Origin: Desmodesmus armatus
Taxonomy: Eukaryota > Chlorophyta > Chlorophyceae > Sphaeropleales > Scenedesmaceae
Length of the DNA: 64,000 nucleotides
NCBI GenBank assembly: GCA_007449985.2
Contig: VIIQ02000178.1
Location: forward strand, 124,001-188,000
Direction: 5' to 3'
In this document: positions 1 through 64,000 of the stretch, one piece after another
Layout of the letters: each line of letters opens with the position of its first letter
How positions within the stretch are numbered: the stretch's first letter is position 1
The notes under the pieces: model-generated
What the model saw: only the letters and a program-made list of their open reading frames with translations
Told to the model about the DNA's origin: nothing
Databases searched by the model: none
Made by a program: the position numbers and the translations under genes

Positions 1-2
1 TC

Positions 3-194
3 ACTGACATATTTTACGTGAAGTCCAAGTGCTCCCGGACCGCTGTCAACGACTTTGAAGCATATGAGTGCCCCAACGGCAAAGCGATTGCATGTTGCAG
101 CGCCAAAGCCACCAGGTGCTACGCGGACACAAGGGGGCCAGAACTGTTCAATTGCAAGAAGGGAGATACCTTTGACTGGTGCTGCCCTCCCTGA
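3..194 (+). CDS. 3' end of a Cys-rich, probably secreted protein (partial)
   Basis: The third forward frame is open from the window edge to a TGA at 192-194 and gives about 63 residues with nine cysteines. Readable blocks are KSKCSRTAVNDFEAYECPNG, IACCSAK and FDWCCPP just before the stop. Paired cysteines and a CPNG/CCS pattern suggest a disulfide-rich extracellular module. I do not recognise the family. The 5' part lies outside the window, so signal peptide and length are unknown. It is the only clean reading of this stretch and its composition is unlike the noisy frames to its right. Confidence 0.5.
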   Translation, partial: TDIFYVKSKCSRTAVNDFEAYECPNGKAIACCSAKATRCYADTRGPELFNCKKGDTFDWCCPP

Positions 195-1343
195 GTGTGA
201 GAAGTTGCCTACTTGCAGAGCATGCTGCATGGCTGGCCCGTTGCAGTGCATTGTGGCTGCCAGCGCTCCGTGAAATGCAAGCAGCAGTGTGGCAGGTGGC
301 TGCCCAGATCATCTGGGCAGTGTATTGGAATGTCAGCGGAGGGTTGCTGTTGGCAGCTCAAGTCCACCCGTTCACTATTTGCCTTACGCTGTTGGCAAGA
401 CAATGCATCAGGAGGCTTGACGTCGTTGGCAAGGGCCACATGCCAGTGCAACATTGACCATCATGATGATCATGGCATGTCATGCAGTGCTGGATGCTGT
501 CGCTGACGTTTGTGCCACAAACTGCCGACAGTAATTAATATTGGCAGAGCCTCTGCCACAAGTTGTGCATTGTGTTGTGTGTTGTTGTGGCTCGCTGGTG
601 ATTCCAGCGTGACCCAGGGCCTAAGACAACTGCCTTCCACTAGCTGCGGCTGCAGCGCTGCAGTGATGAAATCATGCCTGAACGTGGGGTCCCGTTGAAG
701 GGGTTTGGCCACATGGACACTTGTTCCACTGGCAGCGATGCAGGCTGTCGCTGACAGGCGACACTGCACACAACAATCACCGTCAGAAATTTGATTTGAT
801 TTTCGTCAGATTTGGTTTCCACGGTGGCACACTGTTGCAGAGTTGCACACAGTACCATTATGATTAGGTATCTGCATTCTGGCACGCTCTTCAAGAGCTG
901 CAATTTGCAATTCTTCATGCTGTGTGTTGTATGTTGTGTGATGTGCACTGCTAGGTATCTGATTGAGTTGGGTTGTTTCCGGCAGAAATGCCAGCAGTTG
1001 TGTGCATGACCATGTAGCTGGTGAACGCACACCCAATATTGATGCTATCACTACGTACGGCGTCACAATGGTCAAGAGTGGCCAGTGGAGCAGTGCAGCA
1101 GCCAAGACTGGTTTACTCTTGTAAAGTAGGCTGTCCTCAGTGTCAAGCAGCAGCACTGTGTGTTGCACACCTTCAGAACAGTTGAGGCAGCGATCAACAT
1201 GAGTGCACAACATGCGGATTCAACACGACCTCTGGCCAACACTGAAAACTCAAGCAGAGCACATATGCACAGCACTGTCGCATCTCGGCTGTTAGTACCC
1301 TGACCAAAAACAACCTGAGTGACCACACAAAACAAGCATTGAT
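195..1343. other. Intergenic stretch, no supported gene
   Basis: After the Cys-rich stop I see no splice-consistent gene. One frame (213-506, +) is open for 97 codons and again rich in Cys (CGCQRSVKCKQQCG), so a further Cys-rich exon cannot be excluded, but nothing links it to the gene on the left. The rest is unremarkable mixed sequence. Confidence 0.4.
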
Positions 1344-2104
1344 ACACCTAGGGACAAAAGTTTGTGCTCAAAGTGACTGACACAATGGCACTCACAAGCT
1401 AGAAGATCAGCTTTGTCATCAGTACCCACCACCACACAGCTGAAGAGGTGCACTACCAGGGCAGTTGCATGACAGGCCCTGCCAATCACTGCAACCATCA
1501 CTGCATGCAGGTGCAACCCTGGGGGTGACCCCCTCAAAAAGTGCCTGAAATTGCAAGGTGATTTTGACCCCCACACCCTTCTGTCCAGGCTGCAGCCACA
1601 GGAATGGATGCTGCAGATAGCCCCACCAGCTGCATGTATGCCTCACCCCCAGCCCACCCCCCTGCCCCCCAAAGCCATGTGCAGCTTCAGCACAGAGAAG
1701 GCCAACCTGGCAGCCAGCACCCCTGAAAACAAAGGGCAATTTCACCTCTGGAACACACACACAACAGGCCACAGGCTGGTGGAAGCTGAGCAGGCACCCC
1801 AAGGCTCTCACCACCCCATCAATAAGGAAGGTGTAGGCAGAGGAGCTAGGTGCTTGGTGCTGGTGCGGCGTGCGGCTAAGGCTAAGGCTAGGCGCGCGCG
1901 TGGCATCAACCGGGTGGGGGAGGGTAGTCTCGATCGCCGGCTGCACGCACCACAAAACACCGCGCTGACCACCTTGGCCAACGCGCAGCAGTAGTGCAAT
2001 GGGAAAGCTGAGAAACGTTCAAATACCGAACATCAGTGGAACTACTGCTGTCTTGTGGGGACAGGGAATTTGTGTCGGTTGTAAAAACTTTTGTCCCTAG
2101 GTGT
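1344..2104. mobile_element. 761-bp inverted-ended non-autonomous element, copy 1
   Basis: It begins ACACCTAGGGACAAAAGTTT and ends with the exact reverse complement, a perfect 20-bp terminal inverted repeat. A second copy lies at 3258-4019. The two differ by one extra A near 3954 in the parts compared. The 147-codon frame inside (1551-1994) occurs in both copies only because the DNA is duplicated and has no recognisable domain. No matching target-site duplication is visible at either end, so the transposon class is undecided. Confidence 0.7.
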
Positions 2105-2318
2105 GCGCCACACCCAGCCCCCGGCACCCCTCAACCCCTGCCGCCGCCCATCGCTGCCACCAACCCCTGTGGGTCAGCTGTTGGTGCCAATCAGCAGCAG
2201 GTGTAGTGGTCTTATTTATGAATGTAGAACTGCTTGTCTTTGTTGCTGTTGCAGCTGGCAGCTTTTCACCTCAACTTGGCTGACCCCCCACAGTGCACCC
2301 CTAAAACCTGCATTTTTG

Positions 2319-3098
2319 GGGGAGTATGTTACATGGACATTTTCGCCAAACAACAATGGCATTGCCCACCAGGATCGAGCCAGGTGAACCTCATAAGTTG
2401 TCTCCCCTGCGGTGGTTTGCACCACCTACACCGGGTTGACCAAAGAAGGCAGAACCACCAGAATTGCAGCAAGTGCCAGCCATGCTAGGAACCTATTGTG
2501 TGCAGAGATGAGGGCAGGCAACTATACCAGTGTGGACACAAGAAACAGAACAAAGTCAGTCAAATTTTGCTTGTAGTATGTCACAAAGCAGCAGCAGCAC
2601 AGCTACAAAGAGTGATTGGAAGCAGCACACTGGGGAGCATCAGAAGCACACATGTGACAGCCTCAAGGGTTGTTGGTGGCTTTACCACTGGCAGAAGAAA
2701 ACAGTCACCCCGTGCGCCCATGTCACGCACCAAGTTGGTCAAAAGTGGCCAAAATAGCATACACTCTGTACAAGATGAAAGTGCGCCGGGCGCGCCTTCT
2801 TGGGCTGACTTTGGGCATCTGACCTGACAAGGGTATTTCTTGGTGCTGCTGCATGCTGGATCCTAGCTGTTTGCTTCCCACTTCTGTACAAGGTTGTCGT
2901 GTTGCCTCAGGATGTCAATGAAGTCTCCTTTGCTGTCTTGCTTTGAATCAGGCTACTATCTGGTGTAGGTGGTGCAAACCACTGACGGGGATCGGGGTTT
3001 TTCCCCACCTTAGTGTTTCAACCGGTTCAACCCTGGCAGGCAATGCCATTGATGTGTGGCGAATGTGTCTGCGTGTAACATTTTCTTCCCCAAAATCG
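2319..3098 (+). mobile_element. Foldback/MITE-like element with ~130-bp imperfect inverted arms
   Basis: The left arm (2319-2440) and the right arm (2960-3098) are imperfect inverted copies sharing GGTGGTTTGCACCACCTACA, GGCAATGCCATTG-type blocks and GTTACA near the outer ends. Related arms recur at 26520-26765, 49430-49610 and, as a fragment, 59536-59575. It sits between the two 761-bp copies. Between the arms lies a short conserved reading frame (2738-2822). Confidence 0.55.
2738..2822 (+). pseudogene. Short conserved C-terminal coding fragment inside the MITE-like element
   Basis: This frame reads [19 protein letters not shown] then stop. The same peptide with K to E and L to M changes, and many silent differences, occurs at 26450-26518 ([19 protein letters not shown], stop). 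In both places it is followed by the same inverted arm. Silent divergence suggests that it was once coding. It may be a captured gene end or the end of the element's own protein. The family is not recognised. Confidence 0.35.
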
Positions 3099-3257
3099 AA
3101 CATGCTTGCAATCAAACCAGCCACTCACAGGGGAAAGCCAGCACACCCATCACACCATGAGGGACAACAGCAGCCATATAGGAACAGCAGGGTGCTGCCC
3201 CACCTCAGATGCAAGCACACCTTGCAGGGATCAATGAGGGAAATCCACCAGTGGCGC

Positions 3258-4019
3258 ACACCTAGGGACAAAAGTTTGTGCTCAAAGTGACTGACACAAT
3301 GGCACTCACAAGCTAGAAGATCAGCTTTGTCATCAGTACCCACCACCACACAGCTGAAGAGGTGCACTACCAGGGCAGTTGCATGACAGGCCCTGCCAAT
3401 CACTGCAACCATCACTGCATGCAGGTGCAACCCTGGGGGTGACCCCCTCAAAAAGTGCCTGAAATTGCAAGGTGATTTTGACCCCCACACCCTTCTGTCC
3501 AGGCTGCAGCCACAGGAATGGATGCTGCAGATAGCCCCACCAGCTGCATGTATGCCTCACCCCCAGCCCACCCCCCTGCCCCCCAAAGCCATGTGCAGCT
3601 TCAGCACAGAGAAGGCCAACCTGGCAGCCAGCACCCCTGAAAACAAAGGGCAATTTCACCTCTGGAACACACACACAACAGGCCACAGGCTGGTGGAAGC
3701 TGAGCAGGCACCCCAAGGCTCTCACCACCCCATCAATAAGGAAGGTGTAGGCAGAGGAGCTAGGTGCTTGGTGCTGGTGCGGCGTGCGGCTAAGGCTAAG
3801 GCTAGGCGCGCGCGTGGCATCAACCGGGTGGGGGAGGGTAGTCTCGATCGCCGGCTGCACGCACCACAAAACACCGCGCTGACCACCTTGGCCAACGCGC
3901 AGCAGTAGTGCAATGGGAAAGCTGAGAAACGTTCAAATACCGAACATCAGTGGAAACTACTGCTGTCTTGTGGGGACAGGGAATTTGTGTCGGTTGTAAA
4001 AACTTTTGTCCCTAGGTGT
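3258..4019. mobile_element. 762-bp inverted-ended non-autonomous element, copy 2
   Basis: Direct-orientation copy of the element at 1344-2104, almost identical over its full length and with the same 20-bp inverted ends. The inner flanks are also inverted repeats of each other (GCGCCAC after copy 1, GTGGCGC before copy 2), so the 1.15-kb middle is bounded by a perfect 27-bp inverted repeat. The whole 1344-4019 block thus has an LTR-like or composite-transposon layout. Confidence 0.7.
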
Positions 4020-4458
4020 ACACCAGCTGGTCCTGAATTTGCAAACCAGCCCACCCCACCCTCACTGCAAGAGGATCCAAGTCCAGAGGCACATAGCAGG
4101 TCGTCCCCCAAAAATGCGTCAAGGTTCCAGTGTCCTTATGCAAGTCCGTCATGTACAACTGTGTTTGACATACAATCCCTAGGCCAGCTGCAGCCAAGCG
4201 TCCTTAGCCTTTGTGAAGCTCCACAGCTTGCTGAGGCGCATTGACACATTATACCTTTTACGCTGAGTGTGCAACTTGTGCAACAGCTGCTGAGCGATGC
4301 GCAACCACGGAAACAACATGACACAGCCTGTGTACTGTACCTTTGCAACACGTCTGCCAGCACTATGCATACTGTGCAGCCGTTGCAGGATGATGCGCAA
4401 GCGCACCAACGCATCGTGTCACACAGACACGCAACTCACGCAACATGCTCAAGCACAC
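4020..4458. other. Between element and GLDH stop; probable 3' flank of GLDH
   Basis: No open frame with recognisable content. It lies directly downstream of the GLDH stop on the minus strand and probably contains its 3' untranslated region. No clear TGTAA-type polyadenylation signal was found on the minus strand. Confidence 0.3.
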
Positions 4459-7089
4459 TCAAGCCTGCGCTGCTTTTGGCACCCCCAGCAGCCCATCCAG
4501 CAAGTCATTCCCCAGGATGTTGTCAGGGTCAAGCCGGGCCCGCTGCGCATTGAAGGCTTCCAATGGGAAGCGAGCCGCTAATGCTTGCCGCATCGCTGCT
4601 AGGCGCTGGGGTTGTGCTGGTGGCTCAATCTTGGCCCAGTGCCAAGTTGCGTTGTATGAGGGCATGAGGCGGTCTTGGACTAGCCCCACATACTCTGCAA
4701 ACCTGCAAGGGATGATACACAATTGAATAAGTGATCAGTTGGGTTGCATTACTGGGTTTGGGGCAAGAGCCAAGTGGGGCGAGGTGAGTTTCAATAGAAT
4801 GGTGAAGCGATGTTGTGAGGGTTCTGAGGGGGGGGGGGTGAGGGTTCTAGTGGGAGCGGGGCGCCAAGCGCTGGGGTTGTGCTGGTGGCTCAATCTTGGC
4901 CCTGTGCCAGGTTGCGTTGTATGAGGGCATGAGGCGGTCCTGGACTAGACCAACATACTCCGCAAACCTGCAAAATGCACAGAGTAACGTTGGCTGAGGC
5001 ATCACGATACAAAACTTGAGTCAAGAAGCTGCAATGCACCCATGCAGTCCCACGCTGTCAAATAGTCCTGGCCATACCTTTGCCCCAAGACATTTCACCC
5101 CTGATGAGTCACCATCCCCCCTAGCACCCTCCCAGCAACTGCAGTTTTTCCAAGAACACTGTACAGTACAGTATTTGGGGGATACAATGCAGTGCGGTTC
5201 CTTGGCAGGAGCCTGAAATGATCTCACTAAGGAGCCGCACTGCATTGTTTTCTCCCAGTGGACCTTCTGTACATGTGGCCAGCCAAGAAGCGTGCCCCCC
5301 CCCCCCCATGCCTCACGTGTTACCAAACTGCAAGAGGTGTACAATGCAGCTGAAACGGAAAGAGGCTGGGCTGTGGAAGGGAAGGGGTAGTTTGTCCTGG
5401 GATATGGCAAGTTCACCGTTCCCCCACCTGTCAGTTATTGCCTGCCGCTGCTGCGGGTCCTCAGTAGGTAGGTACATGATGATGCCCACCAAACCACCCC
5501 CCCCCTCCCCCCCCCCCCCCCCCCCCCCCCTTCAACTGCATCATGTCCAAGAATACGATGCACCTGAAGGGGAAAGGCGCTGGCTTCAGGGGGGGGGGTC
5601 ACTCACCCACCCTCACTCTTCCTGGGACCTAATCTGTGACCCACTCACCTGTCAGTGATGGCCTGTCGTTGCTGTGGATCCTCAGTGGGTAGGTACATAA
5701 TGATGCCCACCCAACTGAACACACTGTCAGCTGGTAGCCTCGCACTGCTGCAGCTGCTGCCTGCTGCTGCTGCTGCCCCTGCAGCCGCCGGGCTCATGGC
5801 ACTGCTGCTGGCAGCAGTCCAGCGCTGCTCTATGGGGGCGGGGGCGGGAACACCTGAAGACTCAATCAGACGCAACAGCTCCTGCATGTAAGTGATGTCC
5901 CTGCAACACAAACATATGATGTGCACACATATTGGCGAAATTGACTCAGATGTTTTGAGTGTGAATGTATACAGGGACGGGAACACCTGATGACTCTATC
6001 AGACGCAGCAGCTCCTGCATGTAAGTGATGTCCATGTGCATGCATGTGTGTAGACACATGGAGTACATTGCACGACAAGTACAGGTGTTGGTGGCTGCAC
6101 TAATGGCAGTGATGCATGGGGGCGGGGGCAGGGACTCCTGAGGACTCTATCAGACGCAGCAGCTCCTGCATGTAAGTGATGTCCATGTGCATGCATGTGT
6201 GTACATTGCATGGCAAGTACAAGTGTTGGTGGCTGCACTAGTGGGAGTGATGCATGGGGCCGGGGGCGGGAACACCTGATGACTCGATCAGCAGCAGTAG
6301 ATAATGCATGTTGCTAATGTCCCTGCAACACATGAAACAAAGATGTGTGCACCTATGAGAGCAACATGTGTGTGGAATCAACATTTTGTGTGTATGCATC
6401 CAGGGTTGATCATTTGATCAGAGTGTCTCACCTTTTGGAGCTTCTCCAGCTGTTTGTGACAGTGCCGTAGCAGCCAGTGAAGGGTGCAGCCCTCCCCCCC
6501 TCCAGAGCACCCTCCCCCTTCCTTTGCTCCCTCCCCTGTTGCCCCAGGCAAAACATGGGACTGCCCCCTCCCCCCCCCCCCCCCCCCCACATTCACTTAT
6601 TAATTGTCTCACATGTTGGGGCTCCTCCAGCTGTTTGCAACGGTGCTGTAGCTGCCTATGGGGAGAACCACCTCCCCCTTTCCCCTCCCAGGCGCCCCCC
6701 CCCCCCTTTTCCCCCCACACCACCACACAGACTCCCCCCTCCCTGCCTCCCCTAACCCCTCCACCCTCCAACACACTCCTCACTGAGTGTCTCACCTGTT
6801 GGGGCTCCTCCAGCTATTTGTGACAGCGCCATAGCTGCCTATGGGTGCAGGGTCCCTCCTCCCCTCCAAGGCCCCCCCCCCCCACACACACATAAACACT
6901 CACCCTCGACTCCCCTCCCCCCGTTGACTGTCTCACCTGTTGTGGCTCCTCCAGCTGTTTGTGACAGTGCCGTAGCTGCCGATGGGGAAAGCCACCTCCA
7001 GCACCCACTGCTGCCCCCCACAGTCAAAGCCCAGGATCTGGTCAGCATAACCCAACCGCTGACCAGCAGACCTGCACAGGTGCACACAT

Positions 7090-7124
<35 letters not shown>

Positions 7125-7295
7125 CAAAAAGTGGGTGCAGGGTTATGTTGCAAGCAGCTATGGGGGATGCAACAGGATCTGGTCAGCATACCCCAACCGC
7201 TGACCAGCAGACCTAGAAGGGGGGCACAGCAACAAAAAGCAGCAAATAGCAGCAGCAGGAACAGCATCAGCAACAGCAGCAGCAGCAGCAGCAGC

Positions 7296-7333
<38 letters not shown>

Positions 7334-9928
7334 AGACATGGTAAGTCCAGGGTTGTGTTGCAAGCAGCTAGGAGAGCGCTATTGGATCACGACAGGGTTT
7401 TCAGACAAGGCCAGAACCATGTCACAGAAACAGTAACAGTAACAGCGGTACCCCAACAACAGGGGCCCTGACCAACAGACCTGAGGGGGAGGGGACACAA
7501 CAGCGTATAGCAATCCTCGCCTCTTGCAGAACTCTGCCTCTGCCCTGTTGACCGCCGCCACCCAGTCTCTGCTGAAGGGGTCCAGCCAGCTTGATCATAG
7601 TAGGCAATGCCATTGGTGCTGGGCGACTGTGTCTCCACCATCCCCTTCCAAACAGGACTGCGCATGAGCTGCAATGGCAGACGCCCCCCCCCCCCCCCCC
7701 AAAACCACCACCACACAACACTTACCTTTTTCAGAATTCTGCCTCCGCCCTGTTCACTGCTGCCACCCAGTCTCTGCTGAGGGGGTCCAGCACCATTGAT
7801 GCGAGGCGACTGTGTCCACATGTGGCCTTTGCCCCCCCAAATATGCATGTGCCACAGCGGTTGTCAGTGGTACAGACAGGACCCCCCCCACAAAATGAAA
7901 CACCCCCCCCCCCCCACCACCACCACCACCACCACACACTTACCTCTTCCAAAACTCTGCTTCTGCCCTGTTGACCGCCGCCACCCAGTCTCTGCTGAGG
8001 GGTCCAGCACCAGCAGTGCATCACGCAACTCAGTGGCACTCAGACCGGCAACGTCTTCTGACGTCAGACCGGCTGACGAGGACAGCAGCAGGGCGCGAAG
8101 GGGTTCCAGACGGTGCGCCTGCTCACTGTGGTGGTTGGAAAAAGGGGGGGGGGGGGAGGTAGCGGCACAGGGAGGAAATGAGGCATGACAAGCAGGTGTC
8201 AGGCAGAGTTGAAAGCAGCAGAAGGGGGCGGGGGCACCAGTCACATCACACAACTCGGTGGCACTCAGGCCGGCAACATCTTCTGACGTTAAACCCGCTG
8301 ATGAGGACAGCAGCAGGGAACGCAGCGCCTGCTCACTGCAGTTGTAAAGCAAGAGGGGGGGGGGAGGGGGCGGGCGGCACGGAGGAAAGAGCGGGATGGC
8401 AAGGAGGTGTGTCAGGCAGAGTAAAAAGCGGCAAGGGGGTCCAGCACCAGCAGTGTATCACGCAACTCAGTAGCACTCAGGCCAGACACGTCATCGGAGC
8501 TTAGGCCGGCTGACGAAGACAGCAGCAGGGAACGCAGGGGCTCCAAACGGTGCGCCAGATCACTGCAGTGATTGGACAGGAGGGGGGGGGGGCACGTAGG
8601 CAGTTTGAGGCATGACAAGAAGGTGTCAGGCAGAGTGGATAGCATCAAGGGGGTCCAGCACCAGCAGCACATCACGCAGCTCGGTGGCACTCAGGCCGGC
8701 AACGTCATCAGAGGTCAGACCAGCCGATGAAGACAGCAGGAGAGAATGAAGGGGCTCCAAACGGTACGCCAGCGCACTGAGATTATGTGCGTTTTGCAAG
8801 GGGGGGGGGCAAGGGGGGGGGGGGGGGGGGGAGGGGGGGGGCAAGGGGGGGGCAAGGGGGGGGGGTGCGAGAGGGGCACGGAGGGAAACTGAGGCATGAC
8901 AAGAAGTGTCAGGCGGAGTGAGAGCATCAAGGGGGTCCAGCACCAGCAATGAATGGCAAGGTGTCAGGCAGAGTAGAAAGCAGCAGGTGACCTTGAGAGC
9001 TTCCGGTGCATCACGCAGCTCAGTGGCGCTCAGGCCAGACACGTCATCGGAGCTTAAACCGTTTCACGAGGACAGCAGCAGGGAACGCAGGGGCTTCAGA
9101 CGGTGCGACAGATCGCTGTGGTGGTTGGACAAGGAGACTCCTGGTAAGAAGGTGTCAGCAAAGTAGGAAGCAGCATGGGACTAAGAAACCTCGCAATGCA
9201 TCACATGCCTCAATAGCGCTCAGGCCAGACACACCCTCACCTGCCACTGACAGCATCCTGCATGACCACGTCTCCATACGCACTCTCTGTTGCTGCCCCC
9301 GCCTCCTGCACCACCCCCTCTTGCAACACACCCTGCTGCTGCTGCTGCTGCTGGGGCAGGGCAGGCACAGCAGGGGCCCCTCAGGGTTCACCTGCAGTTG
9401 CATTGGCAGGTACCGTAAGAGTTACTAAAACTGATATACACCCAAACACGACCCAATGAAGTTTGGCAGCCACATGTACTTCAGGTGTCTGTTGTCACGC
9501 AGCCATGAGGTGTGCTGGCGCGTGTGATAAACAACCCACAGACCTAACCCCACCTGATCCACTACCATACTCTTTGTGTCGCGCAGCCACATATGTGCGA
9601 TCCATGCACGTATTGCATGTGCGTGTTGTCATGCAGCCAGTGAATGTGGTGGTGCATAAGGAAAATGGCCACAACAGAAGACACCTATCAACCCCACCTG
9701 CACCACCACCACGCTGTCTGTGTAGGGCAGCCACATGTATCTCAGGTGTCTGTTGTCACGCAGCCATGAGGCATGGTTGCGGGCGACCTGCTTGGCTGAC
9801 GCAACAAATGTCTTCTCACGCAGCTTCTGCATGGGCACAGCCTGTGCAGCAGCAGCAGCAGCAGCAGCACAAAGGGGGCAAAATCAGCTCGTATTGCTGC
9901 ATGCAGCTTCTGCATGGGGACAGCCTCT

Positions 9929-9981
<53 letters not shown>

Positions 9982-12900
9982 GGCGGAGCAACACTCAATG
10001 GGTGAATTGAGCTCACATTCACGGTTATGTGTTAGAGTGCGCCGACAGTTGCTGGCAATAAGCAAGGGAGCCAGATCACATGTCAGCTGGCAGAGACACT
10101 TGCGGCACCAGCAAAGCACCGAGCCCCCCCCCCCCCCGGCCAGAGACAACACATTTCAACATGAACATGTAGCCTACCCACCTGCCCCCATTCCTTGCCG
10201 TCTCCACATGCAGATGGTAGCTGCACCTCCTCTCCTCCCCCCTCAACCCCCCCCCGCCCCCTCTTACCTTGAGAGTGAGCTCTGTGACCACCCCCAGGCA
10301 GCCAAGCCCCACTTTCGCCAGTGAGAACATGTCTGACCTACCCCCCTGCCCCCCCTCCTTGCCAAGGGCCTCCCCGTACCAGCTAGTAGCTGCACGTTAC
10401 CCCCCCCCCCCCCCCCTTTACCTCTCCCCCTCCCCACTGCACGCAACCCCCCTCCCCCTCCCTCCCCCCCCCCCCCACCACCACACACATACCTTGAGTG
10501 TGAGCTCCGTGACCAACCCCAAGCAGCCCAGCCCCACCTTGGCGCCAGAGACAACACATACAGCCTACCCACCTGCCCCCCTCCTTGCCAAGGGCGTCCC
10601 CGAACCAGCTAGTAGCTGCACGTACCTGCCCCTCCCCCCCTCCCCCCTTCCACTCCCCCTCTCCAATGCACATACCCCCCCCCCCCCCCCCCCCAGGCAG
10701 CCAAGCCCCAATTTGGCCAGTGAGAACATGTCTACCCCCCCCCCCCCCCCCGGGGCCCCCCCGACCCCACCACACAACACACATGTACTCTTTGCCTACC
10801 TCTTTGCCTAACACACACACACATACCTTGAAGGTGAGCTCCGTGACCACCCCCAGGCAGCCTAGCCCCACCTTGGCCTGAGGGAACTTGTAGCCTACCA
10901 ACCTGAGTCCATTCCTTGCCGTCCTCCCCCAAAACTGGTACTACCAGCTAGTAGCTGCACACCCCTTTCTTCCCTCCACCCCCCCCCCCACCTACTTACC
11001 CCTCCACCCCCACCCACCCACCAAAAAATGGTAGCCCCCCCCCCCCCCCCCACACACACACACTCACACATACCTTCAGTGTCAACTCAGTGACTACCCC
11101 CAGGCAGCCAAGCCCCACCTTGGCCTGTGAGAACAGGTCAGGGTCGGTCTCAGCATTCACCTCAACCACACCACCTGATGTGCAGGCAGAGGCAGGGAAA
11201 ATGGAAGGCAGGCAGGCAGGCAGGCAGGCAGAGGAGGGAAAACGGCAGGCAAGCAGGCAGGCAGGCAGAGACAGGCTCAAGCACACAGCCACGCAAGTTG
11301 AAAGGATGCAACAACCTCCTGATTGCTAGTACAACCCTAATGCCTATCATACGATATGCAAAAGTATTGGAGTTGAATACGAAAACACCATGCTGTTGCA
11401 GCCGAAGTAGTACTAAATAAGTTCTAAAGTCTGCGCCGTTCGGCAGCACATACTGCCGATAACAAAGCACCCACCTGCTGGTGTGACCAGTTTGAGTGAG
11501 ACCACCTGCTCATCCACAGGGGGGATGCTGGCACCTGTGCCATGCGCACTGACCTGCAATGTACAAACCACAACAACAGTCAGCTGCCAGTCACTATAAC
11601 AAGTGATGCATAAAGCATAGTGTCGTTCCATGCTTTACTACGGTACTGGCAAGTACCAGCGATGACTCATCGCGACAACAGGCTGCACCAACACCCCCCC
11701 CCCCCCGTCTCATGATGGCAACCTCTCGTCCTCTCTCGTCCTGAACACACAAGCATTGTGTGACACGTCCAATGCGCTCCCTCACTCCCCCAATCACTCC
11801 CCCCCCCCCCCCCCCCCCCGCCACACACACACCCACTTGTGTCAATCCTCCAACCTGCTGCTGCCGTTTGAAAGCAGTATGCCGGCAATCTCGCCGTCGA
11901 CACACAGACATGTTGTCACGCCTGACTGACTGACTCACTCACTCACTCACTCACTCCCCCCCCCCCCCCCCCCACACACACACATGGGATGCAATAGGAC
12001 TGCTTTCATTTGAATCGTGGTGTACTCTAGATGTTGAACCACGCCCTCCACCGCACCTGTGTGAACCCTTCGATCTGCTGCTCGCGGATTGAAGCATAGT
12101 CGTGCAGGCTGAGTCCGTAGGGCTTGATGGCGTCAGCAACACCCACTCAACCAAAGTCACTCACTCCCTCACTGACTAATTGCATCAGCCCGGCTGCCCG
12201 CCCACCCCCAGCCTGCATGACCCACCCCCCCCCCCTTTCCGGCCACACCTGTGTGAACCCTCCGATCTGCTGCTCCCGTATTGAAGCATAGTTCTGCAGG
12301 CTGAGGCCGTATGGCTTGAGGGCATCAGCAACCTGCTGCACACGACAACCAGCCTCCACACGCACCTGCACACAACGATAAAACAACAGGCACGAGAATA
12401 ATTTAGGGCTGCCTAAACCCCCAAGGATGTTAGGGTTGACCCATACCACTTCCCCCTCCCCCTCCCCCAACCCCTGCTCACCCCCCCCCCCTGAACCCCC
12501 CCCCCCCCCATTGCCAAAGTGTGACACTGCGTTATCTCTTACCAGCTATTGGTCAGGTGCACCCACAGTATCTTGTCTAGCAGGGCCGTGCTCATCATGC
12601 CATCACCAGTTTACCCCCCCCCCCCCCACACACACACACACACACCTGTCTCCCCCCCCCCCTGGGCTGCCTCGCCCCCCCCCCCCATCATCATCATGAC
12701 ACGTGTTTCCGGCCAGGTTCATTGCGCAAGCAGCAAGCTGCTAGCAGCAGATCGACCTTGGTGCAAGACAAGCAAGACACCACCAGGCGACCAGTGACCT
12801 AGGACACTAGTTAGCCTGTGCCAGTTACGGCCACAACGCAGGCATACAAAAAGCATAAAAGCTCGCCCCCCTCCCCCTCTCCCCCCCCCCCCGGGTGCAG

Positions 12901-15900
12901 GAAACAGTCCCCCCCCCCCCTCACCAGTTGTTGGTCAGGGTCCACCCACAGAATCTTGTCAAGCAGAGCCATGCTCATCATGCCATCACCACTTTACCCC
13001 CTCCACCCCCCCCCCCCTCCAAGACTGCCCGTCCTTGTCTTCCCCCCTATCGCCATCTTCCCACCCCCACACGCCACCCCACCCCGCCCCTCAGGAACAC
13101 ACCCCCCCCCCCCCTTTCAACGCAGTACAACCCCCCCCCCCCGGGTGCAGGAAACAGCCCCCCCCCCCCCCTCACCAGTTGTTGGTCAGGGTCCACCCAC
13201 AGAATCTTGTCAAGCAGAGCCATGCTCATCATGCCATTTCCACTGAAACCTCTCCACCCCCCCCCCCCCTCCAAGACTACCCGTCCTTGTCTCCCCCCCT
13301 GTCGCCCCCACCCCCACACCCCACCCCACCCCGCCCCTCAGGAAACACGCCGCCCCCTCAACGCAGGACCCCCCCCCCTGCAGGAAACAGTCCCCGCCCC
13401 CTCACCAGTTGTTGCTCAGGGTCCACCCACAGAATCTTGTCAAGTAGAGCCATGCTCATCATGCCATCACCACTTTACCCCCTCCCCCCCCCCCAAGACT
13501 GCCCGTCCTTGTCTTCCCCCCTATCGCCATGTTCCCACCCCCACACCCCACCCCACCCCGCCCCTCAGGGAACACCCCCCCCCCCATTCAACGCAGTACA
13601 TCCCCCCCCCCCCCCCCCCCCCCCCCGGGTGCAGGAAACAGTCCCCCCCCCCCCTCACCAGTTGTTGGTCAGGGTCCACCCACAGAATCTTGTCAAGCAG
13701 AGCCATGCTCATCATGCCAATTCCACTGAAAACTCTCCACCCCCCCCCCCCCTCCAAGACTACCCGTCCTTGTCTCCCCCCCTGTCGCCCCCACCCCCAC
13801 ACCCCACCCCACCCCGCCCCTCAGGAAACACGCCGCCCCCTCAACGCAGGACCCCCCCCCCCTGCAGGAAACAGTCCCCGCCCCCTCACCAGTTGTTGCT
13901 CAGGGTCCACCCACAGAATCTTGTCAAGTAGAGCCATGCTCATCATGCCATCACCACTTTACCCCCTCCCCCCCCCCCAAGACTGCCCGTCCTTGTCTTC
14001 CCCCCTATCGCCATGTTCCCACCCCCACACCCCACCCCACCCCGCCCCTCAGGGAACACCCCCCCCCCCCATTCAACGCAGTACATCCCCCCCCCCCCAC
14101 CCCCCCCCCCCCCCGGGTGCAGGAAACAGTCCCCCCCCCCTCACCAGTTGTTGGTCAGGGTCCACCCACAGAATCTTGTCAAGCAGAGCCATGCTCATCA
14201 TGCCAATTCCACTGAAACCTCTCCACCCCCCCCCCCTCCAAGACTACCCGTCCTTGTCTCCCCCCCTGTCGCCCCCACCCCCCACCCCACCCCACCCCGC
14301 CCCTCAGGAAACACGCCGCCCCCTCAACGCAGGACCCCCCCCCCCTGCAGGAAACTCCCCGCCCCCTCACCAGTTGTTGCTCAGGGTCCACCCACAGAAT
14401 CTTGTCAAGTAGAGCCATGCTCATCATGCCATCACCACTTTACCCCCTCCACCCCCCCCCCCCAAGACTGCCCGTCCTTGTCTTCCCCCCTATCGCCATC
14501 TTCCCAACCCCACACCCCACCCCACCCCGCCCCTCAGGGACACCCCCCCCCCCCTTCAACGCAGTACATCCCCCCCCCCCCCCCGGTGCAGGAAACAGTC
14601 CCCCCCCCCCTCACCAGTTGTTGGTCAAGGTCCACCCACAGAATCTTGTCAAGTAGAGCCATGCTCATCATGCCATCACCACTTTACCCCCCCCCCCCTA
14701 CCCCCCCCCCCCCCCCCCGAGACTGTCTTCGCCCCTCCCCCCCCCCCCCCCCTCCTCCCCCAATGCCCCCCACCACCACCACCACCCCCTCACCAGTTGT
14801 TGGTCAGGGTCCACCCACAGTATTTTGTCCAGCAGAGCCATGCTCATCATGCCATCACCACTGAACCCCACACCGTTGGGGCTCAGCCCACTGCCCACCA
14901 CCCGCAGCTTGCGTTTGTGGGCAGCACAGTCTGCCACGATTGCCTCAACATCATCCTGATTCTCTGGCTGGTAGAAGTGCCTGCAAGGAGGGGGGAGAGG
15001 TGTGTTACCAATTGGAATGCATGAAAGGCATGCATGTGTGTCAAGCAGAGGGAGTGCATATACTCATCCATACTCACTAGCATCCGTGTGTGTGTTTGGG
15101 AGGGGGGGGGGGGGCAGGTGTGAGGGGGTTTGACAGCGTAGGGGTTGGGTGGGTTGGGTCAGTGTACCCTCCCCCCTTATTGCCAGCACAGTCGGCCACA
15201 ATGGCCCCAACATCATCCTGATTCTCTGGCTGGTATAAGTGCCTGGGAATCGACGTGTGTGTCTGTGCCGAGGGGGCGACAACGAGTACTGGCGTGTCAG
15301 GGGTCGAGGTGGGTGCAAGGTGTGCATGACACAGGTAGATGAGGTATGTGTACTATCCTGCTGAGCATGGGGCTAGCGGACATTTGAGATTACCCTCACC
15401 AACCCCACACAACCGTTCACCCACCCACAACTAATTCCTCCCCCCCCCCCCCCCCTCACTTTGGCTTGTCGCTGTGTGTAGCCGACCAGTTGACCGCCTC
15501 CTCACCAGAACACCCCCCAATGACGCCCCCCCCCCCCCACACACACACACCACAACTCCCCCCCCCCCACTCACTTTGGCTTGTCGCTGTGTGTAGCCGA
15601 GCAGTTGACCACCGCCTCACCAGAAACACCCCCCAATGACAGCCCCCCCCCCCCCCACCCACCCCCCCACACACACACCTACCTAGTAGGACAGTCTTAG
15701 TGAGCTTGCCTGTACCCAAGTACTCCATCTGTCGACACACCAAACAACTCCCCCCCCCCCCCTCCCGCCACCACCACTCACTTTGGCGTCACGCTGTGTG
15801 TAGCCGACCAGTTGACCACCTCCTCCCCGGCCACAGGCACCTGGCGGGGTGATGTGGCAGTGAAAATTGCCTGGTCATCAGGGTTTAGGAAGCCCCAGGC

Positions 15901-16871
15901 CAAAACACCGGCCATGCTGGCAGGCAGAAGGAAGGCCAGGGCTTTGCCAAAGGCCCGGCGCGCTGGAGGGTCGGGGGCATAGATGTCTCGACCTAGGTGG
16001 CAACGGTGTGAAAAAAGGTGTGACAAGTGTGTGATGATGGTGTGACAAAGGTGTGATCAATGTGTAAGGAATGTGTGATGAAGGTGTGACAGGAGTGAGG
16101 TGGTTGTGCGAGGGTGTGAGGTATGCGTGGTGTAACGGCAGTGTGTGGGTGCAGCTGGTTGTGCACCATGTTGGCATACCAAGGCAGAACATGACTGCAG
16201 GGCATCATCAAACACAAAGAACTGTACAGGAATTCGGTGGCAGCTGATCAAGTGCATTCACCTACGCACTGCAATCAATGAGGGGGGCGGTGGGTGGGGG
16301 TGGGGGGGAGTGCGAGACCACAGCAGCAGCAGTGAAGTCACAGCTGCAAGGTGCAGACTCAAACTTTGTACACCACCCCCCTCTGTGTCAGTACACAGAT
16401 ATTGAAGGATTATCTGATGAAGAAGCAGCAGTCATGCCTGAAGCTGGTGCACTCGACTCTGCTGGCGCAAATCTGCTCTGCTTGCGTGCATTGACGTAAT
16501 AACACATGCAAGGCATGCAAGCAATACTACTAAGAGCACAAAATACAGTCAGATAGTGACTAAAACAGACAGACAGAAAGAATGGAAAAGCCCAGGTTTC
16601 CCCTGTGTGTGGGTAAGGTTCTAGTTCCCATGGCTGCTGTTGCTGACACACAAGGTCCCATGGCTGCTGCTAACACGCAGCTGGCAGCAGGCGCCCCTGC
16701 ACCTTTTGGGAGTTGGCCTGACTGCGCCCCGCTGAACAGACGCACTGCCAGCAACTTCTGTGATCCGAGGGAACGGCCACTTGGGCTGAACCTGCTACTG
16801 CTGCTGCTGGTGCTGCTGCTGTGGATTAGGACGCCAGCCCGGGTGTAAAGCTTCAAAAATTGCCGGGATGC
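4459..16871 (-). CDS. GLDH: L-galactono-1,4-lactone dehydrogenase, mitochondrial (12 exons; start codon unresolved)
   Basis: The last enzyme of plant-type ascorbate synthesis: it oxidises galactonolactone and passes electrons to cytochrome c at the mitochondrial inner membrane. Exons in coding order: 16871-16703, 15992-15782, 14980-14794, 12365-12249, 11553-11475, 11174-11074, 9841-9698, 9391-9241, 8125-7944, 7071-6937, 5900-5649, 4702-4459. Visible: a Ser/Arg-rich presequence; a hydrophobic segment (KALAFLLPASMAGVLAWGF); NWSATH; VGSGLSPNGVGF and REQQIGGFTQ/VSAHGTGA of the VAO-type FAD domain; WLPYTDSVVVVQ; ILGFDCGGQQWV; APIEQRWT; and the C-terminal HWAKIEPP typical of aldonolactone oxidoreductases. 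About 657 residues, against about 610 in Arabidopsis. All splice phases agree if one G is added in each of two G4 runs (exon 8 near 9374, exon 9 at 7999-8002). Otherwise both exons are frameshifted, either by homopolymer errors or by real breaks. The first exon has a good acceptor but no ATG, so an upstream exon is missing. Nearly every junction is flanked by partial copies. Confidence 0.92.
4864..4975 (-). repeat. Upstream copy of GLDH exon 12 start
   Basis: Carries the acceptor and the first part of exon 12 (FAEYVGLVQDRLMPSYNATW, then HRAKIEPP instead of HWAKIEPP) and then diverges into intron. It lies upstream of the true exon at 4702. Confidence 0.85.
5436..5488 (-). repeat. Downstream copy of GLDH exon 11 end
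   Basis: Repeats GIIMYLPTEDPQQRQAIT plus the GTG donor context, without the rest of the exon. Long C-runs (+ strand) at 5293-5305 and 5500-5530 separate the copies. Confidence 0.85.
5980..6330 (-). repeat. Three upstream copies of GLDH exon 11 start
   Basis: Copies near 5980-6040, 6125-6185 and 6275-6325 repeat the acceptor side and the first residues (roughly DITYMQELLRLIESSG). The copy farthest upstream is the most diverged. Confidence 0.8.
6428..6848 (-). repeat. Three downstream copies of GLDH exon 10 end
   Basis: Copies at about 6795-6848, 6610-6665 and 6430-6480 repeat GSYGTVTNSWRS-type sequence followed by the donor GTGAGAC, each separated by poly-C (+ strand). Confidence 0.85.
7087..7490 (-). 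repeat. Upstream copies of GLDH exon 10 start with CAG runs
   Basis: Copy at 7176-7215 reads SAGQRLGYADQIL. A degenerate one lies near 7453-7485. CAG runs at 7090-7122 and 7276-7332 (CTG in the transcript) lie upstream of the acceptor copies. Confidence 0.75.
7525..7798 (-). repeat. Two downstream copies of GLDH exon 9 end
   Basis: Both carry SRDWVAAVNRAEAEF. In the 7727-7798 copy the following Trp codon is TGA, yet the GTAAGT donor remains. In the 7525-7590 copy Trp is Cys and the donor GGTAAGT has become GGCGAGG. The true exon ends at 7944 with EFWKR. Confidence 0.85.
8232..9128 (-). repeat. Four upstream copies of GLDH exon 9 start
   Basis: Copies at about 8235-8340, 8438-8575, 8652-8780 and 8990-9128 each carry an acceptor and SSSAGL-S/T-DDV-GLSATELRD coding. 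They are separated by long G-runs on the + strand (8145-8156, 8354-8362, 8581-8592, 8801-8868), that is C-runs in the transcript. Most keep an open frame through the conserved part. Confidence 0.88.
9465..9932 (-). repeat. Copies around GLDH exon 7
   Basis: Downstream, degenerate copies of the exon end (LRYMWLPYTDS-type) lie at 9465-9500 and 9560-9645. Upstream, 9890-9932 repeats the exon start (AVPMQKL) after a CTG-rich acceptor region with a (CAG)n run at 9930-9980. Confidence 0.7.
10267..10885 (-). repeat. Three full and one partial downstream copies of GLDH exon 6 end
   Basis: Copies at 10828-10885, 10492-10552 and 10267-10331 repeat AKVGLGCLGVVTELT plus the donor. 10693-10727 is a partial copy without the donor. 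Each unit also repeats an intron block containing CTACCAGCTAGTAGCTGCAC-like sequence and ends in a poly-C (+) tract. Confidence 0.85.
11830..12138 (-). repeat. Downstream copies of GLDH exon 4 end
   Basis: 12050-12138 repeats KPYGLSLHDYASIREQQIEG-like coding with the donor. A much decayed copy lies at about 11830-11890. A short (ACTC)n run at 11925-11956 and poly-C tracts lie beside them. Confidence 0.75.
12540..14690 (-). repeat. Array of nine downstream copies of GLDH exon 3 end
   Basis: The block MMSMALLDKILWVDPDQQL plus donor GTGAGGG recurs near 14615, 14370, 14140, 13890, 13660, 13405, 13175, 12925 and 12545, with the true exon at 14794-14980. The period is about 240 bp, with a higher-order period near 475 bp in which two unit types alternate. 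All units are joined by poly-C (+) tracts. The array alone creates a 505-codon proline-rich frame on the + strand that is not a gene. Confidence 0.92.
15180..15252 (-). repeat. Upstream copy of GLDH exon 3 start
   Basis: Repeats the acceptor and HLYQPENQDDVGAIVADCAG, against HFYQPENQDDVEAIVADCAA in the true exon. Confidence 0.85.
15452..15630 (-). repeat. Two downstream copies of GLDH exon 2 end
   Basis: Copies at 15455-15510 and 15570-15628 read VNWSATHSDKPK followed by a GTGAGTG donor. The true exon reads VNWSATHSVTPK. Confidence 0.85.
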
Positions 16872-18745
16872 CTGCGGCACAAACAGGCAACACACACATA
16901 CACTCTCCAACCTCTCTTGTAATTCACACCCTGTTTTTTGTCCACACAAAAAACTTTAGGTTTGCTTATGAAGAAACGACCAAAACAGGATGCACATAGG
17001 CGGAATGAGGGCGGTCCACTGCTTGCTGCTGCCACACCAGGTTGGGCTGGTGACTGGCTGAGCTGCAGCTGTCCGTCTGAGACGCATGCAGCAGCAACCC
17101 TACTGCTGCGCATAGAACTTCATGCCATTGAATATATGCTTCAAGCATTCTGAGCCGTGCACGTGCCAGATAGGCTCACCATGGTGACGACAGTACTGTT
17201 GTGGATGGTCGCCACAAACTATGCCGCTGTCCGCCTACAGCTTCACGAACCTGACAGACCAAGCAGCATGTTGATGTACAGATGTTGGTTGGGACACTGA
17301 CGGACGTGAGAACGTGTCGCGAGAGCCAGATCAGATCTTGCCCGACCAAAAATTTAATAGTACGCTTTGAAGAACCGCCTTCTACTGATGCAGTGAGTTC
17401 TGATAAACATGCATGATTATGAGTTTGTTCAAAGGAGTACTGGTGACAGCCACTGGTAACAGCCTGGCCATGCCTGGTGCTCCATATTGATGCATTTGCA
17501 CACATCTCGAAGACCAGAGGACCTCAACTGTGCATCACCTGCAAGATGCCACGAGTTGAAACTGTAATTGGGTGGGAGTCAAATTGCCAGTTGCTGCTTG
17601 CCAAGGGCACCTCACTTCCCTGCCAAATCATTGCCAGCTTTGTCGCACAGCGGTGCTGGGCACACTACAACTGAAAATCGTTTTGCTTGGACACTGGGCA
17701 CAACCTGGGTGACATCAGGGGTAGTAAGGCCCATTACTACCCCTGGGTGACATGCTGAATTTGAAGTGCCTGAACCTTTTGAACTGCCACTATCACCCAG
17801 ACCGGCTGCTCCCACAACATTCTGCTACACACATAGCTGCTACAAAACTGCTAATGCTTCAGTATATTACAACGGCTGCCAAAAACACTGTAACGATGCG
17901 CCCGCCTCCAAACAGCTGCTTGGGCATACACCGACAGCACACTGCATATATGGTTGCTGCTGCCATACAACAAAGGCAGCTGCTCAACAGCTGGCTTCTG
18001 GCACATGCATCTGCCAGCCAGTGTTACAGCCGGCAAAGCTGGATGCACCGCTGCACCGCCACAGTGGTACTGTTGCACTGCCAAACTGAAGCAGATGCTC
18101 CTGCTGTGCCAGCTACTGAACTGTGCTGTGATGTGCAGGCATACAGAGGCCGCTCGTGTTACAAAACAAAGGGGTGCTCCTCAAACGGGGGTAATGAAGG
18201 TAAGGGTCCTCAGCCCCCATGCCAAGTGCCCAAGACACACAGTCCTGCTGCTGCTGCTGCGGACGCTGCACAAAACAGCAGGCGGTGAAGGGTCCAGCAA
18301 GATGCACGCCTGCTGTAGGGGGCAGTGCACCAGGCAGACCCCAAGAGCAGCTGCATTGCAGTGCCTCAGCTGCAGCTTGCTGCTGCTGACACACGTGTCT
18401 GCTGACATGCATGATGCACCAACAAAAGCTGCTGTGGGCGACTCTATCCTGCAATCCCACCCAACAAACGCTCCCACACCCACATGCACGGTCCTGTGCC
18501 TACTGCAGCACCTTCAGGTCATATTGTCAAGCTGACGCACGGGCCCCTCCACCACTGACAGCCGCAGCAGCAGGGCAGCGGCGCTATCTGGTGTGCTGCT
18601 ACCCTGCACAACTGCCTGGCTGGTGTAAGATGCTGCTGATGCTACCAGCACAGACCCACAATGCTGATCCTGCTCGTCCTGCTGCTCCTGCTCCTGCTTC
18701 TGTGGCAGAGAGCCCATCATACAGCCACAAACTGCCGTGGCTGCC
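16872..18745. other. Between GLDH and COX6A
   Basis: The GLDH promoter and any missing first exon must lie here. A minus-strand frame with ATG at 17113 is a possible start, but its donor phase does not fit the known exon. The stretch also holds a 30-bp palindromic micro-element (17716-17745). No other gene is supported; several short frames at 17.5-18.5 kb lack any recognisable feature. Confidence 0.35.
17716..17745. mobile_element. 30-bp palindromic hAT-like micro-element with 8-bp target duplication
   Basis: Perfect 12-bp inverted ends (CAGGGGTAGTAA/TTACTACCCCTG) enclose 6 bases. The element is flanked on both sides by GGTGACAT. The CAGGG terminus and 8-bp duplication are as in the hAT superfamily. 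A relative lies at 23019-23047. Confidence 0.6.
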
Positions 18746-19258
18746 TTACTGCACGGGGTGCACGTGCTGGTGCACCTCGAAGAGACCCTTGTCAGTGCCC
18801 CAAGGGAAAGTCTCCCTGGTGCGGATGCGCATGTAGGGGTAGGGAGGGATCTCACCCTCGAACTCCTCCTGCATAAGCAACATGCGTCACATCACGTAAG
18901 ACAATACAAACCGGATCGATGATGCAGCACGTTATAACATAAGGCAGGCCTCAGCAGGGCAGCGCCAGAGCGATCACAGGGCACTCCCACAGCAGTAGCA
19001 GTAGGGATGAGCCCCTGTTGCCCAAGGAGCTCTGCTAGGGCCACAACACTTCGAAATGTAAACTGCACGTACCTCGTGGGAGATGAACATATCGTAAACG
19101 AACACTCCGACTGCCAGAGGGGTGACAGTCCAGACCCCGATGGTGTCCACGATGCTGCCCTTGGGCTTACTGGCATCTGCTGCAAGCTGGGCAGCTGTGG
19201 TCATGCTCCTGCGCCCCAGGATGCCGGCACTGGCGAGCACCCTGCGCGCGGCCTGCAT
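18746..19258 (-). CDS. COX6A: Cytochrome c oxidase subunit 6A (VIa), mitochondrial
   Basis: Small nuclear-encoded subunit of respiratory complex IV in the inner mitochondrial membrane. Two exons, 19258-19073 and 18868-18746, join in phase 0 to give 101 residues, a normal length. The ATG at 19258 opens an Arg-rich presequence (MQAARRVLASAGILGRRSM). One membrane helix follows (VTPLAVGVFVYDMF), then the family signature PPYPYMRIRTRETFPWGTDK and GLFEVHQH near the C-terminus. Splice sites are GAG/GTACGT and TATGCAG/GAG. Its single 204-bp intron contains no junction copies, unlike the neighbouring genes. Confidence 0.9.
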
Positions 19259-20243
19259 TCTGAGGTTTGGTCTGGGTAGCACGTAGCAGATCTGAGGAAA
19301 GCAGCAGAAGCACGGGACAAGGGCCCAGACAGCACAGCTTGATTGATTACAGCCTGCTTGTTGGGTGGCATGCACGCATTGGTGGGTCCCTCCCACCACA
19401 GGTGGTGGTGGGTGACCTGAACCCCAGCCATTTGACTCACTGACTTTCTCAGATGCTTCCTGTGCCCCAGCACCTGCTGCTTGCAACCATTTGTAATCAC
19501 TCGTACTTGCCAATGGCCTCCATAACGTAATCGACAACCCATAGGCCTCATCGTCACAAGATCAGCCAGGCCTGTTGATGGTGTTGACCTGCCAGCCTGG
19601 TAAACTTCCACAATGCACTGCATTCACAGCCGACACCACAGCCCAATGAGGTACAATGGTAGCATAGCATGACTCAACACAGGCTGCACCATTATGTCAC
19701 CGACTTGCCACTGCCCAGCAACCCATGGTGACGTCCCCGTGTTTCTGCTGTGATACAGCAGCAACACCTGAGCACAAGGCCGTGGCGCAGCCCCCAAAAG
19801 CATGCCCTGATGCACGTAGCAACAAGTCCACCCCAGTTTCATACACAGTACCGATCCAGTGACGTGCAATGTGACACGGCTGCATAGAAACAGGAGGCGG
19901 GGACACAAAAACCCCAGAGCCCTATGTAGAAACACCAAACACCAAGAGGCCGGTATCACAGCATTGTCATCCATGTCAGTCCATGTCAGTACATGTGCAT
20001 TCAACCCAACAAACTGCTGCTGCTGCCACCGTCACCGCCACCGTCACCGCCGCCGCCACTGCTGCTGCTGCTGCTGCTGCCCCTCTTGTCAGTGTCAAGT
20101 GCAGGCTTGCAAGCCCCGGGTCCCTAATGTCGGGCAGCCATGTTTTTTGCATGTACTCCGATGTAGTACAATAAGCGTCTATACATGGCCGTACAGTGGC
20201 ACTGCTGCAGACCACGCTGCTCTCATGTGTCCAGCTAACGTCG
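19259..20243. other. Between COX6A and the coiled-coil gene
   Basis: Probable COX6A promoter on the right side of its ATG. (CTG)n and (CCGTCA)-like short repeats occur at 20020-20085. No gene recognised. Confidence 0.35.
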
Positions 20244-20339
20244 TCAAATCAAGAACCCTGAGCCAAGGTGGCCCACTTTCACACCAAACGACTCCTGCTG
20301 ACGGGGCTCCTGCTGCTGCTGCTGCTGCTGTTGGCTTGA

Positions 20340-20384
<45 letters not shown>

Positions 20385-22305
20385 AGTGCTGCTGCTGGTC
20401 GCTTCTGTCCCAGCGTCCTGCACACCAAAGGGCCAGCATGAGGGCACAATCACAACACGGCCACTAAACACATCACGATGGGATGGTCACGGACGCGTGC
20501 GAACCACTAAAGCAACCTGCAAGAACCCTACTAACAATGCCGCCAGTGCAGCCAGAGCAGGGTTCAAAATGCAGGGTTCAGAGCTCACACCCTAAACCCT
20601 GTGTCCAACTAGATCCCCCAAACAGGCAGGGGGTGGTCCTGACAAGAAGAGAGCAGCTGTCAGCTCACCTACTGTATGTGCTGCTGTTCCGTCCGCCATG
20701 AGCCCAAAGCCTATACCCTTGATTCTAGACCCTGAACCCTGCGTCCAACAAGACTATTCAAAGCAGGTCCTGAGGGAAGAGAGCAGCTGGCAGCTCACCT
20801 GCTGTATATGCTGCTGTCCTGCCCGCCATCAGCCCAAAGCTTATACCCTAAACCCTGCGTCCAACTAGATTATCATAAACAGCAGGTCTCGACAAGCAGA
20901 GAGCAGCTGTCACCTCACCTGCTGTATATGCTGCTGTCCCGTCCGCCACTGCTGCAGCCGCCGCACCATCTGCTGCCGCACAGCCCCCGCACCCCACCAG
21001 CCGCCGCCGCTGCTGCTGCTGCTGCTGCTGCTGCCGTTACTGCTGCTGCTGGGCTGTCCCAAGTCAGCCGCCAAAGCATCCAGCAGCTGCTGCTGCCGAC
21101 TGACCTGCTGCTCCAGCCTGCAAGGGGCACACAGCAGCATACACAACACGTTTGAATTTTAGCATACGGCCGCCCTGCAAGCTCTGCCTGTGAAAGCGGT
21201 TCTGCAGCTGCTGCTGCTGCTGGTGACCATGTGCAGTACAGTCAGGCTGTACAAGGCCCTGAAGACGGAGATCTTGTCGGCAGCGAGCCATTCTACTACT
21301 ACTACTACTACTTTACTGGATCAGGGACTCGCCTGATCGCCCTTTCAGGAGCCAAACAAGGCTCATAGGGCATAAGCACGATTAAAACAAGGCACATTCT
21401 AAAGCCCCTGGAATCAGCATGCGGCCGCCCCCGCAAGCTTCACTGCCAACTGAAAGCTGACTTTCAAATCTAGATCTTGAACCTCATTTTCAAATCTCCA
21501 GCTGTTCACCTGTGTATGTGGTTCTGCAGCTGCTCGTGCTCCTTGGCTTCTAGCAGCCGGTCACCCTGCATGCAGTCAGCACACACAAACTCTCTTGAAG
21601 AAACTGACAAACACAGCGTTTGGGAACAGAATTGCCCAGCTTCTAGCAAACTTCAGTTGACCCCTGCCCCCCCCCCCTGCCCCCGCTGTCTCCGTCTCGC
21701 CCCCCCCCCCCCCCCACACACACACACACACCTGCAGCCTGTGCTGTGCCATGATGCTGCCCAGTACGCTGGCTGTTGACATGCTGTAGAAGGTCACCAG
21801 CAGCAGCAGGTTGCCACGGTGGGCCTTCAGGAAAGACCAGCTAGACCCTGGATTTGACATGGTGGGGTGGGGCGGTGGTGGGGGGGGGGGGGCACGTGGG
21901 TCAAGTACTTGGGCGCATGGGCCTTCAGGACAGATCAGCTGGACCCTAGGCAGTGAGCAGGGAGGGGGGATAGCGAGCATGTGGGGTCAAAGAGCTTGGG
22001 TACGTGGGTGTGAGTGAGAGGCCTGAGTTGGCAAGGGGGGGGAGGGCAGGGAGAGGCGGAGGGGGGGGGGGGGCAGACATGTGGGGTTAACATCTCCAGG
22101 GGAGCTGTTGGTGGTGGGGTGGGGGTGTCAAGCACTGCACTGACTGCGAGTTGCAAACATAACAACCGTTGGGCTCCAGCTCACCTAGTCGTGTTGTTGG
22201 CGGTGTTGCCTGCTGCTTCGCTTCCAAAAGGCTCTGGATTTTTCCCTGCAAGCTGTCAAGCGCTGCCACAAAATCATACCGCACAGGCTGCTGTGCTGGA
22301 GCCAT
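20244..22305 (-). CDS. Small coiled-coil protein with one membrane segment and Ser/Gln-rich tail (unknown function)
   Basis: Five exons agree in phase: 22305-22185, 21847-21732, 21565-21510, 21117-20919, 20417-20244, giving 221 residues. The ATG at 22305 begins MAPAQQPVRYDFVAALDSLQ. Residues about 50-70 hold a hydrophobic stretch (NLLLLVTFYSMSTASVLGSI). This is followed by a charged helix (GDRLLEAKEHEQLQNHIH) and heptad-like LEQQVSRQQQLLDALAADLG, then Ser, Gly and Gln runs. It is probably a membrane-anchored coiled-coil protein. I do not recognise the family. The poly-Ser and poly-Gln come from an AGC/CAG microsatellite in the last exon and may vary in length. Junction copies occur at 21905-21955 (exon 2 start), 21175-21230 (exon 3 end) and 20660-20830 (exon 4 end). 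Confidence 0.65.
20560..20950 (-). repeat. Downstream copies of exon 4 end of the coiled-coil gene, ~125-bp units
   Basis: Three units end in TGCTGTCC/TTCCGTCCGCCA (+), the end of exon 4 (RTGQQHIQQ) with its GTGAGC-type donor. The unit at 20910-20950 belongs to the true exon; those near 20660-20700 and 20790-20830 are copies. Each unit carries a telomere-like CCCTAAACCCT or ACCCTGAACCCT motif. Confidence 0.75.
21905..21955 (-). repeat. Upstream copy of exon 2 start of the coiled-coil gene
   Basis: Repeats the acceptor and the first ~30 bases of exon 2 (GTCCAGCTGATCTGTCCTG against GTCTAGCTGGTCTTTCCTG), with G-runs (+) around it. Confidence 0.7.
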
Positions 22306-22413
22306 GCTGCCCTGACCGTGCCGCTGCTTCCACTGCTGCTGCGTTGGTCTGTTGCCGCTGAGGTCGGGCGCGATGTTAGTGTGATAGGTATACGGCAGGG
22401 GCTGCGAAGCCTG

Positions 22414-22460
<47 letters not shown>

Positions 22461-23090
22461 GGGGGACGTGCTGACACTTGGCAAGCCTGGTGCCCGGGTA
22501 GTGAGTAACGCTGTTGGTGCATGCAGACGCTGTGAGATCCCTGTGTAGCTATAATTACTGCTTGAGTACGTTTGAACCTTTCGGTCACGTGAGCACGATC
22601 CACAGATGGGTCTTGTCAGCAGCAGCAGTAGCAACAGCCGATCCACGTCAAGGCCGAATGGGAGTGGTATCTGTCCTCCGGGAAGAAAAGACAAAGGGTA
22701 TCAGATGCATGTGAAGAAAAATGAGTACGCAAACGCCCCAAGGAGGGGTGCATCCAGCTGTGCCCTGTGATCTGTATTTGATCTGGAGCCCAAAGCCCGC
22801 GGTAATTACGCACAGGCAGTAATCAGGAAGCGTGCTGCAATGCAACACAAAAGTGCTTTGTACATAAGGACCTCTGTTCACATCGTCGTCCCCTTGGCCT
22901 CGACATCCTCATCTGCTGCATCAAGGTGCACAAAGAAGCAACTCCGAAACAAACCTCCTTCCAGTGTTCAGTCTCAGTCTCAGAACACACGCCCATTTTT
23001 TGACTGCAGTCTATCAACCAGGTGTAGTAAGGGCCTTTACTACCCCTGCTGTCAACCAGCAGTGCCTGGTGGTTTGTCAGATATAGCAGC
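22306..23090. other. Divergent intergenic region between the coiled-coil gene (-) and apgM (+)
   Basis: Probably a shared promoter region for two head-to-head genes. It holds a (CTG)n run at 22413-22460 and the palindromic micro-element at 23019-23047. No further gene is supported. Confidence 0.4.
23019..23047. mobile_element. Second hAT-like palindromic micro-element
   Basis: CAGGTGTAGTAA ... TTACTACCCCTG, one mismatch from a perfect palindrome, flanked by CTATCAAC and CTGTCAAC (7 of 8 matching). It is the same family as 17716-17745 and lies 44 bp upstream of the apgM ATG. Confidence 0.5.
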
Positions 23091-25255
23091 ATGGCGCCAC
23101 AGCCCCTGCAGCCACCCCCAGACAAAATCGTGCTGGTGTTGATAGATGGCGTTGGCGACGTGACCATACCCGCCTTTGGAGACCAGACACCGCTTCAGGT
23201 GGCACATACCCCCAACATGGACTGCATAGCAGGTCAGTCAGTCAGTCCAGGGGTACTAAAGGTACTAAATAAAATCAAATCAACGTTACACCTGTAGCTA
23301 TGAAGCTCAAGAGCTCATGCCAGCCATTTACTGATATCACGGAGATAGCAGAACAAACCAGGTACTAATAGTACTAGTGTTAGTGTATTAGTACCCCTGA
23401 GTCAGTCAGTATTAGTCAGTGCTCGTCACAGTTGCAGTCACAGTTGGAGTTACAAAGAGGCCCCGAGAGGCCCAGTTGACCCACTGCAAGCCCCTTGTGT
23501 AGCAGCCTTCCTGGTGGTGGGGTGGGGGGGGGGATATGGTTGCAGGTGGTGGTGGGGTGTGTGTTGTAGACACAGGGAGTGCGTGTGGGGGGGGGGGGGG
23601 GATATGCTGGGTGCAGGTAGTGGTGGGGCATTGTTGATCGCCTGCCTGCCTGCGCGCCCTTCCCTGTGCCTGCCTGTCTTACTGCAGCTGCTGGTGTGAA
23701 TGGTCTGGTGGATGCTGGTTTTTCTTGGATGCTGTTGAGCCTGCTCACCTGCCCGCCTGCCTGCCTGCCTGCCTGCCGGCCTGCCTGCCTACCTGCCCTT
23801 GCCCGTGTGCCTGTGCTTGTGTGTGCTGCAGCTGCTGGTGTGAATGGTCTGGTGGATGCTGTTGAGCCTGGGCTGGCCTGTGGCAGTGACACATCACACA
23901 TGAACCTACTGGGGTACGACCCACGCAAGTGAGTGAGAGAGGGAGTGAGTAAGAGAATGAGTGAGTGAGTGAGTGAGTGAGTGAGTGAGTGAGTGAGTGA
24001 GTGAGGGAGGGAGGGAGGGACCCACGTAAGTGACTAAGAGAAGGAAAAGATGGGTGGGTAGTAAGGGTATGCATTGTCATTGTGCACAACCCGTGATCAG
24101 CACCCACACCACTCACACGTGTGTGTCCAGAGCATCTTTCTATAGGCAACCCCACTGGCTGTCTATGACCCCTGGTGACATTGCAGTTGAATCCAGCCCC
24201 ACCCCCACCCCCTCTTCCGCGCACATGTGTGTCTAGGGCACGTACTTATTGGCAACCTTCCTCGCCTGCTTGGGCCCAGGTGTTGTGGTGTCAGTGGGGC
24301 TTTAAAGCATCAACACACATGCAGAAAAGCCCCACTGCAACTGCGCTACCTGGGGACAAGCAGGCGAGTGGGGTTGCCTATCAACAGTGGTGACATACTG
24401 CGCTGCTACCCAGGTACTACCGTGACCAGAGTGCCATTGAGTCAATAGGTTCTGGGCTGTCCATGGCCCCTGGTGACATTGCAGTCAATTTCAGCCCCCC
24501 CCCCCCCCCCCCCCCGGGCCTCCGCGCACATGTGAGTCCTGGGTATCAGTCGCCCCGGCAACCACACTCGCATGCTTGTCCCCAATTGTAGTGGCAGTGG
24601 GACTTACTGTATGTACACCCCTCTTTTTGACAATGGTGACATGCTACGCTGCTACCCAGGTACTACCGTGGTCGGGGTGCCTTTGAGTCTATGGGTTCTG
24701 GGCTGTCCATGGCCCCTGGTGACATTGCAGTCAATTTCAGCCCCCCCCCCCTTCCCCGGGAGCCCCCCCCCCCCCCCCCGGGCCTCCACGCACATGTTTG
24801 TCCTGGGTATCAGTCGCCTTGGCAACCACACTCGCATGCTTGTCCCCAGTTGTAGTGGCAGCGTGACTTACTGCATGTACACCCCTCTTTTTGACAATGG
24901 TGACATGCTACGCTGCTACCCAGGTACTACCGTGGTCGGGGTGCCTTTGAGTCAATAGGTTCTGGGCTGTCTATGGCCCCTGGTGATACCGCAGTCTAGT
25001 CCAGCCCCCCCCCCCCCCCCCCCCCCCCCGTTTGTCTGTATGCCTCCTCTCTTAACACACACTTTTATGTCCATGTTTTTGTCGTTATTGCACTCCCTGT
25101 CGACATTGTCTGCTTGTCCCCAGGTACTACCGTGGCCGTGGTGCCTTTGAATCGATGGGCGCTGGGCTGTCCATGGCCCCTGGTGACATTGCCTTCAAAT
25201 CAAACTTTGCCACACTCAACAAGGCCACAGGTGCGTGACGGCTGTTCAACAGCAC

Positions 25256-25311
<56 letters not shown>

Positions 25312-25959
25312 GGCTGCTGCTACCCTAGCATGACAGATTGACTACTGGCAAGGTACAGCTACACGTTCCAGCATGTGCGTGGCATATGACAGTAGACGGC
25401 TGTGTCGGTTGTGATACCATGTCATGCTGTGTCGGTTGTGGCCCCATGTCATGCTGTGCCATGCTGTGCTGTGTGCTGTCTTGCTGCAGGCATTGTTGAG
25501 AAGCGGCGTGCAGACAGGCAGTTTGAACACATCGGGCCAACACTGTGTGCAGCCCTTGACGGTGGGTAGTACCCTGGCTGTTGAGGGAGCAAACACAGCA
25601 CACATGCATTGACTGGATGCATTTCCTGTGTCTACACACAAAGACTGGTTGGAATCCCTCCTGTTGCTAGCAAATCTCTTTTAGTAGTTGTTTTGTCGCG
25701 TGATCGGCCCTGTTCAGTTTAGTTTGACCTCTTTCTTTCTTGGGGGCCAGACACATTCTGCACCACTCACGCTGGTGCGACATCACACAAATGTGAGTCA
25801 CGGCGTTGTTGCAGACGGGCAGAGGGAGATGTCACACATGCAGGGCTTGCAGGCTTGTTTGATAGATGCGTCCAGTGACCCCAACAACGGTGTACTGCAC
25901 CGCAACTGTCACCTTCAGACCAACATGAAGGTTGGCATATCTGATCCTGCTGCCGTATG

Positions 25960-26033
<74 letters not shown>

Positions 26034-28440
26034 TCTCCACCCTCCACCCCCTGCTGCTTCCCCCGGGCTCCCCCCCCTCAAATCAGGTCTGGTGTTGCCC
26101 TCGTTTCCACAGCACGCTGTTTCTGTCAAGTATGCCACAGAGCACCGCTGTGGTGTTGTGGTCAGGGGGCCGGGCTTGACAGATGCCATTTCAGGCACTG
26201 ACCCATTGAAGGACAACCTGCCCCTGCTCGAGGCTGAACCACTTGATGACACGCCAGAGGTGAGGGGGTTTATCTGTGTTTATCCCCCCCCCCCCCCGCG
26301 TGCGCGGGGGCCAGGGCCTTTCGAGAGGCTGGTGGATTGTTGTCTGTGTGTTGGGGGTGGGTGGGGGCAATAGTGTGTGGGGGGTGGGTGGGGGCAGTTG
26401 GGTGACCCAAATTGTGTTGCTACTGTGTTTCAACATGTTGAACAGTCGGCTCTGGCACACACTTTGTACAAAATGGAAGTGCGCAGAGCACGCCTGCTTG
26501 GCCTTACCATGGGTATTTGACTGACTTTGTTCTGTTTCTTGTGTCCACACTGGTATAGTCGCCTGCCCTCATCTCTGCACACAATAGGTTCCTACATGGC
26601 TGGCACTTGCTGCAATTCTGGTGGTTCTGCCTTTTTTGGTCCACCCGGTGTAGGTGGTGCAAACCACCGCAGGGGAGACAACTTATGAGGTTCACCTGGC
26701 TCGATCCTGGTGGGCAATGCCATTGTTTGGCGAAAATGTCCATGTAACATACTCCCCAAAAAATAATATCCTGCGGGCCGTGGACAGAAGTAATTGCGAA
26801 TTTTGATTGCTGAGGGGCAACGGTGCCCTTGCACAAGCTGCCACTATTCAAGGCAGAGCTTGCACGCTGAAATTTGGGTGTGGCAGGGCAGCAGACTTGG
26901 GTGCCTTGCCGCTACCAAAAAAGAGCCGTCCTCCTATCGCGACTTAGTGGCAGCTGTACAGACATGCAACAGCCAGTGCCTGCTGGTACCTTGTCAGCGC
27001 ATGGCTGCCAGAGCTGCCACAGGTGTTCACTTCTTTTCGCAATTTCAAGTTATAGCGGAGACAGGTTTCGATCCTGTGACCTATGGGTGTCTCAGATGTT
27101 TATGAGCCCATCACGCTTCCACTGCGCTACTCCGCTGATGGATGACAATTAGGGGTTGGCCAGGCTGAGACCCTATTTTGACCGTCTTTTTCTGCCCTGA
27201 AGCGTTGGGTCCCGGGGCTTGCATCGGGTTGGCTGGGTCCTTGAGGCCTCTTTGTAACGAACACTGACTGACTGACTGAAGCGTGAGACATGGTTTGGGT
27301 CTTGGGGCTTGCATTGGGTGGTGGTTGGGTTGTCCTGATTAGGTTGGTGGCGCTTTGAGTTATACAAATCATCATCATCTGTACGGGCGGGGTATGCATG
27401 GGTCCTGGGGCTTGCATTCAATGCGACCCAATGATTGGGTCGGATGGGCCTCTGTTGTCGCAAATGCATTGAGTGTTCACAGACCCCAATGGCAACCGCC
27501 CCTCGCTGCATGTACACACTGACATCACTCACTGCTCCCCCCCCCCTCTGCTCCTGCATGCCTCTGCTCCAGGCCACCCACACCGCTGCTGTTGCGGCTG
27601 CATTGAGTGTTCACAGTACCTAATGACCCCCCCCCCCTTTCCCACATGGTCTGTTGGCAGGCCGCCCACACCGCTGCTGTTGTGAATGAGTTGGGTGTTC
27701 ACAACACCCAATGACAGCCACCCACCTTCCCCGCCCTTCACACATGTTGTTTTTGCAGGCCGCTCACACTGCTGCTGTCGTGTATAGTTGAGCGTTTATA
27801 CTACCGAATGACACCCCCCCCTGTCCCGCCCTCAGTTCCGAACCGAGACAGTGTCTCTACAAGTCCCCTTCTCGCGCAGTTTGTGTCGCTTCCGCGGCTG
27901 GAGTCAGTGCAGAGTAGCTGCTTGCGTGCTCCGTTGTAACATACTTCTAGTGTTCCTGTTTTTCTTCTTCATGTCTGTGCTACAGGCTGCCCACACCGCT
28001 GCTGTTGTGAATGAGTTGAGTGTTGAGATGCCGCGCATCCTTGAGTCCCACCCCATCAATGCTGAGAGGGTGGCTGCAGGGCTGAACCCCGCAAATTGTG
28101 TCCTGCTCAGGGGCTGTGGCAGCAGAATACAGGTGAATGTGTGTTGGGGGGGGGGTGCACATGTGTTTTTGGGGCAGGTCATCAATGCTAAGAGGCTGGC
28201 TGCAAGGCTCAACCCCGCCAACTGTGTGCTGCTGATGGGCTGCGGCAGCAGGACACAGGTGCCTAAGGCGTGCATTGAGTTGGCATTTCAGGGCCGGGGG
28301 GGGGGGGCAACAGGCCCATGCTGGCACAGTGGCCAGTGGCTGATTGCCCTGCACTACAGTAGTACATCATCATGTCTGGGAGCGAGAGTACCTTGGAATT
28401 GTGCTTCACCTAACCATTGCAAGCCCTTGTGTTATCCCAT

Positions 28441-28473
<33 letters not shown>

Positions 28474-30345
28474 GGTTGCTGCTGTTGCTGCTGCTGCTGC
28501 TGCGTGCAGGTGCCTCAGTTCAGTGAGCTTCAAGGCATGCGGGGCTGTCTGGTGGCACCGACAAAAATCATCGCAGGTGTGGTGGTTTCAACAAACAGTG
28601 ATGTCGCCAAGCTGCTTCTGTTCCCCGGGGGGGGGGGGGCATGAGCTGGTGCTGGTGTGGCTGCTGCTTGCTTGATAGTGCCCTGCAGTATGATACTGTT
28701 GCTGATGGTGGTTGCTGATGTTGCCCCTGTGGCAACTGCTGTGCTGCAGGCAGAGCTGTCCTGTGCAGAGGAATGCTACTGACAGCAATGGCCTGGGCTC
28801 GCAAGTCCTGCCCATACAACCCTTCAACCGTACTGGGAGCGGCAACCGTCTTGCTTCCAGCAGCTTGTCACACTGTTGTCACCCCCCCCCCCCTTGCGCC
28901 CCCCCCCCCCTCCCCCCCTGTCACACATGCAGGTCTGGGCATGTGCTTGGGTCTTAATTTCCTGGATGCCCCCGGCGCGACGGCAGCCACTTGCTTGGAT
29001 CGCCGCCCCCCTACTTCCAGCAGGCTGTCATTGCTAAACCCTCAACCCCCCTTCCCCCGTAACCACACTCCCTGACACACATGCAGGTCTGGGCCTCTGT
29101 CTGGGTCTTGATTCCCTTGAAGCCCCCGGTGCTACTGGCAGCGACTTGCTTTGGACGCTTGCCTGGGTTCTCAATTCTGCCCACACACACCCTCATCCCT
29201 GTTTGGAAGAGGCGATCGTCTTACTACCAACAGTGTGGCATGCTGCTGTAAAACCCCCTCCCAACCGCACCCCCCATGCTACCCCCCCCCCCCCCCTTCA
29301 ACACGCGCCCCCTGACACACACACAGGTCTTGGGCTGTGTCTGGGCCTTGATTCCCTGGAGGCCCCCGGTGCTACTGGCAGTTATGACAGCCACTTTGCC
29401 AGCAAGGCGGCAACAGCAGCAGCAGCACTGACGGCAGGGGGGTACGACTTTGTTCTGCTGCATGTCAAGGCTGTGGACGACACTGGGCACGACAGGATGC
29501 TCAGCATGAAGGTGGGTGGAGGGGGGGAGGGGTGAGAGAGGGGGGGGGGGGCTGGGGCTGGGGGACTCTGAAGGGGGGGGGGGTAAAGACACTGCCCCCC
29601 CTGAAGGCACTGTACTGAAGGGGGTGCAGTGGTTGCATAACGCTGGCGCAAAGCAGGATATGGGTGGAAGCTCGGGCAGGCGCGCCTGGGGGGGGGGGGT
29701 GAAGGGGAACCACTTTGTGCTGCTGCATGTCAAGGCTGTGGACGACACTGGGCATGACAGGATGCTCAGCATGAAGGTGTGTTGTGTGTTTGGGGGGAAG
29801 GGGGGGGGGAGAAGTTCCAGCTCAGAGAGGGGGGGGGGCGCTGGGTGGGGCAGCTTGGGGATAGGTAGCGAGGGGGGGGTGAGGTAGCTTGTTTAGAAAT
29901 CTGATTCAGCTACTGTATTGCAGTTGCCGGGTAATTGCACATCCGCCGGGTGATTGCACATTGTGAAATTGCACTGTAAGGAGCACACAGCGTGTGAGGT
30001 TTACCAACATTCCCTGTATGTTGTGATGTACTGTATGCATCTGCAAGCTTGGACTCCAAACCATGTTCAACCAGTCAATCATTGAATAATTGAATGTTAC
30101 ACCTGTAGCTATGAAGCTCGAGAGGTCATACCAGCCATCGCTGATTTCTTCTGTTGTGTGCTGTACCGCATGTGCATCAACATCGCATGCAAAGGAGCAA
30201 ACACTGTGTGGCAGTCCGCAGCTCTTGACTACCTTTGTTCTCTTTCTTGTTTTGTGGTCCATATTGTGTGTACATCTGCAGGTAAAGTTTCTTGAGGTGG
30301 TAGACCAAATGGTGGGACACCTGTTGGTGCGCCTGCACGTCGCCG

Positions 30346-30376
<31 letters not shown>

Positions 30377-30926
30377 CTGTATCTGCGTCACAGCAGACCA
30401 CTCCACACCCGTCGTCTTCGGCGACCACTCTCATGAGCCGGTGCCCTTTGCAGCAGCGCGAGTGAGTGAGGCAGTGGCAGCAATGGGGGGAGTGACACAG
30501 CTAGACCTGCGGCGGCTGCACCTTGGCAGCAATGGCAGCAATGGCGGCAGCAATGGCAGCAGTGGTGGCAGCAGTGGAGCAGCAGCAGCAGCAGGGGGTG
30601 AGGAGGTTGGGAGGATCCCTCTGCCGAATGTGAAGCAGCCTCCCCCATTAGAGGAACTGCTGCTGCAGGCTCAACAGCAGCAGAACAGGCGTCGAGCAGC
30701 AGCAGCAGCACTGACGGGTGACGCAGCAGCAGCAGCGACGGCTGGCAGCAGTGACGCTGCCGGCAGCAGTGATTTGGGGCCGTGGGGGGAGCCGGTGCCT
30801 CAGCGGTTGCTGTGGGACGGTGTGTCGTGCTTTGATGAGTTGTCGGCTGCGGGAGGGTGCTTGGGGAGATTTACGGGGGCTGGGGTGCTACCGCTGCTGA
30901 GGCAGTTTTGTGGGTGGGGGGCCTGA
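23091..30926 (+). CDS. apgM: 2,3-bisphosphoglycerate-independent phosphoglycerate mutase, archaeal (ApgM) type
   Basis: Interconverts 3- and 2-phosphoglycerate in glycolysis; alkaline-phosphatase-superfamily metalloenzyme also found in plants. Exons: 23091-23232, 23832-23928, 25124-25230, 25490-25561, 26087-26259, 27986-28132, 28510-28576, 29327-29511, 30282-30926. All phases agree, with 1635 nt and 544 residues. Visible motifs: [12 protein letters not shown] (metal Asp), [16 protein letters not shown] (nucleophile Ser), [66 protein letters not shown] (metal ligands) and [20 protein letters not shown]. No organelle presequence is evident, so it is probably cytosolic. The last exon carries an unusual poly-Gln run (30346-30374) and a Gly/Ser/Asn/Ala-rich insertion of ~80 residues before the C-terminal [11 protein letters not shown]. 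Introns hold many partial exon copies, a (CTG)23 run and a tRNA gene. Confidence 0.93.
23282..23358 (+). repeat. ~75-bp dispersed repeat (family A), copy in apgM intron 1
   Basis: Contains TTACACCTGTAGCTATGAAG ... CATGCCAGCCATT ... ATCACGGAGATAGCA. Related copies on the same strand lie at 30095-30150, 31376-31447 and 32352-32425. No terminal features are visible. Confidence 0.65.
23681..23722 (+). repeat. Upstream copy of apgM exon 2 start
   Basis: TGCAG acceptor plus [10 protein letters not shown] coding, then divergence. The true exon starts at 23832. Confidence 0.8.
23930..24015 (+). repeat. (GTGA)n/(GAGG)n microsatellite
   Basis: About 17 GTGA units followed by GAGG units, starting at the donor of apgM exon 2 (GTGAGTGAGAG). 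The simple repeat therefore seems to have grown out of the donor sequence itself. Confidence 0.85.
24130..24985 (+). repeat. Upstream copies of apgM exon 3 start
   Basis: Three clear copies start at about 24411, 24659 and 24923 (CCCAG then TACTACCG...). They carry the block ending ATGGCCCCTGGTGACATTGC and then run into poly-C. A decayed copy lies near 24150-24200. The units repeat every ~245-265 bp. Confidence 0.85.
25257..25307 (+). repeat. (CTG)n microsatellite in apgM intron 3
   Basis: About 16 uninterrupted CTG units. Confidence 0.9.
25964..26031 (+). repeat. (CTG)~22 microsatellite in apgM intron 4
   Basis: Uninterrupted trinucleotide run about 55 bp upstream of the exon 5 acceptor. 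Confidence 0.92.
26450..26518 (+). pseudogene. Second copy of the conserved C-terminal coding fragment
   Basis: Preceded by an acceptor-like AACAG/TCGGCTCTGGC, it reads [20 protein letters not shown] then stop, matching 2738-2822 with mainly silent changes. It lies in apgM intron 5, directly followed by a MITE-like arm. Confidence 0.35.
26520..26765 (-). mobile_element. MITE-like arm, reverse complement of 2320-2560
   Basis: Long near-identical match on the opposite strand to the left part of the 2319-3098 element, including GGTGGTTTGCACCACCTACA and the outer GTATGTTACATGGACATTTT. Sits in apgM intron 5. Confidence 0.75.
27053..27136 (-). tRNA. trnM-CAT: tRNA-Met(CAT), elongator type, with a 12-nt intron
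   Basis: Read on the minus strand: acceptor stem AGCGGAG/CTCCGCT with discriminator A; D-stem GCGC/GCGT; anticodon stem ATGGG/CCCAT; loop CTCATAA with anticodon CAT; T-stem ACAGG/CCTGT with loop ATCGAAA. The mature length is 72. Twelve extra bases (about ACATCTGAGACA) sit 3' of the anticodon, where nuclear tRNA introns belong. Plant elongator tRNA-Met genes also carry an intron here. The gene lies antisense inside intron 5 of apgM. Internal A and B boxes are the D and T arms. Confidence 0.9.
27160..27425. repeat. Dispersed repeat beside the tRNA, related to 56375-56440
   Basis: Contains three variants of GGGTCCCGGGGCTTGCAT and the block GGCCTCTTTGTAACGAACAC followed by GACT units. The same block followed by a long (ACTG)n run occurs at 56375-56527. 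Confidence 0.6.
27450..27805 (+). repeat. Four upstream copies of apgM exon 6 start
   Basis: Copies at about 27460, 27573, 27661 and 27760 carry an acceptor and AHTAAVV-like coding, then a GAGTGTTCACA-like tail and a short poly-C. The true exon begins at 27986. Confidence 0.85.
28178..28258 (+). repeat. Downstream copy of apgM exon 6 end with both splice sites (possible cassette exon)
   Basis: An 81-bp, 27-codon block bounded by GGGCAG on the left and CAG/GTGCCT on the right, in phase 0 at both ends and without stops. It encodes [20 protein letters not shown], close to the true exon ([20 protein letters not shown]). It could be spliced in without breaking the frame. Whether it is used is unknown. 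Confidence 0.75.
28931..29165 (+). repeat. Two upstream copies of apgM exon 8 start
   Basis: At 28932 and 29085, each with a CATGCAG acceptor and [23 protein letters not shown] coding, separated by poly-C. Confidence 0.88.
29705..29778 (+). repeat. Downstream copy of apgM exon 8 end
   Basis: Repeats [20 protein letters not shown] and the donor after G-runs. Only silent changes are apparent over the coding part, so the copy is recent or is being homogenised. Confidence 0.88.
30095..30150 (+). repeat. Family A dispersed repeat, copy in apgM intron 8
   Basis: Partial copy of the 23282-23358 repeat, same strand. Confidence 0.6.
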
Positions 30927-31084
30927 CTGGTATGAAAATACACTACACTCTGTGTGTGTGTGGTGGGGGGGGGGGGGCGTTGTAGTAAGATCGCAGAGGC
31001 TGAAGCTGTCGTGTCTGTCAACGAACAGAAGTGGTTGGTGATGCAAATGCAGGTGCAAATGCGGCTAGACGAGGGGGGGGGTAT

Positions 31085-31345
31085 CTGACTGGTGGGTGTG
31101 TGGGCATGCTGCCGCTGCTGAGGCAGTTGTGTGTGGGGGGGGGGGTACCTGACTGTTGTAATGTGTGTGTGGGGCTGGTGCCTGACTGGTGTGGTGTGTG
31201 GGGGTGCTGCTGCTGCTGAGGCAGTTTTGTGGGCGGTTTTGTGGGTGGAGCGCCTGACTAGTATAGTGGAGGGGTGCCTGACTGGTGTGGTGTGTGGGGG
31301 TGCTGCCGCTGCTGAGGCAGTTATGTGGGTGGGGCGCCTGTCTGG
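31085..31345 (+). repeat. Copies of the last ~45 bp of apgM downstream of its stop
   Basis: The block GCTGCTGAGGCAGTT with GTGTGGTGTGTGGGGGTGCT-type lead-in and GGGCGCCTGACTGGT-type tail (the C-terminus [12 protein letters not shown] plus stop) recurs at about 31110, 31205 and 31300. This places the same copying process at a terminal exon. Confidence 0.8.
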
Positions 31346-31375
31346 TGACGTTTGCAAGTCAATTAATCAGTCAAT

Positions 31376-31447
31376 GTTGTACCTGTGGCTATGAAGCCCA
31401 GGAGCTCACGCCAGCCATTCACTGACATCACGGAGATGGCAAAACAA
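31376..31447 (+). repeat. Family A dispersed repeat
   Basis: About 75 bp, diverged copy of 23282-23358. A further fragment (GACATCACGGAAATGGCAAG) is at 31562-31582. Confidence 0.6.
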
Positions 31448-31904
31448 ACAAGAGCAGGACCAACGCTGCTGGGAGTCACCACACCAGCTTCCCCAGTAAC
31501 ATGTAATTATGTAATATTCAAGTAGTACTGTTACTGGCAGTAACAGTAACAATGACATTTGCTGACATCACGGAAATGGCAAGACAAACTTTGTTCCCTC
31601 TAGCAGGGGGGTCCAAAACTGCTGGGAGCCAACACACCAGCTTCCTCAACCACATGCAACCATGTAACACCTTCATGTCACAGTGAGCCAAGGGTTTGGG
31701 GGGCCCCGAAGCTCGTCTAGCCGCATTTGCACATGCATCACTTACTACTTCTTTTCGTTGACAGACACGGCAGCTTCAGCCTCTGCGATCTTATCACAAC
31801 TGAAATCAATCGACAAGAATTCTTCAGAGTTCGAACCCTGAAGCAGGCTGCACCCAGGCTCAGCACCCAACGCAGCAACCCAACAGCATGCCGACACTCA
31901 TTCA

Positions 31905-31953
31905 CCCTTAGGGTTTAGGGTTTAGCTAAACCCTAACCCCTAACCCTAAACAC
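31905..31953. repeat. Interstitial telomere-type repeat, inverted pair
   Basis: Reads CCCTTAGGGTTTAGGGTTTA then flips to CTAAACCCTAACCCCTAACC, that is G-rich followed by C-rich telomere units, the order expected at a fused or back-folded telomere end. Confidence 0.8.
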
Positions 31954-32351
31954 CCAAGTCAACTTATCAAACAGGAGCCGTCAGCAGGGGCATGTTGGCC
32001 AGACAAGGGTGAACTTTGATGCTTCTGACCACCCCCAAAACCCCATGGCCGTTTCACATGTCACACCATCTGTCACACTCTGTGTCTGTCTGTCACAAAA
32101 CATTGATCACACACTGTGGAGACTACCAGCAGATTCCAAGAGACATGCAAGTCATAGATCTGCCTCTCCAATCACAAACATCCTAGTACAAGACTCACAT
32201 TGCATGCCCTACTCAAGAGAACACCCAAAACGGGGAGGATCACTTTGCAACCACACAGACGGCTGCAACGCATGACGTGCTGTGCATTTTGCCAAATAGC
32301 AAGATAATAGCGTCTTGTAGTATGTCCCACATCCAAAAAAAATCAAAAATC

Positions 32352-32425
32352 AAAGTTACACCTGCAGCTATGAAACTCAAGAGCTCATGCCAGCCATTCA
32401 CTGATATCACGGAGATAGCACAACA
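32352..32425 (+). repeat. Family A dispersed repeat
   Basis: Copy nearest in sequence to 23282-23358; same strand. Confidence 0.65.
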
Positions 32426-35284
32426 ACCCAGAAAGAACAACATACTGAGGATCAAAACAGAGAAGCCTGTCCCACATTATCAAAAGTGCCCCAGCACGTG
32501 CACAGCACCTCCTACATCATGAGCTATGCTTGTTGCCGCCAATACACAGCCGGATGCTGTCATAAGGAAATGGGACCGCGCTCCTGTGAAACAACATCTG
32601 TCACTAAGAACTGAACAATGAACTAAGCACAACACGGTAAGCACAACGTGATAAGTACAACTCAGTAAACAACACATAACATCCTCCTGAAGTCATTCCT
32701 GACCTGACCTGACCTGAACAATACCAAGCTGCAGTCAGCCAGCTGAAAATGAGGTATGCCTGTTGCCGCCAACTGTTGGCCTTTCCTTGAAGGAGATACT
32801 ACCGTGCTCCGAAAACAGCTGACACCAAGATCTGAACAACAAACTAAGCACAACATAATAAGTACAACACAGTAAACAACACATAACATCCTCCTAAAGT
32901 CAGTCCTGACCTGACCTGACCTGAACAACACCCAGCTGCAGTCAGCTAGCTGCAGTCAGCTAGCTGCAGTCAGCTAGCCGATCCAAGAAGCACAAGCTTC
33001 TCTGGCAAATTGTGTATGGACGGGGCGTACCATAGATACCCTAAGCAAACACTTAGCAGCAGACACGCACATAACAGTGCCAACCATCAAGCAGTACCTG
33101 TATTTGCCATTGACAAAGGGCGCTGGCCCCGCGGGCATGCGTTGTGATCCAGAAAACTGAGTGCAACAGGGGTTGCCATGCACAACACAACTCTGTTGCT
33201 GCTACCGGGGCCTCAACTGGCCTGCTTCTGCTACAGTGTAAAGCCACCACTCACAAGACAAACCGCACATTCATCACACACAACTGTAAGGGCGCATGCA
33301 TACGTGTGGCGACTGCAAGCCCAGCTACTAGCTGCCCATCACTCAATGAACCAGCAATTGTGGCGGCTGCTCATAAGCAAGGGCCACAGAGCAAAACAAA
33401 GCCACCTGAAGACCGGCACATCTGCAAAGCAACACGGTTTTGTACCGACCAGTCCCTCTTCCAGTGATTAGAGGCTGCTGCCAGCAGGCCTGTAGCACTG
33501 GAAGCTCACCACAGCCGGAAAGCTTTGAGTGTGTGCAGTCAAAGCTGGGAACTGAGCTGTGTCACACAGCGAGGACGAATCGTGCAGTGCACGACGGATC
33601 CGCATCCGCATTGGCTTCAGGCGGGGCAGCGGCACCTTGAGCAAGCACACAGTGCACAAAGCACATGCAACAAAAGCGTGTGAAACAATGGCTGTCAGAA
33701 TGCACACTAACCCTGCGACCTTTCAGAAAGCATCAAACCTTGCGCACTTGGTGCAGTGTGGGGGAGCAGGTACCACAGAGTAGGGTACCTTTAGGCCCTA
33801 AACCCTAAACCCTGCAGTGTGCAGGAGCATGTACCATTGTGGCAAGATGGCAAGATAGCGACAATGACACTGCAAATTTGCTGGGCCGTCCCGTCTCTCC
33901 CACTGAAGTCGACTCGATGCTCTTGGGTTCACACGAGCAGTTGAGCAGGTAGTGCTCGACACCGCATACAACTTTTCAAAGCAGGCACACACCAAGAAGC
34001 CATGGTTGAAAGCAGCTCCCCACATAGGGCTGTGCTGCTCGGCAACTAGTCAGACCAACGCAAATTGACTCAATCAGGATTCAGGGCTTCATCTGTCCCA
34101 GGCACATCTTGCCAGCAAGCGGGCTAGCCGCTAGCTGTGCAGGCAGCAAACCCATCAGCAAGCCCAATCAGCATCCTTGTGTCCTAACACAACGCCTAGG
34201 AATCTTCTCTGCGAACACGATGCAAGGAACCCGGCTACCAACTCGGCACACGCAAGATGGAACACACTGAAACCACACTTATCGGACGGCCATCTTGCTG
34301 GGGTGCATCAGCTGGCGCCAAGCCAAGCATCCATACTTTCATGCAGTCAGGCCCGGCATTGCCCCTCAGCTGATTGGAAACACGCCAAGCCTAGTTGACA
34401 CGCTACATGCTGGCCTTGCATTGCAACCCATCGTGACTGGCTCGATATGTCAGAAGCCGCAGCAGCAGCAGCGGCAGCACACATGCTGTGCCGGGGAAGA
34501 ACAATGCCACCACAACCCATGTGTGTGCACAACATACAGCAACAGACAGCACGTGTGCAAGCAGGCCAGCCAAAAGCGACCTGTGGTCGATCCGCCGCAC
34601 TGAAAAGACCCCACGCCATCCCTGTGCCCATTTAATTCGCGGGTAGCCCACTGGGCGTCAGGCAGAGCAACAGCAGGGCGCAAATCTGCAGGCAAGGCAT
34701 CTCCTATCAGCTGTGCCTGTCTCTTTGCCAGCAACTGCATCCCTTATAAGGGATTGAATTAATTAATTCAAACAACAGCACAAACCCCACCTGCCCTGAC
34801 ATCCCTGGGCATGCATGCCAGGACCCTGCACAATCCTGTCCACTGCTAAGAAACATGTCCAGAATACTCGACATGCAGACAATTACTGGTGGCTGTGACA
34901 GCCATCCTGAGCATGCTCCCGTGCAATTATGGTATGTTGTGCGGGTCCGTGCGCTTGCGAAGGGAACACGCCAGCACAGACATGTGGGGGCCTGCCCGTG
35001 CGACCATTGAATTCAACATTCACAGGGCAGATTGCAACCATACCAACATTTGCACAGCAAGTGTTGCGCAGCACGGATTGCAGCTCAGAAAGGCGACAGG
35101 CTGCACACAGGGGTGTGCAAGCCTCCAGGGTAAGCTAGACCGTGCCAGCCACAAGCAAACTGCCTCCATAGGTGATCACCAACCACACTCCACACAATCC
35201 TGACAATAAGTCAGAATCGATCACACATCCTTATGATCACACCCACATGGGGTGATGTCCACGCCATGGACCTCGGAGTTTCCA

Positions 35285-36010
35285 TTCGGGACAAAACACA
35301 ACACAACGAGAGTTAGAGTGCAGGATCACAGGCAGCTAGCAGTCACTGCATTGTCTGCCTATGTGAAACGGGCACGGAGCATGCAAACCTGAAGGCTGAA
35401 GGTGTGATACAGGAACCATTCGCTGCACGTAAACACACCTCACAGCACCAGCGGCGTTGGCAAGTGCAGTACTGCATCGATCTAAAGGAAGATGCTGATG
35501 AGCCGGTCAGGACGCCCCCCCCCCCCCACACACACACACGTGTGAGGCCCCAATCAGAACAAAACACAACATAACTGAGTTGGAGTGCAAGATCACAGGC
35601 AGCTAGCAGTCACTGCATTGTCTGCCTATGTGAAACGGGCAGGGAGCTTGCAAACCTAGCTGAAGGTGGGATACAGAAACCATTCGCTGCATGTCAACAC
35701 ATCTCACGGCACCAGCGGCGTTGACAAGTGCAGTATTGCATCCCCCTTTTTAGAGAAAGATGTTGATGAGCCGGTCAGGACAACCCCCCCCCCCCAACAC
35801 ACACACACACACACGTGTGAGGCCCCAATCAGAACAAAACACAACATAACTGAGTTGGAGTGCAGGATCACAGGCAGCTAGCAGTCACCGCATTGTCTGC
35901 CTATGTGAAATGGGCACGGAGCTTGCAAACCTGAAGACTAAAGGTTGGACACAGAAACCATTTGCTGCGCGTAAACACACCTCACGGCACCATGGTGGCC
36001 AGCAGCTGGC
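35285..36010 (+). repeat. Tandem repeat, ~273-bp units, 2.6 copies
   Basis: Units start with GAGTTGGAGTGCAGGATCAC-like sequence followed by GCATTGTCTGCCTATGTGAA. The second and third start near 35574 and 35849. Each of the first two ends in a short poly-C/(CA)n block. The third diverges after 36000. Confidence 0.8.
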
Positions 36011-37437
36011 CAGCGGCTGTTGACAAGTGCAACATTGTGAAAGGGGCTGGCGGCAGCACCCACTGCACGTGCAGCGCGTGGCGTGAGATGCCGTTTGGAA
36101 TTGACACCGGATGGGGTGTTAGTAAACCACAGTGCTTCAAATGTAGCTTGTGCCGTAACACCAAGCACAATCAACCCTACTGGAACCAGTGCAATGCATC
36201 ACAACATTTGACAAAGAAAACCAAGTGCATGTGCGCTGAAAGGCAACGCCGACAGTGCGTCACATCACCCAAGCAGTAGTATGTTCTGTTGAGTACAATG
36301 TGCAACGGTTCCCACTCAGAAATCGCAAACACACCCAAAACACCTGGGGAGGGGAGCCCGGTGCCCGCTAGTCACTTGTGCTGTCTACACTGACAAATCC
36401 TGCAGCCAAGGTAGCTGCAGGGACCTGTGGACGTGCCTGTGGTCCAGCATTGACAGGAATGACACACACGCTCTTCGGCTTTCAATCCCCCACTCGTCCA
36501 AGTGTCTTACACACACCAAACGTCAGGGTGCTGCAAATCCCAGCACAGGCTAAGACAGATGCATCAAACTTGGCAGCTTCTTCCCTCTGTCTCTGCTCAT
36601 ACATGCTCATAGAGTCCAGAAAGCACTGCACCCTGCATATTCCTATAAAGCACTTGCTGCTGCATATTTGGGATGTGAGCATCTGACCAGCACAGCCAGC
36701 AAAGATGCATACAGCTGCACAAAGCCCCAAACAGTGCATGTTCAAACAGCCACAGCTATGGCGGATCACATTCAGGCCCCAAGTTGTCCAGATACCTTGA
36801 TGCACGAGCAGCAGCAGCGGCAGCACCGCCCACGCTGGAACAGCACCTCCGTTGCAGCCGAACGACTCCACAGCCTAAACCCTAAACCCTTGCCATAGGA
36901 CGCATGCGCTGCCCCCCACACAACCCTCAAGCCCAAGGCTTGCATGCGTTTGACAGATGCAGCCGCCAAAGACTGTGCATCATGTGTACCGTACCGCTAA
37001 ACTCTCTGCCCCGTATCATTCCTCCTCCTGTCACACAACATCTGCATTTGACATGCGTTCCAACACCTTACGTACCTGGTCACGTTTCCAAAACATGGTG
37101 GGGATCAACATGCTCTCCACCTTGCCAAGAAAACCACAAACCAACCCAAAGCACTGCGACAGCCACCAACATGCCTTTTCTCTTGGCAGCACGTACACCC
37201 ACACACACTGTCAATATAACAACAGGTAGCCACATCACAGCAGCTTGCTTCTGAACACCTTGCAGCAGGTTCAAATTCTCTGCATTGCAGTGATCACACG
37301 GTTGGTGCAACAGGCAAGCGCAGCTCTTCAGTACATTCGCACCCCAGATAACCCCATTAAAACCCTATGTTGAACCAAACCTAGAGGCATATCCTGCCAA
37401 AGCCAAGAATCCCAGCACGTACAGAATCACACCGCCT

Positions 37438-37740
37438 ATGGTAGCTCCCCAAACATCTCCTGAAGTTCACAGTCAAACCACTCTAAGCCGTCACCCCCAG
37501 GCAACGTCAGCGCCATATCATCATCAACTAAGCCCTCAGGCGGAAACCCCTCCTCTCCACCCTCCAGCCCCTCTCACAAATCCTGTAGCAGCAGCAGCCC
37601 ACCAACGGGTCTGTGTCTGTCTCCATGTATTTACTGAAGAGCTCATAAACTCAGCGCATGGGGGTGATAGGGTTTAGGGTTGGGGTTTAGGGTTTTGGTT
37701 TAACCCTAACCCCATCCCCCACCAGCACCTATGTGGAATC
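37438..37740 (-). repeat. Downstream copy of the last exon of the bZIP-like gene, split by telomere-type sequence
   Basis: About 300 bp match 37800-38040 (the C-terminal coding, stop and flank). Small indels break the frame. Between GGGGGT and ATCCCCCACCAGC, which are nearly adjacent in the original, an inverted telomere-type tract (37669-37713) is inserted. Confidence 0.8.
37669..37713. repeat. Interstitial telomere-type repeat, inverted pair
   Basis: GGGTTTAGGGTTGGGGTTTA and GGGTTTTGG are followed by TTTAACCCTAACCCC. G-rich to C-rich order, as at 31905 and 48624. Confidence 0.8.
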
Positions 37741-37801
37741 AAACCCACAAGGCACGCCCAGCCACAGCCGAGCCCTCCCAGCACGTACAAACACATGCCA
37801 C

Positions 37802-38642
37802 TTATGGTAGCTCCCCCAACATCTCCTGAAGTTCACAGTCAACCCACTCTAAGCCGTCACCCCCAGGCAGCGACAGCGCCATATCATCATCAGCCAAGCC
37901 CTCAGCTAACCCCTCCTCTTCACCCTCCAGCCCCTCCATCAAATCATGTAGCAGCAGCAGCTCACCAAACTGGTCTGCGTCTGTACCTGTGTCAAAGTTG
38001 GTACTGAGTGCAGCGCATGGGGGTGCATCCCCCACCAGCGCCGCTGCAGCAGCTGCAACTACGTCACAGCAGGAGGTCTGACGCGAGGCCTGCTGAGAAC
38101 CAACACCAACCCAAACACCAGCAGCACAAGCTGGTGCTGCTGCTGCTGCAGCTACGTCAGAGCAGGAGGCCTGACGCGAGGCCGGGCTGCCGCTGCTGCT
38201 CATGGGGTGCGGGTCTGCTCGGCTGCCAGCACAAGCCCTGGCATCAGCAGGCTGCTGCTCAGAGGGTCCTACTGCACCCACTGCCTGCATCTGCCAGCAG
38301 CTGCTGGGCTCCATGCATTGCTGCGCAGGGCCAGCATCAGGACCAGGACCACCCAAAACACCAGCAACACTAGCACCAGCATCCGCACAAGCATCCGCAC
38401 CAGCAGCAGCGCAGCCCCAATCACGACCAGCACCAGCACCAGCATCAACACCAGCACCACCACCACCAATACCGACACCAGCACCACCAGCACCACCAGC
38501 TGGCACAACAGGCGGCTGGGACAAGCCCACGGCACCTGTCCAGCACACCCTGGCTGCAGACCAACCGGCACGGCGCTGCACCAGGTACCCCCCGCACCTC
38601 CTGCACCCCCCACACCTCCTGAAGCCTCAGCACTTGTATACA

Positions 38643-38686
<44 letters not shown>

Positions 38687-38783
38687 GCCGCCTGGGCTGC
38701 GCTGACTCCTGCATTCGTGCTAGTGGGTGTGGCGCTGCCCCAGGTACCCCCTTCACCTCCTGCAGCCTCTGCACTTGCGTACA

Positions 38784-38818
<35 letters not shown>

Positions 38819-39178
38819 AGCCGCAGGGCAGCCTGGTCTGTGCTGACCCCTGCAGCTGTGCTGCTGCGCTCACAAGCAGCGGCAGACACCCCTGGTGCTG
38901 CTGATTGTACTGCTGCTGGCCGTGCAGCTGCTGGCACTCCTGCAGGGGTTGCAGCAGTGCAGCCCACAATCCAAGCAGCAGGGGTCACCAAACTACAACC
39001 TGCATGTGCTGTTGAGCAGCGGCAGCAGCAGCAGCAGCAGCTGCTGGATCAAGTGCAGGTGTTGAAGGTGCCCACCGGCAGCTTCTTGAACTGTAGCCGC
39101 TGGCAGTGGGTGTCATTGGGCTGGATGCAGAGGCAGCACTGCTGCTGCTCCTGCTGCCAACTGCGGCCACCACTCCAA

Positions 39179-39213
<35 letters not shown>

Positions 39214-39381
39214 GGTAGCAGCAGCTGCAACTGGGGCAGCAGAGCACACTGACATCCATCAACTGGTGAACCTCCTGCCGGAAGTGTACAGCACCGGCTG
39301 GCTGTTGCTGCAGCGGGTACAGCCACAGGAGGGTTTATGGAAGATCTGGTGGACTGCGCCATCAGCCACTGCTGCATGCAC

Positions 39382-39477
<96 letters not shown>

Positions 39478-40492
39478 ACCAAGAGCAGCTGTTGTCGCTG
39501 CTGGTGCTGCTGCTGCAGCAGCAGGAGCATCTGCTGCTGCTGCATTGCGGCTTGCAAGTCCATGGGGAGCTGGGTTAGGCAGCACCCCAGGGTGCTGCCC
39601 TGTGCACACAGCTCCGCCACACCAGCACAGCCATGAGAGGCCATGCGCCGTCCTGCACACGCTGTGCTGGCCCTGCTGATGTCCTGCAGGGCCGATGCAT
39701 GCTGCTCCTGCACACCCTGTGCTGATCCTGCACACGCTGTGCTGGCCCTGCTGCTGTCCTGCAGGGCCCATGCATGCTGCTCCTGCACACCCTGTGCTGA
39801 TCCTGCACACGCTGTGCTGACCCTGCCGCTGTCCTGCAGGGCCCATGCATGCTGCTCCTGCACACCCTGTGCTGATCCTGCACACGCTGTGCTGACCCTG
39901 CTGCTGTCCTGCAGGGCCCATGCATGCTGCTCCTGCACACCCTGTGCTGATCCTGCACACGCTGTGCAGGCCCTGCTGCTGTCCTGCAGGGCCCATGCAT
40001 GCTGCTCCTGCACACCCTGTGCTGATCCTGCACACGCTGTGCTGACCCTGCTGCTGTCCTGCAGGGCCCATGCATGCTGCTCCTGCAGCACAGCTGCAGA
40101 CCTTGCCCCATGTTGCTGATGCCTTGCAAGGAGTGCTGAGCGGCAGCTGCCGGCAGCAGCAGCAGTGGCGGCGGCAGGGTTTTGTGCCGCCCTGCTGCGC
40201 GTTGTGACAGCACCGACGGCGAGCTGAGCTGCGGTGGTGAGGTCATTGCTGCTGGCACTGCTGCTGGTCCTGGTTGCTGCTGCATTGCTGCCTGAAGCCT
40301 TTGGGGGCTGCAGGACTGAAGCTGTGGTGGGTATCAGTGACGCGACGATGTGCAGCTGCGGGTTAGCGATAAGGACAGCGTCTCCCGGGGAGAGCTGCTG
40401 CTGCAGTGTGCTGGGCCCGCCATTGGCACGCAGTGCTGCGTGGCCTGCTGCTGATGATGGTGACCCTGTCGCTGCCTCGCCACTGCTGCCCG

Positions 40493-40532
<40 letters not shown>

Positions 40533-41100
40533 GTGCTGGTGCTGCTGCTGCTGCTGCTGCCGCTGCTGCTGCTGCTGCTGCTGGCGCGCGGATGCTGCTG
40601 CTAGCGCAGGCGGTGTGTATGCAGCAGGGCGCCTCTTGAGAGGGCCAGGTGCATTTGCGCGTGGAATTGTGGCTGCGGCTGTGGCTGCTGTTGCGGCGGC
40701 TGCAGAGTCGGCAGCCCCTGTGCTGCCCTCTGACTCTGCCAGGAGCATTTTGACTTGAGCGGCCTGTAGCAAAGCAACATGAACATCGTTGTGTGATGAG
40801 ACATAGTCAGGTGTTGATCACAGAGACCAGAATCCAAGAGTGGTGATGGATTGTGTTTGGCCACTGTTTCTTTGTCACAAAGGCTCCAGGCTGGAACCCA
40901 GCAGTGACTAAAGTAGTGAGATGACTAAGGTATGCTGCTGAATGCTCTTTATGGTGGCTCACCAGTGCTGCTGCTTTCCTCCTGAACCTGCTGCGTGCTG
41001 CACTTGCTCTGTTGGCCAAGATGCGCTGTGCTTGGCGAGCAAGAGGTTGGGCTTGCTGCGAGGGTCCGGCCCGGCCTTCCGACCGCCATAGCCCCTGCAG
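37802..41100 (-). CDS. bZIP-like, Gln-rich transcription factor (exon structure partly unresolved)
   Basis: An exon at about 41100-40965 encodes QRILANRASAARSRFRRKAA, a clear bZIP DNA-contact region (N-x7-R). It joins in phase 0 through CTG/GTGAGC and CTACAG/GCC (40765) to a long Gln-rich exon. The following zipper is short and weak (AAQVKMLLAESEG). The large exon carries poly-Gln from (CTG)n runs, including ~32 at 39381-39477, and a 25-residue tandem repeat. The C-terminus (38190-37802) is acidic: LLLLHDLMEGLEGEEEGLAE ... GLEWVDCELQEMLGELP, stop at 37802. This resembles an activation domain. Between 39000 and 38560 the open frame changes twice without obvious introns, so small introns or indels must exist there. 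Start codon not found. Confidence 0.62.
39381..39477 (-). repeat. (CTG)~32 run encoding poly-Gln
   Basis: Longest pure trinucleotide run in the window, in frame in the bZIP-like gene on the minus strand. Confidence 0.92.
39645..40092 (-). repeat. 75-bp coding minisatellite, six units
   Basis: Units recur every 75 bp (CATGCATGCTGCTCCTGCAC marks each). On the minus strand they encode 25 residues, EQHAWALQDSSR ... CAGSAQGVQ, so unit gain or loss keeps the frame of the bZIP-like protein. Confidence 0.88.
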
Positions 41101-41398
41101 CAGCAACACAGCAGAGGACTGTGTTTAGGAACCTCTGATGAAGTGTTTGCAGGGCCTGTGCATAATCTGTTTGTGTGTGCTGGCAGTTTGGGTCAGATCA
41201 CAACAACTGCAACGCACTGGCAGTCTGAAAAGTGGTGGCAGTTGTGTGGAACTGCCCTTGAAACACAGCTCAGAAACAAGGCTTGGTGGTGGATCAAAGT
41301 GATTGCATAAACGTGGCAACAGATGTCAAGCCAACAGGCTGGATAGACTGGATAGACTGACAGACAGCTGTACAGTTTCAGTCCCCAGGGAGGCGTAC

Positions 41399-41513
41399 CT
41401 GCGCACGATGCAGTAAGCTGTCAACAGCAGGCAGACGTTCTCCGGCAGGCCATCCGTCCAAGGCTGCACCTCTGCCACTGTTGAAACAGGCAGGCCATCA
41501 ATGAGCTTGAAGG
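41399..41513 (-). CDS. Orphan exon, gene assignment unclear
   Basis: Acceptor CTATGCAG, donor CGCAG/GTACGC and a clean frame FKLIDGLPVSTVAEVQPWTD ... CLLLTAYCIVR. It lies upstream of the bZIP exon, but its end phase (2) does not fit that exon's bZIP frame (0). It may belong to a further upstream gene on the minus strand, or an exon may be missing between them. Confidence 0.4.
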
Positions 41514-41519
41514 CTGCAT

Positions 41520-43385
41520 AGACACAACAGACTCAAAACTGTAACCATCAACCACAGTGTCGGGTACTGTCGGATACCCTCAACAGCTGATTTCGGAACG
41601 CGACTCCGACATTTACCAAGCATGCTATCAGACATCTGAACAAAAGGCAGCAGCATCCTGGACAGTGTGGCGACGCTTGCAGGACCGGCCAGCTGTCAGC
41701 AACATGAGCACACCTGCTTCGACCACCTGAGGCTCCCTGGAAAGGCAAACCAGCTGCCTGGCACTCAGATCACGCTGCAAAACTCTCAGCGACATGACTA
41801 CAAGCGCTGCAGTTGCGATCCATTGCCAATCGAAACATTGGGGCGAGGAAGCTTTCTAGTCTATAACAAAATCAAGAACGCACCATTAATGTTGACAGGT
41901 CAAATCCATGAGATGCGACGCCCCCTTGTGATGGGACCTTGGAGTTCTTCCTGTGAAATCTGGGATTCAAACAAACACCACTAATGACACTCTATCTACA
42001 GGTGCTGACCTCGAGTGTAGCACTGTTGTAATGTGTTGTACATAATGCACTGCTCAATAGGTGCAAATGAGCTCATTTTCTTGGGTCTGGGATGTGCATA
42101 TCACCAATCTAGAAAAGCCATGTGCAGGTCAGTGTAACCAGACAAATGTAATAGTTATCAGCCGGTGTGTAATTAATGTCCCTTTCTGCACAAAAGCCAT
42201 CTAATGTGGTGCCGGTAGCCACTGACACACTATAGTGTGGTGACAATTTGTGTGTCTATCTGCACATATGCTGTCAGCTGCAGGAGATGTGACGCACAGA
42301 GGCCTGAGCATGATGTATGATTTTTTTCGGGTGCAATGTCCTCCAGCTAGCTGCACGGCCTATAGGTGCCACAATGCAGGTAAGGCTGCCATGCCAGAAT
42401 GTGCATTGCGGTCACTTTGGAACCCGGGGTAGCGCATCACGCTGAATTTTTATCTCACAAACTTAACCTAGTATTTAATTGACGTCTTCAAGGTTTTTCG
42501 TTGCTGCATGTTGCGGTTGTACATCGTACATCTGTCCAACCCTAAGCCCTATGATTCTGGCATGACAGGACCTACAAATTCGTCTCAATTGATCAATAGC
42601 ACATCACATTCAGGACAAAGCAAACGAGACTACTCTGCAAACCGGAGCTATCACTCCCAGCACACAACTCTGCGCTCTTTACGGTAAGCTGTGTGTGTTC
42701 TCGAGCAAGCAAAGGCAGACATTCCTTTTGCAGCATAGACTGCTGATGGTCCCATGCTCACCTGGTCAGTGACGCGTTGTGGTTCCCACGCAATCAGTGC
42801 GCGTCCGGTGTACAGATCCAAATTTGTGTGCTGAATGGGATGTCGTGCTGCCGCTATACTGCTGTATGATACATCGCAGTCGACGTTTTCAATCTATCGC
42901 TTCCTGGACGAAAAGGTGGGGCACTAGCGAGCTCTGCAGCCGCGGTGGTTGTGTCAGCTCCCACCTGCCAAGAATCACTTTTGCTCTGCCTGTGCCGGCA
43001 GCTTTGTTTGCCTGGTTTAAGAGCTGGTCCAAGCCGCCACGAGGATGCAACAGACCCTGAGCATGCCAATGAGCACACCGGCTATGCATGTAACACTTTC
43101 ACAGCGTAGCTCAGCTGCCAGGCAGGTGCACATGATTCCATACAGAAGTGCTGGCTTGACGCATATGTGTCTGCGCAGACATGTGTGCATGCATGTGGTG
43201 ACGGCACTTGCAGCTGGGAGATTGGTGGGGTGCCTTGCCTCCTGGGTGACCCGCCCCTGTCTACTGTGATGCTGCATAGCAGACGCATTCATCACTTTAG
43301 TTCCAGTCACAGTACTGGCGATGACTGATCCCTTGTGCTGCTGTGGCTGCTGCCCCGCCCCACCCTCCGCCTGCAGCCCAAAAAC
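41520..43385. other. No supported gene
   Basis: Mixed sequence with lower GC than its surroundings (around 42000-42600). No splice-consistent coding and no obvious repeat. Confidence 0.35.
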
Positions 43386-43903
43386 ATGTCCAAGGTCCTG
43401 CTGTTCACCCTCCTGGTGGCCTCCGTGGCTGCCCGTGAGCTGGCCCAGACACCCGATGTGCCAGAGCCGGCCGTCGATGCTACTGGCCCTCCCTGTCGAC
43501 GTCACCCCTACAGTCCCCGAGGACCCGGCTGCCCCTGCCGCTGTTGCTGCCGTTGATGCTGGCGTCGCCACTCCTATGACCTTAACACCACCTACAGCAC
43601 CAGTGGTATGGTGGCACCTCCATAAGTGGCTCTACTTGGAACTCGGGGGTGATCAAAACTGCTACCGCCACATGCCCATCTGGCTACAAGGCTCAGGCAT
43701 GTGCTTGCCCGCATCTTCAACCTAGCCTCTTATCCCTTGGTTCTTCTTCGGGAGGTGAGCATTGACCTGCCTTCCTCCAGTGGTCCAATCTCCACTAGTT
43801 ACAATTATCCTGGCAGGACATGCAGCTGCTCCTTTGTCAACGCGGGTGGTGCAAGCATCAGCGCCTCCTCTGCAGCCCTCCGCGCCTATGCCCTGTGCGC
43901 TTG
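43386..43903 (+). pseudogene. Secreted Cys-rich protein gene, reading frame broken
   Basis: The ATG at 43386 opens a good signal peptide (MSKVLLFTLLVASVAARELA). Coding character then moves through successive frames: PVDVTPTVPEDPAAPAAVAA; TATATCPSGYKAQACACPHL (around 43660-43725); and SYNYPGRTCSCSFVNAGGAS to a stop at 43903. The CPSGYKAQACAC and CSCSFVNAG blocks look like one Cys-rich extracellular domain. No introns of normal size fit the shifts, so this is either a decayed gene or one with several single-base sequence errors. Confidence 0.45.
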
Positions 43904-45245
43904 ACACCCCCCGCCGGGCTCTGCCCAGGGGGCTTGGGTACTGACTGGTTTTGTTGGTGTCACCGGACCCGGTCAATGATTGAATCATTGGGATTGGTGT
44001 TGAAGTTGCTGTAGGCTGTCAGTTCACTGAGTGAGCACAGCCTTGGCATGCAGCACTTGTGAGCATGCATAACTGTGCAAGGGGTGCTGGAAGTGGTGCC
44101 CCCAACGGTCGGGACTCGGCCATGATGGCTGCACTGGCAGTGCCCATGCACAGCCTGTGGCTGAGAGTGGCTTGCAATGCATGCTTTCTGGCAGAACCGT
44201 TCTTCAACAGTCTTCGTAGTTGTGTGAGGGGGGAGTTTGCAGCCCGGCCTTCTGGTCTGCTGACATGTCTGTGTGCCTTGCATTACGGTAGTAGTAGTCT
44301 TGCGTCACGGTGGTAGTAGTCTGTGCTTAGATGTTGCCCAGAAAGGCACTGCTCTGCATAGCAGTCCTGGGCTGTTTTGACTTTGTGCTGGGCACTTGTT
44401 CACAAGTGTGACGTGTGTTATATGACTCGATCAACACACGCCACAACGGTGTGTCTGGCTCTGCTGCCTGCCAGCACTGACTCAGTGAGGATGGCTTTGT
44501 GCTGTTGGCAGGGTTCTAATCAAGCAGCAGGGCTGATTTGTCTTGTGTGAATTCAACTGGCGTGAGCATTATGTGTACAGCAAACCCCCTGGGACCACGG
44601 TGGTGGGTTGGGGAGTGGTTTGGTCCCTGTCGATCGATCGGCGATGACTTGATGCAGCAAAAACCTCCCACCCAATTGTTTTGTACAACACATGTGTTGT
44701 TTTGCACTGTCCGAAAGGCAGGTGATCAAGCTGTTGTTGGTCACAGCCACTTGCCTCCACCCATCACAGATGCATACTTCACTGTCCCTTTGTGTGTGTT
44801 GCCCTGGCAGCATCTGCACCACACCCGTCAATGCTGCACAACACGTGAACGCTGGCTCAACATTGTGTTTGCGTTGTGCTCCACCCTGTTTGTGTACTGA
44901 ACGGCACGTTTGCCGTCCACTCCTCATCAAACTTGACAGCGGCTGTGTTTTGTGCAGTGCTAGCATTGCCAATGCTGCATTGGGTATGCCTTGCTGCTTG
45001 ACCACAACACATGTTCCTTGCACCTGTGTACATATGGTCGGCCTTGTCTGTACCGTTCAGCAAAGCTGTGCAGACCTGTCTTAGTCCTGTGCAACGCAGG
45101 CAGGCTGCCCAGGATACACGGTGCATCCTCTTCACACAACCCTTGTTGAACCAGTACAGTACATGGGGTGCTAACCCCATCAAGGGGCCTGTTGGATCTC
45201 CAAGCACTGCTTGGATGAGTCATCACTGGTCTGTCCGTTGCCTCC
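43904..45245. other. No supported gene
   Basis: Short frames on both strands without recognisable content or consistent splice sites. Confidence 0.3.
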
Positions 45246-45488
45246 TTGTTGGGCCCCATCCATGCATACATCCATGCAGTGCAAACATACTTTGCTGCGG
45301 GTTGGCTAGCATTTGTTGCGGTTGCTGTAGCCATGTATGCCCACAGCGGCGTGTATGAGGTTCAGAGTCTGAAGGGTTGGACTGTGGACATGTGTGACAC
45401 CTGCGTGACCTGCCCACCCGTCGAGTGGTCAGACAGATGCAGTTGCACCACTGGACAGGTGTCCTCCTGCACATGTGCCACACAATAG
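45246..45488 (+). CDS. Possible C-terminal part of a Cys-rich protein
   Basis: A frame ending at 45488 holds a hydrophobic stretch (AAGWLAFVAVAVAMY) then GWTVDMCDTCVTCPPVEWSD and RCSCTTGQVSSCTCATQ, with eight Cys in 36 residues. It resembles in style, not sequence, the proteins at 3-194 and 43386. The ATG is at 45246 but an upstream exon is equally possible. Confidence 0.3.
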   Translation: MLGPIHAYIHAVQTYFAAGWLAFVAVAVAMYAHSGVYEVQSLKGWTVDMCDTCVTCPPVEWSDRCSCTTGQVSSCTCATQ

Positions 45489-45694
45489 TGTGCTAGTAGC
45501 ACAGGGATTACTTGTGTACTAGCATACTATGAACATGCAAGTCACATGTGTGTGTTGTTGACTCAGCCCCGGGCAGTGCCGTACAGTTCCTGGGGGCTAG
45601 CTCCTCACTACTGCCAGTAGCTACTCGGAGCCTCAGCTAGTTTACAACAGTATTGGGGTGCTAGCTGTCTCTGTGTACAGCAGTGATGAGTCGT

Positions 45695-45832
45695 AGTTGT
45701 AGTAAGATCGCAGAGGCTGAAGCTGCCGTGTCTGTCAACGGAAACAAGTGGATAGTGATGCATATGCATGTGCAGCTGAAGCTGGACGAGCTTTGGGCCC
45801 CCCCAACCCTTGGCTCACTGTGACATGAAGGT
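45695..45832 (+). repeat. Family B repeat arm
   Basis: Matches 30985-31072 directly and 31670-31795 inverted, including the extra part CCCTTGGCTCACTGTGACAT. Confidence 0.7.
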
Positions 45833-48623
45833 GACTGGCAGCAGTGATGAGGCCAGCATGCTGCCTTTGCTGTTTTGTTGGTGATACCAATGCATGCACC
45901 ATGGACCGCATGACTTGAAGACCGCGCTGTCGGGGGTCCCTATGACATCCGCCAGCCTACTACTACGCACTCTGTTTCAAGTAGTAACAGTGACAGTAAA
46001 CTGGTGTTATGAGTGCACGACATGCCTGCGTTCATGTTGACTGTTGGTTAGCGATCCTGTTGCCTTGCTTGATCCAGCAAGTCCACTATATATAGCTACA
46101 GCAGGCAGCCGGCTTCCAGCCATTGGCAGTACTACTGTAGTACAGAAAGCGGCTGCAAGATAGGAGTACTTGCTGGTCAACAATGCTTTTTCAAGTGTGA
46201 AACCACCAGATACCCACAAAGCCCACACTTTGTTGCTGCACCAAGTGGGGCTGACACCAAAGCATGCATGGGCCATGTCATGCTCCACCATTGGCAGCCA
46301 GCACAGTGTGGACAGCACTTCACACAGGCAATGCAGCATGAATATTGCAAAATGCACTGCAGCGCTGGACTTCCATGCATGCTTCACCATCACTCATAAC
46401 AACCAACGAGACAGTGCAGTTGAAGCCACCTGAAACATGCAGGGAGCTCTCCAGATTGCAAAACAGCATGCCAGCAGGCACATGCTACATAGCAGAAGAC
46501 AGGCAGACATACACCACATGTATGTACATGCCCAGGGTTCATTGCTTGCAGCCATGTGATTTGGGCTGCCAGGCTTCATTGCAACTGCTAACCACAGCGA
46601 GGGCGCCACAGGCGTTCTATGCCACAGCAGCCACTCCAAAACTGCACCACTCTGCAGCTGACAGTACAGTACTTGACAGCAAAGACGTATGAGCCACAAC
46701 ACAACACGCACACAACTGCCACACCATTGCTACCAGGGAGCCGGGGTACAGCCTGCTATCGCCTGCGTATGGCATCACCAACAACCCTACAGAGCCTAGG
46801 TAGTTTGTCAGGTGCTCACTTTCAGGCCCGACACTGTAGATGCTTGTGTGAGTGTGTGCGCTGCATGTAGAGCCATCTTTTCAATAAGACAGATACACAT
46901 GTGCCGGCCCGCCGCATTCTAAAGCAGCTGGTGGCAAGACCCCATTGTTGCGTGTCCCAATGAGCCCACCCCAATCCCAATCAACCCAAAACATGATGTT
47001 TGGGTGGCATAATAACCTTGTCTTGTCAACAAGCAGCGCCCATACCCAATTCCAACAAGCATATGTATCAGCCGGGAAGCAAGCCAGCTGTGCCAACCAC
47101 ACAGCTATCAATCAGCAACCACGCCAGCTTTGATGTAATACCTTATAACCAGCCGGCTCAAACACACAGTCAAGGCTGAGTCAAGTGCAACCAGCATCAG
47201 CATGCTGCGCTAGCAATTGCGTGCAGCTGCCGGGTCGCCGCGTTCCAAAGCAGCTGGTGGCAAACACCTCGTCGACGGAGCACCCAAACGACCTTGTCTT
47301 CAAGACAAGTTGTCAACAAGCAGCGCCCATACCCCATTCTAACAAGCAAATCTATCAGCCGCGAATCTATCAGCCGCGATCAATCGGCAACCCCGACGGA
47401 GCACCCAAATGATCTTGTCAATATCGATCGGCCCCATAATGATCTCATCCCGATGACAAGCAGCGCCCATACCCATTCCGACAAGCAATCCAATCAGCTG
47501 AGAACCAAGCCAGCTTTGCCCACACAACCACACAACAAATGAATCGGGAACCAAGCCAGAAATCGCAGCCGCTGCTGCTTCCGCTGCTGCAGGCCATTGT
47601 CAGCTCTTGAGTAACCAGCCGGCTCAAACATACAGTCGATTGCTGCGTGTAGACGCAAGCAGCATCAGCAGGGTGCCCTGCTGCCGCATGCGCCTGCAGC
47701 CCACAAGCAGGGGTGCCTGCACAAGGAGCCACCCCTGATTTTGACAAGTGTTCGCGTGCACGAGGTGCAGCAAGTGTTAGCCATAGCATGCGGGCTATGT
47801 GAACCGCTTGGATGTAATCGACGTTAAAACAAAACATACTGGCCCTCACATAGGCCACTCAGCAAGCCCTCCACGATAGACCCTTCACAACAGCAGCCCC
47901 TCAAGTTTCAAGCAGGTGGAGTAGGTAGTGCGGAGGTTGCACCTGACACAGCTGCAAAAGGTGGAGTTGCACGAGACAAAGTTGCACTTAGACAAAGTTG
48001 CGCCAGACACCACCAGGGAGGGAAGCAACCAGTCAAACGCAGCACAAGCACAAGCGCAACTGCTACCATAACATAAGTGCACCTGCAACACAAACACCAG
48101 CGCAACTGCAACCACAAACATGACACCCTCTTGGTGCCCAACTACCGTGCTTGGCGACCAGAGTATCTTTGCAATGGCCTTGCGTCTGTTACAGACAGGT
48201 GCCTTAGGTGCAGGCACATGCTGGAGGGGGTCCAAAGCAGCGGCACACGCTGCCCCACCACAATCCGTTTTCAAGGACCAGCACTACCCCTGACAGGAGG
48301 CTGACAGGCCCCTGAGCCCCACACGTGGACTGGCAGGCCGGTGGCTGATACCAAAGACATGCACACCATCCCGAGACTCTGGGAACACTTTCAATACAAA
48401 GAATTGGCAGTGGCAGTGCACAGCTGAGAACCAGAGAGGCACACGAAGCTTCTGCCTGACGTGCTGCATGTTCAGGTGCACATGCAGCCATGCAGTCCGG
48501 CACATTGACTGCACGACGTGGATTTACGGGGACAGCACTTACTTAGGCATAGCCACAAGCCACCACAGTGGCATGTCTGTTCTCAGCCAAGGAGTCGTGA
48601 GTAAGGACGATGTGTATAGACAC
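45833..48623. other. Gene-poor region with irregular tandem repeats
   Basis: 46900-47560 contains about three diverged units sharing AAAGCAGCTGGTGGCAA, CAGCGCCCATACCC and AAGCCAGCT. 47930-48110 has short CAACTGCAACC-like repeats. No gene is supported. Confidence 0.4.
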
Positions 48624-48683
48624 AGGGTTAGGGTTTCAGGGTTGGGTTCCTTAACCCTGACCCCTAACCCTACAGCCTAACCC
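48624..48683. repeat. Interstitial telomere-type repeat, inverted pair
   Basis: GGGTTAGGGTTTCAGGGTTGGG is followed after a few bases by TTAACCCTGACCCCTAACCC and further C-rich units: G-rich to C-rich order again. Confidence 0.75.
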
Positions 48684-49429
48684 ATATTGACACATGAGGT
48701 GCACCCAATGTTGACTTCAAGACACATATGTCGAGACACCAAGCAGGTGTCAACACATGAATTGTGAGTGTGGGTGCAGGGGGGCTACTGCTGCACCATG
48801 ATGTTGTGCAATCATGCATCCGCCATAGAATCAATGCACGGTAGCAAGTGCGTGACCCCTCAATCAATCAACCAACCATGCAGGAACAGCATCACACAGC
48901 GTCAAACATTCTCTTTGATGCTGTCGCCAAAGGGCACTTACTGTGCCCAGACTGAAATCCACACGTTTTGTCATACTTGACGTGCACATGTGTGCTTTAA
49001 TCAGCTCACACACCGATCCTTTGACAAAACCAACACCCACTTGATGTACACATGCATGTGTTGGAGATCTTGTGCCAACACACAAACCATAAGCGTCACC
49101 TCGACACGACACGCGTGTGTCTGTGCCAGCTGTTGAAGTGCACAGTTGTGTGTGTACATGCAGACACACCAACACGTAAGCAATCATCCACACATCTGCA
49201 CACAGTCACACAAAGCAGCATGCATGGGGCACACACAGCCACATGTGTATGTGTTCACACACAGGCACGCTCAGGGCCGGACCAGACATTGTCCAGCACA
49301 AGCTCTGTGCCCCCAAACACACCCATCATCTGAACAGCCAGGTGTCACCACAAACGCACACATGAACATCGCTCCAATGTGACATCTTTGTCGACACAAC
49401 CAGGATGTGTCAACACACCCATATATGAA
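48684..49429. other. No supported gene
   Basis: Rich in CACACA/TGTGTG and ACACATG words; no coherent coding. Confidence 0.35.
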
Positions 49430-49610
49430 GAGTCATGAACTTTGGGGGAAGAAAATGTTACACGCAGACACATTCGCCACACATCAATGGCATTGCCTGC
49501 CAGGGTTGAACCGGTTGAAACACTAAGGTGGGGAGAAACCCCGATCCCCGTCAGTGGTTTGCACCACCTACACCAGATAGTAGCCTGATTCAAAGCAAGA
49601 CTGAACTTTG
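49430..49610 (-). mobile_element. MITE-like right arm, reverse complement of 2943-3100
   Basis: Shares CTTGCTTTGAATCAGGCTAC, AACCGGTTGAAACACTAAGG (+) and the outer GTTACACGCAGACACATTCG (+) with the element at 2319-3098, on the opposite strand. Confidence 0.75.
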
Positions 49611-49796
49611 TTTGTTCGATGTGTCCATGACAAAGCTGAGGCCCCACTCGCCATGTGCTCATGGTTCCCAACTGACACCCCCAAATTTGTAGCAGCAGCA
49701 GCAGCGGCAGTAGAGCGACACGCCCGCTTCTGCTTGGGCAGCAGTAGCACCATTCGGAGGAGACATCTCTTGCAGAGCACACCACGACCGCTAATG

Positions 49797-50150
49797 CACA
49801 CCACCACCACCACCACCACCACCACCACCACCGCTAATACACACCACCTCCACCACCACCACCACCACCACCCCAGCCACCACCACCACCACCACCACCA
49901 CCGCTAATGCACACCACCTCCACCACCACCACCACCCCAGCCACCACCACCACCGCTAATGCACACCACCTCCACCACCACCACCACCACCACCACCCAG
50001 CCACCACCACCACCACCGCTAATGCACACCACCTCCACCACCACCACCACCACCACCACCACCACCACCACCACCACCACCCAGCCACCACCACCACCAC
50101 TAATGCACACCACCTCCACCTCCACCTCCACCACCCCAGCCACCACCATC
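49797..50150 (+). repeat. (CAC)n satellite with interspersed GCTAATGCACACCACCTC
   Basis: CAC runs are broken at irregular intervals by the same short spacer, seen five or six times. Frames here (poly-His, poly-Thr, poly-Val) are artefacts. Confidence 0.9.
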
Positions 50151-50334
50151 ACCTTCAGCACAACCCCTCCATCATCACCACCAGCAGCAGCAGCAGCTGT
50201 CTCGTATATTGGGGTTGCAAAACATGCAATCTCTTTTTCTCTTTTGAGCCCCTGCTGTCAAACACAAGCAATAGCCCCAACCCTGCAAAACTCCCCGTGC
50301 CTCCTGCTTGCCGTGCACAGCCAGGCCGTGCTGT

Positions 50335-50640
50335 GCTCAGCAGCACACAAGGACCCCCACAGCAGCCACCATGCTGTGCTGCACACATAGGCCCCCACAG
50401 CAGCCACCATGCTGTGCCATGCTGTGCTGCACACATAGACCCCCACAGCAGCCACCATGCTGTTCCATGCTGTGCTGCACACATAGACCCCCACAGCAGC
50501 CACCATGCTGTGCTGCACACATAGGCCCCCACAGCAGCCACCATGCTGTGCCATGCTGTGCTGCACACATAGACCCTCACAGCAGCCACCATGCTGTGCC
50601 ATGCTGTGCTGCACACATGGACCCCCACAGCAGCATTGTG
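50335..50640 (+). repeat. Tandem repeat of 38/48-bp units
   Basis: CCCCCACAGCAGCCACCATG recurs seven times, followed by CTGTG(CCATGCTGTG)CTGCACACATAGA. The two unit lengths differ by one internal duplication. Confidence 0.88.
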
Positions 50641-51549
50641 ACTGTCGCCACTGAACTGACACACAAGGGCCAAAAGATGTGTCAGGGCTCCACGGCAGAG
50701 GCACCGTCGCGCAGCTATCCCACCCTAACTTGTCCAGGGACACCGCAATAGTGTGTGCACCGCCGCACTCAGCTACAGCATCCTCCATGATTCCATCTGG
50801 AGCCAACAAATGCTCAACAGCCCAATGAGCCGCAGGCTCCCTTGCGCATTGACCAACTCTTGTGACCGCAAACGTGACTGCCACAAAAGAGCTGCACACA
50901 AAGGCCCGCAGCTGTGTCCTAGCCACAAGGGCAGAGGTCACGAACCAAGCCATCCCCTGCTCCGCAGCCCCATCCCCCGTTGCGCAGCTGTCCCACTTCA
51001 AACGCAACTTCCAATTTAACAAACGACAGGATGCAAACGAGCCACACAGCCAGCACACGCTGTGCACTACGGCAAGGCGAACCGGTTCTGACCCCCGCCA
51101 CGGGGACGCATCAGCTGTCCCAGCCCATCTTTTCAAGAGCTTCGCAGATGCTGCACCAGTCGAAGACAAAGGGGTGTGAGTGCACACACATCGCCGCCAG
51201 CTGCTTCTTGCTCATTGTGTTCGACGCCTGCAGCAAACGGCACAGCGCGGTGCGTGACAAACTAATAGTCCATCACTATGATCAACACATTCTCACATGC
51301 TTCAGTAGGTCAGGGCTGGATGTGTCAGGCAGGCCTTAGGTGAGGGCTTTTTCCCCTCAGAACAAAGACAGTGGTTCAACTCCCATGCTTATCTTGGCCG
51401 GCACTTGGCACGTCCTGGCATAGGGCATGCTAGGCGTCCCTCATCGGTGAGGCTTTGCCTCCGCCCCCCGGCAGTCGGGTTACTTGGCTGAGTTGTGTGT
51501 GGCCAGCCGGTGGAGGGTCCCCCCCCCCCTCCGGGAAATCTACCAAAAA
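50641..51549. other. No supported gene
   Basis: A long minus-strand frame (to 51187) runs through here but ends in the satellite and has no recognisable domain. I treat it as chance. Confidence 0.35.
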
Positions 51550-51690
51550 GAGTTGGTCCTCACCTGTAGGTTGAGGCAGTAGTTGGCCAGCCGTCAAATC
51601 CAGTAGCGTTTTATTTCTTGGGTGTGCCCAGCACCCTTTCCCCTCAAAACAAAGTCAGTAGTTGGTCCTCACCTGTAGGCCTGCCTGGTC
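51550..51690 (-). repeat. Downstream copies of the exon at 51820-51909
   Basis: NYCLNLQ-type coding plus GTGAGGACCAAC recurs at about 51556-51585 and as a shorter piece at 51657-51680. Confidence 0.75.
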
Positions 51691-51819
51691 CCCCATGAGC
51701 CTCTGGCACCCTTGTGGGTTGCTCAGCTTTGCCGCGCCAATTACTGTAACTGTAACTGTAAGCTTAAGGTGAGCCCCCCCCTCCCCCCATACAAAACAAA
51801 AGCAGTGGTTGGTCCTCAC

Positions 51820-51909
51820 CTGTAGGTTGAGGCAGTAGTTGATCACCTTCATCTTATTGGTGCAGGCCTGGATGCGACCCTCTATGTAGCGCCGCTGATC
51901 ACTCCCGTC
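51820..51909 (-). CDS. Single exon, probably a later exon of the coiled-coil gene at 52807-56967
   Basis: Acceptor CTGCAG, donor CTACAG/GTGAGG; 30 codons in phase 0-0: DGSDQRRYIEGRIQACTNKM ... INYCLNLQ. The phase fits the end of the large exon at 52807 and the strand is the same. Later exons are not identified, so the C-terminus of that gene is open. Confidence 0.5.
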
Positions 51910-52504
51910 CTGCAGGCACACACACCAAACGCAGCGCACGTGCAGCACTCGGTGTTCACACACTAGCACACAAGTACAAATTCCAGCAGGGCAGCGCCGC
52001 CCACCCCCTCCGACCGACCCAACACACACCCTGCAAGGTCCGCCTGTCCTTGCAGAATCAGTAATTGGATGTTACACAGAACATCGCCCGTTTGGGGAGC
52101 CAACAAAAGGCTCATTGGGCAAAAGCAAAATCTGGCCCGAAACAAAATGACTAACCACACAAAAAAACCGTCCTTTCCTTTTTGGAATCAATCTTGTAGG
52201 ATGCTGTGGGAGGTGTTGGCATCGCATGCATGTCTCCCTTGTGCGCAACACACTCACACGCGCCACGCATGCACCATGATCTCCCCCCCCCCCCCCCACA
52301 CACACAGCCCTGCAGACTGTCGTAAGCGAAGAGCACCACCCAATTGAACGCCTCCTTTTTATCTCACGCTAACGACAGCTTTGATGCAGGGATCCGACAG
52401 CTTTGATGCAGGGATCCCCTGGTTTCCCGTGCTAGCGTCATTGTTTGACATTCCTCGTCGGATGATTGCTAGCCAGCATGCATGTGCACGCATGCAGTCC
52501 ATCT

Positions 52505-52640
52505 GTCGACACACCTGCAGCAGCACCTGTTCCACCTCCTAAAGCTTTGTGCAGGCCCCAAGCTCCAGGCTTACCCGGGCCATGCACAGCAAAGCAGCCG
52601 CTGCCAGAGTCCTGGTCAACTTGATAGCTGCCCTCCCTCA
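52505..52640 (-). repeat. Downstream copy of the large exon's end (52807-52940)
   Basis: Repeats the region encoding SGCFAVH and the last bases before the donor, including GTGTGTCGACAGATGG of the intron. Confidence 0.8.
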
Positions 52641-52806
52641 CAGTACCGCCCCTGCCAAAAGCCATCCCACCCTCCCTGCACGTGAAAACCACCTCCACAC
52701 CATGACCCCGCCCCCCTTCCACCACACTGTACCCCTCTCCCCCCCCCCCAAACACACACAAACACACAAGCTTGCATGTATCCAAGTACTCCCTCTGTCG
52801 ACACAC

Positions 52807-55800
52807 CTGCAGCAGCACCTCCTCCGCCTCTTGAAGCTTTGTGAAGGCCCCAGGAGCAGCGTGCACCGCAAAGCAGCCGCTGTGCGCATCCTGCTCCACG
52901 TCATGACTGCCCGCGCCTTCCGAACCCATCCCAAAGGAGGCGCCCGACACCCGCGGACTGGGCGCGGCCATGCTCCCAGCCAATGGCGCAGCCGCTGCCG
53001 CTGCCGCTGCTGCCGAATTGCTGCTCACTGGGCTGAGCGTGCTTAACAGTACGCTGCCACCAGCACCCATCGGCACAATGGCAGGAGGGACCTGGAGTGC
53101 TGGAGGCATGGCGGAGGTCCCCGCTGCGGGGACAGCGCCGACAGGAGTGGCAGGCAGTGGGGCGCCCCACCCCCCCGCCAGCAGCTGCTGCTGTAGCGCG
53201 TGCACCTGCTGCTGCAGGGCCTGTTCCTGCTGGATCTCAGTAGCTAGCTGAGCACAGAGCTCATCTGCTAGGGCATCCTCCGGGCTCATGGGCTGATCGG
53301 GGGAACAGGCCGAGGCCTGGTGAGGCACCTCCTCCCCGCGCCAGCTGCTGTGCAGCGCATTCAACGCCGCACGCTGCTCCTGCTGCTGCTGTAACGCGAG
53401 CCGCTGCTGCTGCAGCACGACCAGCTGCTGCTGCTGATGCTGCAGGGCATGTGTCTCCTGCTGCTGCCGCTGTTGCAGCTGCTGCAGCTGCTGCAGCTGC
53501 TGCTGCTGCGGCTGGATCTGCGGCTGCTCTGTCTGCCGTGATGACACTGCCAGATACTGGTTGCTGCCCACTGACTGCTGCTGCTGCTTGTGCTGACGCT
53601 TCTGCTGCCGCTGCAGCTGCTGCGATTGCTCTGCGACGGTCAGTGTGTACAGCAGCCCGGGCAGCTGCTTGACCTCCTGCTCAAATCGCTTGTTGCTCTG
53701 CAGCTGCTGTGTGTGAAGCAGTTGGAGCTGCTGCTGCAGCTGCTCCCACTCCTGGGTCAGATGCTGCATAGCCACCTTGAACTTGGACCACATCAACTTC
53801 AGAGCTGCTTTGTCCTGCCGGGTCAGCTCCATGCCCTGCAGTCAGCAGCGCACACCACAGCACAGCACAGCACAGCATGCCACGCACGACAACCGCAAGT
53901 CAACTCTCCAGCAGAGACACGGCGTCGACACCGAATGCTTATCCCACGCAATCCCTCGTCAACGCTACACCACTGCTGTGGCTATCTAGATGCATACGCC
54001 AGCTGGCTGTGAGGCACTACCTCTGGTCAACACACCCCACATGAGCGTACACACATGCAGCCGCAACACACCACTCGACATGCTCCGCTTATTGGCAGCA
54101 GTCAGGCCAATAGCTTTGCCTGATAGCTGCAAGCTCGCGATACGGAACATATGACTAAGCTTTTGAGCAACCTTAGGTTTCAGGTCCACCTACTGGCGTA
54201 GTTCCATATATCCATAGAGCGCAGGCACGTAGTTGGCATATGTATGTCAGCATAAGCCGCAGGCGGGCGGGCCCTTCCGTTCCGGGGTCAAAGCCGCAAC
54301 CAACGCCGTATTGTACCCCGAAGTCACCTACGGCGTAATGTCTACGTCTACGCCCCCCCCCCCCCACCCCTGCACATGACCACACCTGTGCCACCTGCTG
54401 CCACCAGTTTTCAGGGTAGGGCTCAAACTCCTGCGTGTCCACATTGACCATGAAGCAGGACATGTGCTTGTGCGGGGGGTCCAGCAGCGCACACACAGTC
54501 ACCCGCTCAAACAGCTCATCAACAAGCCAGTCCAGCTGCGCGCGCACGTTGCCGCTCGAGGCGAGGCTGACGTTGCTGTCGTACTTGCCCAGCAGCAGCG
54601 CCATCCTGCTGTAGGCCTGAGGGCAAGCAGCGGCAGCGGCAGCGGCGGCAGCAGTGACGGGGGCAGCAGTGACGGCGGCGGCGGCAGCGGTGGCGGCAGC
54701 GGCAGCGGTGGCGGCGATTGCTTTGTGGTCAGTGATGCAGTGGCACAGCACCGTGTGACCTGAAGAGGCTTCTGTTAGGGAGTGTGATGATGCAGTGTGA
54801 TGATGCAGTGCGCTGAAGTACCGGTGTGCTACAGGACAGTACTGGCCGGATGCAGCGCACACATGCAAGCAGCGATGGCGGCAGCAGCGGTGGCGGCGGC
54901 AGCGGTGGTGGCGGCAACCAGCCCTTTGAGGCAGCAGAGCAGGGGCCCGAAGTTTAGAACTCGCCGCGGTATTGTAGCACCCATGCAGCCGCTGCCTTTT
55001 CCTCACCTCTGACCAGTAGACCAGGCGGCGAGGTACACAGCCATGAGTGCCGGGTCCGCGATCAGAGCAGCACATGCAACCTGTATCCCCTAGTTCAAGT
55101 CAACACTGTCAGCACCCAGGCAGCCGCAGCTTGTTTCTCACCTAACCTGAGAAACTGGGGTACGACAGGCCCTTCGGGCCACCCTCATGAGCCCTTGGCT
55201 GGCTGGCTAGTGCTGAGCTGTGGGAGCCCCTTCCACAACTACTGTCCTGTACTGTACTTACCTCTGACCAGTAGTTCAGGCGCTCCTCCTTGGGCATGTT
55301 GAGGTACACAGCCATGCGTGCCGGGTCCGCTGTCGCCTTCTGCAGCAGCTGTGTAGTGTACAGCTGCTGGTAACTGGCGCTGTCGCAGCAGCTGATCTGC
55401 TGCAGCACACGCTGCACCTTTTCCTCCTTGTTGTTGATGCGCTGCAGCAGCTCATGGCCGCCCTTGTACGGGCGTGCTGCTAGCCCGCTGGCGCTGCTGG
55501 TGATGGAGCCGTTGGAGTGCTCGACACCATAGGGGCCGTCTGTGCTGGTGCAGGGGCTGCTCAGGCCCTGCGTGTGCATGGACAGTACAGTAAGTCACGA
55601 TGCAGTACGGCAGTGGACGGTGCAACAACGTATCGTAGGGCACACTGCTTTATGGTTCAACTGTCAAAACACAGAGTGGCATTCCACACCGCGCATGCAG
55701 GGGCTGGTGGAATATGCAGGCGCGGCTGGTCAGAAATGCTCGGTGAGTGGTGCACAAGCTGTTGCGAGCGGCCGCCCTTTGTGTACACGCTTTGTGCGAC

Positions 55801-56967
55801 CCCTGCAGCTGACCCCTATGCTGTAGCGGGAATGCTGCATATGGCTGCCTGCATCGCTCCTTGAGCATCGCAGTGCACACTTTTATATGCTCCTGTTGCA
55901 TATGCCGCTCATCAGCACCACACGGCCTCAACCTTACATGGGAGTGTGTATCGCTCCCCAGGATATGCGGTCTGCGTCAGCTGCTGCCGCTGCTGCGGTG
56001 CTTTGCGCAGCTGGTGGTAGGGCGCTGGCCCCAGAAGTCTCCTGCGTTGCTGCTGGGGTTGCGTGCTGGCCGAGGCTCTCGCGCACCAGCGCAAGGGGTC
56101 CCTCAATGCTGTGGATAGCACTTTGCAGGGCTGTTTCCTGCGCAGCACAGGCAGGACCCGCAAGCAGGATCAGCACAGAATCAGCACGCTATCGCCTACA
56201 AGGTGCTGCATGGCAGGGCTGTTGCTAATCAGCAGTGCTGCAACAGCATCAACAGTTGCCCCCGGATGCACGGTGTGCTGGCCTTGCCCCCTTACCCCGC
56301 AAGCATGAGGTGCTCGTTGCATGGTGGTTGGCTGACATGGTGCAAGACCTGGTGCAAAGATGCAAGCGCATGGGTTGGGTCCCGGGCTTGCATCGAAACG
56401 GCTGGGCCTCTATGGGCCTCTTTGTATCGAACACTGACTGACTGACTGACTGACTGACTGACTGACTGACTGACTGACTGACTGACTGACTGACTGACTG
56501 ACTGACTGCTGACTGACTGACTGACTGGGCATGGGCTGCCCAGCCTGTACACCACAGCACACCGTGACTCCCCACCTTGTGACGCAACAGCTGGTGTTCA
56601 CTCTCCAGCAGCGTCACCTGCACACAACAACGATAAACAGCACACGGGATGGGCTGTCTTGATGAGCAGCAGCAAGAAGAGCGGGCATCTTTCAACACCA
56701 GCACCAGCACTGGTGCACAACAGCAACCCCACCTGCTTCACTTTGCTGGCCAGCAGGGCTTCCAGTTGCTGCACCCTGCACACCATAAGTGACAACTTGA
56801 GCTCTGCGGCACACCAAGGCGCACCCTGTGAGCGTGGTAATAAGGGCTGTGGCCTGAGACCAATTATGAATTATGAGACAGTGTCACCAGGCTGCACAGG
56901 TGATCACTGAAGCCACTATCCCGTTCAGCAGCACTTCTTACTGTTTGCTGTAGTGGTTTCCGGCCAT
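52807..56967 (-). CDS. Coiled-coil / bZIP-like regulatory protein
   Basis: Exons: 56967-56942, 56775-56733, 56617-56576, one starting near 56139, 55567-55262, 54616-54386, 53835-52807, perhaps 51909-51820. The N-terminus reads MAGNHYSK-QVQQLEALLASK, then VKQ, then VTLLESEHQLLRHK and ETALQSAIHSIEGPLAL, a leucine-zipper-type coiled coil without a basic region before it. Later parts are helical: EERLNYWSE, MALLLGKYDSNV, QLDWLVDELFERV, FEPYPENWWQQVAQ, LTRQDKAALKLMWSKFKVAM. A very Gln-rich domain follows. This arrangement resembles proteins often labelled bZIP in green algae, but DNA binding is not shown. The donor of the fourth exon is uncertain (GTGCGC after GPLAL fits the phase). The N-terminal 38 residues match the gene starting at 63348. 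Confidence 0.65.
54615..54930 (-). repeat. GCGGCA/GGCAGC-rich low-complexity intron
   Basis: Long GCGGCAGCGG-type runs at 54640-54715 and 54885-54920, C-rich on the transcript strand upstream of the exon acceptor at 54616. Confidence 0.7.
55005..55062 (-). repeat. Downstream copy of the exon ending at 55262
   Basis: Repeats the DPA.MAVYL ... YWSE region and the donor (GTGAGG instead of GTAAGT), with a changed middle. Confidence 0.75.
56375..56527. repeat. Dispersed repeat with (ACTG)n microsatellite
   Basis: GGGCCTCTTTGTATCGAACAC followed by about 22 ACTG units with one slip (GACTGCTGACTG). The flank is shared with 27220-27280, so the microsatellite probably arose within a dispersed repeat. 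Confidence 0.8.
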
Positions 56968-57273
56968 AATCTGACGGAAGATGCGTCCCGGAAGACTTGT
57001 AGGACTCGAACGCAACGTGATGGCTGTTTGGCTGTGGTAGCTGTTTGGCAACCGGTGGTGTCAACACGACGAAGCTTTGGAAATGGATCCGACGTTTGAT
57101 CAAAGGGACGAATGTGATCCATGTTGGGCTGAGCATGTTGCTATGGTAAAATGAGACCCTCCTTGACCCGGTGTCACACACAGTGACAGTGTCACTAACT
57201 CTAGCAGCACCAGTTCTGTATGGAACTGTCACAACTTGCCGTGCCTTCAACATCACGAGCAACCCTGCATGAA

Positions 57274-58062
57274 CTATACAGTAAGACCCACCCCTTCCCA
57301 CCCCTCCCTCGGCGAGCCACCCAGTACTTTCAGGCAGGCAAGCTCAATGTGGCAGCACGGCTGTGCATGTGCTGCGGCTAGCGCTGTGCTGGAGTTGCAG
57401 CAGCTTGTCCTGTGGCTGTCGTCATGCCACCTGTTGCCCGAGTGAGCAGTTACTACTCGATGCTGCGAGGCGCTTGCCGCTACAACAGCCTTCCCAGCAG
57501 CAGCCCCAGTGGCCAAAGAAACGCCGGCAGCAAAAAGGGGACGAGGCGGCGTCAAGCAGCACGTTCGCTGCCAGTTGCACGCGCAGACATGCGGCGCAGG
57601 CAGTCGTCCCCAACCACCCTCGTATGGCTCTGCCGCCGCAAGTGCATGTGTTTTGGCGAACATTCTCAAAGTCCAAACAGCCCCCACACATCGCCTCGGT
57701 GAAAACAAGGCACACGTCAAACCGAGGAGACGCAGGCCAACTGGTACTGAACTGCTGCTGCCAGCAGTCCCAATTGAAAAGCCGTCGGGACTAGTGGTGA
57801 TCAGAATGCCACAAAATACTGTGCGGCAGTGTAACAATGCCAGGCAGCCCAACAGCGTTCCAGCCACAGGCCGAACCATAAGCGTCACCAAGCAATGGCT
57901 CAGACAGACAAATGGGGTCAAACGTGAGTTTTGTTCTGGTGCACTAGCAGCACCAGCACTCTGAGAGGTCAGAGTGGCGCCAGCACTAATTCTCATGCAT
58001 TCGTGGTGAGCTACAATGACCGCATAGGGTCCACCCATCATGCGTTGCGCAACAGCGTCCAA
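57274..58062 (-). CDS. Open frame of 262 codons, not recognised
   Basis: Uninterrupted minus-strand frame with normal residue mix and no low-complexity runs; the plus strand is also open for 151 codons (57509-57964). No domain or splice-site support. A double open frame often means high GC rather than coding. Confidence 0.2.
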   Translation of the reverse strand: MDAVAQRMMGGPYAVIVAHHECMRISAGATLTSQSAGAASAPEQNSRLTPFVCLSHCLVTLMVRPVAGTLLGCLALLHCRTVFCGILITTSPDGFSIGTAGSSSSVPVGLRLLGLTCALFSPRRCVGAVWTLRMFAKTHALAAAEPYEGGWGRLPAPHVCACNWQRTCCLTPPRPLFAAGVSLATGAAAGKAVVAASASQHRVVTAHSGNRWHDDSHRTSCCNSSTALAAAHAQPCCHIELACLKVLGGSPREGWEGVGLTV

Positions 58063-58089
58063 AACCCATAATTTTTTTGTGACTGGCTA

Positions 58090-58439
58090 CGCTAGTTGCA
58101 TCCCCACCAAACCCATCACCGTAGCTTGCCCAGTGCTGCCAGTTGCAGCCTGACTGCCGGGCAGGGTCACCCCACCCCCCCCTCCCGGGGGCAATGGCTG
58201 TACGTAAGCATGCACCAAGGACGATGCACTTCAGCAGGTTGTGACACTGTCACAGTATGCATGGTGTCCCAACCCCATCAACCCCACACCACAATGACCG
58301 TGTGTAAGCACGCACCAAGGACACTGCACCTGAGTCAGGTCAATCATGGCAGTCACGGAAAAAAAATCATGGCAGTCACGACACCCACCACCCCAGTCAC
58401 TGTGTGTCAGTCAAAAGGTTGATCCCTGACACAGGTGGA
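58090..58439. other. Decayed repeat units beyond the DUF4112 gene end
   Basis: 58120-58165 resembles the end of the DUF4112 gene again. Two GCATGCACCAAGGACGATGC-like blocks follow (58205, 58305). Confidence 0.4.
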
Positions 58440-59250
58440 TCGCTGCCATGCTCCACCCCCGCCCCTCCAAGAGCCCATCCCCCCCCCACCCCACCCCACC
58501 CCCTTTTGAGATGGTCATTGATCACCCCAGCTTGCCAAGTGCTGCCAGGACCCCCAGCGCAACAGCTGCAATGGTGCCCCTGTGGCTCTGCTGCCAATTG
58601 CATCCTGAGGACCGCACAGGGGTACTCCCCTAGAGCCACTGGGCTCGCGTAAGCACGCATAGGGGATGCTGCACTGCCACAGATCGATAGCTGCAGTCCA
58701 CCCCCCCCCCCTCAACAAGGCCACAAATTTTCCCAACAACCCGTTGGACATGGCCATTGATCACCCCAGCTTGCCCAGTGCTGCCAGGACCCCTAGCACA
58801 ATGGTTGCAATGGTGCCCCTGTGGCTCTGCTGCCAATTGCATCCTGAGGACCGCACAGGGGTAATCCCCTAGAGCCACTGGGCTCGCGTAAGCACGCATA
58901 GGGGATGCTGCACTGCCACAGATCGATAGCTGCAGTCCACCCCCCCCCCCTCAACAAGGCCACAAATTTTCCCAACAACCCGTTGGACATGGCCATTGAT
59001 CACCCCAGCTTGCCCAGTGCTGCCAGGACCCCTAGCACAATGGTTGCAATGGTGCCCTTGTGGCTCTGCTGCCAATTGCATCCTGAGGACCGCACAGGGG
59101 TACTCCCCTAGAGCCACTGGCTTCACGTAAGCACGCACAGCCTATGCATCCCGGGGATGCTGCACTGCCACATGTCGATCGCTGCAGTCCACTCCCCCTC
59201 CACAAGGCCACAACTTCCCCCCAAACCCCTTTGAGCCTCATCGGATCGTC
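58440..59250 (-). repeat. ~239-bp tandem repeat carrying copies of the DUF4112 gene end
   Basis: Three or more units, each with ATTGATCACCCCAGCTTGCC (the stop codon and final LGKLG of the DUF4112 gene) and VLAALGKL-like coding, then CTGCTGCCAATTGCATCCTG and CGTAAGCACGCA. Units starting near 58680 and 58919 are almost identical. A block of poly-C lies in each. Confidence 0.88.
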
Positions 59251-59255
59251 ATTGA

Positions 59256-61459
59256 TCACCCCAGCTTGCCCAATGCTGCCAGGACCCCCAGCACAATGGC
59301 TGCAATGGTGCCCACCACCAGCATCATAGGCACGACCACCACCAGGAAGAACAGCCCGATCAGGAAGCAGGTGTCAGACCGCTTGGCCTGCTTGGGGTGC
59401 TCCAAATGCTCCTGCAGCAACTGCATGTTGCGCGTGTTGGCCTGCGCAGCAGCCAGTGCAGCAGTCAGCACAGCACAGCAGTCAGTAATGCAGCCACCTC
59501 AGCAGCAGCAGTATGCGACATGTGTGCGATGAGCAAAAATGTCCATGTAACATACTCCCCCCAAAACTGAATCGAGCCTGGTTTGCTGAACCCCCTGCTG
59601 CACCCCCCTCCCCTGCTCGAAATCCCTGTAGACCCCCCTCTGCTGACCCTGTCTGCTGGACCCCTGACAAACGTCCTGGCCCCACTGCTGACTCCCCTGC
59701 ACCAAACCCTGCACAACCCCCTGTAGACCCCCCCCCTCGGCAGAACCCTCCCTACCTTGAACCCAAAGTCAAAGATGTCACCAACGAAGGGTATGATTCC
59801 TATGCAGCTGCCAGTGGCCTGGTTGGCCACCATGCGAGGCACCAGCCGCCTGCTGACCCTGCCTGCTAAACCCCCTTGTCGAACCCCCTTGCACAAACCC
59901 CTATAGGCCCCTCCATCTGCTGACCCTGCCTGCTGAACCCCCTGCTCAACTTTCTGGCAAACCCCCCTTGCCAAACTCCCCAGCTGAAACCCCTGCACAA
60001 ACCCCTGCAGCCCCCCCCCCCCCCCCCGCCCGCCACAGCCCCCCCCCCCCCCCCCCCCCCCCCCCGGCTGAACGCTTCCTACCTTGAATCCAAAGTCAAG
60101 TCCCCCCCGCCACAGGCCCCCCCCCCGGCTGAACGCTTCCTACCTTGAATCCAAAGTCAAATATGTCGCCGACGAAGGGTATGATCCCTACGCAGCTGTC
60201 AATGGCCTGGTTGGCCACCATGCCAGCCAATCAGGCTATTGCAAACCCTAAACCCTAACCCTAGAACCCTCCCTACCTTGAACCCAAAGTCAAATATGTC
60301 GCCGACAAAGGGAATAATTCCTATGCAGCTGTCAATGGCCTGGTTGGCCATCATCCGCAGCACCAATTGCCGGGGCATGTTGTACTTGAGGGCGCGCGTG
60401 ATGATGTACGTGCCGACCGTCGCACCAGCCATGTCCCCTGCACGCAAGGATGAAAACATACTATGGTTTGGGTTTGATTGGTTTGGTATGGGTATGTGAG
60501 GGGGCTTTTGGGTGGTGGTCTGGACTGAATCTCCACCACCACCACCACCACCACCACCACCACCACCACCACCACCCAAGAAACCAAAATCCTATATCAG
60601 TAAGCGGTGCTCAACCCCCAGCTGCACACCTGCGTAGAGTATGAGCCCCCCACGTGTCAGATCTTGTCAATACTTACAGCAACAAAGCAGTGTATCCGTC
60701 ACCCTCACCCCTCAACCCATCCCCAAACCTCATTCATGGACCCTCCGCTGCACACCTGCGTAGGGTATGAGTCCAATGACTGCGTCCAGCCCAAACTTCT
60801 TGTTGATGATGGGGATGGTCACCGCATTGTCCATCACCTTGCTCAGCAGCTGCACAGCACAGCATAGCACGACACAGCACAGCACAGCACGACATGCTGG
60901 ATGACAGGTGCCAGCATTGCCAGGTGCCAGGTCCACACCACAACCAACTCCAAAGCGAGTGTTGAAGTGCAGCCGCACCACAGTGCGCCAGCGGCTACAC
61001 GCCAACATGCCACCCAATATTTGGCTTGAACCCCTCAGGGTTTTGACATATTCATGCAGCTCACATTTCAGCAGCAGGGATGCCTGATTTCTGAAATTTA
61101 CCGCCATGCTCTGTTGTGCTTGCAGGCCCAGTTGCCGGCACCACACACCAACTGCATGAGATGCACTATGCCTTTGGCCTTGTGACTTCCCAGCTAGTCT
61201 GTGTGTCTGACTCAGCCTGTATGCTGCTTGCTCATATGATCGAATTGACGCACTCAAACTGACACACTCAAAATTTTCAAAAAAAATTCCAAAAAATTTC
61301 GAATATGACCTGTCCCAAACCCTACCTGGACATGTGCCAGTGTCTGCCGCTGCTCTGCTGTGAGGGTGTCCTTCTGAGGTGCCCCTGCCTGCTTGCGCTG
61401 CTTGGCACCACCAGCAGGCTCGCTACGAGAGCGCTGCACATGGTCGGTGCTGCTGCCCA

Positions 61460-61490
<31 letters not shown>

Positions 61491-61496
61491 GCTCAT
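59256..61496 (-). CDS. DUF4112 membrane protein
   Basis: Four exons agree in phase: 61496-61326, 60849-60756, 60437-60277, 59441-59256, giving 203 residues. The ATG at 61496 starts a Gln-rich N-terminus (MSSDQQQ). The DUF4112 core is clear: FGLDAVIGLIPYAGD, then TVGTYIITRALKYNMPRQLV and IDSCIGIIPFVGDIFDFGFK, with KANTRNMQLLQEHLEHP closing the domain. A strong C-terminal hydrophobic segment follows (CFLIGLFFLVVVVPMMLVVG). DUF4112 proteins are membrane proteins of unknown function in bacteria, plants and fungi. Copies of exon 3 end lie at 59755-60225, of exon 2 end at 60620-60650, and of the terminal exon at 58440-59250. Confidence 0.88.
59536..59580. mobile_element. Fragment of the MITE-like element
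   Basis: AAAAATGTCCATGTAACATACTCCCC matches the outer end of the 26520-26765 arm. Confidence 0.55.
59755..60225 (-). repeat. Downstream copies of DUF4112 exon 3 end
   Basis: Copies at 60135-60225 and 59755-59840 repeat GIIPFVGDIFDFGFK with the GTAGG donor. A short one lies near 60076-60100. Separated by poly-C tracts of 17-25 bases (+) at 60009-60065. Confidence 0.88.
60243..60268. repeat. Telomere-type motif at the DUF4112 exon 3 donor
   Basis: AAACCCTAAACCCTAACCCT ends 8 bp before the intron-side copy of CCCTACCTTGAA. In transcript sense it lies just inside the intron. Confidence 0.7.
60538..60578 (+). repeat. (CAC)n microsatellite
   Basis: About 13 CAC units in intron 2 of the DUF4112 gene. 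Confidence 0.9.
60620..60652 (-). repeat. Downstream copy of DUF4112 exon 2 end
   Basis: TGCACACCTGCGTAGAGTATGA (LILYAG plus donor) repeats 60748-60770. Confidence 0.8.
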
Positions 61497-61529
61497 GTGC
61501 TTGTCCCCATCAGGGGCGGAGGCTGAACT

Positions 61530-61820
61530 CTTGAGGGGTGGCCGCTCTGGGTCAACTGCAGGGGCAGGCCGGAAGGACAGCAGTTGAACGGCACAGGCAT
61601 GGGCACTAATCAGTCAGCAGGAAACAGAACGTCAGCTTGCAGTGTCCCGGGAGTGGGGGGGACCTTTTGAGGGGCGGCCGCTCTGGGTCATCTGCAGGGG
61701 GCAGACCGGGAGCACAGTCGTTGTATGGCCGTTGGACAAGAGTACTTTGCCACGCGTAACACCACTGCTGACCTTGTTTGCAAGGATGGTACGAGCTCTC
61801 ACCAGTCAGCGGAAAGCAGA
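61530..61820. repeat. Tandem duplication just upstream of the DUF4112 start
   Basis: TTGAGGGG.GGCCGCTCTGGGTCA and a later block (CAG.GGAAA.CAGAAC.TCAGC) occur in the same order at 61532-61640 and 61667-61825. This may be duplicated promoter or 5' untranslated sequence. Confidence 0.65.
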
Positions 61821-61829
61821 ACATCAGCG

Positions 61830-63347
61830 CGGAGTGCTTCGGGGGGTGGGGGTGGGTGGGTGAGTTTTGGTATGCACAGACTTGTGCAGCTGCTGGTGTC
61901 GCGGCGAAGGAGGGGGGGGGGCTTGCACGTGTGAAGAGGGGCTGATCGCTTGTGTGTGGAAGAAAGGGGGGGGGGGGGGCGGCAGCCTGGCAACAGAAGT
62001 GCGCAGGCAGTCCAGCACAGGAAACATGACTGACCAGATCATACAGTCGTGCGTGCAGCACATGCAAGCAGCAGGCTGCACGTCAGCTGGCTGAGGTTAC
62101 TGCTCATGCCGACATGCCACTCGCCCATCCCTTGAGGCCGTTTGAAAGTTGTGAAGGCCACTGGCTGAATTGATCAGCTTGCGTGTGCATGGAGATGCAA
62201 GCAGGGTGCCATTGGGTAGCTGCTGCATGCACAGAATACATACCGCCGCCCTTATGCATCCCGTCTGACAGATACGTATGGAATCAATCCAGAAGGCCTA
62301 TCCCGCTCACCATTTGACACCAGCTCCTGCTGCATAGCTTCTGCTGCTCCTGGCTTGGATTTGCCAAACATGCCCATATCGTTCGCGCCTGTTTGCTTAT
62401 GCTAAGCTGCTCCGTTTTCAAAGTGACTTGTGCCAGCCCCGTTGGATGCTTGCTGCAGCAGTAAAGTTCTGCTGACAAGATCAACCTGCAGCTGCAGCCG
62501 ATGACCTGGGCAGCAAAAGTACAACAAACAACATCCTCTTCTGCTTACGCTGTACTTTGTTTGTAAGCCTGGACAAAGCGCGGCTGAGAGGCAGACAGAC
62601 AGGCAACCAATTGAAGCTGGTGACTCACCTTGGTGACTAATCGCGTCTGGAATAGCACTGGACCTCCCACACGATGCAGACTCGGCTACTAATCGACCAA
62701 AAAGGTCGTTACACATGATTGTGTTGACTGGATCCGGGTAACTCCACTTCTTGGTGCGTGTCCAGTGGTCCCGACACTGACACCCGACAGTGTTCAGAAT
62801 AGTGGCATAATGGCGCCAGGCCACACAAAAAAAGGCACCCGAGTGAGATGCTTACACTTATCGGTGTTGAGAGGTTGCTGGTGGTCTCAGGCCACTGGTC
62901 CAACATAATCACCGTTGCCAATAACGGTCGGTACTGCAGGCCGCAATCGCAGCCCATTCGCAGGTGCTCACTGCCTTGCAGACTCACAATGCGACTCCCT
63001 ACCTTACCTTAGCAGCCCCTAACCCCAGCAGATTCAAACCTGTGAGCAAGCTTACGGTGGCCACAGCCATGGCTGTATAGGGCCTCTGTCGTAAATAGGT
63101 CGCCTTAGACAGCAAAAATGTCTCTTCTCGACCTGCGTTCCTTTTCGCTGGTGCCCAGGCCAGGCCAGGCCAGGGTCTTGCAGTTGCGCTGCTGCTGCAC
63201 TGTCACAAGTACAGTAGGCGCCCGTCCTAGATGCTCAGCAGATGCATGCAGCCCTGGATGTCTATCTCACCGACTATAGAGTAAATTCATCTCATATGTC
63301 AAGCCACGAGGCGCTGACCCACTCACACAAGAGCCCTGCCAGTGGCC
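61830..63347. other. Intergenic, divergent promoters possible
   Basis: G-runs at 61905-61980. No gene recognised; minus-strand frames at 62.3-62.9 kb lack domains or splice support. The promoter of the gene at 63348 should be at the right end. Confidence 0.35.
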
Positions 63348-64000
63348 ATGTCTACCAAGAACCACTACACCAAGAGGGAGCAGCAGCTGGAGTCTCTGCT
63401 TGCCACGAAGCGGAAGCAGGTGGAAGTCCTGGAGCAGGAGCGGGCCACACTATTGAACAAGGTGTGCTCAGCGCCTGCTGCTGCTGCTGCTGCTGCTGGA
63501 ACACCCAACCCAATTGACATGCACCATAGGGGTGGCAGTGTGGCCGCGAAGCCAGCCTTCTGGTGACACGCAGCTGCCAACCCAAAATGCACGCAGACGC
63601 AGACCACACAACAGCGGCAATTTCTAATGGTATTGAGCCGCCTGATAATATCGAGCCGGCTAAAAGCCTTTTTGCAAGGAGCAGCTGCTGGTGGGGCACA
63701 GCAACCCGGGTGTAACCCATGCCCCTGCCGGATGCATCCCATGCTGCCACACACAAAGTTGCGCCCGGCTTGTGCAGCAAAGGTGCACCCAGGGATGCAT
63801 GGCAAACCTGCTGAGAGGCCTGTGGACCTCCACAGCATGACACTGCACAGCACACAGCATCTTTTCCACCTTTCCATTAGGCTATGCATGCTTGCTTTCC
63901 AATTGAGCTAGGATAGCATGCATGTCCAACAACTATCTGCTGTGTCAGCATACCCCATCACACTTACTCTGCTGTCTGTTCTTGCAGGAGAGGGCCCTGC
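63348..64000 (+). CDS. Start of a coiled-coil (bZIP-like) protein, partial
   Basis: Exon 1 is 63348-63461: the ATG opens MSTKNHYTKREQQLESLLAT and runs to QERATLLNK with donor GTGTGC. A second exon begins at 63988 after CTTGCAG with ERAL and leaves the window. It is homologous to the N-terminus of the gene at 56967 (MAGNHYSK-QVQQLEALLASK; HQLLRHK/ETAL), so the two are paralogues. Here the leucine-zipper-type segment is in one exon; there it is split over three. The last splice position (K/E) is shared. Confidence 0.6.

Follow-up and report, generated by a model that had tools for sequence, protein, structure and literature searches.

Introns in several genes of this green alga (116 Mb genome, near Scenedesmaceae) carry truncated copies of the exon edges beside them, and we think it likely that these introns were lengthened by local tandem duplications across exon-intron junctions, the one-sidedness of the copies being what selection leaves. 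Splicing models were built for GLDH and apgM, which lie in the 64,000-nucleotide stretch analysed here (the window), and for HisRS, on another contig chosen as repeat-rich; exons were set by spliced alignment to homologous proteins, and exon edges were then searched against their own gene, taking direct matches only and dropping three low-complexity matches from the junction counts. This edge search found 60 exon-edge copies, intronic or flanking, with 35 in GLDH and 15 in apgM, so that the roughly 45 copies counted by eye in the first-pass annotation were a realistic estimate. By the same methods HisRS shows the organisation of the window genes on its separate contig, and the exon models of all three genes join without using any copy.

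The copies are one-sided, as that annotation had described them. Downstream copies consist of exon end plus donor and upstream copies of exon start plus acceptor: 33 of 36 downstream copies extend to the exon end (31 at a modelled donor, 2 at the last exon's end), 22 of 24 upstream copies extend to the acceptor, and the other 5 of the 60 are inner pieces that stop short of the edge. No copy holds both splice sites under the adopted models (0/60, against 2/58 under an earlier model with a 48-bp GLDH exon 8, an exon that we placed tentatively among near-identical copies). The repeated unit crosses the exon-intron boundary and lies in direct orientation adjoining it. In GLDH the features are as follows, with exons from spliced alignment and copies from the edge search.

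15992-4462, minus: GLDH modelled span
15782..15992, minus: exon 1 as modelled, any exons 5' of it lying outside the model (donor end the same in 4/4 homologues, start varies)
15621-15556 and 15506-15442, minus: two downstream copies of exon 1 end with donor
15184..15245, minus: upstream copy of exon 2 start with acceptor (92% identity)
14794..14980, minus: exon 2 (4/4 homologues)
12538..14690, minus: nine-copy array of the last 72-76 bp of exon 2, donor and intron start
12249..12365, minus: exon 3 (4/4 homologues)
12140-12051 and 11872-11805, minus: two downstream copies of exon 3 end with donor
11475..11553, minus: exon 4, no copies found in the edge search
11074..11174, minus: exon 5 (4/4 homologues)
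10234..10887, minus: four downstream copies of exon 5 end (three across the donor, one internal)
9952-9900, minus: CAG-rich acceptor-side match upstream of exon 6, left out of the final count
9690..9841, minus: exon 6 (3' end chosen between aligned 9685 and 9693)
within 9592-9465, minus: two downstream copies of exon 6 (one internal, one with gapped donor dinucleotide)
9241..9379, minus: exon 7, acceptor uncertain (3/4 homologues)
9132-9006, 8779-8650, 8653-8436 and 8439-8244, minus: upstream acceptor-side copies of exon 8, given the adopted exon 8
8954-8932, minus: inner piece of exon 8, given the adopted exon 8
7944..8125, minus: exon 8, re-modelled (alignments to different homologues chose different near-identical copies)
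7795-7685, minus: downstream copy of exon 8 end, with GT and an in-frame stop
7586-7520, minus: downstream copy of exon 8 end, with GC at the donor
7272-7173, minus: acceptor-side match upstream of exon 9, left out of the final count
6937..7071, minus: exon 9 (4/4 homologues)
6421..6845, minus: three downstream copies of exon 9 end with donor
5974..6356, minus: three upstream copies of exon 10 start (AG in one, AT in two)
5649..5900, minus: exon 10
5494-5425, minus: downstream donor copy of exon 10
4868..4973, minus: acceptor and first 100 bp of exon 11 copied upstream (94% identity)
4462..4702, minus: exon 11, C terminus (acceptor the same in 3/4 homologues)

Multi-copy families mostly share one exonic breakpoint, within a few bases; breakpoints vary between copies in GLDH exons 6 and 9 and HisRS exon 7. 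The array at GLDH exon 2 has one breakpoint region, most spacings of 226-255 bp, GT in 9/9 copies, visibly homologous intron segments and two units that are 99% identical over 219 bp. GLDH exon 8 and its downstream copies show a one-base frame difference in a C run. The remaining window features rest on the same methods unless marked.

23088-30923, plus: apgM modelled span
23088-23232, plus: apgM exon 1 (start is a chosen ATG)
23640-23717, plus: upstream acceptor copy of exon 2
23832-23928, plus: exon 2
24157..24986, plus: four upstream copies of exon 3 start (three with acceptor, one internal)
25124-25230, 25490-25561 and 26087-26259, plus: exons 3, 4 and 5 (junctions the same in 5/5 homologues)
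27551..27796, plus: three upstream copies of exon 6 start with acceptor
27986-28132 and 28510-28576, plus: exons 6 and 7
28180-28261, plus: donor copy of exon 6
28899..29141, plus: two upstream copies of exon 8 start with acceptor
29327-29511, plus: exon 8
29704-29782, plus: donor copy of exon 8
30282-30923, plus: exon 9 (internal structure differs between alignments)
31107..31346, plus: three copies of the last exon's end in the 3' flank, with no modelled junction there
60277..60444, minus: DUF4112 exon segment (Pfam PF13430; read by eye)
60221-60131 and 59844-59742, minus: DUF4112 donor-side copies (read by eye)
58501..59313, minus: 239-bp tandem copies that take in the last DUF4112 exon's end and 3' flank (read by eye)
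18749..19258, minus: COX6A, two exons, the copy-free control gene in the window (by eye)

The first-pass annotation had named six such genes. GLDH and apgM are confirmed; DUF4112 (identified by PF13430, E 4.4e-15) follows more loosely, its copies being seen by eye and not set against a spliced model, and the bZIP-like and two coiled-coil genes, whose names are putative, show only local repeats of coding-looking segments. COX6A, described there as free of copies, indeed has no local repeats of the exon-edge kind, with its two exons placed by eye and its Pfam match weak and below the cut-off. Other local repeats, transposon copies and coding minisatellites, are also present in the window.

Copies at "almost every exon edge" proved too strong a statement, as they occur at 12/20 junctions in GLDH, 6/16 in apgM and 7/14 in HisRS; two more GLDH acceptors with CAG-rich matches lie outside the final junction count. 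Most copies, but not all, retain their splice dinucleotide (GT in 29/31 donor copies and AG in 19/22 acceptor copies, 48/53 in total). The idea that they would be decoys fared well: if a copy's site replaced the real one, a stop would be gained in 45 of 47 tested cases.

As controls against chance, 27 segments gave 232 direct versus 10 inverted local pairs, and one dinucleotide shuffle of each of these segments gave no local direct repeat. A stricter complexity filter left 43 of 58 copies, compared with 6 matches in inverted orientation and 1 to a different gene. Local repeats cover 28% of the window (six 10-kb segments) versus 7.2% of 20 arbitrarily chosen 10-kb loci (p = 0.0019), and this cover correlates with long G/C runs (rho 0.48, p 0.013, 26 segments). 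Two tests told against the proposed duplication: by circular shift, exonic bases were no more repeated than chance (p 0.88 and 0.60), and a gene-model-free motif test on the 20 loci gave a weak result, 15 of 106 pairs having a donor motif at their outer end, when internal positions drawn at random gave a mean of 9.4 (maximum 16) and the wrong end gave 5.

Copies are found in 20 of the 25 introns of GLDH, apgM and HisRS and account for 56% of intron length, leaving a remainder with a median of 266 bp and a mean of 337 bp (under the earlier GLDH exon 8 model, 51% of length and 19/25 introns). Mean introns in three other Sphaeropleales are 230, 302 and 284 bp (PMC5966456 Table 1), and copy-free introns here have ordinary lengths. 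The copies appear to lengthen existing introns, not to create new ones. This growth is patchy and affects some genes only: Rpn11 (6 introns) and eIF6 (3 introns) had no copies in their modelled parts, and a chaperonin-family survey of limited sensitivity gave a candidate copy in at most two of ten contigs with several matches, so that the saturation of whole genes described earlier applies to some genes and, as with COX6A, not to others.

We propose that a unit, mostly about 90-300 bp, lying over one exon-intron junction would be duplicated in tandem, leaving in the intron a cut-off exon edge and the splice site belonging to it, and that some units would expand into arrays. Such duplications would be tolerated because the intact exon stays, and selection would then act as a filter, as an edge copy spares the intact exon and a two-site copy could be spliced in, harming the protein. 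Once intronic, a copy would decay mainly as non-coding DNA, and the spliceosome would pass over it. Introns probably started out at about 250-300 bp, so a duplicated unit of the size given above would usually have to overlap an exon. In present-day genes a random 200-bp unit would overlap an exon 30-43% of the time, and the observed excess (12/13 repeat families touch an exon in GLDH and 7/8 in apgM) would follow if introns were originally shorter, as we assume; exon 8, then unmodelled, accounts for the 13th GLDH family, and one of the 7 apgM families is a simple-repeat cross-match.

Exons and copies differ at 61/244 fourfold sites (25%) and 39/876 zerofold sites (4.5%). The interval on the ratio is 3.7-8.7, whereas a neutral copy duplicated in place could reach about 2 at most. 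Amino acid changes in the copies do not avoid conserved codons (63/490, versus 49/511 at variable codons), and at 90 of 96 differences homologues more often carry the exon residue, the copy residue being rare there. The copies decay largely as non-coding DNA, yet their silent divergence is unexpectedly high.

This ratio lies above the 2:1 limit, and the copies may come from diverged alleles. Their source would be a diverged functional version of the exon edge, contributed by a strongly different allele, a homeologue or a lost paralogue and set beside the exon by unequal exchange; the silent differences would then pre-date the copy, and its decay would have begun only afterwards. We hold this possibility tentatively, and it refines the tandem-duplication explanation without contradicting it. 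High fourfold divergence combined with conserved codons that are not spared implies that, for the greater part of the time since they separated, the two sequences were both functional. The silent excess holds within each third-position base type and outside CpG; changes seen in a single copy show no clear codon phase (21:18:30), and differences between an exon and all of its agreeing copies in multi-copy families run 5:3:19. Intron parts of the alignments are 17.8% divergent (74/415), about four times the zerofold value, although slippage in C/G runs may inflate this figure. Such exchange would need about 20% silent divergence between the exchanging sequences, which is very high for alleles of one species, and searches of the assembly turned up apgM, HisRS and GLDH only once each.

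The 5:3:19 pattern, mostly at third positions, also looks as if the exon lineage had changed, which would follow had the copies arisen in place and the functional exons since then changed at silent sites at several times the pace of the non-coding copies. We consider this unlikely, as exon silent sites would have to change at four to five times the rate of the non-coding DNA next to them and introns would be predicted to differ by about 9%, not by the 17.8% observed, and any codon shift lacks direction (53 strong-to-weak versus 51 weak-to-strong changes).

Splice junctions might instead be targeted, for example if the G runs after some donors provoke breaks or stall replication. The 19 of 21 repeat families touching an exon in two genes, several breakpoints in G runs and the correlation of G/C runs with local repeats fit such targeting, but short ancestral introns predict a similar excess unaided, many breakpoints lie outside G runs, and like duplications occur beyond the last exons of apgM and DUF4112, where there is no modelled junction; we judge it improbable. 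It is more doubtful still that the copies function as alternative half-exons or as regulatory decoy splice sites under selection. Their retained dinucleotides, peptides near-identical to the exon's and differences among copies that are third-position-rich in two of three tallies (32:27:74, and 5:6:18 where two copies cover the site) would suit selection, but conserved and variable codons changed alike, all 7 indels in the exon parts are non-multiples of three, nearly every tested site would bring a stop, and retention at 48/53 is about what decay of 4-8% per site would leave. An assembly artefact of collapsed or misjoined repeats is scarcely credible, for although C/G runs and microsatellites are hard to assemble, the contig ends in a CA repeat and GLDH exon 8 has a possible C-run indel, misassembly would not produce codon-phased exon-copy differences of up to 20%, the same organisation recurs on another contig, and introns that have no copies are of ordinary length.

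Tandem exon duplication, as in mutually exclusive exons, likewise repeats exon sequence in the adjoining intron; there the copies have both splice sites and still code, whereas none of the 60 algal copies is two-sided under the adopted models. Intronic minisatellites and VNTRs form expanding arrays in near-constant register, and the GLDH exon 2 array is of this kind (tandem, in constant register and recently expanded), while some other families are single-copy; unlike such arrays, the algal unit contains a real exon edge and splice site. Gao and Lynch (2009) reportedly also treat local duplication as a supplier of splice sites. In Rogers-type intron gain (2011), as described in PMC4974935, local duplication supplies the splice sites too, a duplicated exonic AGGT segment making an intron; we rejected this for the alga, where the copied segments hold an existing junction, run across it into the intron and seem to be unused. 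Single junction-crossing duplications are already known: the same source's account of the potato RdRp gene describes a tandem duplication across an intron-exon boundary, comprising the intron 3' part and the next exon's 5' part. The unit crosses such a boundary in both organisms, but in that account one event in one gene is reported to have created a new intron, whereas the alga has many copies of both polarities, some in arrays, that lengthen introns. Our searches turned up no report of junction-crossing duplication as a main cause of intron lengthening. Introners (compare PMC9860276) also carry splice sites in repeated sequence inside genes and form dispersed families common to many genes; the algal copies match their own exon, and a cross-search of exon edges limited to the three genes gave one complex match, so introners too were rejected.

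These observations touch two long-standing questions, how introns lengthen and how the spliceosome chooses among near-identical sites. The median of 266 bp after removal of the duplications offers, for these genes, a concrete account of intron growth that is independent of transposons. With edge copies and their splice sites in the introns, the cell must choose the true site among protein-breaking look-alikes: one GLDH intron presents the real donor together with nine copies that resemble it and its context, and by the model only the first of these ten yields protein, making splice-site choice by position and exon definition testable in nature. Why copies with no apparent use should diverge in codon phase is a puzzle of its own. 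A further possibility, about which we are somewhat more doubtful than about a diverged source as such, is that the introns are a fossil record of past alleles, in which unequal exchange parks another allele's exon edge that then decays. If so, recombination between diverged alleles would drive intron growth, and allelic diversity now absent from the sequenced strain would survive in the copies' silent differences.

Partial copies of exon edges are present outside the exons of three modelled genes, two in the window (GLDH and apgM) and one on another contig (HisRS). We call such an intronic or flanking direct duplicate, usually with its splice site, a copy, and copies sharing one exon edge a family. 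The window genes discussed are as follows.

4462-15992, minus strand: GLDH
18749-19258, minus strand: COX6A
23088-30923, plus strand: apgM

When exon edges were searched against their own gene and 3 low-complexity matches were removed, 60 copies were found in GLDH, apgM, and HisRS. The first-pass annotation had described, by eye, six window genes with introns built from one-sided junction copies; the existence of half-exon copies is real, though that description was overstated in two details. Under the adopted exon models, 22 of 24 upstream copies extend to the acceptor, the other 2 being inner pieces; 33 of 36 downstream copies extend to the exon end, the other 3 being inner pieces; and none of the 60 is two-sided. 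For the last apgM exon, three downstream copies lie in the 3' flank, two reaching the exon end and one inner. Copies occur at 12/20 junctions in GLDH, 6/16 in apgM, and 7/14 in HisRS, and the splice dinucleotide is retained in most (donor GT in 29/31, acceptor AG in 19/22). Under an earlier model with a 48-bp GLDH exon 8, the total is 58 copies: of the 21 upstream ones, 20 carry the acceptor and 1 is inner, and of the 37 downstream ones, 32 carry the donor, 3 are inner, and 2 are two-sided. Shuffling each of 27 segments once left no local direct repeat; the real segments hold 232 direct versus 10 inverted local pairs. Our first controls returned 25 inverted and 16 cross-gene matches, of which 19 and 15, respectively, were low-complexity; with a stricter complexity filter, 43 of the 58 copies of the 48-bp exon 8 model survive versus 6 inverted matches and 1 cross-gene match. 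A donor-motif test made without homology gave a weak signal.

Gene models were built with a spliced protein-to-DNA aligner written for this analysis and run with homologous proteins. Most GLDH exons have identical junctions with four homologues, the model being uncertain at the 5' exons, the exon 7 acceptor, a few bases at the exon 6 donor, and chiefly exon 8, where the aligner picked differing near-identical copies for each homologue and the exon was placed by hand at 8125-7944. As assembled, this exon is out of frame, with a 1-base difference in a C run relative to its downstream copies that is either an assembly indel or a real change. Internal apgM junctions are common to five homologues; the alignments vary in the first and the last exon and by 6 bp at one donor. 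In HisRS (contig C618, sampled locus L025, outside which the gene start falls), middle-exon junctions agree with five homologues, one of which splits one exon. No further gene copies of apgM, HisRS, or GLDH were found in the assembly (115.8 Mb in 831 contigs), where homeologous copies were sought and rejected on the same result, and all three genes appear single-copy; contig C376 holds a second, distant HisRS-type match. The best GLDH matches among named sources are from Sphaeropleales (one protein at 68%, then Scenedesmus sp. PABB004 at 67%) and Tetradesmus obliquus apgM is 79% identical to the window apgM, so that, judged by these matches, the source organism is a green alga close to Scenedesmaceae. 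COX6A adjoins GLDH within 4462-19258, and the Scenedesmus sp. PABB004 GLDH record (P0002) starts with sequence resembling, by eye, the window COX6A, which suggests that the gene order is conserved and that P0002 is a fused gene prediction.

Copies account for much of the intron length in these genes. They are carried by 20 of 25 introns in GLDH, apgM, and HisRS, a sample in which two genes came from the original finding and the third was selected as repeat-rich, and they explain 56% of total intron length across the 25 when the farthest-copy shift on each side is subtracted. After subtraction, the lengthened introns average 337 bp (median 266 bp, range 49-1313), while copy-free introns of the same genes span 259-557 bp and those of Rpn11 and eIF6, two genes at other sampled loci, 205-572 bp. 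Table 1 of PMC5966456 lists mean introns of 230 bp for Raphidocelis, 302 bp for Monoraphidium, 284 bp for Chromochloris, and 462 bp for Tetradesmus obliquus, whose nuclear genome is 108 Mb.

Repeat families mostly touch an exon (12/13 in GLDH, 7/8 in apgM). Exonic bases are not repeat-enriched by circular shift (p 0.88 and 0.60), and we judged the exon-repeat association on the family-level counts rather than on that test. A 200-bp unit placed randomly in the present genes touches an exon in 30-43% of placements. Had introns been about 266 bp long at duplication, about 200 starts would touch a junction versus 66 confined to the intron, a chance of exon contact near 75%, and we therefore infer that, given such introns, a junction-seeking mechanism would be unneeded. 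In most multi-copy families the exonic breakpoint is common to the copies within a few bases (exceptions are GLDH exons 6 and 9 and HisRS exon 7); several breakpoints lie at G runs and many elsewhere, and local-repeat cover rises with G/C runs (rho 0.48, p 0.013). In the GLDH exon 2 array (nine copies, 12538-14690), the intronic portions of the units are homologous and contain G runs whose length is unstable; two units share 99% identity over 219 bp, which marks the expansion as recent. Insertion of intron-free exon pieces, an idea prompted by the abrupt drop in identity at splice sites, was rejected because the intron parts of this array are homologous. The breakpoint and array data fit tandem duplication, through slippage or unequal exchange, with later expansion into arrays, and the outcome implies a selective filter, as an edge copy spares the intact exon.

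As splice sites, the copies would be disruptive decoys. With the GLDH exon 8 and last-exon copies omitted and gaps ignored, replacing the real site with that of a donor copy would introduce a stop in 28/29 cases, the remaining one being in frame, and with that of an acceptor copy in 17/18, the remaining one being a frameshift. In tallies that use the 48-bp GLDH exon 8 (only the main counts were redone with the adopted exon), the copy carries the residue that is rarer among homologues at 90 of 96 distinct differences, residue changes fall equally often on conserved (63/490) and variable (49/511) codons, all seven indels (7/7) are frame-breaking, and copy-specific singletons are not clearly codon-phased (21:18:30 by codon position). 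Functional half-exons, an idea raised by the strong third-position bias, are unlikely because conserved codons are not spared, singletons are not clearly phased, and indels break the frame, and the sequences give little sign of a functional role. On the same exon model, all differences among copies (32:27:74) and differences at sites that two copies cover (5:6:18) are rich in third positions, and thus past constraint on the copies, or repeated capture from functional sources, may apply.

Divergence between each exon and its nearest copy is strongly silent. Across 24 of 26 families (two of GLDH exon 8 were omitted for a frame difference), 39/876 zerofold sites (4.5%) differ versus 61/244 fourfold sites (25%); a 25-family version with the 48-bp GLDH exon 8 gives 4.4% and 26%, with an odds ratio of 7.6 and p 3.5e-21, a value computed on sites that are non-independent within families. 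The fourfold/zerofold ratio has a bootstrap interval over families of 3.7-8.7, and, with the 48-bp exon 8, the excess is present in each gene (5.6, 5.1, and 8.7). Neither base composition nor CpG accounts for the third-position bias, since on that exon model the excess persists per base and outside CpG. Were copies to originate in place and then drift, zerofold changes would accumulate on one lineage and fourfold changes on at most two, capping the ratio at about 2. Given the excess and the lack of present protein constraint on the copies, either their source was functional and had already diverged, or silent sites of the exons evolve far faster than their surroundings. Introns diverge by 17.8% within alignable parts, a value that leans toward the already diverged functional source.

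Half-exon copies also occur outside the window, but unevenly, with the window itself as a hot spot. Across six 10-kb segments of the window, 28% of the sequence lies in local direct repeats; the figure is 7.2% in an arbitrary choice of 20 loci of 10 kb from contigs matched in an earlier search (p 0.0019), and 17%, 0%, and 34% in adjoining stretches of the same contig. A subtelomeric location was rejected, telomere repeat being unseen in the contig's last 7.9 kb. Copies occur at the HisRS locus and, seen by eye only, in a UBP12/USP7-like gene (USP7 domain by Pfam) and in a gene that we take to be P450-like, all three chosen for repeat-rich 10-kb samples that give no frequency estimate. None were found in COX6A, in Rpn11 (6 introns, guide residues 9-251), or in eIF6 (3 introns, guide residues 61-243). 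A chaperonin-family Pfam sweep of 10 multi-match contigs, limited in sensitivity, gave clearly overlapping hits in C571 and possibly overlapping hits in C625, and its positive control detected two apgM copies. The window also holds other repeats.

1344-2110 and 3258-4025: a 768-bp element present twice in direct orientation (99.6% identity), both copies having short inverted ends; probably a non-autonomous DNA transposon
32519-32952 and 35282-35992: local tandem repeats without evident exon content, units about 230 and 270 bp, respectively
39651-40087: coding-looking minisatellite, 75-bp unit, 97% identity between copies
49780-50634: a pair of variable tandem arrays side by side, each with its own unit

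Among the papers listed from open-licence literature, with subscription journals mostly outside the search, no title or start of an abstract describes introns that owe most of their lengthening to one-sided copies of junctions, which is weak evidence of absence. A single junction-crossing duplication is an event of an already known kind. As far as these searches reach, two things are new: the build-up of such copies into the chief contributor to intron length in some genes, and their codon-phased divergence.
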